From contig JAQGEQ010000255.1 of the NCBI GenBank assembly GCA_034620365.1, positions 496,001-560,000 of the forward strand: DNA of 64,000 nucleotides. The letters are read 5' to 3'. Below the pieces are notes generated by a model. That model made no database searches and was not told the origin of the DNA. It was given only the letters and a program-made list of their open reading frames with translations. The position numbers were made by a program, and so were the translations under genes. Source of the DNA: Pegea sp. RAD2-039 (lineage: Eukaryota; Chordata; Thaliacea; Salpida; Salpidae). Positions 1 through 64,000 of the stretch are shown piece after piece (position 1 is the stretch's first letter; every line of letters begins with the position of its first letter).

Positions 1-163
1 GCTTCGTAGGTAGTTCATCACTGTACTCAATGTCGTCTTGGCAGCTTTGGCGACGGTAGCTGGACGAAGTCTGTCTGTTCTACTACATAAACTTGCTGAA
101 GTGGAATTCTGCTGCATGGGCAAAAACTGGATCTCTGATGTAGAATCTCATTTCTGACCTGGC
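1..163 (-). CDS. Possible partial coding exon running off the left edge
   Basis: On the minus strand one frame stays open from about 163 to position 1 and leaves the window in frame. An ATG lies at 117-115; from it 39 codons read MQQNSTSASL... and end ...TTLSTVMNYLRS. Base composition is clearly richer in G+C than the next several kb, which is why I treat it as possible coding sequence. A second frame on the same strand (about 185 down to 70, including RDPVFAHAAEF) is also open, so the frame choice is uncertain. I recognise no family. The stretch could also be part of a mobile-element ORF or of a structured RNA. Confidence 0.25.
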
Positions 164-1610
164 ATGTATGGTCGTTCTCATCCGAAGCAGGCCAAAAAAC
201 GAAAACAAAAAAGTTGCTTCACAAAGAATGGATCAAGATTAAGTAATGTAAAAAGAAGAACCACAACCAAAAACGTTTTATAAATTTTGTTTAAAGATCT
301 AGTGGATATCAACTGCCCTGACTCGTTTAAATTCACATCCTCTTCTACTTAAGTTCCTCTTCTACTTCTAACTAAGTTTCTTCTAAAAAATCATTTACTA
401 AACTTTGTGCCAATTGATGAATTGACTCTTAGATACCTAGCAAGATTCCCAATAAAACTTTGAATTCTCTTCCATCCAAATAACAAACCAAATCGTTCAT
501 CAGAAGTGATGTTCTTTTTCTTTAAATCATGCACTTGATCTAGAACAACAATTCCTAAAATTGTAATTTCTTCTACCTCCGCAAACTTTCGAAAACCATT
601 GCTGAAAACTTTTAAAGGATATATTCAATCTATGAATCAACTTCTGATCTTGTAATATTTAGCTGACATTCTGAAGCTAAACGTAACTTGGTACATCAAA
701 TGTTTTTAAACAATTCATCAATTATTTGCAACTTCATTAAAATGACAGCAAATAACATCGCAGCTGTTTCCAGCATTCCCATCAAATCCAGACTTGTTTA
801 AACAACTGAATAGAGTTCTTTCAGTCACACCTTCTTTGGCTAACTATACGCGTTTATAAATAACTCTCTCAGCTTTCACATTCTACCAATTTTATATATA
901 TATAAACTAGAATTTTTGGAAACTACTAGTGGAACTGCAATAAGCTTCAACTGTAGAGCAGAAGAATTCGGTAAAAAGATTAAACTTTCTGCCTAAAAAG
1001 CCACAAAATTGAATTGAAATGACTGTAAGTTCTTGCTAGAGCTTTATTTTTAATATAATTGGATCAAAAACAAACTAAAGCAATTGATATACAACTATAA
1101 GTAAAAGCAAGTCTCTCTTTTATAAAAATATAAAGAAAAGATAACCACAATGCTTGATCTACTGTTTATGAGAATCTTTTCAAACTATGTAAAGAGTCAT
1201 TTGTAGGTCATAACTAATAAAAAAATTAGAACTATTCTCTAAATATCTACAATGTGCCACAAAAGATATCTAATTATTTGTAAATATTTAATAACTTGAA
1301 AATAAAGGTTACTTGGTCGGTTTCATTAGAGTCTTCAGTCGTGTTGTTTTTTTTTAAGATATAACGTCTTAGTTTTATTTTTTTGACACCTTTAGACATT
1401 TTTATTTAATTTAAACAATCTGAAAAAGTTTAAAACAGAACTCGATTGAATCAACAAAAAGAACAACAAGTTAAAAATCCGGTAAAAACCAATCAAAAGA
1501 GAAAAATAATTTTTTGAGCCTATTGCTTGTTTAAAAGCTAATGAACATTATTTAGGCTGAGCTTAGTAGGCTGAGGCAGTGATTGGAGGAAAACTGACAA
1601 CTATGAGACT
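164..1610. other. Single-copy A+T-rich flank, nothing recognised
   Basis: Low-complexity A+T-rich sequence with scattered short frames. I see no ORF with coding-like composition, no repeat of the downstream unit and no RNA gene. The last 60 bases before 1611 are slightly richer in G+C and may belong to the rRNA-like segment that follows. Confidence 0.4.
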
Positions 1611-1851
1611 TAAGCAATGGATTTCATGATTATGAAATACAGCGTGGATTGAAATATCTCTTCTCTTAAGATCTACTGTTGGATGAGACATCCCAGTGAT
1701 CTATGAGGATGATATCGAGGTTGTAGGTTTACTGGCTCACTCTGTATATCAGGATAATTGGATAAGTTACAGTTGTTAATTGGGGCGTGGAATATCGCCT
1801 TAAGCTATCTCTGACTATAAGATTCAACGCGTTCAAAGTCAGGAATCATTG
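1611..1851 (+). rRNA. Degenerate fragment resembling the 3' end of 28S (LSU) rRNA
   Basis: By eye the segment follows the order of conserved blocks near the 3' end of eukaryotic 28S rRNA: AAGCAATGGATT (compare AAGCGTTGGATT), CTACTGTTGGATGA (compare CTACTGATGA), CAGTGATC...TATCGAGG (compare TGGTAATCC...TACGAGAGG), and finally AAGCTATCTCTGACTAT then CAACGCGTTCAAAGTCAGG (compare AAGCTACCATCTG, GATTATGACTGAACGCC, TCTAAGTCA). The last block is the strongest match. No upstream 28S, ITS or 18S was seen, and the sequence is too diverged and too short to be a working gene. I infer an rRNA pseudogene fragment. This rests on memory of the consensus, so a chance match is possible. Confidence 0.35.
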
Positions 1852-1866
1852 CCAACCGTCTCTAAA

Positions 1867-4533
1867 TAGATTAATAAATAATCATAATAATTATAAAATT
1901 AGTATTAATAATTAGTAGTGACTTTAATAGATAAATATTTACAAGTAGTTTACAAAAAATTGATTCAAATTATTTTATAAAATCTTAGTTAACCTCACAA
2001 ACTTCAAAGTTACCTTTTGATACAAAATATTCATAAACTAGTCTTCTAAAGTCTAATTTACAGTTATTTACACTTTATGGTGTACTAAACAACAATTTTA
2101 TACATCATTTTCTATTTATACTGTTTATATACTTAAATAACTCATAAAGTGATATTTTTAAAGTAAATATTGCTTTAAAATTGTTAATTATAGATTAATC
2201 AATTATTAATATATTGTAAATTCAAGCTATTCTGAGCTATACTTGTCTTGGTTGGCAAAACAAATTATAAATTTAGACTGATAGATTTATGTATGGGAAA
2301 AGTTGAAACAGTTATTTGATAAGTATTTTATATCTAAATACTTTAAGTAAAAATCTAAAAATAAATCAGATTAGTTTAAATATCTGAGAAAATTTATATA
2401 TTCATTTTGTTTCAATACTGAAAGATTTCATTAATTACTAATTAAAATAGAAATATTAAAAAATAGCCTTGCTTGTATTTATCTAAAGATAGATAAGGTA
2501 AACTTTAGTTTTGAATATTTGCAAACTTTATAACATCTACTAATTAATTTGATTATATTTTATTAATTATATTTTTCAGTAGTAAGAATTGTAACTAATC
2601 AACAGCACAAGTTAAATAATCTTGATAAAAAAAGTACAACTCAACCACCTTGCTGCTTACAGAACAACTATCACTAGTAAAACTAGACTATATAATTAAT
2701 ATTAAAGTTAAAAAAAAGCTGAAGTCTTCAGCTTCAAGCTTGATTAGTTTTTTTAAACAAAATTTATTGATAAACTATGAGATAAACTACAGAATACTTG
2801 AATTCAACTCTATTTTAAAAAGAAGATAAACATTTACAAACAAATTTTAATTTTGTTAGTTATCTTTTTATCTTGCTTATATAATAGTTCAAAAAAAGCT
2901 TCTTTGATAGTTATAATTGAAAACTTCTGTTTTTTTATAAACACTTTGAAAAAAAAAACAATTTTTGATTAAAAAAGGTCTTACCTTAACTTTGAAGCGT
3001 AGAAAGAGATGCTGTAGGTATGGTGTACAAAAAGAAAGTGAAAGAAAATTTAAAAAATATTTAGTGATAAGGTTTGATGTTAAACAAATTGTGTAACAAA
3101 AAAGAAATATTTATAATTGCTCCATATTAGTAAATATAGAATTTCTAAATTATTTCTCTATTGTTTGTTTAAATTGGTTTGTTTAAGTAGAAAATTTACT
3201 GAAAAAACTACATTATAAAAATACCAACATTTACTAACATAGAGAAACCGAATCAAAATTAATATCACAAAAATAACTCATTAATTAGTACCCTTATCAT
3301 CCACAAAATTGTAATAAATATGACAAGGACATAGCAACAACTAAATAAAGTGGACTTTTCAGCAGAAGTAACTTTTTTAATATATAAAGTCAACAAGAGC
3401 TTTGCTACCAGAAAACCGAATTTAAAAGCGAAGAAATCAATTTATAGAATTCAAAGATTTGAATTTATAGAAGTCAAAGAGCTTTTGACCTTGTATTAAG
3501 CCTGACTTACAATAAAAGTGAACATTAAAAGAAAAATCACCGAGCACTACTTGGTACTGAATAGCAATAGTAAGATCAAAAGATATTATGTAACAAGAAG
3601 CTAGAATTCACGGATGTAGACATGCTTTAATATGGGTCACCAGAGGACAATGTTTAGGTTTACAAGAATATAAGTGAGTATTGATGAGGTTGAATGGAAA
3701 GAAGTTTATCAAACAATAATAGATCTTTCTATTTGTTTCACTTTTTCAGCGAAGTTGTAATTAACTTCAAACATTTTTGTCCACCATTTTTTTGTAAATA
3801 CAATTGAAAATTTTGAGCTTGTAGATTGAAAAAGATAACAAAATACTACAACACTACAAAAACCAATCAGCTAAAAATATAGTGTTTACTTTCATATTTT
3901 AAATTCTTAACCGAACGTCGAATATTTTGAAAGTAGCTAAAAAATGACCTCTTAATTGTTTGCAAAACCAACCTAACAACAAATCAGTAATTGTAAAAAG
4001 TGAAGGGTTAGATTGAAAATTTAATTTATAGCCGCAGAAGTAATGAAACACCTCAAACAAAAATTGCGCTGATATGGTAGTCAAAGGAGTTTGTATAGAA
4101 GTCTTGGCAATCAAAACAATCTTTAAATTGTAAGAGTAAAGACAGTTTTTAAGATAATGATAATTGTAACTATTTAGAAAAGGCACAGATATACAATCTT
4201 TGTGTTATATTAATCTAATCTTTATTGCATTTTTATGAATTCATGATATTAATTGATAAATTAATGATAACAGATTTAACATCGATAAGCATTCTTTCTA
4301 TTTTATCAAATCACTTGCCGTTACAGAACTTAGTTTTTGATTCGAAATAAATCTGTCTGCAAATCAGGGCTGTGTACTAAAATCTCAACACAAATGTTTG
4401 TATAACTCAATAAATTTTAGTATAACATTTTCAAAACAAATTTGTTTATACTATTGTTTCATTTTTCAATTATTTCATTAAATTAAAAAAATTAATTCAA
4501 ATATTATCCGGTATTTTTGCAATGAAATAAAAC
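1867..4533. other. A+T-rich single-copy flank, nothing recognised
   Basis: Long A+T-rich stretch with homopolymer runs and no coding-like segment. A 95-codon minus frame (3899-4186) was judged chance because its composition equals its surroundings. No relation to the tandem unit was seen. Confidence 0.4.
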
Positions 4534-4803
4534 TTAAGAACTAAAAACAACTGGCAAACAAGATTACCTGAACTTTCTACAGTATATAAGGTTCGATTCA
4601 AGGTTTGCGACAAATTTCTGTTTTCATCGATCTTTTTAGATCACAATTCCACTCAATCTGAAATTAAAAGTAAAACAGCTCCAACACGTCCGTCGGATGC
4701 AAGAAGAAGTATCCTAAAAGATACCATCTATGGAAAGCTCCAAAAAAAACGTACCATCCGCCGCCTCGTCTTCGTTTTTAAGATAAATGCAAGCGTGATA
4801 TGA
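4534..4803 (+). CDS. Open frame without ATG, possible internal exon or gene remnant
   Basis: An 89-codon frame, open from a TAA just upstream (4528-4530) to TGA 4801-4803, with no in-frame ATG. Its second half (about 4660-4780) is an island of higher G+C with coding-like words: KTAPTRPSDARRSILK, then KLQKKRTIRRLVF, basic and rich in Arg/Lys. A second frame over the same island is also open for about 25 codons (KKKYPKRYHLWKAP). The absence of ATG fits an internal exon, but no convincing acceptor and donor pair was found. I recognise no family. Confidence 0.25.
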   Translation, partial: LRTKNNWQTRLPELSTVYKVRFKVCDKFLFSSIFLDHNSTQSEIKSKTAPTRPSDARRSILKDTIYGKLQKKRTIRRLVFVFKINASVI

Positions 4804-7800
4804 GATTGGTTAATATCGATACCAGCAAATGAGAAGACATCGCAGCAAATAGCTCCAAATCTTTATTCTACAAACAACTGAAGCTTAAAGAAGAAAAACC
4901 AACATTTCAAAACCAACTTCAAATATTTTTCTATTTTATTTACATTTTACTGAAGCAGGTTTTATTGTTTTTCTAAACTTTAGAGCTTTTGTATTTGATA
5001 TAAGATGATTGTCGTGATTATTGTGTTTATAGTATACATAAAACTGATTTTTTGATTTGATTCTTTAGTTTGAGTTAACTATTTCAAAAAGGATTTTGGT
5101 TTAATATACTTAATGGTGAATCGATGTCTGATTCATACAAATAAGATTCGAAACAATAGTTGAAAATGGACAGAAAAAACCAAGGAAATTTTCAGATTTA
5201 AAAATAGTTGGTGAAAATAATTCTTAACCAGCTTTGTATTCTTAAAATACCAAATATTTTCAAGAACAGTTTAAGGACACAAAATCAAAACTTACTCCGA
5301 GGCATATAGAGACATAAAATTTAAATACATTTGAGTAATCAGATAAAGGAGCTGTTTTTGATTCATCTTAGCAAATCTTCATCTTTTTTTGCTTTTAGCA
5401 AAAGTATCAAGTTTTTTCTTGAAAATAAGATTATCTTTTGATTTATTACGATTGAAAATTGTTGTAATAGTTTCTACAAGAATACTTTAATGATTTACTA
5501 ACACGTTTTACAACAACATTTTGAAATATGACAAAATATGTTTAACAGCCAGTAAAAAAGCTTTTAGTCTAAGATTAAAATCTGAAATTTATGTTGGCAG
5601 CAATTATTCTCACTTTAAGAATATTATGATTAATTTTAGATCATGCCATAAATAAATAGATGCAACCATCAACAACTTCATTGGCTACATCTCTGAAAAA
5701 ATTTTAAGATCACGACGATATGAGTTTTTAAAAGTGAAATAGCTTAATTTCAGACCTTATTTAAAAGTAAAATTTTGTATTAACACAAATGCACCTACTA
5801 GTCATGGACACTAAGACATTGTACCATTGCAACATAACTTGAGAAAGCAAAATAAAAAGTTTTTTACAGTTTGACGAAACAAAACATCACATTTAAAAAC
5901 AAGCAAATTTGGTATCTTTACATTAGCCGAAGTTTACAAAGTTAAAGTCTGATAATTCCTACTTCATTTTTTGAAAATTCACCTTTATTGTAAAGTAAAA
6001 TAAAAAATGTTTTTTTCACAAAAATGGCAGTAAAAAAAGCAACAAAATTGACACAATTTTGAAACACTAATAATCAAATTATAAAAAAACAAAATTAGTT
6101 GAACAATGATATTATCATCAAAAACTTTTCATATTTTTGGGTGATACATTTGCAGTGGGTTTAAACGTCAAAACACAAGAAACTTCACAAAAATATCTAC
6201 TTCTGTTGTAAAATCAATTGACAAGTGGCAGTAGAAAATCAGGTTGATTTTTAAGTTACTATTTTGCTGCAGGGTTGGTAAAACCTACAGATAAGCTATA
6301 AAAATTTTAGTAGGATATAATTTGTTTTTACATGAGTATTTTCCCTTAAAATGTCTTACTTTATTCTTTTAATGAACAAGTCAACTTTAATATTTATGAT
6401 TAAAGGATAGAATATAAACATAAATTCCAAATATACTTATAAAATAAAACTGACAAATAAATAACATTACATTGTCAGGTTTTAGTTGATATAGTTTTAA
6501 CCAGATGAATCTTACAGTTGAAATGGTAATTTTATTCTGATTAATTTTGTAGACATAATTATGTTTACATTTGTTTTTTGTTTTGTTATTGTATATTTAC
6601 ATCTAAAGTCTATAAACAAAACCTGAATATCTCACACAAAAGTTGTCTTTTAAACTTAAAAAGATTTCAAAATTTATGATTGATTAATATTTTAAAAGAA
6701 ATATAAAAAATCATATTTTCTTACCAAACATTACAGGCAGATAAGTTGAATGGGATGTAGCTGCTGAAGATGTATTAGAGATCCACAACCTTAAAGTATA
6801 TTCAATTTTATTCCTGATTAAAGTGGCTATAATTGAATTTGAAAAGTAAATCTTTCATTGACATGACTAAAATCAACTTTAATTAAATCATAGAGAATGA
6901 AACATAAAGAAAAGACTAATTACCAAAAAATAGTTTACTGTCAAAATACCTTCTTAAAACGCATTTTAAAAATTATAAAAACTATAAAAAAAATTATAAG
7001 CATAAATTATATAACTATAAAGAAATACTTTTACTTATTTTTCTTACTTATATATCCATTTACTTGATATTTTCATTGTTTTACAATTCAGTGTTGTTGA
7101 ATTATTATGAAGAAATATATATTACAACAACTGGTAAAAAGATTGTTTCTGGTAAAAAATCAAATAGTTAAGTAGTGATTTATTAATAAATATACAGAAA
7201 ATCAATAAAAACTTTTCAATGTTAATTAATTTTTCATAAAAGGAATCATATTTTATTATAACTAACCAGGAAATACTTTAAGTTTATTGCAAACAAAATA
7301 TTGACAAAAAGTTTTTAAAAGAATCTAAATATTTTTAGAAAACTTATTACATCAGCTCTATGAGTCAACATGCAAAATAAACTAACTAATTATCTTAAAT
7401 ATTTCTTAAGTATAAATTTTGATAAAAATAATGTAGAAAAAACACAATATAACAGTGACAAAATATATATTTATTAAAATGTTAATGAAAAAGTACATTT
7501 TATCCAAACTTTTATTATATATTTTTAATAAGAATAATTTTTAAAAATAAAAAATTTATCAAGTGTGATTAATAAAAGCTACTATAACTTTTATGATAGT
7601 TGATCAGAAAATCATAATGATATTACATATAATAAGTAATTAATAAATTTTACTGTTATTTAGGAAATAACTCAAATATTTATTGTTTATCTTTATTTAT
7701 TTGCACCAGACAAAAAGATAAACAAAATCTACATTTTTTGAAAACAAAAATGTTGATGATTGTAAACAGATGAAAATCATAGTTTGAAACAATACAATAA

Positions 7801-8349
7801 ATATTATATAAAATCGATATGTATATAATATTCTATATATATAATATCTTGATTAAACGGTTAAGGAAAATTCTAGAAACAATTTCCTTGTAAACAAAAT
7901 ATTTTGAATAAAAATAGTAGTAACTTTAAAGAAATATGGTCAACATTTTTTTTAAATAATAAAGAAAATTTTAACAATTGTAAAATAAAATCACTAAAAA
8001 CAAGTTTGAAATTGTTGGTAGTTTCTGAATATTTTAGAATTTTATGGTCAAAAGCCATTTTTGATAATAAGAAAATGTGGCCTAAAATGTTTTCAATTTT
8101 TGATGATATTTTTAACGTCAAATATTAAACAAAAATTTAGAAAAAGAATTAAGTTACAAATAAATTGCAACAAATGTCTTGTTTTGCAAATACTTAAATA
8201 ATTTGCTGATCAAAAAAATGTATTACATTACTACTTTAAATGAAACACTAGAGCTTAACAGGTCACATCCAAGAAGCCCTTTACAGCAATGACAAATTGA
8301 TTGCTGAACATTAAAACATATGATTAGTGCAATATCTACAAGGATGAAT
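4804..8349. other. A+T-rich single-copy flank up to the array border
   Basis: Nothing recognisable. Two frames on opposite strands overlap at 7873-8128 (82 and 74 codons); neither shows a domain or a composition different from its surroundings. The last bases before 8350 differ completely from the sequence that precedes the same point in units U2-U6, which fixes the left border of the array. Confidence 0.45.
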
Positions 8350-9331
8350 TTGAAATTGTACCTATTATACACCAAAACATCTCTTTTAAAGTTTCAAGTT
8401 TATTTTTTGAGTTCCATAAGTTTCAAGGTATAAACAAATAATTGTACATTCGGTCATACTAGTTTAGGTACTTAAGAAAATTGCTGCCTTGCTCATAATC
8501 TTTATGTTTAATCTGTGAGTAGTTTTAAAGGTTCATGATTAAAAACTGACCTCAACCACTTTTAAAATATCTATCGTATCGTGAGATTAGATTATTGGTG
8601 CTACTTTAATTTTCAGAGCTAATCTGTCCAGCGTCAAAACCAAAAGTATCAGAAAGTGCAAGTTTTTTCTATCGATTATATTTATAAAATGAGTTACAAC
8701 TGTTTACTCAAAACTGTATTTAATGGTGAAATCTCACATGGTTGCAAAAGCAAATATGGCCAAAGAATATATAATGACCAAGTAGAATTGTTGAAAGAGT
8801 TAGATATACATATTCTCAATTGTTAAAAGTAACATCAGATTACGCAGCATAGAGCGTCGGCATCTTTGGTGATTCAATCTGAAATCGGTACTGTAAGAAA
8901 AGAAGAAAGCTCAACAAAGATACACAATCATCTAACAATCTTAATAATATCCATTGAAAATGCTGCTGGTTGTACTTTTCGCCCAAAGGCTTAATTAATT
9001 ACCATAAAACCGTGATTCAGGAATTAAACTTACTTTCTGTCGCTATTTCGTGGTTTATTTTTTGCAAATACTTCTTTTACTTTTATGTTCTTTCTTTTAC
9101 ATTGAACCCTCAAATCACTGCAAATATTTTAACTTAATCTTTGCTTCTGATTTTTCCGATATCGTTTTCTCAAACTGCTTTTATTTACAAAATTATTTAA
9201 AAGTAATTACCTCTGATGCTCTATTGCTTATCAGTTCAGCAACAATATTGAAACATCAGTAGCTTTTGATATTTGTAATTAAAACATATTTATTTATATG
9301 TCTCTCTTAAAATGTATGAAATGAGCTTTTG
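8350..9331. other. First spacer of the unit
   Basis: A+T-rich, no recognised gene. The same segment is at 20573-21557, 28037-29020, 40262-40670 (cut), 49243-50229 and 60275-61260. A 70-codon hydrophobic frame (9050-9262 here) is kept in most copies, but it has no domain, sits in a different frame from the LINE and is best read as chance. Sequence immediately upstream of the LINE fragment could be unrecognisable remains of the same element. Confidence 0.5.
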
Positions 9332-10310
9332 TAATTTGTAAAAATTATTTCAAGAATTTGGCAGCTCAGAATCCGGCCCACAAAATCTGAACTTATAACT
9401 TTTTCCAGTAAGCAAGCTGTAATTTGCTTGAACCAATACTTCATCAATAGATTTATTATTCAACGAGTATATTCGGTCCTAGACGTTGGCATTACTCTAT
9501 CATCTGACTTTAAATGGCGCAATTATGTTTCCAAAATCTTTGGAAAATCAATCAACCTTGTCTTTCTTATTATAAAGACCTTTAATTCTAAGAACCCATG
9601 GTTTTTTATCAATCTTTTCAAATTGTACGTACGTCCAACGCTTGAATACAATGTCAGTGCATGGATGTCATATCAAGTTAATGATATCAAAAAAATCGAA
9701 TCTGTTCAGGCCACATTTACGAGATTAGTATATAGGAAACTTAATATTAAATATGATAGTTATAAACATCGTCTCAGTCTCTTTAATTTAGACACTTTAG
9801 AAATTCGACGGATTAAATACGACTTAATTCTTTTTTTAAATTATCCACAATTTAATTGACTTCAGTTTAATGATTTCTTTTCCATTAATCCTTCCCTCAA
9901 GTTATATCAACTCAGACGACACACATTACACCTTAATAAGCCCATATCACCTGGTACATTGTCCAGAGCAAATTTTTTCTCATACCGTAAAATTAATACA
10001 TGGAATCAGCTGCCATCAGACATTGCCATGTCGAAGTCACTCGCGTTGTTCAAGCAGAAGTTGAACCGTTATAATATTGTCAACATTGTCATTTCTAAAC
10101 TGTGATTTTTTTCTTTCTTATATTATTAACATTCCATGTAATTGTTCACTGTCATATGCTTTGAGGGTTATCGAAATACCATGTGTTACATCATTTACTT
10201 TCTATATTTCTAACTAAATAGATGTTATTTGTGAGAATGTGTGTTAGCGAGAGGTGCTCTCTTCAGGTACCCTCCTTCGTATTTATTGAAACAAATAAAT
10301 AAATGAATTT
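9332..10310 (+). mobile_element. LINE (CR1/L2/Jockey type) 3' fragment, unit U1
   Basis: Remnant of the C-terminal part of a non-LTR retrotransposon reverse transcriptase. Words in order: WQLRI and KSELITFSS (start), LSSDFKW, YVRPTLEYNVSAW, DIKKIESVQATFTR, YDSYKHRL, LDTLEIRRIKYDLI, then after a frameshift near 9860 LRRHTLHL, FFSY, INTWNQLPSD and SKSLALFKQKL, with stop at 10103-10105. The polymerase core (YADD region), any endonuclease and ORF1 are missing, as in a 5'-truncated insertion. The 3' UTR ends in a GAGAG-GTG-CTCTC hairpin (10249-10261) and an A+T tail with AAATAAATAAATG. It cannot move by itself. The family level (CR1 versus L2 versus Jockey) is not settled. Confidence 0.85.
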
Positions 10311-10689
10311 GTATTCAAGCAATGTTTAACAGTTATTTACAAAACCAAATATGAAACGCACTAGTCATAATTTTCAAAAATTAGTTTTATTTCTATGAAT
10401 AATATAATTGTGGAATTTTTACAAGCATTTTGGTATTAAAAGTGAATTCAAATAGTGTTTTTATAATAAAAGAAGTGATGCGAATCATTTTAGAAATTTT
10501 TACAACAGAATTTGGTGTTTAATGTAAAATATATTTTCATTCTATGTAAAATGGTTGATTAGTATTTTGAAAAATTCACGACAAAGTTTAATATTCATTA
10601 AAAAATAAAACTTCTAACTCTTGCGGTTTCTTTTATAATTTTCATAATATTTAATTAAATAAGCGATATGCACGACAAATTACAAACAG

Positions 10690-10770
10690 TGTGTTACTTA
10701 AAATCCAATCAAAATAATGAAATGCAGAATGCCACGTCATCTAGGTGACGTCACTGTCGTTCCGGATCAC
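10690..10770 (+). promoter_or_regulatory. CCAAT box plus palindromic CRE (TGACGTCA), unit U1
   Basis: CCAAT at 10705-10709, a half site ACGTCA at about 10734-10739 and a perfect TGACGTCA at 10746-10753. The island is richer in G+C than its surroundings. TGACGTCA is the known binding site of CREB/ATF bZIP factors. Its position before the + strand exon train suggests a promoter, but the first exon-like segment lies more than 3 kb downstream and no TATA box was assigned. Confidence 0.45.
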
Positions 10771-10912
10771 TAATTTTCAACTTCGCTTGTAGTGTCGCTT
10801 CGCGGGTTTTACATCGCAATTTCAAACAACTGCGGGACTCAATCATCACGTCAGAATCCATTTGAAGAACAATAAACAACAAACAAAGTATCTGAAGATC
10901 CAGTTAGATTGT

Positions 10913-10943
10913 GTGTCATAAGCTCTTCAAATCATCGATCGTC
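10913..10943 (+). repeat. Short direct repeat, left copy (unit U1)
   Basis: About 28 bases around CTCTTCAAATCATCGATCGTC recur in direct orientation at 16619-16647, 5.7 kb away inside the same unit, and likewise in U3. Together with a second shared block (see the finding on permuted blocks) this points to an old duplication inside the unit. Confidence 0.6.
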
Positions 10944-10953
10944 TTTAATTGAG

Positions 10954-13900
10954 TCGTAGATAAGATCAAGTTATGATCTTAATAATGTATTCTGGTGACC
11001 TTATCATAAAATGAAGGAATACCAACAAGAATCTGGTTCTTTTCTTCCACTGTCACTAACATAAGTTATTTAGATCTTGTATAAGTAGATATTTTCACTA
11101 TCCGGTATCCTTCCATATCTAGCTGATTTATTCAAGTGTTCCCTATTTAAAGGAGGCATGAGATCAAGATTAAAGATGAAGACTACAAGATAAAGTCTTT
11201 CAGATAATGTCGTTACGTTTCTATGGCTACCTACAAAGCTCGGTGAAAAAACTCATCAACCAAAAACTAGTTAAATTAAAAATTTAAAACTTTGATTATT
11301 GATATTATGAATTATATGAATAAATGATATGATATAAGTAAAGTTAATCAAACATTTCAATTTAATTTGAAGAAAAATGAAATCAAAACAAGACACATAG
11401 ATAAAATTATTAAAAACTTTTAATATGAAATTGAAAGAAATTATTTTCAAAAAATCATTTGGATTTGTAAACTATTTTTTCATATATAGTTTAAATAAAT
11501 GATAGTATTAGATAGTACTTTTAATGTTGACGATACAATAACATTCTTTGCTGTTAACGTTGCTTTGGTTAAAGTAAGTGATGACTTGGCAACTTGAACC
11601 ATCAAGATCAATGTTTGCTTGAAAAATAATTATTTATTGAAATGAAGATATTATTTGAGAAGTTTTTAAAAGTCAAGCTGCAAAAATGGCGTTTTTGAAA
11701 TTCACGTGGTTTTTGATGATGTGTTGAAACCATACCGCAGTTCATGAATATATTTTTATCTAAACTTCCTGCAATGTTATAAAAACTTACATTCTTTTTA
11801 TGTAGAAAGATAACTAAAATTGGTTTTGTTAATAGCAAAATAGATTCACAAAATTGTTATTTGTTTAGTATATAGATAACTTAGCAAAATTTTATAAATT
11901 ATTTGTTTTTTAGTTGAAGATGAATTAAAAAGAATCATAATCGAAAATATATTCTATTTAATCTTCTTAATTATCATTTACTGAAAGAATTGCAAAAATA
12001 TTTTGGAAAAAGTTAAATGTTTAATACCTTTAATTGAATTGAATTTTAAATGTTAGTTTTAATAAAAATGATTTTCAAATTGACAATTTTAAGATATGTT
12101 TCATAACATAAAACTTTTTGAAGTTCTCATTATGAGGCATTCTTTATTAATCTTTTTGTAAAAGTTTGATAATAACTTAAATAGAAAGTTTTAATGAAAA
12201 ATAGTTTTCTGAATTCACTGCAATCTTGCAATTTCATAAAAAAGTTTTATTTGCTTACAACCATTTTTGTCGCTGTCTATCTTATGTTTTGACGTGACAA
12301 TTTATTTTTTGATTATTATCTGAAGATCGAACTTTAAATCTCTTCAAAATCAAGGTTAACATTTAGTAAACTTTAAAAAAGATTTCAATAATTGGAAAAA
12401 AGTTTTATTAAAACAAATTCAGTGTTAATAAACTAATAAGGAAATTTTCTTTTCGAACAGCAAGTTTTTTATTATTTTGAAATGTCTTTTATTTTATTTC
12501 TTTTATTTTTTGTTGTATTTTGATCCATACTTATGATAACATTAAAATTTCATGAAAACTTATTTATGAATTATTTTAATGTTCAAATTTATCTAATAAG
12601 TTTTATTTACAACTAAATTTATATGTCTTATAGAGAAGTAAAGGTATTTAAGGATTTTTGTAGCTTATAAATAAAAGGTTTTAAAGTATATTTTAACAAA
12701 ATTATTTCTCCATCACAACAGAAATTTTGAATTTTATAATTTACTTGATAAGTGGTTCATAAGAGTGGAATATTTTTATATTTTTGTTTATTTTCTTTAT
12801 TCACATAAATAATATTGAACTATTCTCTTAATACTTAAAAATAATTAATTAAATAAATATGTTTTATATTATAAAGTTATATAGCATTAGATTAAAATAA
12901 TTTTCCTTTACATAACAGTTGACTTATTATACTTAAACTAATTTTTTCTGTCTAAATAATTCATCAATTTATTTATAATTTTTGTATTTCGTAACTTCTT
13001 TTTCTAGCCCTAAGAAAATGTTTTTTATCTGAATGTAAGAAATACTCTAACTAACAGCAAATTATAGATTTGGTTTTATATTTCAGATTGTTGGATGTCA
13101 TTTTAACTAAATTTAAATAAGGCATTTGATATCAGCAAATAGAATGCCAAGATTTTTTTTTAAGATTAGTTGTAACTTGAATTGCAATATATGACTAAAG
13201 ACTTTTTACTATTAATTAAATTATCAAAGAATATAATCATAATAAAATTATGAAGTTTTTTATGTTTAATCTGATTGTTTTTAAACAGCTAAATTTAATC
13301 AAAAATTTTAATAAAAATGAGATGAACTTCAAACCTTACAAACTTCATCTGATACTGGATCAAAACATTAAAAGGTTTGTGATTTTTTATTTAATGTCTA
13401 AATATAATTTAGATATTATAATACAATCTTTTTTTAATTACTTAATTTATCTATAAAACAATTAGTTTTTATTTCATTTGTGTGCAATTATGTTGTTCTC
13501 TGTTGTATATAAAGATTGTGTATTTTGTTATATTGCAACCATGCATTAAATAATTAAATGAATTATTAATATGGTGTAAGCACAAATATTAATTATGATA
13601 ATTATGAGACTTCAGAATTACATTTAGAATGATTTGTTATTCTACTCTAGTATTTTAAACACATATATATCATAAATTTATAACATAATGTTGTTGAATT
13701 ATATCCTTATCATATTTAATCATTAACTTTCATCTCAACAATTAACTTTAGATTGTTAAGAAATACTTTTATTAAAAAAGCTAATATAAAAATTAATGAA
13801 AATTTTGGTGAAAAAAATCCCAAAAATTATATTAAGTTTAGAAAATGCGAAAGTTAGTTGTGTGAATTATAAAATTATTTGTCTAAAAATAAGAATAGCT

Positions 13901-14369
13901 AATATAATCAATCCTTCTATAGGCTTGATGTATTAATAAATTCCTAAAATTTAGTTTGACTTAACTGTTAGTTTATATATTTAATTATTTATCAAATCCA
14001 ACTCATTCAAACTTAAACCTAATATCGCTTTTTAAAAAGTAATTAAAATAAATTGAATGAAACTTAATTATAATCAATTATCAGATGTGTGGTATTACTT
14101 AAAGAAAACCTTCTCCATTAGAGGAAAGCAACTGCTCAAGCATTTGATAGATTATAGAAGAAAAGGATTCTAATCATTGATTATATGAAGTCAACCTCTG
14201 CATCTTGTAAGAATCAAAACACAATAAGTTATAGGAAAATCGTTTTTTTTGCACTAAGTAACTACAGTTAAGAGAATCAAATTATACTTCAGGTAAAGTT
14301 GTTGTTACTCATATTTGTGACCTTTATTAAAAGTTATTGGTTGAGTTTTCACTAAGACATGTTGTGCAG
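10954..14369. other. Long A+T-rich spacer between CRE island and exon train
   Basis: No recognised gene. Equivalent stretches: 22981-25368 (cut), 30434-34050, 40683-43334 (cut), 51646-55265, 62686-64000 (window edge). Two frames recur: a 76-codon minus frame (11608-11838; also 31288-31518, 52504-52734, broken in U2 and U6) and a 68-codon + frame (13250-13456; also 32928-33134, 54143-54343, broken in U4). Both have the composition of the surrounding DNA and no domain, so I do not call them genes. Confidence 0.5.
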
Positions 14370-14525
14370 GTTGTTCAGAAATGTTGGAGAGACTCATCTT
14401 ACTAGTACATTGACTTTTACGTTTTTATCAACCAACAAGACATAGTTACAAATAACATTTCTTTAAAACAACCTTGGTGTCCATGGTTAAAGATGCTGAA
14501 TATTCTTCTTGTTCTGCCATTTTGA
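14370..14525 (+). pseudogene. Exon-like segment 1 of + strand train (unit U1)
   Basis: Opens directly after a TTGTGCAG acceptor. In phase 0 it reads VVQKCWRDSSY, a stop, then YIDFYVFINQQDIVTNN and LKQPWCPWLKMLN, to TGA at 14523-14525. U4 carries the same exon without the internal stop. The words look like a host protein exon (Trp, Cys and Pro rich, unlike the A+T-rich background), but I recognise no family. A GTAAGA donor-like site lies a few bases beyond the stop. Confidence 0.35.
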
Positions 14526-15000
14526 TTTGTAAGAAATTTTCGACTATCAAGTTAATAATGATTTATTTTATTAACAAACCTTCTGCACAGTAGTCAAGAG
14601 TGTTGAGAATTCTGTTATTTCAAGAACTTTCACTGATAACTAGCTTCGATTATCTAAACCAACTAAAAAGTAACTTTTTTCAATTACACATCTTGTCCTT
14701 GGTGATTAAAAGTACTGACACGTTTCTTAGAATCCTCACAAGTTTTGTGTTTGATGTTTGAATCAGTTCTCTTCAGCTTCTAGCATCTTCAAATACATAA
14801 ACTATACAACAAATAATAGTGCAATAATGATTACTTATACCTAAGCTAAACCTTGGGCTATTGGTGAACGTGCTTCTGACTATAGTAGTTCTAGAACTTT
14901 GAATTTAACTTTTCTTTGAACATTGTAATTAAACTTATTTCAATTTTGATGTCACTGAAAGTTTGCTGATTGGTTCAACAACTATTTTAAATTTTGGCAG

Positions 15001-15077
15001 GTTGCTATAATTACGTAACAGCATCTTTAAAGACGTGGAAATCGTGTCTGGCAGTCTTCATCTTATCTCTTTATTAA
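15001..15077 (+). pseudogene. Exon-like segment 2 with a hydrophobic stretch (unit U1)
   Basis: Follows a TTTTGGCAG acceptor. The frame starting at 15003 reads CYNYVTASLKTWKSC then LAVFILSLY and stops at TAA 15075-15077. A different frame over the same bases (DVEIVSGSLHLISLLTRG) is also open, so the assignment is weak. Copies in U3, U4 and U5 keep the acceptor and the sequence (near 34682, 43965 and 55897). The hydrophobic LAVFILSLY could be the start of a membrane segment. Confidence 0.25.
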
Positions 15078-15177
15078 CTAGAGGAATTTTACATCTATTA
15101 TTCAATAAGAACTTTTGAAACTGAAAGTAGTTTGCCTAGAAAAAGAATTATCCAAATTCTAAACATTCGATTTCAGT

Positions 15178-15256
15178 GATTTTGGAGGAAGACTTTTGTG
15201 ATGCTCCTTTACCTGATCTTATATCACTAAGAAGGAACAGAAGAAGATTAATATGA
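15178..15256 (+). pseudogene. Exon-like segment 3 (unit U1)
   Basis: After a CGATTTCAG acceptor one frame reads ILEEDFCDAPLPDLI and then an Arg-rich tail LRRNRRRLI before a stop. In U3, U4 and U5 the frame ends just after DAPLPD (GATGCT or GATTCT followed by TAA). The acidic, proline-containing word is coding-like; family unknown. Confidence 0.28.
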
Positions 15257-15577
15257 TGATTTGTTGAAAGCTCATTAAAAGTAAGTTGAATTTGTTTTTA
15301 ACTAAATTGAAATCAAATTTTATTAAGTATTTGTCACGATATATTTGTATTGGTTGAATGTTAACTTCTAAAAATAAACTTCATTATTACTTGATCAAAA
15401 TAAATAAAATCGTAATAAAGCAAAAGTTAACTAATGGAAAAAAATCTGGTTCCTGAAGATACAAGTTTTATGTAATAACCAGAATTGACCGAGAACGGTC
15501 ATGATAAGTTAGATGCAAAAGTGTTTTCAAAAACAGAGAAAAATACAATTAGAAAATAACTAAAATTTTGTTTACAG

Positions 15578-15754
15578 TTTCCTGTTTTCATTGATGCTGG
15601 GTTTTCTGTCATTGAGTTGTATGCGGAGTAGAGAACAACCATTGGAGGGATCATCGTCAATATCTTCCAATTTGCTGGTAAAATGGGCTTTAATTATAGT
15701 CTTAAATGTCTTCCATCACCCACAAAATTGGAGTCTAACCTCATCCGAAGATGA
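15578..15754 (+). pseudogene. Exon-like segment 4 (unit U1), GGIIVNIFQFAGKMGFNYSL motif
   Basis: Starts right after a TTTGTTTACAG acceptor. Phase 0 reads FPVFIDAGFSVIELYAE, one TAG, then RTTIGGIIVNIFQFAGK, MGFNYSLKCLPSPTK and LESNLIRR to TGA 15752-15754 (58 codons). The piece G-I-x-x-N-I-F-Q-x-A-x-K-M-x-F-N-Y-S looks like the start of a ligand-binding lobe of ionotropic glutamate receptor-like proteins (G-x-x-x-D-I-x-x-x-I-A-x-x-L-x-F-x-Y). That is a resemblance only: the segment order in the train does not fit that family and the TAG breaks it. A second frame (15564-15764) is also open for 66 codons. Confidence 0.3.
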
Positions 15755-16003
15755 AACCAAATGATTTGTCTTCATTTCTGGTTCTCGATCCTAACTACAT
15801 GATCTCTTATTTCATCAGATCCATAACTAGTGATTGCTAGAATTTATATTTGTTTTCAAGATGTTTCATCGTCAAGATATAAATAATCAGTTGATCAACA
15901 ACCTAATCACATCCACTACTCTTCACAATAATGATAAAACTCTCTAAAATCTGCAGATAAATTCTCTTTACTTTCAAAAACTTCATTAAATTTTACATTT
16001 CAG

Positions 16004-16087
16004 TTTTCTACAAACATACAAACTCATCGAGTGGTTGAAGAACGGGAAGGACTTTTTGTTGTGATCGCCTATTTCTTTTGTGAGTAG
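16004..16087 (+). pseudogene. Exon-like segment 5 (unit U1)
   Basis: After a TTACATTTCAG acceptor, phase 0 reads FSTNIQTHRVVEEREGLFVV then IAYFFCE and stops at TAG 16085-16087. The frame continues past it with coding-like words (SYVSFDVKMEMGV), so the original exon was probably longer. A 73-codon minus frame on the opposite strand is open in U4 and U5 (44702-44923, 56906-57127), so strand is not certain. Family unknown. Confidence 0.3.
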
Positions 16088-16438
16088 GACACATGAACAA
16101 GAAACTTATCATATGTATCTTTTGATGTAAAGATGGAAATGGGAGTGTGAAGTTACATGTGAGGAAATATTTGTAGTTTAATCTAATATTTGTTTTGTAA
16201 AAGTCTTCGTCATAACCCAGACATTTTTCAAAGTTATCTCCTTACTAAAGCTGACATAAGGATACTTCTAGCCACAAGCAGCTGTTTACTTGAAAAAGCT
16301 TTATATAAATAGTTATTATCACTTTAATTTATTCAATTTATATAATTTATTCCATGCACGAATTGTTTTGTCGCTATTGGAGCTTAATATAGATACTACC
16401 TAGCAACGATTAAGATAATTTCTTTTTGGTGTACCTAG

Positions 16439-16608
16439 TATAAGGCAACAGTTATTAGAGAATGAAATATTAAAATTGATAAAAACTCTTAACCATGCAG
16501 TGATACTAGAAGGGATGTCTGGTGGAGCAACCAATACTTCAGGATTAACAGAAGTTTGAAGCTTCAGAAGAAGCAGTAAATTCAATGGAACCAAATAGAG
16601 AAGACTGA
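16439..16608 (+). pseudogene. Exon-like segment 6 (unit U1), LLENEILKLIKTLN and GGATNTSG
   Basis: Opens after a TTTCTTTTTGGTGTACCTAG acceptor. The frame from 16440 reads IRQQLLENEILKLIKTLNHA, then VILEGMSGGATNTSGLTEV and TGA at 16557. One base over, the following bases read KFEASEEAVNSMEPNRED to TGA 16606-16608, clearly coding-like, so either a 1-bp shift or a small intron (TTAACAG before AAG) separates them. The first part looks like a short amphipathic or coiled-coil helix. The opposite strand carries a 64-codon frame (16400-16594) that I take as its shadow. No family recognised; it may be the last exon of the train. Confidence 0.38.
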
Positions 16609-16618
16609 GTAGTTGTGC

Positions 16619-16647
16619 GTCATCAGCTTTTCAAATCATCGATCGTC
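16619..16647 (+). repeat. Short direct repeat, right copy (unit U1)
   Basis: Partner of 10913-10943. It is followed by CACGTCACATCACTGATCACC-like sequence and then (16805-16885) by a block similar to 10655-10730. In U5 this copy is removed by the deletion near 57491. Confidence 0.6.
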
Positions 16648-17340
16648 GTCGTACAAAAACTAAACGATTCCGTTAGGTGAATGACCTTTAGTGACCCCAC
16701 AACACGTCACATCACTGATCACCATGTGCAACTAACCGTGAAGAGATGATGAATGATTATTAAACTTTCCATTTTAGCGATTTTTTTTTCTAAATTTTTA
16801 AGATGTTTTATTTAATAAGCGAATAAAGGCTTGAAAATTACTAAAAAAGTGTTATGTAAAATCCGCCTGAAATTTATGAAATGCTATTTTATCAACTGTT
16901 TTTTCCAAAACTTTAAGATATCCACAATTTTTGAAATTGATCTAGAAATAAAAACAGTTAGTTTGAAAATAACCTTAGAGTTGCTTAAGATCTCCAATTA
17001 GTAGATCTTGGGTGCTAGATCTCTCAGGCTAATTGTGACAAAGACACTAGATGTAAACCTGAGACAAATATAAATTTAAATAAAATTTTTGTGAAAAAAA
17101 TACTTCACTAGATGAATATCGTCAACCTTGCTTAGTAGCTTAAATAGCAAAATAAAATTTTAAAATTGATGTCTACTCAAATGTTTACTTTCTAGTACAA
17201 TGTCAATGAAGTCTATAGTAGTTCATTCTACTTTGTATAATCAACAAATCTGATACTTATGTATGTAGAAAGTATGACAGCAAACTAGTACCTCATAACT
17301 TCTTTAAAGGTTGAAACTAAGTAAAGTTGACCATTGTAAG

Positions 17341-17424
17341 ATGACACAGAAAGCAACTGTATCTTATTTGAGGGAGCTGGTTCAGAAACACGAATTTCTT
17401 TTGCTATCCAACCATTCATTCTAA
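17341..17424 (+). CDS. 27-codon + strand frame MTQKATVSYLRELVQKHEF (unit U1)
   Basis: ATG to TAA, reading MTQKATVSYLRELVQKHEF then LLLSNHSF. It is an island of coding-like composition and is open in all four copies that retain it (U1, U3, U4, U5). The amphipathic LRELVQKHEF could be a helix. It may be the start of an old gene whose next exon is lost, or a short peptide frame. No recognisable donor immediately follows. Confidence 0.3.
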   Translation: MTQKATVSYLRELVQKHEFLLLSNHSF

Positions 17425-18600
17425 AAACATTATTATCTAATCAACAGAATTTTAATGTGTCATTAGTAATTTTATAACCAGGAAGATAAAATTATTTTTC
17501 TTTTTGGCTTTCTTCATTAGATCTAAGAAAAATTGAAGTGTGACGAATTTACCTTTAGGGTTTTTATGTATAAGTAGATTGAAATTGAATTCATCTGTTG
17601 TTATTTTCAACAATCACAAAGGAATGAGATTGATCAGTAATCTTATGAACTGACTGCTATGTCCTCTATGATCTTCATCTTCGGATTCGAATCCTTCCAT
17701 GATATCAGAAGTTTAGAAAACTGCGCAATATAAGAAGATCAATTTTTACAAGATTTGTAAACTAATATCAATTCTAAAAGTCTTAATTAAAACATAAAAT
17801 TGCTAGTACGTTTTACAAGGAGGATCTCCAATCTGCAGATATCAGGCTTCATCTATTTTAAGTTTGAAGATTGATAAGACAAAAAAAAATAGTAAGATAT
17901 ATGTTATTTAAAAAATATATAAAATCTTGCAACTATCTATGATTTAGAAAACTTTTAGGAAGGCTCAAAGGTTGAAATTAAATCTCTAAAAGTTGAATTG
18001 GTAGCTTCCTGGTATTTTTCACTTTTTTATTTGATAAAAATATGTAAGTTTTTACTGTGATTACTTTAACAGGTAAAGTCGCTCAGCATTTTGAAGATTT
18101 AAAGTATGATTAATATCTTGAGTTTTTCGTAAAAAATGATTACTAGTCGATATCACATAGACTTAAAATTTTTTCATGATTTCATTGCATAATCTTTTGA
18201 CTTCACTAGAGTATGGTCGACTTTAGACTTAAGCTTTTTTACAATAAGTTTGCATTTTTTGACTTTGAATTTTTCAGTTTTACTTTTTTATAGTTACTTA
18301 TTTAAATCAGGGAATATCTTAAAATAGAAGTAGAATCTGTAATTATCTAACCTATAAGATATTTGAAGTAATATTTGAATTTTTTAGATTTCCAGGATTA
18401 TTTGTAGGACTTTTGACAGTTTAATTTCTTACCAGAAGCTTGAAGAAACTTTTGAATCATGGTGAAAACCCGAAGTTCAGCAAAAAGTAACTAATTTTTA
18501 ATATTTTATTTTTAAATATCTGTTTTTTATTTTACTAAACTTTTTTTTCATTTGTTTTAGTGGTAAAATCAAATTTCACGATAATTTGAGACAAATTTAA
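17425..18600. other. Second spacer of the unit
   Basis: A+T-rich with no recognised gene. Equivalent: 25382-26080 (cut), 37109-38290, 46114-47290; nearly all deleted in U5. A tRNA T-arm-like word (GGGTTCAAATCCC at about 37367 in U3; weaker in U1 and U4) was examined and rejected as a tRNA. A 63-codon frame in U4 (46803-46994) has background composition. Confidence 0.5.
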
Positions 18601-18750
18601 GACTTTAGTATCTAGGACACAATGTTTATTGTATAATTATGAAAATGAGTCCAAATAATTAAAAAAAAAAATGAAATTGTTAAACTTATAAATTAATTTG
18701 TCAAATATATCCTTTTTGATGAGAAACATGTTGCAGAATTTTGCCTGGAT

Positions 18751-19339
18751 TCAGTCCTCATCTAATAAGAACAAACATGGATACAACTTATTCTCATTGT
18801 AAGGAAGAACAACTTTTTGTACTGATCTGAGATCAAGATTTTTGAGTTCGGGGATAGTAGGGACTTGATTATTTGCAATTTGAGGAGCAAGTGATTCTTT
18901 AAATTGGATCGGTTGATCTACATCACTTTCACTGTTACATCCAACTTTAAGATATTCATTTTCTTTTTTCTTCTCTTTTTTGGATTTGGTTCTTGAGAAA
19001 TTGTCACTGTTCGACTGACGACGGTGGTTTGGTTGATCAGTTTGGTTTTTCTTCATTTGGTGTTGATTGCTAAAAAAATAAAAAAAATAAAAGTTTGTAA
19101 TAACGAATGTTGAAAATTGAATTTTGAATTTGACTTACTTTAGGGGATTTACCCGAATGTGATTCAAATAAAGTCTCATAGCCAGAGTTCTTAGATCGAA
19201 GTTTGACCGGCAGTTGATGTTTTTTAGTGTTTCTAAACTTCATTGTTGATGAAGCAGCAAAAGACATCATTGGGTTAGAGGAGCTCAGAGACAATAAAGC
19301 ATCGATCGCGTCGCATTCTTTTTCATTTAGATGAAACAC
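18751..19339 (-). pseudogene. Two-exon gene remnant for a nuclear-type protein (unit U1)
   Basis: Exon 1 (19339-19139, 67 codons) begins at a GTG where U2-U4 have ATG, reads FHLNEKECDAIDALLSLSSS, and ends ...LFESHSGKSPK. A 69-bp intron (19138-19070) has GTAAGT and TTTTTTTAG borders and phase 0. Exon 2 runs to TGA 18751-18753. An AATAAA signal lies at 18630-18625. The model protein is 173 residues: a short acidic-hydrophobic motif (residues 9-20) similar to Sin3-interacting SID helices, a basic KKRRKK (98-103) that fits a nuclear signal, and a C-terminus LPYNENKLYPCLFSLDED. In U1 exon 2 starts out of frame (A5 instead of A6, giving an early TGA) and a second 1-bp loss restores frame before NEYLKVGCN. 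Host origin inferred; family not recognised. Confidence 0.5.
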
Positions 19340-19349
19340 GTTGCTGCTT

Positions 19350-19407
19350 CACGTGTTTGTTTTAAAGTATGTAGGTATTGTCTACTAAAAAGAAAATGAT
19401 GACGTCA
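19350..19407 (-). promoter_or_regulatory. E-box and CRE upstream of the minus-strand gene, unit U1
   Basis: CACGTG at 19350-19355 and a perfect palindromic TGACGTCA at 19400-19407, 11 and 61 bases upstream of the start codon position. Spacing fits a proximal promoter or 5' leader. Known binders are bHLH factors and CREB/ATF factors. No TATA box assigned. Confidence 0.45.
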
Positions 19408-19461
19408 TACATCGAAAGTAGAAGCGAGAACAAATCCAAATTACAACCAGCCTCATAAACA

Positions 19462-19479
19462 TGAAGCAATCATGCTTCA
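19462..19479. repeat. Inverted repeat TGAAGCA-ATCA-TGCTTCA
   Basis: Perfect 7-bp arms with a 4-base spacer, about 55 bp beyond the CRE, followed by TTACGCGC. Kept in U2, U4 and U5; U3 has one arm change (TGAAACA). It could be a dimer-binding operator or a chance palindrome. Confidence 0.4.
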
Positions 19480-20040
19480 GTTACGCGCAAAACATTTGTT
19501 AAGATCATTTAAGCACGTTGAAACAATATTTTTATTATGTAAAAAAATTACTTTTAATCTAAAAATGCATTCTCTTAGATAGATACTCAAAAGCAAACTT
19601 AAATTTTCTGTTGCTTTAAATAGTAAAACAAGAATATTACTTAAAACATAACAAGTAAAAACAGTAGCAGCCAAGTTTAGCTAACTTCACTCACTCTTTT
19701 TCAACAGCATTGAACATTCAAAAAGTTATTTAGTCTGTTATAAGCAAAAAGATAACATACACAACCTTACATTCAGAAAACCTAATACTGTGCTATAGCT
19801 TAAACTACAGATACTATTTTCTTATAATAAACTTCAAGTTGTTTCAAAAGTTATTTAAAGATAACTGTTTAGACTTAAATTATTTGTGTTCATATAAACA
19901 AATAATATTTTAAATATTGTTTTACAGAATGTCACAAATATTTCTATTATACATTTTTGGTACTGATTATTTAGTATTATCGTTTTGTATTTGTTACATT
20001 TGCTATATATAAAATGAAGTATTAATAAATGCTATAATTT
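19480..20040. other. A+T-rich stretch between minus-strand gene and small divergent frames
   Basis: No recognised gene. A 65-codon minus frame (19477-19674 in U1 only) is not kept open in all copies and has background composition. Equivalent stretches: 26942-27502, 39168-39727, 48149-48708, 59181-59740. Confidence 0.45.
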
Positions 20041-20246
20041 CATGTCAATGTTGCATTTAATATTTGTTTATTAACTTCTTCAGTATTAAAGTGTACATGA
20101 TTCTTATACCTTCTATTCAAATGTTTTAATACATTTTCACTAATGTTTGCCCTTGTGTATGTAAACATTTGTCCACTTATTATCATGAATCTGTAAAAAG
20201 ATGATTGATACTTCTGTTTTTGTGTTTTATAATTTTTTGCGTCAAA
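20041..20246 (-). pseudogene. 68-codon minus frame, broken copy (unit U1)
   Basis: Homologue of the open frame in U2-U4; a 1-bp loss (GAATCTG for GAATTCTG) breaks it. The same loss occurs in U5. Confidence 0.3.
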
Positions 20247-20345
20247 TGGTTTCTATATGTCTATGTCACAAATAAAAACAAAAAAAGCATTCTATTTTTT
20301 TAAGAACTAGTAAGAGTTTTTATTATTGAAACTTTTGTACTAACA

Positions 20346-20513
20346 ATGCAAAATATTTATTGCAAAGTTTGTAAAAAATATAAGCTTGGAAATTGTATAA
20401 ACTTTATGCCTACAAATTATCGTTTATTAAATAAAGATATAACACGTGCAGAAAAACTTTCAGTTTGTTGTGTTTGCTGCTCAGAAATACTACCCAGCAA
20501 CTTAAAACAGTAG
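20346..20513 (+). CDS. 55-residue frame with two C-x2-C pairs (unit U1)
   Basis: ATG to TAG, 55 codons: MQNIYCKVCKKYKLGNC, then NFMPTNYRLLNKDITRAEK, LSVCCVCCSEILPSNLKQ. Cys6-x2-Cys9 and the C41/C42 to C44/C45 cluster would fit a small zinc-binding fold. After the TAG the same frame stays open for 20 more codons (HQRYKIQDEYITSPYY...). The unit border follows directly. The opposite strand holds a 62-codon hydrophobic frame (20410-20598), which I regard as a shadow. Substitutions between copies mostly change amino acids, so there is no sign of strong selection. Function unknown. Confidence 0.35.
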   Translation: MQNIYCKVCKKYKLGNCINFMPTNYRLLNKDITRAEKLSVCCVCCSEILPSNLKQ

Positions 20514-21557
20514 CATCAAAGATATAAAATTCAAGATAAATATATAACTTCTCCCTATTATGAGCCACCTGCTTGAAATTGTACCTATTATACACCAAAA
20601 TATCTCTTTTAAAGTTTCAAGTTTATTTTTTGAGTTCCATAAGTTTCAAGGTATAAACAAATAATTGTACATTCGGTCATATTAGTTTAGGTACTTAAGA
20701 AAATTGCTGCCTTGCTCATAATCTTTATGTTTAATCTGTGAGTAGTTTTAAAGGTTCATGATTAAAAACTGACCTCAACCACTTTTAAAATATCTATCGT
20801 ATCGTGAGATTACATTATTGGTGCTACTTTAATTTTCAGAGCTAAGCTATCTAGCGTCAAAACCAAAAGTATCAGAAAGTGCAAGTTTTTTCTATCGATT
20901 GAATTTATAAAATGAGCTACAAGTGTTCACTCAAAACTGTATTTAATGATGAAATCTCACATGGTTGCAAAAACAAAAATGATCCAAAAATATATAATGA
21001 TCAAGTAGAATTGTTGAAAGAGTTAGATATACATATTCTCAATTGTTAAAAATTAACAGCAGATTACGCAGCATAGAGCGTCGTCATCTTTGGTGATTCA
21101 ATCTGTAATCGGTACTGTAAGAAAAGAAGAAAGCTCAACAAAGATACACAATCATCTAACAATCTTAATAATATCCATTAAAATTGCTGCTGGTTGTACT
21201 TTTCGCCCAAAGTCTTGATTAATTACCATAAAACCGTGATTCAGGAATTAAATTTACTTTCGGTCGCTATTTCGTGGTTTATCTTTTGCAAACACTTCGT
21301 TTTCTTTTATGTTCATTCTTTTACATTGAACCCTCAAATCACTGCAAATATTTTAACTTAATCTTTGCTTCTGATTTTTCTGATATCGTTTTCTCTAACT
21401 GCTTTTATTTACAAAATTATTTAAAAGTAATTACCTCTGATGCTCTATTGCTTAGCAATTCAGCAGCATTATTGAAGCATCAGTAGCTTTTGATATTTGT
21501 AATTAAAACATATTTATTTATATGTCTCTCTTAAAATGTATGAAATGAGCTTTTGTA

Positions 21558-22536
21558 ATTTGTAAAAATTATTTAAAGACTTTGGCAGCTCAGAATCCGG
21601 CCCACAAAGTCTGAAGTTATAACTTTTTCTCGTAAGCCATCTGCAAATTCTTTAAACCAATACTCCATCAATAGATTTATTATTCAACGAGTAACTTCGG
21701 TCCTAGACTTTGGCATTACTCTATCATCTGACTTTAAATGGCGCAATTATGTTTCCAAAATCTTTGGAAAATCAATCAACATGTTTTCCTTATTATAAAG
21801 ACCTTTAATTCTAAGAACCAATGCTTTTTTATCAACCTTTTTAAATTGTACGTATGTCCAATTCTTGAATACAATGTCAGTGCATGGATTCCATATCAAG
21901 TTAATGATATAAAAAAAATCGAATCTGTTCAGGCCACATTTACAAGATTAGTAGGAAACTTAATATTAAATATGATAGTTATAAACATCGTCTCAGTCTC
22001 TTCAATTTAGATATTTTGGAAATTCGACGGATTAAATACGACTTAATTCTTATTTTTAAAATTATCCACAATTTAATTGACCTTCAGTATGATGATTTCT
22101 TTTCTATTAGTCCTACCTTCAAGTTATATCAGCTCAGACGACACACATTACATCTTAATAAGCCTATATCACCTAGTACATTGGTCAAAGCAAATTTTTT
22201 CTCATACCGTACAATTAATACATGGAACCAGCTGCCATCAGATATTGCCATGTCAAAGTCACTCGCGTTGTTCAAGCAGAAGTTGAACCGTTATAATATT
22301 GTCAACATTTTCATTTCTAAACTGTGATTTTTTTCTTTCTTATATTATTAACATTCCATGTAATTGTTCGCTGTTATATGCTTTGAGGGCTATCGAAATA
22401 CCATGTGTTACATCATTTACTTTCTATATTTCTAACTAAATAGATGTTATTTGTGAGAATGTGTGCTAGCGAGAGGTGCTCTCTTCAGGTACCCTCCTGT
22501 GCATTTATTGAAATAATTAAATAAATAAATGAATTT
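21558..22536 (+). mobile_element. LINE 3' fragment, unit U2
   Basis: Same insertion as in U1, at the same place in the unit. The frame is split by a 1-bp loss near 21780 and a 4-bp loss near 21951; the terminal part from LEIRRIKYDLI to FKQKLNRYN reads through as one 103-codon frame (22016-22327). The 3' hairpin is intact and the tail is AAATAAATAAATG. Confidence 0.85.
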
Positions 22537-22916
22537 GTATTCAAGCAATGGTTAACAGTTATTTACAAAACCAAATATGAAACGCACTAGTCATAGTTTT
22601 CACAAATTAGTTTTATTTCTATTAATAATATAATTGTGGAATTTTTACAAGCATTTTGGTATTAAAAGTGAATTCAAATAGTGTTTTTATAATAAAAGAA
22701 GTGATGCGAATCATTTTAGAAATTTTTTACAACAGAATTTATTGTTTTATGTAAAATATATTTTCATTTTATGTAAAATGGTTGATTAGTATTTTGAAAA
22801 ATTCACGACAAAGTTCAATATTCATTAAAAAATAAAACTTCTAATTCTTGCGGTTTCTTTTATAAATTTAATAATATTTGATTCAATAAGCGATATGCGC
22901 GACAAATTACTAACAG

Positions 22917-22997
22917 TGTGTTACTTAAAATCCAATCAAAATAATGAAAAACAGAATGCCACGTCATCTAGGTGACGTCACTGTCGTTCCAGATCAC
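22917..22997 (+). promoter_or_regulatory. CCAAT box plus CRE, unit U2
   Basis: Same island; perfect TGACGTCA at 22973-22980. In this unit the downstream exon train has been deleted, so the site no longer has its former target. Confidence 0.42.
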
Positions 22998-25368
22998 TAA
23001 TTTTCAACTTTCGCTCGTAGTCTTGCTTTGCAGGGTGTATATCGCGATTTCAAACAACTGCGGGACTCGATCATCACGTCATCATCATTTGAAGAACAAT
23101 AAACAACAAACAAAGTATCTGAAGATCCAGTTAGATTGTGTGTCATCAGCTCTTCAAATCATCGATCGTCTTTAATGGATACGTAGATAAGATCAAGTTA
23201 TGATCTTAATAATGTATTCTTGTGATCTTATCATAAAATGAAGGAACAACAACAAGAATCTGGTTCTTTTCTTCCACTGTCACTAACATCAGATATTTAG
23301 ATCTTGTATAAGTAGATATTTTCACTATCCGGCATCCTTCCATATCTAGCTGATTTATTCAAGTGTTCCCTATTTAAAGGAGGCATGAGATCAAGATTAA
23401 AGATGAAGACTACAAGATAAAGTCTTTCAGATAATGTCGTTACGTTTCTATGGTTACCTACAAAGCTCGGTGAAAAAACTCATCAACCAAAAACTAGTTA
23501 AATTAAAAATTAAAAACTTTGATTATTGATATTATGAATTATATTAATAAATGATATGATATAAGTAAAGTTAATCAAACATTTCAATTTAATTTGAAGA
23601 AAAATGAAATCAATACAAGAGACATAGATAAAATTATTAAAAACTTTTAATATGAAATTGAAAGAAATTATTTTCAAAAAATCATTTGGATTTGTAAACT
23701 ATTTTTTCATATACAGTTTAAATAAATGATAGTATTAGATAGTACTTTTAATGTTGACGATACAATAACTTTCTTTGCTGTTAACGTTGATTTGGCTAAA
23801 GTAAGTGATGACTTGGCAACTTGAGCCATCAAGATCAATGTTTGCTTGAAAAATAATTATTTATTGAAATGAAGATATTAATTGAGAAGTTTTTAAAAGT
23901 CAAGCTGCAAAAACGGCGTTTTTGAAATTCACGTGGTTTTTGATGATGTGTTGAAACCATACCGCAGTTCATGATTATATTTTTATCTAACCTTCCTGCA
24001 ATGTTATAAAAACTTTATTCTTTTTATGTAGAAAGATAACTAAAATTGGTTTTGTTAATAGCAAAATAGATTCACAAAATTGTTATTTGTTTAGTATATA
24101 GATAACTTAGCAAAATTTTATAAACTATTTGTTTTTTCAGTTGAAGATGAATTAAAAAGATTCACAATGAAATCTATATTCTATTTAATCTCCTTAATTA
24201 TCATTTACTGAAAGAATTGCAAAAATATTTTAGAAAAAGTTAAATGTTTAATACCTTTAATTGAATTGAATTTTAAATGTTAGTTTTAATAAAAATGATT
24301 TTCAAATTACCAATTTTAAGATATGTTTCATAACATACAACTTTTTGAAGTTCTCATTATCAGGCATTCTTTATTAATCTTTTTGTAAAAGTTTGATGAT
24401 AGCTTAAATGGAAAGCTTTAATGAAATATAGTTTTCTGAAATCACTGCAATCTTGCAATTTCATAAAAGAGTTTTATTTGCTTATAACCATTTTTGTAGC
24501 TGCTTACCGTTTGTTTTCACGTGACAATTTATTTTTTGATTATTATCTGAAGATCGAACTTTAAATCTCTTCAAAATCAAGGTTAACATTTAGTAAACTT
24601 TAAAAAAGATTTTAATAATTTGAAAAAGTTTTACTAAAACAAATTCAGTGTTACTAAACTAATAAGGAAATTTTCTTTTAGAACTGCAAGTTTTTTATTA
24701 TGTTGAAATGTCTTTTATTTTATTTCTTTTATTTTTTATTGTATTTTTATCCATACTTATGATATCATTAAATTTTCATGAAAACTTATTTATGAATTAT
24801 TTTGATGTTCAAATTTATCTAATAAGTTTTATGTGCAATTAAATTTATATGTCTTATAGAGAAGTAAAGGTATTTAAGGATTTTTGTAGCTTATAAATAA
24901 AAGGTTTTAAAGTATATTTTAACAGAATTATTTCTCCATCACAACAGAAATTTTGAATTTTATAATTTACTTGATAAGTGGTTCATAAGAGTGGAATTTT
25001 TTATATTTTTGTTTATTTTCTTTATTCACATAAATAATATTGAAGTACTCTCTTAAAATTTTTAAAATAATTAATTAAATAAATATGTTTTATATTATAA
25101 AGTTATATAGCATTAGATTAAAATAATTTTCCTTTACATAACAGTTGACTTATTATATTTAAACTAATTCTTTTTGTCTAGATATTTCATCAATTTATTT
25201 ATAATTTTTGTATTTGGTAACTTCTTTTTCTAGCCCTAAGAAACTGTTTTTTATCTGAATGTAAGAAATACTCTAACTGACAGCAAATTATAGATTTGGT
25301 TTTATATTTCATATTGTTGGATGTCATTTTAACTAAATTTAAAATAAGGCATTTGAAATCAGCAAATA

Positions 25369-25381
25369 ATTAATTAATTAA
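25369..25381. other. Deletion junction in U2
   Basis: Sequence matching U1 up to about 13141 joins sequence matching U1 from about 17917. Between them is a run of TTAA-type repeats (ATTAATTAATTA) present in neither parent position. Confidence 0.75.
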
Positions 25382-26153
25382 TATAAAATCTTGCAACTAT
25401 TTATGATTTAGAAAACTTTTAGGAAAACTCAAAGGTTGAAATTAAATCTCTAAAAGTTGCATTGGTAGCTTCCTGGTATTTTTCACTTTTTTATTTGGAA
25501 AAAAATATGTAAGTTTTTACTGTGATTACTTTAACAGGTAAAGTCGCTCAGCATTTTGAAGATTTAAAGTATGATTAATATCTCGAGTTTTTGTAAAAAA
25601 TGATTACTAGTTGATATCATATATAATAAAAAATTTTTATGATTTCATTTCATAATCTTTTGACTTCACTAGGGTATGGTCGACTTTAGACTTAAGCTTT
25701 TTTACAATAAGTTTGCATTTTTTGACTTTGAAATTTTCAGTTTTACTTTTTTATAGTTACTTATTTAAATCAGGGAATAGCTTAAAATAGAAGTAGAATC
25801 TGCAATTATCTAACCTATAAGATATTTGAAGTACTATTTGAATTTTTTAGATTTTCAGGAATATTTGTAGGACTTTTGACAGTTTAATTTCTTACCAGAA
25901 GCTTGAAGAAACTTTTGAATCATGGTGAAACCCGAAGTTCAGCAAAAAAGTAACTAATTTTTAATATTTTATTTTTAAATATCCGTTTTTTATTTTACTA
26001 AACCTTTTTATAATATGTTTTAGTGGTAAATTCAAATTTCACGATAATTTGAGACAAAATTAAGACTTTAGTATCTAGGACACAATGTTTATTGTATAAT
26101 TATGAAAATGTGTCCAAATAATTTAAAAAAAATGAAATTGTTAAACTTATAAA

Positions 26154-26801
26154 TTAATATGTCAAATATATCCTTTTTGAAAAGAAACATGTTGCAGAAT
26201 TTTGCCTGGATTCAATCTCATCTAATGAGAACAAACATGGATACAACTTATTCTCATTGTAAGGAAGAACAACTTTTTGTACTGATCTGAGATCAAGATT
26301 TTTGAGTTCGGGGATAGTAGGGACTTGATTATTTGCAATTTGAGGAGCAAGTGACGCTTTAAATTGGATCGGTTGATCTACATCACTTTCACTGTTACAT
26401 CCAACTTGAAGATATTCATTTTCCTTTTTTCTTCTCTTCTTTGGATTTGGTTCTTGAGAAGCTGTCACTGCTCGACTGACGACGTTGGTTGGGTTGATCA
26501 GTTTGGTTTTTTCTTCATTTGGTGTTGATTGCTAAAAAAGTAAAAAAAATAAAAGTTTGTAATAACGAATGTTGAAAATCGAATTTTGAATTTGACTTAC
26601 TTTAGGGGATTTACCCGAATGTGATTCAAATAAAGTCTCATAGCCAGAGTTCTTAGATCGAAGTTTGACCGGCAGTTGATGTTTTTTAGTGTTTCTAAAC
26701 TTCATTGTTGATCAAGCAGCAAAAGACATTATTGGGTTAGAGGAGCTCAGAGACAATAAAGCATCGATCGCGTCGCATTCTTTTTCATTTAGATGAAACA
26801 T
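26154..26801 (-). pseudogene. Two-exon gene remnant, unit U2 (frame kept across the intron)
   Basis: ATG at 26801; exon 1 26801-26601, intron 26600-26532 (69 bp), exon 2 from 26531. This is the only copy with six A's early in exon 2, so phase-0 reading continues without a break from QSTPNEEKTKLIN through PNPKKRRKKENEYLQVGCN and ALAPQIA-type sequence to SVQKVVLPYNENKLYPC. It is broken elsewhere: Ser30 is TGA in exon 1, and a 1-bp loss at the end replaces DED-stop with an extension of about 20 residues (IESRQNSATCFF...). U2 is therefore the best guide to the ancestral exon 2. Confidence 0.52.
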
Positions 26802-26811
26802 GTTGCTGCTT

Positions 26812-26869
26812 CACGTGTTTGTTTTAAAGTATGTAGGTAATGTCTACTAAAAAGAAAATCATGACGTCA
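26812..26869 (-). promoter_or_regulatory. E-box and CRE upstream of the minus-strand gene, unit U2
   Basis: Same arrangement; TGACGTCA at 26862-26869. Confidence 0.43.
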
Positions 26870-27502
26870 TACATCGAAAGTAGAAGCGAGAACAAATCCA
26901 AATTACAACCAGCCTCATAAACATGAAGCAATCATGCTTCAGTTACGCGCAAAACATTTGTTAAGATCACTTAAGCACGTTGAAACAATATTTTTATTAT
27001 GTAAAAAAAATTACTTTTAATCTAAAAATGCATTCTCTTAGATAGATACTCAAAAGCAAACTTAAATTTTCTGTTGATTTAAATAGTAAAACAAGAATAT
27101 TACTTAAAACATAACAAGTAAAAACAGTAGCAGCCAATTTTAGCTAACTTCACTCACTCTTTTTCAACAGTATTAAATATTCAAAAAGTTATTTAGTCTG
27201 TTATAAGCAAAAAGATAACATACACAACCTTACATTCAGAAAACCTAATACTGTGCTATAGCTTAAACTACAGATACTATTTTCTTATAATAAACTTCAA
27301 GTTGTTTCAAAAGTTATTTAAAGATAACTGTTTAGACTTAAATTATTTGTGTTCATATAAACAAATAATATTTTAAATATTGTTTTACAGAATGTCACAA
27401 ATATTTCTATTATACATTTTTGGTACTGATTATTTAGTATTATCGTTTTGTATCTGTTACATTTGCTATATATAAAATGAAGTATTAATAAATGCTATAA
27501 TT

Positions 27503-27709
27503 TCATGTCAATGTTGCATTTAATATTTGTTTATTAACTTCTTCAGTATTAAAGTGTACATGATTCTTATACCTTCTATTCAAATGTTTTAATAAATTTT
27601 CACTAATGTTTGCCCTTGTGTATGTAAACATTTGTCCACTTATTATCATGAATTCTGTAAAAAGATGATTGATACTTCTGTTTTTGTATTGTATAATTTT
27701 TTGCGTCAA
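27503..27709 (-). CDS. 68-codon minus frame (unit U2), NRSINHLFTEFMIISGQMF
   Basis: Open frame starting at TTG (first ATG is 20 codons in, at MIISGQ) to TGA 27503-27505. It reads NRSINHLFTEFMIISGQMF, TYTRANISEN, LKHLNRRYKNHVHFN and TEEVNKQILN. The mixed composition is more protein-like than the background, and it lies head to head, about 100 bp away, with the C-x2-C frame on the other strand. No ATG start and no domain recognised; could be an exon. Confidence 0.3.
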   Translation of the reverse strand: MTQKIIQYKNRSINHLFTEFMIISGQMFTYTRANISENLLKHLNRRYKNHVHFNTEEVNKQILNATLT

Positions 27710-27809
27710 ATGGTTTCTATATGTCTATGTAACAAATAAAAACAAAAAAAACATTCTATTTTTTTAAGAACTAGTAAGAGTTTTTATTATTGAAACTATT
27801 GTACTAACA

Positions 27810-27977
27810 ATGCAAAATCTTTATTGCAAAGTTTGTAAAAAATATAAGCTTGGAAATTGTATAAACTTTATGCCTACAAATTATCGTTTATTAAATAAAG
27901 ATATAACACGTGCAGAAAAACTTTCAGTTTGTTGTGTTTGCTGCTCAGAAATACTACCCAGCAACTTAAAACAGTAG
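27810..27977 (+). CDS. 55-residue C-x2-C frame, unit U2
   Basis: MQNLYCKVCKKYKLGNC start, same length and stop as U1; all six main cysteines kept. Confidence 0.35.
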   Translation: MQNLYCKVCKKYKLGNCINFMPTNYRLLNKDITRAEKLSVCCVCCSEILPSNLKQ

Positions 27978-29020
27978 CATCAAAGATATAAAATTCAAGA
28001 TGAATATATAACTTCTCCCTATTATAAGCCACCTGCTTGAAATTGTACCTATTATACACCAAAATATCTCTTTTAAAGTTTCAAGTTTATTTTTTGAGTT
28101 CCATAAGTTTCAAGGTATAAACAAATAATTGTACATTCGGTCATACTAGTTTAGGAACTTAAGAAAATTGCTGCCTTGCTCATAATCTTTGTATTTAATC
28201 TGTGAGTAGTTTTAAAGTTTCATGATTAAAAACTGACCTCAACCACTTTTAAAATATCTATCGTATCGTGAGATTAGATTATTGGTGCTACTTTAATTTT
28301 CAGAGCTAAGCTATCTAGCGTCAAAACCAAAAGTATCAGAAAGTGCAAGTTTTTTCTATTGATTGAATTTATAAAATGAGCTACAAGTGTTCACTCAAAT
28401 CTGTATTTAATGATGAAATCTCACATGGTTGCAAAACCAAAAATGGCCAAAAATATATAATGACCAAGTAGAATTGTTGAAAGAGTTAGATATACATATT
28501 CTCAATTGTTAAAACTAACAGCAGATTACGCAGCATAGAGCGTCGTCATCTTTGGTGATTCAATCTGTAATCGGCAATGTAAGAAAAGAAGAAAGCTCAA
28601 CAAAGATACACAATCATCTAACAATCTTAATCATATCCATTAAAATTGCTGCTGGTTGTACTTTTCGCCCAAAGTCTTGATTATTTACCATAAAACCGTG
28701 ATTCAGAAATTAAATTTACTTTCGGTCGCTATTTCGTGGTTTATCTTTTGCAAATACTTCTTTTACTTTTATGTTCTTTCTTTTACATTGAACCCTCAAA
28801 TCACTGCAAATATTTTAACTTAATCTTTGCTTCTGATTTTTCCGATATCGTTTTCTCTAACTGCTTTTATTTACAAAATTATTTAAAAGTAATTACCTCT
28901 GATGCTCTATTGCTTAGCAGTTCAGCAACAATATTGAAACATCAGTAGCTTTTGATATTTGTAATTAAAACATATTTATTTATATGTCTCTCTTATAATG
29001 TATGAAATGAGCTTTTGTAA

Positions 29021-29990
29021 TTTGTAAAAATTATTTAAAGATTTTGGCAGCTCAGAATCCAGCCCACAAAGTCTGAAGTTATAACTTTTTCTCGTAAGCC
29101 AGCTGTAAATTCCTTGAACCAATACTTCATCAATAGATTTATTATTCAACGAGTAACTTTGGTTCTAGACCTTGGCATTACTCTATCACCTGACTTTAAA
29201 TGGCGCAATTATGTTTCCAAAATCTTTGGAAAATCAATCAACATGTTTTCCTTATTATAAAGACCTTTAATTCTAAAAACCAATGCTTTTTTATCAACCT
29301 TTTTAAATTGTACGTACGTCCAATTCTTGAATACAATGTCAGTGCATGGATTCCATATCAAGTTAATGATATCAAAAAAATCGAATCTGTTCAGGCCACA
29401 TTTACGAGATTAGTAGGAAACTTAATATTAAATATGATAGTTATAAACATCGTCTCAGTCTCTTCAATTTAGATATTTTGGAAATTCGACGGATTAAATA
29501 CGACTTAATTCTTATTTTTAAAATTATTCACAATTTAATTGACCTTCAGTATGATGATTTCTTTTCTATTAGTCCTTCCTTCAAGTTATATCAGCTCAGA
29601 CGACACACTTTACATCTTACTAAGCCTATATCACCTGGTACATTGGTCAGAGCAAATTTTTTCTCATACCGTACAATTAATACATGGAACCAGCTGCCAT
29701 CAGATATTGCCATGTCAAAGTCACTCGCATTGTTCAAGCAGAAGTTGAACCGTTATAATATTGTCAACATTGTCATTTCTAAACTGTGATTTTTTACTTT
29801 CTTATATTATTAACATTCCATGTAAATGTTCACTGTCATATGCTTTGAGTGATATCGAAATACCATGTGTTACATCTTTTGCTTTCTATATTTTTGGCTA
29901 AATAGATGTTATTTATGAGAATGTGTGTTAGCGAGAGGTGCTCTCTTCAGGTACCCTCCTTCGTATTTATTGAAATAAATGAATGAATTT
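29021..29990 (+). mobile_element. LINE 3' fragment, unit U3
   Basis: Same insertion. It shares the 1-bp and 4-bp losses with U2, showing common descent of these two copies after insertion. The terminal frame 29478-29789 keeps LRRHTLHL, FFSYRTINTWNQLPSD and SKSLALFKQKL. The tail is shorter (AAATAAATGAATG). Confidence 0.85.
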
Positions 29991-30369
29991 GTATTCTAGC
30001 AATGGTTAACAGTTATTTACAAAACCAAATATGAAACGCACTAGTCATAGTTTTCAAAAATTAGTTTTATTTCTATGAATAATATAATTGTGGAATTTTT
30101 ACAAGCATTTTAGTACAAAAAGTGAATTCAAATAGTGTTTTTATAATAAAAGAAGTGATGCGAATTATTTTCAAAATTTTTACAACAGAATTTGGTGTTT
30201 TATGTAAAATATATTTTCATTTTATGTAAAATGGTTGATTAGTATTTTGAAAAATTCACGACAAAGTTAAATATTCATTAAAATATAAAACTTCTAACTC
30301 TTGAGGTTTCTTTTATAATTTTTATAATATTTAATTTAATAAGCGATATGCGCGACAAATTACTAACAG

Positions 30370-30450
30370 TGTGTTACTTAAAATCCAATCAAAATAATGA
30401 AATGCAGAATGCCACGTCATCCAGGTGACGTCACTGTCGTTCCGGATCAC
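30370..30450 (+). promoter_or_regulatory. CCAAT box plus CRE, unit U3
   Basis: Same island; perfect TGACGTCA at 30426-30433. The exon train follows from 34051. Confidence 0.42.
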
Positions 30451-33400
30451 TAATTTTCAACTTCGCTTGTAGTGTTGCTTCGCGGGTTATACATCGCGAT
30501 TTCAAACAACTGCGGGACTCAATCATCACGTCAGCATCCATTTGAATAACAATAAACAATAAACAAAGTATCTGAAGATCCAGTTAAATTGTGTGTCATC
30601 AGCTCTTCAAATCATCGATCATCCTTAATAGAGTCGTAGATAAGATCAAGTTATGATCTTAATAATGTATTCTGGTGACCTTATCATAAAATGAAGGAAC
30701 AACAACAAGAATCTGGGTCTTTTCTTCCACTGTCACTAACATCCGGTATTTAGATCTTGTATAAGTAGATATTTTCATTATCCGGCATCCTTCCATATCT
30801 AGCTGATTTATTCAAGTGTTCCCTATTTAAAGGAGGCATGAGATCAAGATTAAAGATGAAGACTACAAGATAAAGTCTTTCAGATAATGTCGTTACGTTT
30901 CTATGGTTACCTACAAAGCTCGGTGAAAAAACTCATCAACCAAAAACTTGTTAAATTAAAAATTAAAAACTTTGATTATTGATATTATGAATTATATTAA
31001 TAAATGATATGATATAAGTAAAGTTAATCAAACATTTCAATTTAATTTGAAGAAAAATGAAATCAATACAAGAGACATAGATAAAATTATTAAATACTTT
31101 TAACATGAAATTGAAAGAAATTATTTTAAAAAAATCATTTGGATTTATAAACTATTTTTTTCTATACAGTTTAAATAAATGATAGTATTAGATAGTACTT
31201 TTAATGTTGACTATACAATAACTTTCTTTGCTGTTAATGTTGCTTTGGTTAAAGTAAGTGATGACTTGGCAACTTGAACCATCAAGATCAATGTTTGCTT
31301 GAAAAATAATTATTTATTGAAATGAAGATATTATTTGAGAAGTTTTTAAAAGTCAAGCTACAAAAATGGCGTTTTTGAAATTCACGTGGTTTTTGATGAT
31401 GTGTTGAAACCATACCGCAGTTCATGATTTTATTCTTATCTAACCTTCCTGCAGTGTTATAAAAACTTACATTCTTTTTATGTAGAAAGATAACTAAAAT
31501 TGGTTTTGTTAATAGCAAAATAGATTCACAAAATTGTTATTTGTTTAGTATATAGATAACTTAGCAAAATTTTATAAATTATTTGTTTTTTAGTTGAAGA
31601 TGAATTAAAAAGATTCACAATGAAATCTATATTCTATTTAATCTCCTTAATTATCATTTACAGAAAGAATTGCAAAAATATTTTGGAGAAAGTTAAATGT
31701 TTAATACCTTTAATTGAATTGAATTTTAAATGTTAGTTTTAATAAAAATGATTTCCAAATTGACCAATTTTAAGATATGTTTCATTACATACAACTTTTT
31801 GAAGTTCTCATTATGAGGCATTCTTTATTAATCTTTTTGTAAAAGTTTGATGATGACTTAAATGGAAAGTTTTAATGAAAAATAGTTTTCTGAAATCACT
31901 GCAATCTTGCAATTTCATAAAAGAGTTTTATTTGCTTACAACCATTTTTGTAGCTGCTTACCGTTTGTTTTCACGTGACAATTTATTTTTTGATTATTAT
32001 CTGAAGATCGAACTTTAAATCTCTTCAAAATCAAGGTTAACATTTAGTAAACTTTAAAAAAGATTTTAATAATTGGAAAAAGTTTTATTAAAACAAATTC
32101 AGTGTTAATAAACTAATAGGGAAATTTTCTTTTCGAACTGCAAGTTTTTTATTATTTTGAAATGTCTTTTATTTTATTTCTTTTATTTTTTGTTGTATTT
32201 TTATCCATACTTATGATAGCATTAAAATTTCATGAAAACTTATTTATGAATTATTTTGATGTTCAAATTTATCTAATAAGTTTTATGTACAACTAAATTT
32301 ATATGTCTTATAGAGAAGTAAAGGTATTTAAGGATTTTTGTAGCTTATAAATAAAAGGTTTTAAAGTATATTTTAACAGAATTATTTCTCCATCACAACA
32401 GAAATTTTGAATTTTATAATTTACTTGATAAGTGGTTCATAAGAGTGGAATTTTTTATATTTTTGTTTATTTTCTTTATTCACATAAATAATATTGAACT
32501 ATTCTCATAATATTTAAAAATAATTAATTAAATAAATATGTTTTATATTATAAAGTTATATAGCATTAGATTAAAATAATTTTCCTTTACATAACAGTTG
32601 ACTTATTATACTTAAACTAATTTTTTCTGTCTAAATAATTCATCAATTTATTTATAATTTTTGTATTTGGTAACTTCTTTTTCTAGCCCTAAGAAACTGT
32701 TTTTTATCTGAATGTAAGAAATACTCTAACTGACAGCAAATTATAGATTTGGTTTTATATTTCAGATTGTTGGATGTCATTTTAACTAAATTTAAAATAA
32801 GGCATTTGATATCAGCAAATAGAATGCCAAGATTTTTTAAAGATTAGTTGGAACTTGAATTGTAATATATGACTAAAAACTTTTTACTATTAATTAAATT
32901 ATCAAAGAATATAATCATAATAAAATTATGAAATTTTTTATGTTTAATCTGATTGTTTTTAAACAGCTAAATTTAATCAAAAATTTTAATAAAAATGAGA
33001 TGAACTTCAAACCTTACAAACTTCCTCTGATACTGGATCAAAACATTAAAAGGTTTGTGGTTTTTTATTTAATGTCTAAATATAATTTAGATATTATAAT
33101 ACAATCTTTTTTTAATTACTTAATTTATCTATAAAACAATTAGTTTTTATTTCATTTGTGTGCAATTATATTGTTTTCTGTTCTATATAAAGATTGTATA
33201 TTTTGTTATATTGCAACCATGCATTAAATAATTAAATAAATTATTAATATGGTGTAAGCACAAATATTAATTATAATAATTATGAGACTTCAGAATTACA
33301 TTTAGAATGATTTGTTAATCTACTCTAGTATTTTAAACACATATATATCATAAATTTATAATATAATGTTGTTGAATTATATTCTTATCATATTTAATCA

Positions 33401-34050
33401 TTAACTTTCATCTCAACAATTAACTTTAGATTGTTAAGAAATACTTTTATTAAAAAAGCTAATATAAAAATTAATGAAAATTTTGGTGAAAAAAATCCCA
33501 GAAATTATATTAAGTTTAGAAAATGCGAAAGTTAGTTGTGTGAATTATAAAATTATTTGTCTAAAAATAAGAATAGCTGATATAATCAATCCTTCTATAG
33601 GCTTGATGTATTAATAAATTATAGAACTTTAAATTGACTTAACAGTTAGTTTATATATTTAATTATTTATCAAATCCAACTCTTTCAAACTTAAACCTAA
33701 TAACGCTTTTTAAAAAATAATTAAAATAAATTGATTGAAACTTAATTATAATCAATTATCAGATGTGTGGTATTACTTAAAGAAAACCTTCTCCATTAGA
33801 GGAAAGCAACTGCTCAAGCATTTGATAGATTATAGAAGAAAAAGGATTCTAATCATTGATTATATGAAGTCAACCTCTGTGCATCTTGTAAGAATCAAAA
33901 CACAATAATTTATAGCAAAATTGTTTTATTTGCACTAAGTAACTACAGTTAAGAGAATCAAATTATACTTCAGGTAAAGTTGTTGTTACTCATATTTGTG
34001 ACCTTTATTAAAAGTTATTGGTTGAGTTTTCAATAAGACATTTTGTGCAG

Positions 34051-34205
34051 GGTGTTCAGAAGTGTTGGGAGACTCATCTTACTAGTACATTGACTTTTAC
34101 GTTTTTATCAACCAACAAGACATCGTTACAAATAACATTTCTTTAAAACAACCTTGGTGTCCATGGTTAAAGATGCTGAATATTCTTCTTGTTCTGCCAT
34201 TTTGA
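34051..34205 (+). pseudogene. Exon-like segment 1, unit U3
   Basis: Same segment after a TTGTGCAG acceptor. A 1-bp loss relative to U1 (TGTTGGGAGAC for TGTTGGAGAGAC) breaks the frame near its start; the rest (FYVFINQQDIVTNN, LKQPWCPWLKMLN) is kept. Confidence 0.33.
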
Positions 34206-35261
34206 TTTGTAAGAACTTTTCGACTATCAAGTTAATAATGATTTATTTTATTAACAAACCTTCTTCACAGTAGTCAAGAGTGTTGAGAATTCTGTTATTT
34301 CAAGAACTTTCACTGATAACTAGCTTCGATTATCTAAACCAACTAAAAAGTAACTTTTATCAATTACACATCTTGTCCTTGGTGGTTAAAAGTACTGACA
34401 CGTTTCTTAGAATCCTCACAAGTTTTGTGTTTGATGTTTGAATCAGTTTTCTTCAGCTTCTAGCATCTTCAAATACATAAACTATACAACAAATAATAGC
34501 GCAATAATGATTACTTATACCTAAGCTAAACCTTAGGCTAGTGGTGAGCGTGCTTCTGACTATAGTAGTTAGAGAACCTTGAATTTAACTTTTCTTTGAA
34601 CGTTGTAATTAAACTTATTTCAATTTTGATGTCACTGAAAGTTTGCTGATTGGTTCAACTACTATTTTAAATTTTTGGTAGGTTGCTATAATTACGTAAC
34701 AGCATCTTTAAAGACGCGGAAATCGTGTCTGGCAGTCTTCATCTTATCTCTTTATTAACCAGAGGAATCTTACATCTATTATTCAGTAAGAACTTTTGAA
34801 ACTGAAAGTAGTTTGCCTAGAAAAAAGACTTATCCAAATTCTAAACTTTCGATTTCAGCGATTTTGGAGGAAGACTTTTGTGATGCTCCTTTACCTGATG
34901 CTTAAATAACTAGGAAAGAACGGAAGAAGATTAATATGATGATTTGTTGAAAGCTCATTAAAAGTCAGTTGAATTTGTTTTTAACTAAATTGAAATCAAA
35001 TTTTATTAAGTTTTTGTCACGATATATTTGTATTGGTTGAAAATTTAACTTTTAAAAATAAACTTCATTATTACTTGATCAAAATAAATAAAATCGTAAT
35101 AAAGCAAAAGTTAACTAATGGAAAAAAATCTGGTTCCTGAAGATACAAGTTTTATGTAATAACCAGAATTGAACGAGAACGGTCATGATAAGTTAGATGC
35201 AAAAGTGTTTTCTAAAACAGAGAAAAATACAATTAGAAAATAACTAAAATTTTGTTTACAG

Positions 35262-35438
35262 TTTCCTGTTTTCATTGATGCTGGGTTTTCTGTCATTGAG
35301 TTGTATGCGGAGTAGAGAACAACCATTGGAGGGATCATCTTCAATATCTTCCAATTTGCTGGTAAAATGGGCTTTAATTATATTCTCAAATGTCTTCCAT
35401 CACCCACAAAATTAGAGTCTAACCTCATCCGAAGATGA
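35262..35438 (+). pseudogene. Exon-like segment 4, unit U3
   Basis: Same 58-codon layout with the same internal TAG as U1; reads GIIFNIFQFAGKMGFNYIL, then LPSPTKLESNLIRR. Acceptor kept. Confidence 0.3.
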
Positions 35439-35687
35439 AACCAAATGATTCGTCTTCATTTCTGGTTCTCGATCCTAACTACATGATCTCTGATTTCATC
35501 AGATCCATAGCTAGTGATTGATAGAATTCACATTTGTTTTAAAGACGTTTCATCGTCAAGATATAAATAATCAGTTGATCAACAACCTAATCACATTTAC
35601 TAATCTTCACAATAATGATAAAACTCTCTAAAATCTGCAGATAAATTCTCTTTACTTTCAAAAACTTCATTAAAATTTACATTTCAG

Positions 35688-35771
35688 TTTTCTACAAACA
35701 TACAAACTCATCGAGTGGTTGAAGAACGGGAAGTACTTTTTGTTGTGATCGCTCATTTCTTTTATGAGTAG
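35688..35771 (+). pseudogene. Exon-like segment 5, unit U3
   Basis: FSTNIQTHRVVEERE, then a Gly-to-Ser-type change, LFVVIAHFFYE and the same TAG. Acceptor kept. Confidence 0.3.
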
Positions 35772-36122
35772 GACACATGATCAAGAAACTTATCATATGT
35801 ATCTTTTGATGTAAAGATGGAAATGGGAGTGTGAAGTTACATGTGAGGAAATATTTGTAGTTTAATCTAATATTTGTTTTGTAAAAGTCTTAGTCATAAC
35901 CAAGACATTTTTCAAAGTTATCTCCTTACTAAAGCTGACATAAGGCTACTTCTAGCCACAACCAGCTGTTTACTTGAAAAAGCTTTATATAAATAGTTAT
36001 TATCACTTTAATTTATTCAATTTATATAATTTATTCCATGCACGAGTTGTTTTGTCGCTATTGAAGCTTAATGTAGATACTGCCTAGCAACGATTAAGAT
36101 AATTTCTTTTTGGTGTACCTAG

Positions 36123-36292
36123 TATAAGACAACAGTTATTAGAGAATGAAATATTAAAATTGATAAAAACTCTTAACCTTGCAGTGATACTAGAAGGGAT
36201 GTCTGGTGGAGCAACCAATACTTCAGGATTAACAGAAGTTTGAAGCTGCAGAAGAAGTAGTAAATTCAATGGAACCAAATAGAGAAGACTGA
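36123..36292 (+). pseudogene. Exon-like segment 6, unit U3
   Basis: Same layout and acceptor; IRQQLLENEILKLIKTLN then LAVILEGMSGGATNTSG, and after the frame change FEAAEEVVNSMEPNRED. Confidence 0.38.
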
Positions 36293-37024
36293 GTAGTTGA
36301 GCGTCATCAGCTCTTCAAATCATCGATCGTCGTCGTACAAAAACTAAACGATGCCGTTAGGTGAATGACCTTTAGTGACCCCACAACACGTCACATCACT
36401 GATCACCATGTGCAGCTAACCGTGAAGAGATGATGAATGATTATTAAACTTTCCATTTATGCGATTTTTATTTCTAAATTTTTAAGATGTTTTATTTAAT
36501 AAGCGAATAAAGGTTTGAAAATTAATAAAAAAGTGTTATGTAAAATCCACCAGAAATTTATGAAACGCCATTTTATCAACTGTTTTTTCCAAAACTTTAT
36601 GATATCCACAATTTTTGAAATTGATCTACAAATAAAAGCAGTTAGTTTGAAAATAACCTTAGAGTTGTTTAAGATCTCCATTATGTAGATCTTGGGTGCT
36701 AGATCTCTCAGGCTAATTGTGACAAAGCCACTAGATGTAAACCTGAGACAAATATAAATTTAAATAAAATTTTTGTGAAAAAAATACTTCACTAGATGAA
36801 TATCGTCAACCTTGCTTAGTAGCTTAAATAGCAAAATAAAATTTTAAAATTGATGTCTACTCAATTGTTTACTTTCTAGTACAATGTCAATGAAGTCTAT
36901 AGTAGTTCATTCTACTTTGTATAATCAACAAATCTGATACTTATGTATGTAGAAAGTATGACAGCAAACTAGTACCTCATAACTTCTTTAAAGGTTGAAA
37001 GTAATTAAAGTTGACCATTGTAAG

Positions 37025-37108
37025 ATGACACAGAAAGTAACTGTATCTCTTTTGAGGGAACAGTTTCAGAAACACGAATTTCTTTTGCTATCCAACCATT
37101 CATTCTAA
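37025..37108 (+). CDS. 27-codon + strand frame, unit U3
   Basis: MTQKVTVSLLREQFQKHEF then LLLSNHSF. Same length and stop as U1, with several amino-acid changes. Confidence 0.28.
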   Translation: MTQKVTVSLLREQFQKHEFLLLSNHSF

Positions 37109-38435
37109 AAACATTATTATCTAATCAACAGAATTTTAATGTGTCATTAGTAACTTTATAACCAGGAAGATAAAACTATTTTTCTTTTTGGCTTTCTTCA
37201 TTAGATCTAAGAAAAATTGAAGTGTGACGAATTTACCTTTAGGGTTTTTATGTATAAGTAGATTGAAATTGAATTCATCTGTTGTTATTTTCAACAATCA
37301 CAAAGGAATGAGATTGATCAGTAATCTTATGAACTGACTGCTTTGTCCTCTAAGATCTTCATCGTCGGGTTCAAATCCCTCCATGATATCAGAAGTTTAG
37401 AAAACTGCGCAATATAAAATGATAAATTTTTACAAGATTTGTAAACTAATATCAATTCTAAAAGTCTTAATTAAAACATAAAATTGCTAGTACGTTTTAC
37501 AAGAAGGATCTCCAATCTGTAGATATCAGGCTTCATCTATTTTAAGTTTGAAGATTGATAAGACAAAAAAAAATAGTAAGATTTATATTATTTAATAAAT
37601 ATATAAAATCTTGCAACTATTTATGATTTAGAAAACTTTTAGGAAAACTCAAAGGTTGAAATTAAATCTCTAAAAGTTGCATTGGTAGCTTCCTGGTATT
37701 TTTCACTTTTTTATTTGGGAAAAAATATGTAAGTTTTTACTGTGATTACTTTAACAGGTAAAGTCGCTCAGCATTTTGAAGATTTAAAGTATGATTAATA
37801 TCTCAAGTTTTTCGTAAAAAATGATTACTAGTCGATATCACATAGACTTAAAATTTTTTTATGATTTCATTTCATAATCTTTTGACTTTACTAGGGTATG
37901 GTCGACTTTAGACTTAAGCTTTTTTACAATAAGTTTGCATTTTTTGACTTTGAAATTTTCAGTTTTACTTTTTTATAGTTACTTATTCAAATCAGGGAAT
38001 AGCTTAAAATAGAAGTAGAATCTGTAATTATCTAAACTATAAGATATTTGAAGTAATATTTGAATTTTTTAGATTTTCAGGATTATTTGTAGGACTTTTG
38101 ACAGTTTAATTTCTTACCAGAAGCTTGAAGAAACTTTTGAATCATGGTGAAAACCCGAAGTTCAGCAGAAAAGTAACTAATTATTAATATTTTATTTTTA
38201 AATATCCGTTTTTTATTTTACTAAACTTTTTTTTCATGTGTTTTAGTGGTAAATTCAAATTTCACGATAATTTGAGACAAAATTAAGACTTTAGTATCTA
38301 GGACACAATGTTTATTGTATAATTATGAAAATGAGTCCAAATAATTTAAAAAAAAATGCAATTGTTTAACTTATAAATTAATTTGTCAAATATATCCTTT
38401 TTGATAAGCAATATGATGCAGAATTTCGCCTGGAT

Positions 38436-39026
38436 TCAGTCCTCATCTAATGAGAACAAACATGGATACAACTTATTCTCATTGTAAGGAAGAACAACTT
38501 TTTGTACTGATCTGAGATCAAGATTTTTGGGTTCGGGGATAGTAGCGACTTGAATATTTGCAATTTGAGGAGCAAGTGACGCTTTAAATTGGATCGGTTG
38601 ATCTACATCACTTTCACTGTTACATCCAACTTGAAGATATTCATTTTCTTTTTTTCTTCTCTTCTTTGGATTTGGTTCTTGAGAAATTTTCACTGCTCGA
38701 CTGACGACGGTGGTTGGGTTGATCAGTTTGGTTTTTCTTCATTTGGTGTTGATTGCTAAAAAAATAAAAAAAAATAAAAGTTTGTAATAACGAATGTTGA
38801 AAATCGAATTTTGAATTTGACTTACTTTAGGGGATTTACCCGAATGTGATTAAAATAAAGTCTCATAGCCAGAGTTCTTAGATCGAAGATTGACCGGCAG
38901 TTGATGTTTTTTAGTGTTTCTAAACTTCATTGTTGATGAAGCAGCAAAAGACATCATTGGGTTAGAGGAGCTCAGAGACAATAAAGCATCGATCGCGTCG
39001 CATTCTTTTTCATTTAGATGAAACAT
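38436..39026 (-). pseudogene. Two-exon gene remnant, unit U3
   Basis: ATG at 39026; exon 1 39026-38826, intron 38825-38756 (70 bp), exon 2 to TGA 38436-38438. Glu59 of exon 1 is TAA, the A run at the start of exon 2 has five A's (early TGA), and the rest of exon 2 is open from ISQEPNPKKRRKKENEYLQ to LFSLDED, with changes such as IQVATIPEPKN. Confidence 0.48.
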
Positions 39027-39036
39027 GTTGCTGCTT

Positions 39037-39094
39037 CACGTGTTTGTTTTAAAGTATGTAGGTAATGTCTACTAAAAAGAAAATCATGACGTCA
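39037..39094 (-). promoter_or_regulatory. E-box and CRE upstream of the minus-strand gene, unit U3
   Basis: Same arrangement; TGACGTCA at 39087-39094. Confidence 0.43.
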
Positions 39095-39727
39095 TACATC
39101 GAAAGTAGAAGCGAGAAAAAATCCAAATTACAACCAGCCTCATAAACATGAAACAATCATGCTTCAGTTACGCACAAAACATTTGTTAAGATCATTTAAG
39201 CACGTTGAAACAATATTTTTATTATGTAAAAAAAATTACTTTTAATCTAAAAATGCATTCTCTTAGATAGATACTCAAAAGCAAACTTAAATTTTCTGTT
39301 GCTTTAAATAGTAAAACAAGAATATTACTTAAAACATAACAAGTAAAAACAGTAGCAGCCAAGTTTAGCTAACTTCACTCACTCTTTTTCAACAGCATTG
39401 AATATCCAAAAAGTTATTTAGTCTGTTATAAGCAAAAAGATAACATACACAACCTTACATTCAGAAAACCTAATACTGTGCTATAGCTTAAACTACAGAT
39501 ACTATTTTCTTATAATAAACTTCAAGTTGTTTCAAAAGTTATTTAAAGATAACTGTTTAGATTTAAATTATTTGTGTTCATATAAACAAATAATAATTTA
39601 AATATTGTTTTACAGAATGTCACAAATATTTCTATTATACATTTTTGGTACTGATTATTTAGTATTATCGTTTTGTATTTGTTACATTTGCTATATATGA
39701 AATGAAGTATTAATAAATGCTATAATT

Positions 39728-39934
39728 TCATGTAAATGTTGCATTTAATATTTGTTTATTAACTTCTTCAGTATTAAAGTGTACATGATTCTTATACCTT
39801 CTATTCAAATGTTTTAGTACATTTTCACTAATGTTTGCCCTTGTGTATGTAAACATTTGTCCACTTATTATCATGAATTCTGTAAAAAGATGATTGATAC
39901 TTCTGTTTTTGTATTGTATAATTTTTTGCGTCAA
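39728..39934 (-). CDS. 68-codon minus frame, unit U3
   Basis: Same frame as in U2 with few changes (ISENVLKHLN, end ATFT). Confidence 0.3.
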   Translation of the reverse strand: MTQKIIQYKNRSINHLFTEFMIISGQMFTYTRANISENVLKHLNRRYKNHVHFNTEEVNKQILNATFT

Positions 39935-40034
39935 ATGGTTTCTATATTTCTATGTCACAAATAAAAACAAAAAAAACATTCTATTTTTTTAAGAACTAGT
40001 AAGAGTTTTTATTATTGAAATTATTGTACTAACT

Positions 40035-40202
40035 ATGCAAAATCTTCATTGCAAAGTTTTTACAAAATATAAGCTTGGAAATTGTATAAACTTAATGCCT
40101 ACAAATTATCGTTTATTAAATAAAGATATAACACGTGCAGAAATACTTTCAGTTTGTTGTGTTTGCTGCTCAGAAATACTACCCTGCAACTTAAAACAGT
40201 AG
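40035..40202 (+). CDS. 55-residue C-x2-C frame, unit U3, first pair lost
   Basis: MQNLHCKVFTKYKLGNC start: the second Cys of the first pair is Phe. It also has a gained Cys near the end (EILPCNLKQ). Same length and stop. The loss argues against zinc binding in this copy. Confidence 0.3.
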   Translation: MQNLHCKVFTKYKLGNCINLMPTNYRLLNKDITRAEILSVCCVCCSEILPCNLKQ

Positions 40203-40670
40203 CATCAAAGATATAAAATTCAAGATGAATATATAACTTCTCCCTATTATGAGCCACCTGCTTGAAATTGTACCTATTATACACCAAAATATCTCTTTTA
40301 AAGTTTCAAGTTTATTTTTTGAGTTCCATAAGTTTCAAGGTATAAACAAATAATTGTACATTCGGTCATATTAGTTTAGGTACTTAAGAAAATTGCTGCC
40401 TTGCTCATAATCTTTATGTTTAATCTGTGAGTAGTTTTAAAGGTTCATGATTAAAAACTGACCTCAACCCCTTTTAAAATATCTATCGTATCGTGAGATT
40501 ACATTATTGGTGCTACTTTAATTTTCAGAGCTAAGCTATCTAGCGTCAAAACCAAAAGTATCAGAAAGTGCAAGTTTTTTCTATCGATTGAATTTATGAA
40601 ATGAGCTACAAGTGTTCACTCAAATCTGTATTTAATGGTGAAATCTCACATGGTTGCAAAAACAAAAATG

Positions 40671-40682
40671 ATCAAAAATTCA
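40671..40682. other. Deletion junction 1 in U4
   Basis: Sequence matching U3 up to about 28447 joins sequence matching U3 from about 31380, with a few shared A/T bases at the join and no long filler. Confidence 0.75.
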
Positions 40683-43334
40683 CGTGGATTTTTTGATGTG
40701 TTGAAACCATACCGCAGTTCATGATTTTATTCTTATCTAACCTTCCTACAATGTTATAAAAATTTACATTCTTTTTATGTAGAAAGATAACTAAAATTGG
40801 TTCTGATAATAGCAAAATAGATTCACAAAATTGTTATTTGTTTAGTATATAGATAACTTAGCAAAATTTTATAAATTATTTGTTTTTTAGTTGAAGATGA
40901 ATTAAAAAGAATCATAATCAAAAATATATTCTATTTAATCTATTTAATTATCATTTACTGAAAGAATTGCAAAAATATTTTGGAAAAAGTTAAATGTTTA
41001 ATACCTTTAATTGAATTGAATTTTAAATGTTAGTTTTAATAAAAATGATTTTCAAATTGACAATTTTAAGATATGTTTCATTACATGAACCTTTTTGACG
41101 TTCTCATTATGAAACATTCTTTATTATTTATTTTGTAAAAATTTGATAATAACTTAAATAGAAAGTTTTAATGAAATATAGTTTTCTGAATTCACTGCAA
41201 TCTTGCAATTCCATAAATGAGTTTTATTTGCTTACAACCATTTTTGTAGCTGCTTACCGTTTGTTTTCACGTGACAATTTATTTTTAGATTATTATCTGA
41301 AGATCGAACTTTAAATCTCTTCAAAATCAAGGTTAACATTTAGTAAACTTTAAAAAAGATTTTGATAATTGAAAAAAGTTTTATTAAAACAAATTCATTG
41401 TTAATAAATTAATAAGGAAATTTCCTATTAGAACTGCAAGTTTTTTATTATTTTGAAATGTCTTTTATTTTATTTCTTTTATTTTTTGTTGTATTTTTAT
41501 CCATACTTATGATAACATTAAAATTTCATGAAAACTTATTTATGAATTATTTTGATGTTCAAATTTATATAATAAGTTTTATGTACAACTAAATTTATAT
41601 GTCTTATAGAGAAGTAAAGGTATTTAAGGATTTTTGTAGCTTGTAAATAAAAGGTTTTAAAGTATATTTTAATAGAATTATTTCTCCATCACAACAGAAA
41701 TTTTGAATTTTATAATTTACTTGTTCATAAGAGTGGAATTTTTTATATTTTTGTTTATTTTCTTTATTCACTTAAATAATATTGAACTATTCTCATAATA
41801 TTTTTAAATAATTAATTAAATAAATATGTTTTATATTATAAAGTTATATAGCATTAGATTAAAATAATTTTCCTTTTCATAGCAATTGACTTATTATATT
41901 TAAACTAATTTTTTCTGTCTAAATAATTCATCAAATTATTTATAATTTTTGTATTTGGTAACTTCTTTTTCTAGCCCTAAGAAACTGTTTTTTATCTGAA
42001 TGTAAGAAATACTCTAACTCACAGCAAATTATAGATTTGGTTTTATGTTTCATATTGTTGGATGTCATTTTAACTAAATTTAAAATAAGGCATTTGATAT
42101 CAGCAAATAGAATGCCAAGATTTTTTTAAGATTAGTTGTAACTTGAATTGCAATATATGACTAAAAACATTTTACTATTATTTAAATTATCAAAGAATAT
42201 AATCATAATAAAATTATGAAGTTTTTTATGTTTAATCTGATTGTTTTTAAACAGCTAAATTTAATAAAAATTTTAATAAAAATGAGATGAACTTCAAACC
42301 TTACAAACTTCATCTGATACTGGATCAAAACATTAAAAGGTTTGTGATTTTTTATTTAATGTCTAAATATAATTTAGATATTATAAAACAATCTTTTTTT
42401 AATTACTTAATTTATCTATAAAACAATTAGTTTTTATTATATTTGTGTGAAATTATGTTGTTCTCTGTTCTATATAAAGATTGTATATTTTGTTATATTG
42501 CAACCATGCATTAAACAATTAAATAAATTATTAATATAGTGTAAGCACAAATATTAATTATGATAATTATGAGACTTCAGAATTACATTTAGAATGATTT
42601 GTTATTCTCTAGTATTTTAAACACATATATATCATAAATTTATAACATAATGTTGTTGAATTATATTCTGACCATATTTAATCATTAACTTTCATCTCAA
42701 CAATTAACTTTAGATTGTTAAGAAATACTTTTATTAAAAAAGCTAATATAAAAATTAATGAAAATTTTGGTGAAAAAAATCCCAGAGATTATATTAAGTT
42801 TAGAAAATGCGAAAGTTAGTTGTGTGAATTATAAAATTATTTGTCTAAAAATAAGAATAGCTGATATAATCAATCCTTCTATAGGCTTGATGTATTAATA
42901 AATTATAGAACTTTAAATTGACTTAACGGTTAGTTTATATATTTAATTATTCATCAAATCCAACTCTTCCAAACTTATACCTTATATCGCTTTTTTAATA
43001 ATAATTAAAATAAATTGATTGAAACTTAATTATAATCAATTATCAGATGTGTGGTATTACTTAAAGAAAACCTTCTCCATTAGAGGAAAGCAACTGCTCA
43101 AGCATTTGATAGATTATAGAAGAAAAAGGATTCTAATCATTGATTATATGAAGTAAACCTCTGTGCATCTTGTAAGAATCAAAACACAATAACTTATAGC
43201 AAAATTGTTTTATTTGCACTAAGTAACTACAGTTAAGAGAATCAAATTATACTTCAGGTAAAGTTGTTGTTACTCATATTTGTGACCTATATTAAAAGTT
43301 ATTGGTTGAGTTTTCAATAAGACCTTTTGTGCAG

Positions 43335-43490
43335 GTTGTTCAAAAGTGTTGGGGAGACTCATCGGACTTGCACATAGACTTTTACGTTTTTATCGACCAA
43401 CAAGACATCGTTACAAATAACATTTCTTTAAAACAACCTTGGTGTCCATGGTTAAAGATGCTGAATATTTTTATTGTTCTGTCATTTTGA
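43335..43490 (+). CDS. Exon-like segment 1, open copy in unit U4
   Basis: The only copy open from the acceptor (TTGTGCAG ending at 43334) to TGA 43488-43490, 51 codons. It begins VVQKCWGDSSDLHIDFYVF and continues IDQQDIVTNN, LKQPWCPWLKMLN, then a hydrophobic end IFIVLSF. Where U1, U3 and U5 share a block with a stop (SSY-stop-YIDF), U4 has SSDLHIDF through about six clustered substitutions. Either U4 keeps the functional ancestral sequence or it received it from another copy. No domain recognised; possibly a fragment of a larger secreted or membrane protein. Confidence 0.4.
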   Translation, partial: VVQKCWGDSSDLHIDFYVFIDQQDIVTNNISLKQPWCPWLKMLNIFIVLSF

Positions 43491-44582
43491 TTTGTAAGAA
43501 CTTTTCGACTATCAAGTTAATAATGATTTATTTTATTAACAAACCTTCTTCACAGTAGTCAAGAGTGTTGAGAATTCTGTTATTTCAAGAACTTTCACTG
43601 ATAACTAGCTTCGATTATCTAAACCAACTAAAAAGTAACTTTTCTTAATTAACATCTTGTCCTTGGTGGTTAAAAGTACTGACACGTTTCTTAGAATCCT
43701 CACAAGTTTTGTGTTTGATGTTTGAATCAGTTCTCTTCAGCTTCTAGTATCTTCAAATACATAAACTATACAACAAATAATAGCGCAATAATGATTACTT
43801 ATACCTAAGCTAAACCTTGGGCTAGTGGTGAACGTGCTTCTGACTATAGTAGTTCTAGAACCTTGAATTTAACTTTTCTTTGAACGTTGTAATTAAACTT
43901 ATTTCAATTTTGATGTCACTGAAAGTTTGCTGATTGGTTCAACAACTATTTTAAATTTTTGCAGGTTGCTATAATTACGTAACAGCAATCTTTAAAGACG
44001 TGGAAATCGTGTCTGGCAGTCTTCATCTTATCTCTTTATTAACCAGAGAAATCTTACATCCATTATTCAGTAAGAACTTTTGAAACTGAAAGTAGTTTGC
44101 CTAGAAAAAGAATTATCCAAATTCTAAACATTCGATTTCAGTGATTTTGGAGGAAGATTTTTGTGATGCTCCTTTACCTGATTCTTAAATAACTAGGGAA
44201 GGAACAGAAGAAGATTAATATGATGATTTGTTGAAAGCTCAGTAAAAGTCAGTTTAATTTGTTTTTAACTAAATTGAAATCAAATTTTTTAAGTTTTTGT
44301 CACGATATATTTTTATTGGTTGAAAAATTAACTTCTAAAAATAAACTTCATTATTACTTGATCAAAATAAATAAAATCGTAATAAAGCAAAAGTTAACTA
44401 ATGGAAGAAAATCTGTTTCCTGAAGATACAAGTTTTATGTAATAACCAGAATTGACCGAGAACGGTCATGATAAGTTAGATGCAAAAGTGTTTTCAAAAA
44501 CAGAGAAAAATACAATTAGAAAATAACTAAAATTTTGTTTACAGTTTCCTGTTTTCATTGATGCTGGTTTTCTGTCATTGAG

Positions 44583-44592
44583 TTGATGCACA
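44583..44592. other. Deletion junction 2 in U4
   Basis: About 0.28 kb lost between two GTTGAT words (U3 near 35294 and 35573), leaving one. This fits a short-homology deletion. Confidence 0.7.
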
Positions 44593-44697
44593 ACCTAATC
44601 ACATTTACTAATCTTCACAATAATGATAAAACTCTCTAAAATCTGCAGATAAATTCTCTTTACTTTCAAAAACTTCATTAAAATTTTTACATTTCAG

Positions 44698-44781
44698 TTT
44701 TCTACAAACATACAAACTCATCGAGTGGTTGAAGAACGGGAAGGACTTTTTGTTGTGATCGCTCATTTCTTTTATGAGTAG
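44698..44781 (+). pseudogene. Exon-like segment 5, unit U4
   Basis: Same reading as U3 (THRVVEEREGLFVVIAHFFYE without the Ser change), acceptor with an extra T run, same terminal TAG. Confidence 0.3.
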
Positions 44782-45130
44782 GACACATGATCAAGAAACT
44801 TATCATATGTATCTTTTGATGTAAAGATGGAAATGGGAGTGTGAAGTTACATGTGAGGAAACATTTGTAGTTTAATCTAATATTTGTTTTGTAAGTCTTA
44901 GTCATAACCCAGACATTTTTCAAAGTTATCTCCTTACTAAAGCTGACATAAGGATACTTCTAGCCACAAGCAGCTGTTTACTTGAAAAAGCTTTATATAA
45001 ATAGTTATTATCACTTTAATTTATTCAATTTATATAATTTATTCCATGCACGAATTGTTTTGTCGCTATTGGAGCTTAATATAGATACTGCCTAGCAACG
45101 ATTAAGATAATTTCTTTTTGGTGTATCTAG

Positions 45131-45300
45131 TATAAGGCAACAGTTATTAGAGAATGAAATATTAAAATTGATAAAAACTCTTAACCATGCAGTGATACTA
45201 GAAGGGATGTCTGGTGGAGCAACCAATACTTCAGGATTAACAGAAGTTTGAAGCTGCAGAAGAAGCAGTAAATTCAATGGAACCAAATAGAGAAGACTGA
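45131..45300 (+). pseudogene. Exon-like segment 6, unit U4
   Basis: Same layout; acceptor GTGTATCTAG. Reads as U1 with FEAAEEAVNSMEPNRED at the end. Confidence 0.38.
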
Positions 45301-46029
45301 GTAGTTGTGCGTCATCAGCTCTTCAAATCATCGATCGTCGTCGTACAAAAACTAAACGATTCCGTTAGGTGAATGACCTTTAGTGACCCCACAACACGTC
45401 ACATCACTGATCACCATGTGCAGCTAACCGTGAAGAGATGATGAATGATTATTAAACTTTCCATTTATGTGATTTCCTTTCTAAATTTTTAAGATGTTTT
45501 ATTTAATAAGCAATAAAGGCTTGAAAATTACTAAAAAGTGTTATGTAAAATCCGCCAGAAATTTATGAAACGCCATTTTATCAACTGTTTTTTCCAAAAC
45601 TTTAAGATATCCACAATTTTTGAAATTGATTTACAAATAAAAGCAGTTAGTTTGAAAATAACCTTAGAGTTGTTTAAGATCTCCATTATGTAGATCTTGG
45701 GGGCTAGATCTCTCAGGCTAATTGTGGCAAAGACACTAGATATAAACCTGAGACAAATATAAATTTAAATAAAATTTTTGTGAAAAAAATACTTTAATAG
45801 ATGAATATCGTCAACCTTGTTTAGTAGCTTAAATAGCAAAATAAAATTTTAAAATTGATGTCTACTCAATTGTTTACTTTCTAGTACAATGTCAATGAAG
45901 TCTATAGTAGTTCATTCTACTTTGTATAATCAACAAATCTGATACTTATGTATGTAGAAAGTATGACAGCAAACTAGTACCTCATAACTTCTTTAAAGGT
46001 TGAAACTAAGTAAAGTTGACCATTGTAAG

Positions 46030-46113
46030 ATGACACAGAAAGCAACTGTATCCGTTTGGAGTAGGTTGGTTGAGGAACACAAATTTTCTTTACCACTTCC
46101 TCATTCTAGATAA
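46030..46113 (+). CDS. 27-codon + strand frame, divergent version in unit U4
   Basis: MTQKATVSVWSRLVEEHKF then SLPLPHSR. The first 24 bases equal the other copies, then about 60 bases differ at roughly a third of positions, after which identity returns abruptly. Length 27 codons is nevertheless preserved and the pattern x-L-V-x-x-H-x-F-x-L is kept, as expected for a related gene copy rather than random decay. Confidence 0.35.
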   Translation: MTQKATVSVWSRLVEEHKFSLPLPHSR

Positions 46114-47417
46114 ATTATTATCTAATCAACAGAATTTTAATGTGTCATTAGTAATTTTATAACCAGGAAGATAAAATTATTTTTCTTTTTGGCTTTCTTC
46201 ATTAGATCTAAGAAAAATTGAAGTGTGACGAATTTACCTTTAGGGTTTTTATGTATAAGTAGATTGAAATTGAATTCATCTGTTGTTATTTTCAACAATC
46301 ACAAAGTAATGAGAACTGACTGCTATGTTCTCTATGATCTTCATCGTCGGATTCGAATCCTTCCATGATATCAGAAGTTTAGAAAACTGCGCAATATAAA
46401 ATGATCAATTTTTACAAGATTTGTAAACTAATATCAATTCTAAAAGTCTTAATTAAAACATAAAATTGCTAGTACGTTTTACAAGAAGGATCTCCAATCT
46501 GTAGATATCAGGCTTCATCTATTTTAAGTTTGAAGATTGATAAGACAAAAAAAAATAGTAAGATATATGTTATTTAAAAAATATATAAAATCTTGCAACT
46601 ATCTATGATTTAGAAAACTTTTAGGAAAACTCAAAGGTTGAAATTAAATCTCTAAAAGTTGCATTGGTAACTTCCTGGTATTTTTCACTTTTTTATTTTG
46701 ATAAAAATATGTAAGTTTTTACTGTGATTACTTTAACAGGTAAAGTCGCTCAGCATTTTGAAGATTTAAAGTATGATTAATATCTCCAGTTTTTCGTAAA
46801 AAATGATTACTAGTCGATATCACATAGACTTAAAATTTTTTCATGATTTCATTTCATTATCTTTTGACTTCACTAGAGTATGGTCGACTTTAGACTTAAG
46901 CTTTTTTACAATAAGTTTGCATTTTTTGACTTTGAGTTTTTCAGTTTTACTTTTTTATAGTTACTTATTTAAATCAGGAAATAGCTTAAAATAAAAGTAG
47001 AATCTGTAATTATCTAACCTATAAGATATTTGAAGTAATATTTGAATTTTTTAGATTTTCAGGATTATTTGTAGGACTTTTGACAGTTTAATTTCTTACC
47101 AGAAGCTTGAAGAAACTTTTGAATCATGGTGAAAACCCGAAGTTCAGCAAAAAGTAACTAATTTTTAATATTTTATTTTTAAATATGCATTTTTTATTTT
47201 ACTAAACTTTTTTTTTCATTTGTTTTAGTGGTAAATTCAAATTTCACGATAATTTGAGACAAAATTAAGACTAGTATCTAGGACACAATGTTTATTGTAT
47301 AATTATGAAAATGAGTCCAAATAATTTAAAAAAAAAGATAAAATTGTTCAACTTATAAATTAATATGTCAAATATATCCTTTTTGATGAGAAACATGTTG
47401 CAGAATTTTGCCTGGAT

Positions 47418-48008
47418 TCAGTCCTCATCTAATGAGAACAAACATGGATACAACTTATTCTCATTGTAAGGAAGAACAACTTTTTGTACTGATCTGAGAT
47501 CAAGATTTTTGAGTTCGGGGATAGTAGGGACTTGAATATTTGCAATTTGAGGAGCAAGTGATGCTTTAAATTTAATCGGTTGATCTACATCACTTTCACT
47601 GTTACATCCAACTTGAAGATATTAATTTTCCGTTTTTTCTTCTCTTCTTTGGATTTGGTTCTTGAGAAGTTGTCACTGTTCGACTGACGACGGTGGTTAG
47701 GTTGATCAGTTTGGTTTTTCTTCATTTGTTGTTGATTGCTAAAAAAATAAAAAAAATAAAAGTTTGTAATAACGAATGTTGAAAATCGAATTTTGAATTT
47801 GACTTACTTTAGGGGATTTACCCGAATGTGATTAAAATAAAGTCTCATAGCCAGAGTTCTTAGATCGAAGTTTGACCGGCAGTTGATGTTTTTTAGTGTT
47901 TCTAAACTTCATTGTTGATGAAGCAGCAAAAGACATCATTGGGTTAGAGGAGCTCAGAGACAATAAAGCATCGATCGCGTCGCATTCTTTTTCATTTAGA
48001 TGAAACAT
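47418..48008 (-). pseudogene. Two-exon gene remnant, unit U4
   Basis: ATG at 48008; exon 1 48008-47808, intron 47807-47739 (69 bp), exon 2 to TGA 47418-47420. Shares the Glu59 stop with U3 and U5 and the five-A run. In addition the Glu of NEY is TAA, shared only with U5. Confidence 0.48.
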
Positions 48009-48018
48009 GTTGCTGCTT

Positions 48019-48076
48019 CACGTGTTTGTTTTAAAGTATGTAGGTAATGTCTACTAAAAAGAAAATCATGACGTCA
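48019..48076 (-). promoter_or_regulatory. E-box and CRE upstream of the minus-strand gene, unit U4
   Basis: Same arrangement; TGACGTCA at 48069-48076. Confidence 0.43.
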
Positions 48077-48708
48077 TACATCGAAAGTAGAAGCGAGAAC
48101 AAATCCAAATTACAACCAGCCTCATAAACATGAAGCAATCATGCTTCAGTTACGCGCAAAACATTTGTTAAGATCATTTAAGCACGTTGAAACAATATTT
48201 TTATTATGTAAAAAAAATTACTTTTAATCTAAAAATGCATTCTCTTAGATAGATAATCAAAAGCAAACTTAAATTTTCTGTTGCTTTAAATAGTAAAACA
48301 AGAATATTACTTAAAACATAACAAGTAAAAACAGTAGCAGCCAAGTTTAGCTAACTTCACTCACTCTTTTTCAACAGCATTAAATATTCAAAAAGTTATT
48401 TAGTCTGTTATAAGCAAAAAGATAACATACACAACCTTACATTCAGAAAACCTAATACTGTGCTATAGCTTAAACTGCAGATACTATTTTCTTATAATAA
48501 ACTTCTAGTTGTTTCAAAAGTTATTTAAAGATAACTGTTTAGACTTAAATTATTTGTGTTCATATAAACAAATAATATTTTAAATATTGTTTTACAGAAT
48601 GTCACAAATATTTCTATTATACATTTTTAGTACTGATTATTAGTACTATCGTTTTGTATTTGTTGCATTTGCTATATATAAAATGAAGTATTAATAAATG
48701 CTATAATT

Positions 48709-48915
48709 TCATGTCAATGTTGCATTTAATATTTGTTTACTAACTTCTTCAGTATTAAAGTGTACATGATTCTTATACCTTCTATTCAAATGTTTTAATA
48801 CATTTTCACTAATGTTTGCCCTTGTGTATGTAAACATTTGTCCACTTATTATCATGAATTCTGTAAAAAGATGATTGATACTTCTGTTTTTGTGTTTTAT
48901 AATTTTTTGCGTCAA
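48709..48915 (-). CDS. 68-codon minus frame, unit U4
   Basis: Same frame, with IIKHKNRSINHLF and EEVSKQ variants. Confidence 0.3.
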   Translation of the reverse strand: MTQKIIKHKNRSINHLFTEFMIISGQMFTYTRANISENVLKHLNRRYKNHVHFNTEEVSKQILNATLT

Positions 48916-49015
48916 ATGGTTTCTATATGTCTATGTAACAAATAAAAACAAAAAAAACATTCTATTTTTTTAAGAACTAGTAAGAGTTTTTTTTATTGAA
49001 ACTATTGTACTAACA

Positions 49016-49183
49016 ATGCAAAATCTTTATTGCAAAGTTTGTAAAAAATATAAGCTTGGAAATTGTATAAACTTTATGCCTACAAATTATCGTTTATTAA
49101 ATAAAGATATAACACGTGCAGAACAACTTTCAGTTTGTTGTGTTTGCTGCTCAGAAATACTACCCACCAGCTTAAAACAGTAG
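49016..49183 (+). CDS. 55-residue C-x2-C frame, unit U4
   Basis: Cysteine pairs kept; the end reads EILPTSLKQ and AEQLSVCC replaces AEKLSVCC. Confidence 0.33.
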   Translation: MQNLYCKVCKKYKLGNCINFMPTNYRLLNKDITRAEQLSVCCVCCSEILPTSLKQ

Positions 49184-50229
49184 CATCAAAGATATAAAAT
49201 TCAAGATGAATATATAACTTCTCCGTATTATAAGCCACCTGCTTGAAATTGTACCTATTATACACCAAAACATCTCTTTTAAAGTTTCAAGTTTATTTTT
49301 TGAGTTCCATAAGTTTCAAGGTATAAACAAATAATCGTACATTCGGTCATACTAGTTTAGGTTCTTAAAAAAATTGCTGCCTTGCTCATAATCTTTATGT
49401 TTAATCTGTGAGTAGTTTTAAAGGTTCATGATTAAAAACTGACCTCAACCACTTTTAAAATATCTATCGTATCGTGAGATTACATTATTGGTGCTACTTT
49501 AATTTTCAGAGCTAATCTGTCCAGCGTCAAAACCAAAAGTATCAGAAAGTGCAAGTTTTTTCTATTGATTGAATTTATAAAATGAGCTAAAAGTGTTCAC
49601 TCAAATCTGTATTTAATGGTGAAATCTCACATGGTTGCAAAAACAAAAATGATCCAAAAATATATAATGACCAAGTAGAATTGTTGAAAGAGTTAGATAT
49701 ACATATTCTCAATTGTTAAAAATTAACAGCAGATTACGCAGCATAGAGCGTCGTCATCTTTGGTGATTCAATCTGAAATCGACACTGTAAGAAAAGAAGA
49801 AAGCTCAACAAAGATACACAATCATCTAACAATCTTAATCATATCCATTGAAAATGCTGCTGGTTGTACTTTTCGCCCAAAGTCTTGATTAATTACCATA
49901 AAACCGTGATTCAGAAATTAAATTTACTTTCGGTCGCTATTTCGTGGTTTATCTTTTGCAAACACTTCGTCTTCTTTTATGTTCTTTCTTTTACATTGAA
50001 CCCTCAAATCACTGCAAATATTTTAACTTAATCTTTGCTTCTGATTTTTCTGATCTCTTTTTCTCTAACTGCTTTTATTTACAAAATTATTTAAAAGTAT
50101 TTACCTCTGATGCTCTATTGCTTATCAGTTCAGCAACAATATTGAAGCATCAGTAGCTTTTTATATTTGTAATTAAAACATATTTAATTATATGTCTCTC
50201 TTAAAATGTATGAAATGAGCTTTTGTAAT

Positions 50230-51201
50230 TTGTAAAAATTATTTAAAGATTTTGGCAGCTCAGAATTCAGCCCACATAGTCTGAAATTAAAACTTTTTCT
50301 CGTAAACCATCTGCAAATTCTTTAAACCAATACTTCATCAATAGATTTATTATTCAACGAGTAACTTTGGTTCTAGACCTTGGCATTACTCTATCATCTG
50401 ACTTTAAATGGCGCAATTATGTTTCCAAAATCTTTGGAAAATCAATCAACCTTGACTTCCTTATTATATAAACCTTTAATTCTAAAAACCCATGCTTTTT
50501 TATCAATCTTTTCAAATTGTACGTACGTCCAATTCTTGAGTACAATGTCAGTGCATGGATGCCATATCAAGTTAGTGATATCAAAAAAATCGAATCTGTT
50601 CAGGCCACATTTACGAGATTATTATGTAGAAAACTTAACATTAAATATGATAGTTATAAACATCGTCTCAGTTTCTTCAATTTAGATACTTTGGAAATCC
50701 GACGGATTAAATACGACTTAATTCTTATTTTAAAAAGTATCCACAATTTAATTGATCTTCAATTTGATGATTTCTTTTCCATTAGTCCTTACTTCAAGTT
50801 ATATCAGCTCAGACGACACACATTACATCTTAATAAGCCTATATCACCTGGTACATTGGTCAGAGCAAATATTTCTCATATCGCACAAATAGTACATGGA
50901 ACCAGTTACCATCAGACATTGTCATCTCGGAGTCACTCGCGTTGTTCAAGCAGAAGTTGAACCGTTATAATATTGTCAACATTGTCATTTCTAAACTGTG
51001 ATTTTTTACTTTCTTATATTATTAACATTCCATGTAAATGTTCACTGTCATATGCTTTGAGTGATATCGAAATACCATGTGTTACATCTTTTACTTTCTA
51101 TATTTTTGACTAAATAGATGTTATTTGTGAGAATGTGTGCTAGCGAGAGGTGCTCTCTTCAGGTACCCTCCTTCGTATTTATTGAAATAAATAAATGAAT
51201 T
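50230..51201 (+). mobile_element. LINE 3' fragment, unit U5
   Basis: Same insertion. Here the middle part reads YVRPILEYNVSAWMPYQ through KLYQLRRHTLHL in one 147-codon frame (50517-50960), lacking the 4-bp loss of U2/U3 and the 1-bp loss of U1/U6, so this copy is closest to the ancestral reading frame in the middle. A shift after PISPGTLVRAN breaks the terminal WNQLP region. Confidence 0.85.
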
Positions 51202-51581
51202 TGTATTCAAGCAATGTTTAACAGTTATTTACAAAACCAAATATGAAACGCACTAGTCATAATTTTCAAAAATTAGTTTTATTTCTATGAATAATATAAT
51301 TGTGGAATTTTTACAAGCATTTTGGTACAAAAAGTGAATTCAAATAGTGTTTTTATAATAAAAGAAGTGATGCGAATTATTTAAAAAATTTTTACAACAG
51401 AATTTGGTGTTTTATGTAAAATATATTTTCATTTTATGTAAAATGTTTGATTAGTATTTTGAAAAATTCATGACAAAGTTCAATATTCATTAAAAAATAA
51501 AACTTCTAATTCTTGCGGTTTCTTTTATAATTTTTATAATATTTAATTCAATAAGCGATAAGCGCGACAAATTACTAACAG

Positions 51582-51662
51582 TTTGTTACTTAAAATCCAA
51601 TCAAAATAATGAAATGCAGAATGCCACGTCATCTAGGTGACGTCACTGTCGTTCTGGATCAC
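51582..51662 (+). promoter_or_regulatory. CCAAT box plus CRE, unit U5
   Basis: Same island; perfect TGACGTCA at 51638-51645. Confidence 0.42.
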
Positions 51663-54600
51663 TAATTTTCAACTTTCGCTTGTAGTGTTGCTTCGCGGGT
51701 TTTACATCGCGATTTCAAACAACTGCAGGACTCAATCATCACGTCAGCATCCATTTGAAGAACAATAAACAACAAACAAAGTATCTGAAGATCCAGTTAG
51801 ATTGTGTGTCATCAGCTCTTCAAATCATCGATCGTCTTTAATAGAGTCGTACATAAGATCAAGTTATGATCTTAATAATGTATTCTGGTGACCTTATCAT
51901 AAAATGAAGAAATACCAACAAGAATCTGGTTCTTTTCTTCCACTGTCACTAACATCAGATATTTAGATCTTGTATAAGTAGATATTTTCACTATCCGGCA
52001 TCCTTCCATATCTAGCTGATTTGTTCAAGTGTTCCCTATTTAAAGGAGGAATGAGATCAAGATTAAAGATGAAGACTACAAGATAAAGTCTTTCAGATAA
52101 TGTTGTTACGTTTCTATGGTTACCTACAAAGCTCAGTGAAAAAACTCATCAACCAAAAACTAGTTACATTAAAAATTAAAAATTTTGATTATTGATATTA
52201 TGAATTATATTAATAAATGATATGATATAAGTAAAGTTAATCAAACATTTCAATTTAATTTGAAGAAAAATGAAATCAATACAAGAGACATAGATAAAAT
52301 TATTAAAAACTTTTAATATGAAATTGAAGGAAATTTATTTTCAAAAAATCATTTGGATTTGTAAACTATTTTTTTTCATATACAGTTTAAATAAATGATA
52401 GTATTAGATAGTACTTTTAATGTTGACGATACAATAACTTTCTTTGCTGTTAACGTTGCTTTGGTTAAAGTAAGTGATGACTTGGCAACTTGAACCATCA
52501 AGATCAATGTTTGCTTGAAAAATAAGAAATTTTTGAAATGAAGATATTATTTGAGAAGTTTTTAAAAGTCAAGCTACAAAAATGGCGTTTTTGAAATTCA
52601 CGTGGATTTTGATGATGTGTTGAAACCATACCGCAGTTCATGATCATATTTTTATCTAACCTTCCTGCAATGTTATAAAAACTTACATTCTTTTTATGTA
52701 GAAAGATAACTAAAATTGGTTTTGTTAATAGCAAAATAGATTCACAAAATTGTTATTTGTTTAGTATATAGATAACTTAGCAAAATTTTATAAATTATTT
52801 GTTTTTTAGTTGAAGATGAATTAAGAAGAATCATAATCAAAAATATATTCTATTTAATCTCCTTAATTATCATTTACTGAAAGAATTGCAAAATCATTTT
52901 AGAAAAAGTTAAATGTTTAATACCTTTAATTGAATTGAATTTTAAATGTTAGTTTTAATAAAAATGATTTTCAAATTGACAATTTTAAGATATGTTTCAT
53001 TACATAAAACTTTTTGAAGTTCTCATTATGAGGCATTCTTTATTAATCTTTTTGTAAAAGTTTGATGATGACTTAAATGGAAAGTTTTAATGAAAAATAG
53101 TTTTCTGAATTCACTGCAATCTTGCAATTTCATAAAAGAGTTTTATTTGCTTACAACCATTTTTGTCGCTGTCTATCTTATGTTTTCACGTGACAATTTA
53201 TTTTTTGTTTATTATCTGAAGATCGAACTTTAAATCTGTTCAAAATCAAGGTTAACATTTAGTAAACTTTAAAAAAGATTTTAATAATTGGAAAAAGTTT
53301 TATTAAAATAAATTCAGTGTTAATAAACTAATAAGGAAATTTCATATTAGAACTGCAAGTTTTTTATTATGTTGAAATGTCTTTTATTTTATTTCTTTTA
53401 TTTTTTGTTGTATTTTTATCCATACTTATGATAATATTAAAATTTCATGAAAACTTATTTATGGATTATTTTGATGTTCAAATTTATCTAATAAGTTTTA
53501 TTTACAATTAAATTTATATGTCTTCTAGAGAAGTAAAGGTATTTAAGGATTTTTGTAGCTTATAAATAAAAGGTTTTAAAGTATATTTTAACAGAATTAT
53601 TTCTCCATCACAACAGAAATTTTGAATTTTATAATTTACTTGATAAGTGGTTCATAAGAGTGGAATTTTTTATATTTTTGTTTATTTTCTTTATTCACTT
53701 AAATAATATTGAACTATTCTCTTAATATTTAAAAATAATTAATTAAATAAATATGTTTTATATTTCAAAGTTATATAGCATTAGATTAAAATAATTTTCC
53801 TTTACATAACAGTTGACTTATTATACTTAAACTAATTCTTTCTGTCTAAATATTTCATCAATTTATTTATAATTTTTGTATTTGGTAACTTCTTTTTCTA
53901 GCCCTAAGAAAATGTTTTTTATCTGAATGTAAGAAATACTCTAACTAACAGCAAATTATAGATTTGGTTTTATATTTGAGATTTTTGGATGTCATTTTAA
54001 CTAAATTTAAAATAAGGCATTTGATATCAGCAAATAGAATGCCAAGATTTTTTAAAGATTAGTTGGAACTTGAATTGCAATATATGACTAAAAACTTTTT
54101 ACTATTAATTAAATTATCAAAGAATATAATCATAATAAAATTATGAAATTTTTTATGTTTAATCTGATTGTTTTTAAACAGCTAAATTTAATCAAAAATT
54201 TTAATAAAAATGAGATGAACTTCAAACCTTACAAACTTCATCTGATACTGAATCAAAACATTAAAAGGTTTGTGGTTTTTTATTTAATGTCTAAATATAA
54301 TTTAGATATTATAAAACAATCTTTTTTTAATTACTTAATTTAAATATAAAACAATTAGTTTTTATTTCATTTGTGTGCAATTATATTGTTCTCTGTTCTA
54401 TATAAAGATTGTATATTTTGTTATGTTGCAACCATGCATTAAATAATTAAATAAATTATTAATATGGTGTAAGCACAAATATTAATTATAATAATTATGA
54501 GACTTCAGAATTACATTTAGAATGATTTGTTATTCTACTCTAGTATTTTAAACACATATATATCATAAATTTATAACATAATGTTGTTGAATTATATTCT

Positions 54601-55265
54601 TATCATATTTAATCATTAACTTTCATCTCAACAATTAACTTTAGATTGTTAAGAAATACTTTTATTAAAAAAGCTAATATAAAAATTAATGAAAATTTTG
54701 GTGAAAAAAATCCCAAAAATTATATTAAGTTTAGAAAATGCGAAAGTTATTTGTGTGAATTATAAAATTATTTGTCTAAAAATAAGAATAGCTGATATAA
54801 TCAATCCTTCTATAGGCTTGATGTATTAATAAATTATAGAACTTTAAATTGACTTAACAGTTAGTTTATATATTTAATTATTTATCAAATCCAACTCTTT
54901 CAAACTTATACCTAATATCTCTTTTTAAAAAATAATTAAAATAAATTGATTGAAACTTAATTATAATCAATTGTCAGATGTGTGGTATTACTTAAAGAAA
55001 ACCTTCTCCATTAGAGGAAAGCAACTGCTCAAGAATTTGATAGATTATGGAAGAAAAAGGATTCTAATCATTGATTATATGAAGTCAACCTTTGTGCATC
55101 TTGTAAGAATCAAGACACAATAACTTATAGCAAAATTGTTTTATTTGCACTAAGTAACTCAAGTTAAGAGAATCAAATTATACTTCAGGTAAAGTTGTTG
55201 TTACTCATATTTGTGACCTTTATTAAAAGTTATTGGTTGAGTTTTCAATAAGAAATCTTGTGCAG

Positions 55266-55421
55266 GGTGTTTAGAAGTGTTGGAGAGACTCATCTTACTA
55301 GTACATTGACTTTTACGTTTTTATCAACCAACAAGACATCGTTGCAAATAACATTTCTTTAAAACAACCTTGGTGTCCATGGTTAAAGATGCTGAATATT
55401 CTTCTTGTTCTGCCATTTTGA
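55266..55421 (+). pseudogene. Exon-like segment 1, unit U5
   Basis: Same segment; the third codon is TAG and the SSY-stop block is present, so the copy is doubly broken. The later words FYVFINQQDIV and LKQPWCPWLKMLN are kept. Confidence 0.33.
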
Positions 55422-56476
55422 TTTGTAAGAACTTTTCGACTATCAAGTTAATAATGATTTATTTTATTAACAAACCTTCTTCACAGTAGTCAAGAGTGTT
55501 GAGAATTCTGTTATTTCAAGAACTTTCACTGATAACTAGCTTCGATTATCTAAACCAACTAAAAAGTAACTTTTCTCAATTACACATCTTGTCCTTGGTG
55601 GTTAAAAGTACTGACACGTTTCTTAGAATCCTCACAAGTTTTGTGTTTGATGTTTGAATCAGTTCTCTTCAGCTTCTAGCATCTTCAAATACATAAACTA
55701 TACAACAAATAATAGCGCAATAATGATTACTTATACCTAAGCTAAACCTTAGGCTATTGGTGAACGTGCTTCTGACTATAGTAGTTCTAGAACCTTGAAT
55801 TTAACTTTTCTTTGAACGTTGTAATTAAACTTATTTCAATTTTGATGTCACTGAAAGTTTGCTGATTGGTTCAACAACTATTTTAAATTTTGGCAGGTTG
55901 CTATAATTACGTAACAGCATCTTTAAAGACGTGGAAATCGTGTCTGGCAGTCTTCATCTTATCTCTTTATTAACTAGAGGAATTTTACATCTATTATTCA
56001 GTAAGAACTTTTGAAACTGAAAGTAGTTTGCCTAGAAAAAGAATTATCCAAATTCTAAACATTCGATTTCAGCGATTTTGGAGGAAGATTTTAGTGATGC
56101 TCCTTTTCCTGATTCTTAAATAACTAGGGAAGGAACAGAAGAAGATTAATATGATGATTTGTTGAAAGCTCATTAAAAGTCAGTTGAATTTATTTTTAAC
56201 TAAATTGAAATCAAATTTTATTAAGTTTTTGTCACGAAATATTTTTATTGGTTGAAAATTTAACTTTTAAAAATAAACTTCATTATTACTTGATCAAAAT
56301 AAATAAAATCGTAATAAAGCAAAAGTTAACTAATGGAAGAAAATCTGGTTCCTGAAGATACAAGTTTTATGTAATAACCAGAATTGACTGAGAACGGTCA
56401 TGATAAGTTAGATGCAAAAGTGTTTTCAAAAACAGAGAAAAATACAATTAGAAAATAACTAAAATTTTGTTTACAG

Positions 56477-56652
56477 TTTCCTGTTTTCATTGATGCTGGG
56501 TTTTCTGTCATTGAGTTGATGCGGAGTAGAGAACACCAAATGGAGGGATCATCTTCAATATCTTCCAAATTGCTGGTAAAATGGGTTTTAATTATAGTCT
56601 CAAATGTCTTCCATCACCCACAAAATTGGAGACTAACCTCATCCGAATATGA
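56477..56652 (+). pseudogene. Exon-like segment 4, unit U5
   Basis: FPVFIDAGFSVIEL continues into MRS because one base is missing compared with U1/U3, so the GGIIFNIFQIAGKMGFNYSL part is out of frame with the start. The second frame here is open to KLLVKWVLIIVSN. In U4 most of this segment is deleted. Confidence 0.3.
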
Positions 56653-56901
56653 AACCAAATGATTTGTCTTCATTTCTGGTTCTCGATCCTAACTACATGA
56701 TCTCTGATTTCATCAGATCCATAACTAGTGATTGATAGAATTCTTATTTGTTTTAAAGACGTTTCATCGTCAAGATATAAATAATCAGTTGATCAACAAC
56801 CTAATCACATTTACTAATCTTCACAATAATGATAAAACTCTCTAAAATCTGCAGATAAATTCTCTTTACTTTCAAAAACTTCATTAAAATTTACATTTCA
56901 G

Positions 56902-56985
56902 TTTTCTACAAACATACAAACTCATCGAGTGGTTGAAGAACGGGAAGGACTTTTTGTTGTGATCGCTCATTTCTTTTATGAGTAG
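56902..56985 (+). pseudogene. Exon-like segment 5, unit U5
   Basis: Same reading as U4 and the same TAG. Confidence 0.3.
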
Positions 56986-57334
56986 GACACATGATCAAGA
57001 AACTTATCATATGTATCTTTTGATGTATAGATGGAAATGAGAGTGTGAAGTTACATGTGAGGAAATATTTGTAGTTTAATCTAATATTTGTTTTGTAAGT
57101 CTTCGTCATAACCCAGACATTTTTCAAAGTTTTCTCCTTACTAAAGCTGACATAAGGCTACTTCTAGCCACAAGCAGCTATTTACTTGAAAAAGCTTTAT
57201 ATAAATAGTTATTATCACTTTAATTTATTCAATTTATATAATTTATTCCATGCACGAATTGTTTTGTCGCTATTGGAGCTTAATATAGATACTGCCTAGC
57301 AACGATTAAGATAATTTCTTTTTGGTGTACCTAG

Positions 57335-57491
57335 TATAAGGCAACAGTTATTAGAAAATGAAATATTAAAATTGATAAAAACTCTTAACCATGCAGTGAT
57401 ACTAGAAGGGATGTCTGGTGGAGCAACCAATACTTCAGGATTAACAGAAGTTTGAAGCTGCAGAAGAAGCAGTAAATTCAATGGAACCAAA
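57335..57491 (+). pseudogene. Exon-like segment 6, unit U5, 3' end deleted
   Basis: Same acceptor and start; the end is cut after ...NSMEPN by the 47-bp deletion that joins directly to the ATCGTCGTCGTAC block. Confidence 0.38.
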
Positions 57492-57494
57492 TAT
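57488..57494. other. Short deletion junction in U5
   Basis: About 47 bp lost between CCAAAT and ATCGTCGTCGTAC, compared with U1, U3 and U4. Confidence 0.7.
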
Positions 57495-58189
57495 CGTCGT
57501 CGTACAAAAATTAAACGATTCCGTTAGGTGAATGACCTTTAGTGACCCCACAACACGTCACATCACTGATCACCATGTGCAGCTAACCGTGAAGAGATGA
57601 TGAATGATTATTAAACTTTCCATTTTAGCGATTTTTTTCTAAATTTTTAAGATGTTTTATTTAATAAGCGAATAAAGGCTTGAAAATTACTAAAAAAGTT
57701 TTATGTAAAATCCGCCAGAAATTTATGAAACGCCATTTTATCAACTGTTTTTTCCCAAACTTTAAGATATCCACAATTTTTGAAATTGATTTACAAATAA
57801 AAACAGTTAGTTTGAAAATAACCTTAGAGTTGTTTAAGATCTCCAATTAGTAGATCTTGGGGGCTAGATCTCTCAGGCTAATTGTGACAAAGACACTAGA
57901 TGTAAACCTGAGACAAATATAAATTTAAATAAAATTTTTGTGAAAATAATACTTCACTAGATGAATATCGTCAACCTTGCTTAGTAGCTTAAGTAGCAAA
58001 ATAAAATTTTAAAATTGATTTCTACTCAATTGTTTACTTTCTAGTACAATGTCAATGAAGTCTATAGTAGTTCATTCTACTTTGTATAATCAACAAATCT
58101 GATACTTATGCATGTAGAAAGTATGACAGCAAGCTAGTATCTCATAACTTCATTAAAGGTTGAAAGTAAGTAAAGTTGACCATTGTAAG

Positions 58190-58273
58190 ATGACACAGAA
58201 AGCAACTGTCTCTTTTTTGAGGGAGCTGGTCCAGAAACACGAATTTCTTTTGCAATCCAACCATTCATTCTAA
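58190..58273 (+). CDS. 27-codon + strand frame, unit U5
   Basis: MTQKATVSFLRELVQKHEF then LLQSNHSF; same length. The big U5 deletion starts about 45 bp downstream. Confidence 0.28.
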   Translation: MTQKATVSFLRELVQKHEFLLQSNHSF

Positions 58274-58316
58274 AAACATTATTATCTAATCAACAGAATT
58301 TTAATGTGTCATTAGT

Positions 58317-58368
58317 AAGTAATCATTAAATTAATTAAATAGTAATTAAAAGTAGTCATTAAAAAAAA
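58317..58368. other. Deletion junction in U5 with patchwork filler
   Basis: About 1.2 kb is missing (U3 about 37150 to 38345). The join holds about 50 bp made of repeated variants of the left-flank word GTCATTAGTAAT (AGTAATCATTAA, TAGTAATTA, AGTAGTCATTAA) before the A-run of the right flank. Confidence 0.75.
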
Positions 58369-58450
58369 AAATGAAATTGTTTAACTTATAAATTAATATG
58401 TCAAATATATCCTTTTTGATAAGAAACATGTTGCAGAATTTTGCCTGGAT

Positions 58451-59040
58451 TCAGTCCTCATCTAATGAGAACAAACATGGATACAACTTATTCTCATTGT
58501 AAGGAAGAACAACTTTTTGTACTGATCTGAGATCAAGATTTTTGAGTTCGGGGATAGTAGCGACTTGAATATTTGCAATTTGAGGAGCAAGTGACGCTTT
58601 AAATTGGATCGGTTGATCTACATCACTTTCACTGTTACATCCAACTTGAAGATATTAATTTTCCTTTTTTCTTCTCTTCTTTGGATTTGGTTCTTGAGAA
58701 ATTGTCACTGCTCGACTGACGACGGTGGTTAGGTTGATCAGTTTGGTTTTTCTTTATTTGGTGTTGATTGCTAAAAAAATAAAAAAAATAAAAGTTTGTA
58801 ATAACGAATGTTGAAAATCGAATTTTGAATTTGACTTACTTTAGGGGATTTACCCGAATGTGATTAAAATAAAGTCTCATAGCCAGAGTTCTTAGATCGA
58901 AGTTTGACGGGCAGTTGATGTTTTTTAGTGTTTCTAAACTTCATTGTTGATGAAGCAGCAAAAGACATTATTGGGTTAGAGGAGCTCAGAGACAATAAAG
59001 CATCGATCGCGTCGCATTGTTTTTCATTTAGATGATACAC
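58451..59040 (-). pseudogene. Two-exon gene remnant, unit U5
   Basis: Start codon is GTG (as in U1); exon 1 59040-58840, intron 58839-58771, exon 2 to TGA 58451-58453. Carries the Glu59 stop, the five-A run and the NEY stop shared with U4. The 3' flank with the AATAAA seen in other units lies inside the U5 deletion. Confidence 0.48.
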
Positions 59041-59050
59041 GTTGCTGCTT

Positions 59051-59108
59051 CACGTGTTTGTTTTAAAGTATGTAGGTAATGTCTACTAAAAAGAAAATCA
59101 TGACGTCA
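59051..59108 (-). promoter_or_regulatory. E-box and CRE upstream of the minus-strand gene, unit U5
   Basis: Same arrangement; TGACGTCA at 59101-59108. The octamer is unchanged in all five copies. Confidence 0.43.
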
Positions 59109-59740
59109 TACATCGAAAGTAGAAGCGAGAAAAAACTTAAATTGCAACCAGCCTCATAAACATGAAGCAATCATGCTTCAGTTACGCGCAAAACATTTGT
59201 TAAGATCATTTAAGCACGTTGAAACAATATTTTTATTATGTAAAAAAAATTACTTTTAATCTAAAAATGCATTCTCTTAGATAGATACTCAAAAGCAAAC
59301 TTAAATTTTCTGTTGCTTTAAATAGTAAAACAAGAATATTACTTAAAACATAACAAGTAAAAACAGTAGCAGCCAAGTTTAGCTAACTTCACTCACTCTT
59401 TTTCAACAGCATTGAATATTCAAAAAGTTATTTAGTCTGTTATAAGCAAAAAGATAACATACACAACCTTACATTCAGAAAACCTAATACTGTGCTACAG
59501 CTTAAACTACAGATACTATTTTCTTATAATAAACTTCTAGTTGTTTCAAAAGTTATTTAAATATAACTGTTTAGATTTAAATTATTTGTGTTCATATAAA
59601 CAAATAATATTTTAAATATTGTTTTACAGAATGTCACAAATATTTCTATTATACATTTTTGGTACTGATTATTTAGTATTATCGTTTTGTATTTGTTATA
59701 TCTGCTATATATAAAATGAAGTATTAATAAATGCTATAAT

Positions 59741-59950
59741 TTCATGTCAATGTTGCATTTAATATTTGTTTATTAACTTCTTCAGTATTAAAGTGTACAT
59801 GATTCTTATACTTTCTATTCAAATATTTTAATAAATTTTTACTAATGTTTGCCCTGGTGTATGTAAACATTTGTCCACTTATTATCATGAATCTGTAAAA
59901 AGATGATTGATACTTCTGTTTTTGTATTTTGTAATTTTTTGCGTCAAATG
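59741..59950 (-). pseudogene. 68-codon minus frame, broken copy (unit U5)
   Basis: Same 1-bp loss as U1, plus further substitutions. Confidence 0.3.
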
Positions 59951-60047
59951 GTTTCTATATTTCTATGTCACAAATAAAAACAAAAAAAACATTCTATTTT
60001 TTTAAGAACTAGTAAGAGTTTTTTTTATTGAAACTATTGTACTAACA

Positions 60048-60215
60048 ATGCAAAATCTTTATTGCAAAGTTTGTAAAAAATATAAGCTTGGAAATTGTAT
60101 AAACTTTATGCCTACAAATTATCGTTTATTAAATAAAGATATAACACGTGCAGAACAACTTTCAGTTTGTTGTGTTTGCTGCTCAGAAATACTACCCAGC
60201 AACTTAAAACAGTAG
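60048..60215 (+). CDS. 55-residue C-x2-C frame, unit U5
   Basis: Cysteine pairs kept; AEQLSVCC as in U4, end EILPSNLKQ as in U1/U2. Confidence 0.33.
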   Translation: MQNLYCKVCKKYKLGNCINFMPTNYRLLNKDITRAEQLSVCCVCCSEILPSNLKQ

Positions 60216-61260
60216 CATCAAAGATATAAAATTCAAGATGAATATATAACTTCTCCCTATTATAAGCCACCTGCTTGAAATTGTACCTATTATACACCAA
60301 AATATCTCTTTTAAAGTTTCAAGTTTATTTTTTGAGTTCCATAAGTTTCAAGGTATAAACAAATAATCGTACATTCGGTCATACTAGTTTAGGTTCTTAA
60401 AAAAATCGCTGCCTTGCTCATAATCTTTATGTTTAATCTGTGAGTAGTTTTAAAGGTTCATGATTAAAAACTGACCTCAACCACTTTTAAAATATCTATC
60501 GTATCGTGAGATTACATTATTGGTGCTACTTTAATTTTCAGAGCTAAGCTATCTAGCGTCAAAACCAAAAGTATCAGAAAGTGCAAGTTTTTTCTATCGA
60601 TTATATTTATAAAATGAGCTACAAGTGTTTACTCAAATCTGTATTTAATGGTGAAATCTCACATGGTTGCAAAAACAAAAATGATCCAAAAATATATAAT
60701 GATCAAGTAGAATTGTTGAAAGAGTTAGATATACATATTCTCAATTGTTAAAAATTAACATCAGATTACGCAGCATAGAGCGTCGGCATCTTTGGTGATT
60801 CAATCTGAAATCGGTACTGTAAGAAAAGAAGAAAGCTCAACAAAGATACACAATCATCTAACAATCTTAATAATATCCATTGAAAATGCTGCTGGTTGTA
60901 CTTTTCGCCCAAAGGCTTGATTAATTACCATAAAACCGTGATTCAGGAATTAAACTTACTTTCTGTCGCTATTTCGTGGTTTATCTTCTGCAAACACTTC
61001 GTCTTTTTTTATGTTCTTTCTTTTACATTGAACCCTCAAATCACTGCAAATATTTTAACTGAATCTTTGCTTCTGATTTTTCTGATATCGTTTTCTCAAA
61101 CTGCTTTTATTTACAAAATTATTTAAAAGTAATTACCTCTGATGCTCTATTGCTTAGCAGTTCAGCAACATTATTGAAGCATCAGTAGCTTTTTATATTT
61201 GTAATTAAAACATATTTATTTATATGTCTCTCTTAAAATGTATGAAATGAGCTTTTGTAA

Positions 61261-62240
61261 TTTGTAAAAATTATTTAAAGACTTTGGCAGCTCAGAATCC
61301 GGCCCACAAAGTCTGAAATTAAAACTTTTTCTCGTAAACCAGCTGTAAATTCCTTGAACCAATACTTCATCAATAGATTTATTATTCAACGAGTATCTTC
61401 GGTTCTAAACCTTGACTTACTCTATCATCTGACTTTAAATGGCGCAATTATGTTTCCAAAATCTTTGAAAAATCAATCAACCTTGTCTTCCTTATTATAA
61501 AGACCTTTAATTCTAAGAACCCATGATTTTTTATCAATCTTTTCAAATTGTACGTACGTCCAACACTTGAATACAATGTCAGTGCATGGATGCCATATCA
61601 AGTTAATGATATCAAAAAAATCGAATCTGTTCAGGCCACATTTACAAGATTAGTATATAGGAAACTTAATATTAAATATGATAGTTATAAACATCGTCTC
61701 AGTCTCTTCAACTTAGATACTTTAGAAATTCGACGGATTAAATACGACTTAATTCTTATTTTTAAAATTATCCACAATTTAATTGACTTCAGTTTGATAA
61801 TTTCGTTTCCATTAGTACTTCCCTCAAGTTATATCAACTCAGACGATGCACATTACACCTTAATAAGCCTATATCACCTGGTACATTGTCCAGAGCAAAT
61901 TTTTTCTCATACTGTACAATTAATACATGGAATCAGCTGCCATCAGACATTGCCATGTCGAAGTCACTCGCGTTGTTCAAGCAGAAGTTGAACCGTTATA
62001 ATATTGCTAACATTGTCATTTCTAAACTGTGATTTTTTTCTTTCTTATATTATTAACATTCCATGTAATTGTTCACTGTCATATGCTTTGAGTGATATCG
62101 AAATACCATGTGTTACATCATTTACTTTCTATATTTCTAACTAAATAGATGTTATTTGTGAGAATGTGTGCTAGCGAGAGGTGCTCTCTTCAGGTACCCT
62201 CCTGTGCATTTATTGAAATAATTAAATAAATAATGTAATT
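61261..62240 (+). mobile_element. LINE 3' fragment, unit U6
   Basis: Same insertion. From YVRPTLEYNVSAWMPYQ onward the frame is open to LIIFKIIHNLI-type sequence, then shifts near 61783 at the same place as U1. The 3' hairpin and A+T tail are present. Confidence 0.85.
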
Positions 62241-62621
62241 TGTATTCAAGCAATGTTTAACAGTTATTTACAAAACCAAATATGAAACGCACTAGTCATA
62301 GTTTTCAAAAATTAGTTTTATTTCTATGAATAATATAATTGTGGAATTTTTACAAGCATTTTGGTATTAAAAGTGAATTCAAATAGTGTTTTTATAATAA
62401 AAGAAGTGATGCGAATTATTTTAGAAATTTTTTACAACAGAATTTAGTGTTTTATGTAAAATATATTTTCATTTTATGTAAAATGGTTGATTAGTATTTT
62501 GAAAAATTCACGACAAAGTTCAATATTCATTAAAAAATAAAACTTCTAATTCTTGCGGTTTCTTTTATAATTTTTATAATATCTGATTTAATAAGCGATA
62601 TGCGCGACAAATTACTAACAG

Positions 62622-62702
62622 TTTGTTACTTAAAATCCAATCAAAATAATGAAATGCAGAATGCCACGTCATCCAGGTGACGTCACTGTCGTTCCGGATC
62701 AC
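62622..62702 (+). promoter_or_regulatory. CCAAT box plus CRE, unit U6
   Basis: Same island; perfect TGACGTCA at 62678-62685. All five copies that still have the island keep the octamer unchanged. Confidence 0.42.
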
Positions 62703-64000
62703 TAATTTTCAACTTTGCTTGTAGTGTTGCTTCGCGGGTTTTACATCGCAATTTCAAACAACTGCGGGACTCAATCATCACGTCAGAATCCATTTGAAGA
62801 ACAATAAACAACAAACAAAGTATCTGAAGATCCAGTTAGATTGTGTGTCATCAGCTCTTCAAATCATCGATCGTCCTTAATAGAGTCGTAGATAAGATCA
62901 AGTTATGATCTTAATAATGTATTCTGGTGACCTTATCATAAAATGAAGGAACACCAACAAGAATCTGGGTCTTTTCTTCCACTGTCACTAACATCAGATA
63001 TTTAGATCTTGTATAAGTAGATATTTTCACGATCCGGTATCCTTCCATATCTAGCTGATTTATTCAAGTGTTCCCTATTTAAAGGAGGCATGAGATCAAG
63101 ATTAAAGATGAAGACTACAAGATAAAGTCTTTCAGATAATGTTGTTACGTTTCTATGGTTACCTACAAAGCTCGGTGAAAAAACTCATCAACCATAAACT
63201 AGTTAAATTAAAAATTTAAAACTTTGATTATTGATATTATGAATTATATTAATAAATGATATGATATAAGTAAAGTTAATCAAACATTTCAATTTAATTT
63301 GAAGAAAAATGAAATCAATACAAGAGACATAGATAAAATTATTAAATACTTTTAATATGAAATTGAAAGAAATTATTTTCAAAAAATCATTTGGATTTGT
63401 AAACTATTTTTTCATATACAGTTTAAATAAATGATAGTATTAGATAGTACTTTTAATGTTGACGATACAATAACTTTCTTTGCTGTTAACGTTGCTTTGG
63501 TTAAAGTAAGTGATGACTTGGCAACTTGAACCATCAAGATCAATGTTTGCTTGAAAAATAAGAATTTATTGAAATGAAGATATTATTTGAGAAGTTTTTG
63601 AAAGTCAAGCTACAAAAATGGCTTTTTTATAATTCACGTGGATTTTGATGATGTGTTGAAACCATACCGCAGTTCATGATTTTATGCTTATCTAACCTTC
63701 CTGCAATGTTATAAAAACTTACATTCTTTTTATGTAGAAAGATAACTAAAATTGGTTTTGTTAATAGCAAAATAGATTCACAAATCTGTTATTTGTTTAG
63801 TATATAGATAACTTAGCAAAATTTTATAAATTATTTGTTTTTTCAGTTGAAGATGAATTAAAAAGAATCATAATCAAAAATATATTCTATTTAATCTTCT
63901 TAATTATCATTTACTGAAAGAATTGCAAAAATATTTTGGAAAAAGTTAAATGTTTAATACCTTTAATTGAATTGAATTTTAAATGTTAGTTTTAATAAAA

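Follow-up and report, generated by a model that had tools for sequence, protein, structure and literature searches.

A macrosatellite-like tandem array of 12.2-kb units in the salp Pegea sp. RAD2-039 and its probable history

The stretch of DNA analysed here (hereafter the window) comprises 64,000 nucleotides, positions 496001-560000 of contig JAQGEQ010000255.1 (C58), and self-BLAST showed that consecutive direct copies of a 12.2-kb unit fill it from base 8350 to its right edge (Table 1). A preliminary description had proposed such a tandem arrangement, and the comparison bears it out, together with the agreement in length of units 1 and 3 to within 2 bp (12,223 vs 12,225 bp); these are the only two units that cover the whole 12.2 kb without insertion or deletion. 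The six copies described earlier are indeed present in the window, which covers units 1-6, but the sixth is not the last. Sequence comparison placed the array at C58:504350-674725, a span of 170,376 bp in which 15 units in direct orientation have left traces, the copy number and the unit order being read from a single assembly. The contig is 976,595 bp long and the array occupies its interval 504-675 kb, so that it is not at the contig end. The ampliconic, centromere-near or sex-linked setting raised in the preliminary description gained no support. Its G + C content is 27.3%.

Table 1. Features of the window and of the first units of the array (positions are those of the window; phase, position within the unit)
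Feature	Position	Strand	Remarks
End of left flank adjoining the array	8101..8349	.	
Unit 1, full, 12,223 bp	8350..20572	+	phase reference: phase p = window position 8349+p
LINE 3' fragment, dispersed repeat	9358..10311 (phase 1009-1962)	+	kept in ~12 units
CRE palindrome TGACGTCA	10746..10753 (phase 2397)	+	kept in 12/12 units covering the site
Old dispersed element or gene-family remnant	15485..16759	.	70-79% identical patches scattered over many contigs
955-bp segment	16900..17854 (phase 8551-9505)	+	also in the flank of paralogous loci; unequal-crossover site behind unit 12
Upstream region of PCGF-like gene	17855..18783 (phase 9506-10434)	+	reaches 7 bases into the coding start; ATG at phase 10428
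1,036-bp replacement of the gene body	18784..19819 (phase 10435-11470)	-	holds the antisense two-exon fragment
Part of the replacement, ~0.5 kb	19330..19831	.	85-87% copies on C92, C96 and C134
CRE palindrome TGACGTCA	19400..19407 (phase 11051)	+	kept in 13/13 units covering the site
Downstream region of PCGF-like gene	19820..20572 (phase 11471-12223)	+	paralogous loci have 89-93% copies
Unit 2, 7,464 bp	20573..28036	+	without phase 4793-9567; 12-bp filler at 25369-25380
Unit 3, full, 12,225 bp	28037..40261	+	
Unit 4, 8,981 bp	40262..49242	+	without phase 420-3348 (4-bp overlap)
Unit 4, second gap, ~265 bp	around phase 7276-7539		overlap of 9 bp; unit 6 has an identical junction
Unit 5, 11,032 bp	49243..60274	+	without phase 8249-8292 and 9121-10308 (39-bp filler)
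Unit 6	60275..64000	+	continues past the window edge; whole unit C58:556275-568229

Both the left and the right end of the array fall exactly at a unit boundary, giving an integer number of units with TTG common to both borders. The end of the left flank had no other copy among the matches listed in the 244 kb examined, and phase 1-1011 gave 13 matches, every one on C58. The clean integer borders had suggested a mobile element as the source of the unit. This candidate is improbable: no element-like motif was recognised at the unit ends (TTGAAATTG...CCACCTGC), which look unlike Helitron ends, the TTG microhomology would explain the border, phase 1-1011 is confined to C58, and the 7 of 35 unit 1 reading frames scanned for domains gave no match at the cutoff.

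Several components of the unit had been recognised from the sequence before, and the LINE piece and the two CRE palindromes per unit are confirmed at the phases given in Table 1. A relative of the LINE, with reverse transcriptase and endonuclease domains, is inserted in unit 13; a 19-bp target-site duplication, suspected there from a BLAST overlap, was not clear in the sequence, in which the element ends in (AAAT)n. The palindrome TGACGTCA occurs ten times in the window, where 0.36 occurrences are expected from shuffled sequences, but these ten sites are copies of two, and the excess therefore does not represent ten independent events. Neither tRNAs (ARAGORN) nor Rfam families at the gathering threshold were found in the window. 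The bdelloid-type telomere repeat TGTGGG gave no match.

For the open reading frames of unit 1 with at least 50 codons (35, overlapping), the variable sites were evenly distributed over the three codon positions (293, 299 and 306), without the third-position excess of changes, and a domain scan of 7 of these 35 frames gave no match at the cutoff. Apart from the gene considered below, the unit thus appears to behave like non-coding, slowly decaying DNA; a small coding exon may still be present, since 7 of the 35 short frames are free of stops and gaps in every unit scored.

Units 8 and 15 differ from all others in carrying a PCGF-like gene, open over six predicted exons (826 and 754 aa, respectively). 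Its C3HC4 RING finger is closest to those of PCGF proteins; among solved structures, the best match was a RING2-BMI-1 chimera (E 9e-12), followed by PCGF5 (E 5e-9) and RNF4 (E 9e-8). The gene resembles PCGF5 and BMI-1 in this finger and differs from them in its long last exon; for RAWUL (PF16207), the match was weak and under the cutoff (E 0.11; 13.4 bits vs 33.5), with no relevant match among solved structures. Compared to a C50 paralogue, dN/dS is 0.58 for unit 8 and 0.57 for unit 15. The two array copies themselves differ by 1 synonymous change, 11 non-synonymous changes and an indel of 0.2 kb, a pattern that gives no hint of constraint inside the array.

In the other 13 of the 15 units, the gene body is replaced, and one identical left junction is found in all 13; in unit 10, the replacement stops at phase 11128. 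The replacement carries an antisense two-exon fragment related to a C2H2 zinc-finger gene on C381, and the two-exon gene remnant of the preliminary description is most likely this minus-strand fragment (18754-19348). The regions flanking the gene are kept in most units, and the ancestral unit probably held the six-exon Polycomb-type RING gene. These observations support the earlier view that what was amplified in tandem is a long unit that once carried a gene, as opposed to a short satellite.

The mean divergence among the 15 units is 3.49% (sd 0.39) and shows no relation to distance along the array (Mantel r 0.027, p 0.42). The r2 between variants falls from 0.28 at less than 25 bp to 0.10, the level of shuffled data, beyond 400 bp, and 4 of the 105 pairs carry identical tracts that surpass the run threshold (global 95%, from 300 permutations), the remaining 101, units 4 and 6 included, staying below it. 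This return of linkage to background beyond approximately 400 bp, together with the four pairs with long identical tracts, shows statistically that non-allelic gene conversion moves sequence between the copies. The number of exchange events is overestimated owing to recurrent mutation. Units share 623 biallelic sites, compared to 82 (largest 108) in star simulations, so that exchange among the units goes beyond a star phylogeny.

The deletions carry a similar record. Units 4 and 6 have a common deletion with an identical junction and an overall divergence of 3.36%, near the average, while units 14 and 15 share another with a nearly identical junction, again at near-average divergence (3.70%). 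The copies had been described as independently damaged; this holds for the many units with deletions, filler or an insertion of their own, but not for these two pairs, nor for the tracts that units exchange. Between units 8 and 15, one tract differs by 0.2-0.9%, compared to 3.8% overall, suggesting that an exchange involving the gene of the terminal unit 15 and unit 8 took place after the remainder of both units had diverged. In addition, the sequence just before unit 12 duplicates the right flank (i2): the flank is followed by phase 8551-9505 in the order found at C72, after which the sequence continues as the unit. This junction shows an unequal crossover through the 955-bp flanking repeat.

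The most likely explanation, to which we assign a probability of roughly 0.8, is that the array is a macrosatellite-like tandem segmental duplication of approximately 15 units, shaped by unequal crossing-over and conversion, with the gene body by now lost from most units. A 12.2-kb segment with the PCGF-like gene would first have been duplicated, probably through the 3-bp (TTG) microhomology seen in the border sequence, and would have grown to its present size by unequal crossing-over, of which the junction at unit 12 is one example; non-allelic gene conversion mixes the units. In one unit, the gene body would have been exchanged for the 1,036-bp segment with its piece of a zinc-finger gene, presumably in a single event because the left junction is identical, and the gene-less version would then have reached its present 13 units, whether by crossing-over, conversion or drift.

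A more specific but doubtful alternative is that the gene-null version was spread by biased non-allelic gene conversion, with the terminal unit now passing the intact version back; if so, the array would document naturally occurring conversion drive involving a working and a null copy. Less probable again is that the array is kept for a function, either the dosage of the PCGF-like gene or transcripts regulating the dispersed PCGF-like family. Two open gene copies, two fully kept CREs and the retention of the gene-flanking regions are in line with this; however, the gene body is absent from most units, the rest of the unit has no codon signature, and the two kept CREs are weak evidence, as 22% of the 8-mers with a central CG are also fully kept across units. 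An assembly artefact, in which the assembler multiplied or intermixed one or a few real units and the mosaic arose in polishing, looks slightly more unlikely still: the units carry their own variants, the borders are clean and phase 1-1011 matches C58 only. Linkage does decay on a short-read scale, and short-read polishing could mimic mosaic tracts of about 150 bp, but not the shared deletions or the tracts of 2.5 kb and 4 kb, which are longer than short reads. Least probable of all is a single burst (e.g., rolling-circle or extrachromosomal circle re-insertion) after which each unit decayed alone: the even pairwise divergence without a distance effect had suggested it, but the shared sites and the linkage decay rule out a pure star phylogeny, and the shared deletions and significant identical tracts also speak against it, whereas a burst followed by conversion is possible.

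The array is a clear case of known sequence evolution, under concerted evolution, and does not represent a new system. Its value is that several processes are legible together in one assembled sequence of about 15 long units: growth of the array through unequal crossover, conversion between non-allelic copies, deletions by end joining, and a gene loss that has spread. In cyclically parthenogenetic rotifers, arrays of this type could serve for comparing exchange between the clonal and the sexual phase.

Our literature search found no paper on macrosatellite tandem arrays in invertebrates and none on PCGF in rotifers. In the opsin and globin clusters, tandem genes undergo non-allelic gene conversion and some units are pseudogenes; the array resembles them in that working and broken copies lie side by side and exchange tracts. 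It differs in that one gene-less version fills 13 of 15 units and in the co-amplification of approximately 6-7.5 kb for which no close copy exists elsewhere (phase 1-8550 minus the LINE and the old dispersed patches). With direct tandem units of more than 1 kb, it matches the definition of a macrosatellite in PMC4132748, where the human RNU2 macrosatellite is given a 6.1-kb unit in 5-82 copies; titles among the references of this source speak of concerted evolution of RNU2. The two are alike in their kilobase-scale head-to-tail units with gene sequence and in unequal exchange; the present array differs in its 12.2-kb unit and in the absence of the gene body from most units. Its units are 3.5% apart, and it is read from one assembly. 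The satellite-rich copy-number-variable regions of Brachionus asplanchnoidis, as described in PMC8447722, are also tandem repeats, mainly with 143- and 154-bp monomers in arrays of up to megabases and with elevated G + C content, in contrast to the 12.2-kb unit and the 27.3% G + C of the array observed here.

Self-BLAST showed that direct copies of the 12.2-kb unit fill the window from 8350 to its edge, and mapping of unit 1 on 244 kb (the window joined to positions 486001-496000 and 560001-730000 of its contig, C58, in an assembly of 387 contigs and 105.7 Mb) revealed traces of 15 units. The tandem array of long units, read as six copies in the preliminary description, is real and is bigger than stated there. 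In unit-1 coordinates (phase), the array begins with phase 1 and ends with phase 12223; its left border reads GATGAAT/TTGAAATTG, the inner unit borders displayed read CCACCTGC/TTGAAATTG, and the right end reads CCACCTGC/TTGGGTTG. Such integer ends would be the outcome expected of local tandem duplication, the first event of which likely used TTG as microhomology. The likely explanation is an ordinary one: concerted evolution of a segmental array resembling a macrosatellite.

Coordinates of the array, parts of its unit and nearby features
Feature	Position	Remark
Array	C58:504350-674725	G+C 27%
Replacement segment of gene-less units	phase 10435-11470	1,036 bp
CRE palindromes	phases 2397 and 11051	two per unit
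Old dispersed element or gene-family piece	window 15485-16759	70-79% matches on many contigs
Three short patches outside the array	C58:202825-203339	83-89%
288-bp-period tandem repeat (L022)	C58:685058-688601	about 12 copies; 10 kb past the array end, from BLAST offsets

Substitution divergence between units averages 3.49% (sd 0.39; 105 pairs) and does not increase with distance along the array. In all, 623 shared biallelic sites were observed in 11,919 columns with at least 10 units, against about 82 in a simulated star burst (maximum 108 across 20 runs). Mean r2 between variants falls from 0.278 at less than 25 bp to 0.098-0.104 past 400 bp, the shuffled value being 0.099, and the minimum number of exchange events is 283, a figure inflated by recurrent mutation. 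In a run test for identical tracts (105 pairs, 300 permutations), four pairs, 9-14, 8-15, 3-10 and 1-8, exceeded the global 95% threshold, and the other 101, including 4-6, did not. Local divergence profiles, drawn for five pairs, gave 0-0.8% across phase 1001-3500 for pair 9-14, 0.2-0.4% across phase 9501-10434 for pair 8-15, and 0.4% immediately past a common deletion for pair 4-6.

Exchange has also involved the flank. Units 11 and 12 are separated by 4,383 bp, of which approximately 4.05 kb matches the right flank at 96-98% identity, and unit sequence then begins at phase 8551. On contig C72, a paralogous locus likewise runs from flank into 8551-9505 and from there continues as right flank, whereas unit 12 continues as unit. 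This arrangement is explained by an exchange between flank and unit within the 955-bp segment of phase 8551-9505, which shows one route of array growth. A 464-bp piece (phase 9042-9505) was also mapped 4 kb past the right end of the array.

The most striking feature of the array is its gene-less version, found in 13 of the 15 units, in which a predicted Polycomb-type RING (PCGF-like) gene is cut off after the first 7 bases of its coding sequence, always at the left junction ATGGATA/CAACTT; unit 10 terminates before the right junction of the replacement. Units 8 and 15 instead carry 3.2-3.4 kb arranged as at the paralogous locus on C50, and because they retain that arrangement we take the gene-bearing state as ancestral. 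Their gene is predicted to have six open exons with GT-AG borders, encoding 826 aa (unit 8) and 754 aa (unit 15). Its RING finger matches a RING2-BMI-1 chimera (E 9e-12), PCGF5 (E 5e-9) and RNF4 (E 9e-8), a RAWUL domain is only suggested (E 0.11), and the last exon contains stretches that we take to resemble SUMO-interaction motifs. The two gene inserts are 99.2-99.7% identical, a 0.2-kb indel aside, while the whole units diverge by 3.8%. The two genes differ by 1 synonymous and 11 non-synonymous changes, few differences that give no sign of constraint; dN/dS against the C50 paralogue (L031; 1,906 aa) is 0.57 for unit 15 and 0.58 for unit 8, and any constraint behind these values may sit on the C50 side.

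In two stretches of 216 and 527 bp, the replacement shows 88-89% identity to a locus on C381, in the orientation opposite to the PCGF-like gene; the matching gene there encodes C2H2 zinc fingers and is presumably KLF-like. Copies of the last part of the replacement, a 0.5-kb segment, occur at 85-87% on C92, C96 and C134. Scored candidates for this segment comprise eight on C92, three on C134 and one on C96; one C92 pair, spaced 28.6 kb, is perhaps another long-unit duplication.

Unit lengths range from 3,673 to 16,741 bp, and only units 1 and 3 cover phase 1-12223 with neither a deletion nor an insert. Overlaps of 0-9 bp or filler of 1-149 bp mark the 12 junctions inspected, the pattern expected of end joining. 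One deletion junction is exactly common to units 4 and 6, and a nearly identical one is found in units 14 and 15. Unit 13 carries a 4.5-kb LINE insert that ends in (AAAT)n and whose 876-aa open frame is followed by a stop and 147 aa more; reverse transcriptase and endonuclease domains were detected in it (757 residues scanned).

Matches to phase 1-1011 are confined to C58 (13 of 13 candidates). For phase 1971-8541, 40 of 69 candidate copies were scored; among these, sequence outside the array comprised patches at phase 7136-8411, the three short C58 patches and small pieces. Across 35 unit-1 ORFs of at least 50 aa, variable sites at codon positions 1, 2 and 3 numbered 293, 299 and 306 (hand-summed, with overlapping ORFs), and seven ORFs had neither stop nor gap in any unit scored. 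Both CREs are retained in every unit covering each site, which is weak evidence because, among 147 8-mers that have CG at their centre, 22% are fully kept as well.

C108 and C125 start with TTAGGG repeats, which also form runs on C139 and C342 (86 matches); a like search for TGTGGG gave zero matches. Further PCGF-like copies, clustered and many with stops, lie on C50, C72, C94 and C282. Those on C50 include open frames of 963 and 1717 aa, and some on C72 and C94 score equally, perhaps as overlapping haplotypes. A 1.4-kb part of the PCGF-like gene reaches 98.4% identity between C72:84001-90000 (L030) and C58:670797-673972, but the downstream segment 93%, a contrast consistent with possible exchange between loci. 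A PCGF-like RING with identical scores on C229:7758-7976 and C230:1292-1510 (39% to the array gene) is perhaps a conserved family member on duplicate contigs.
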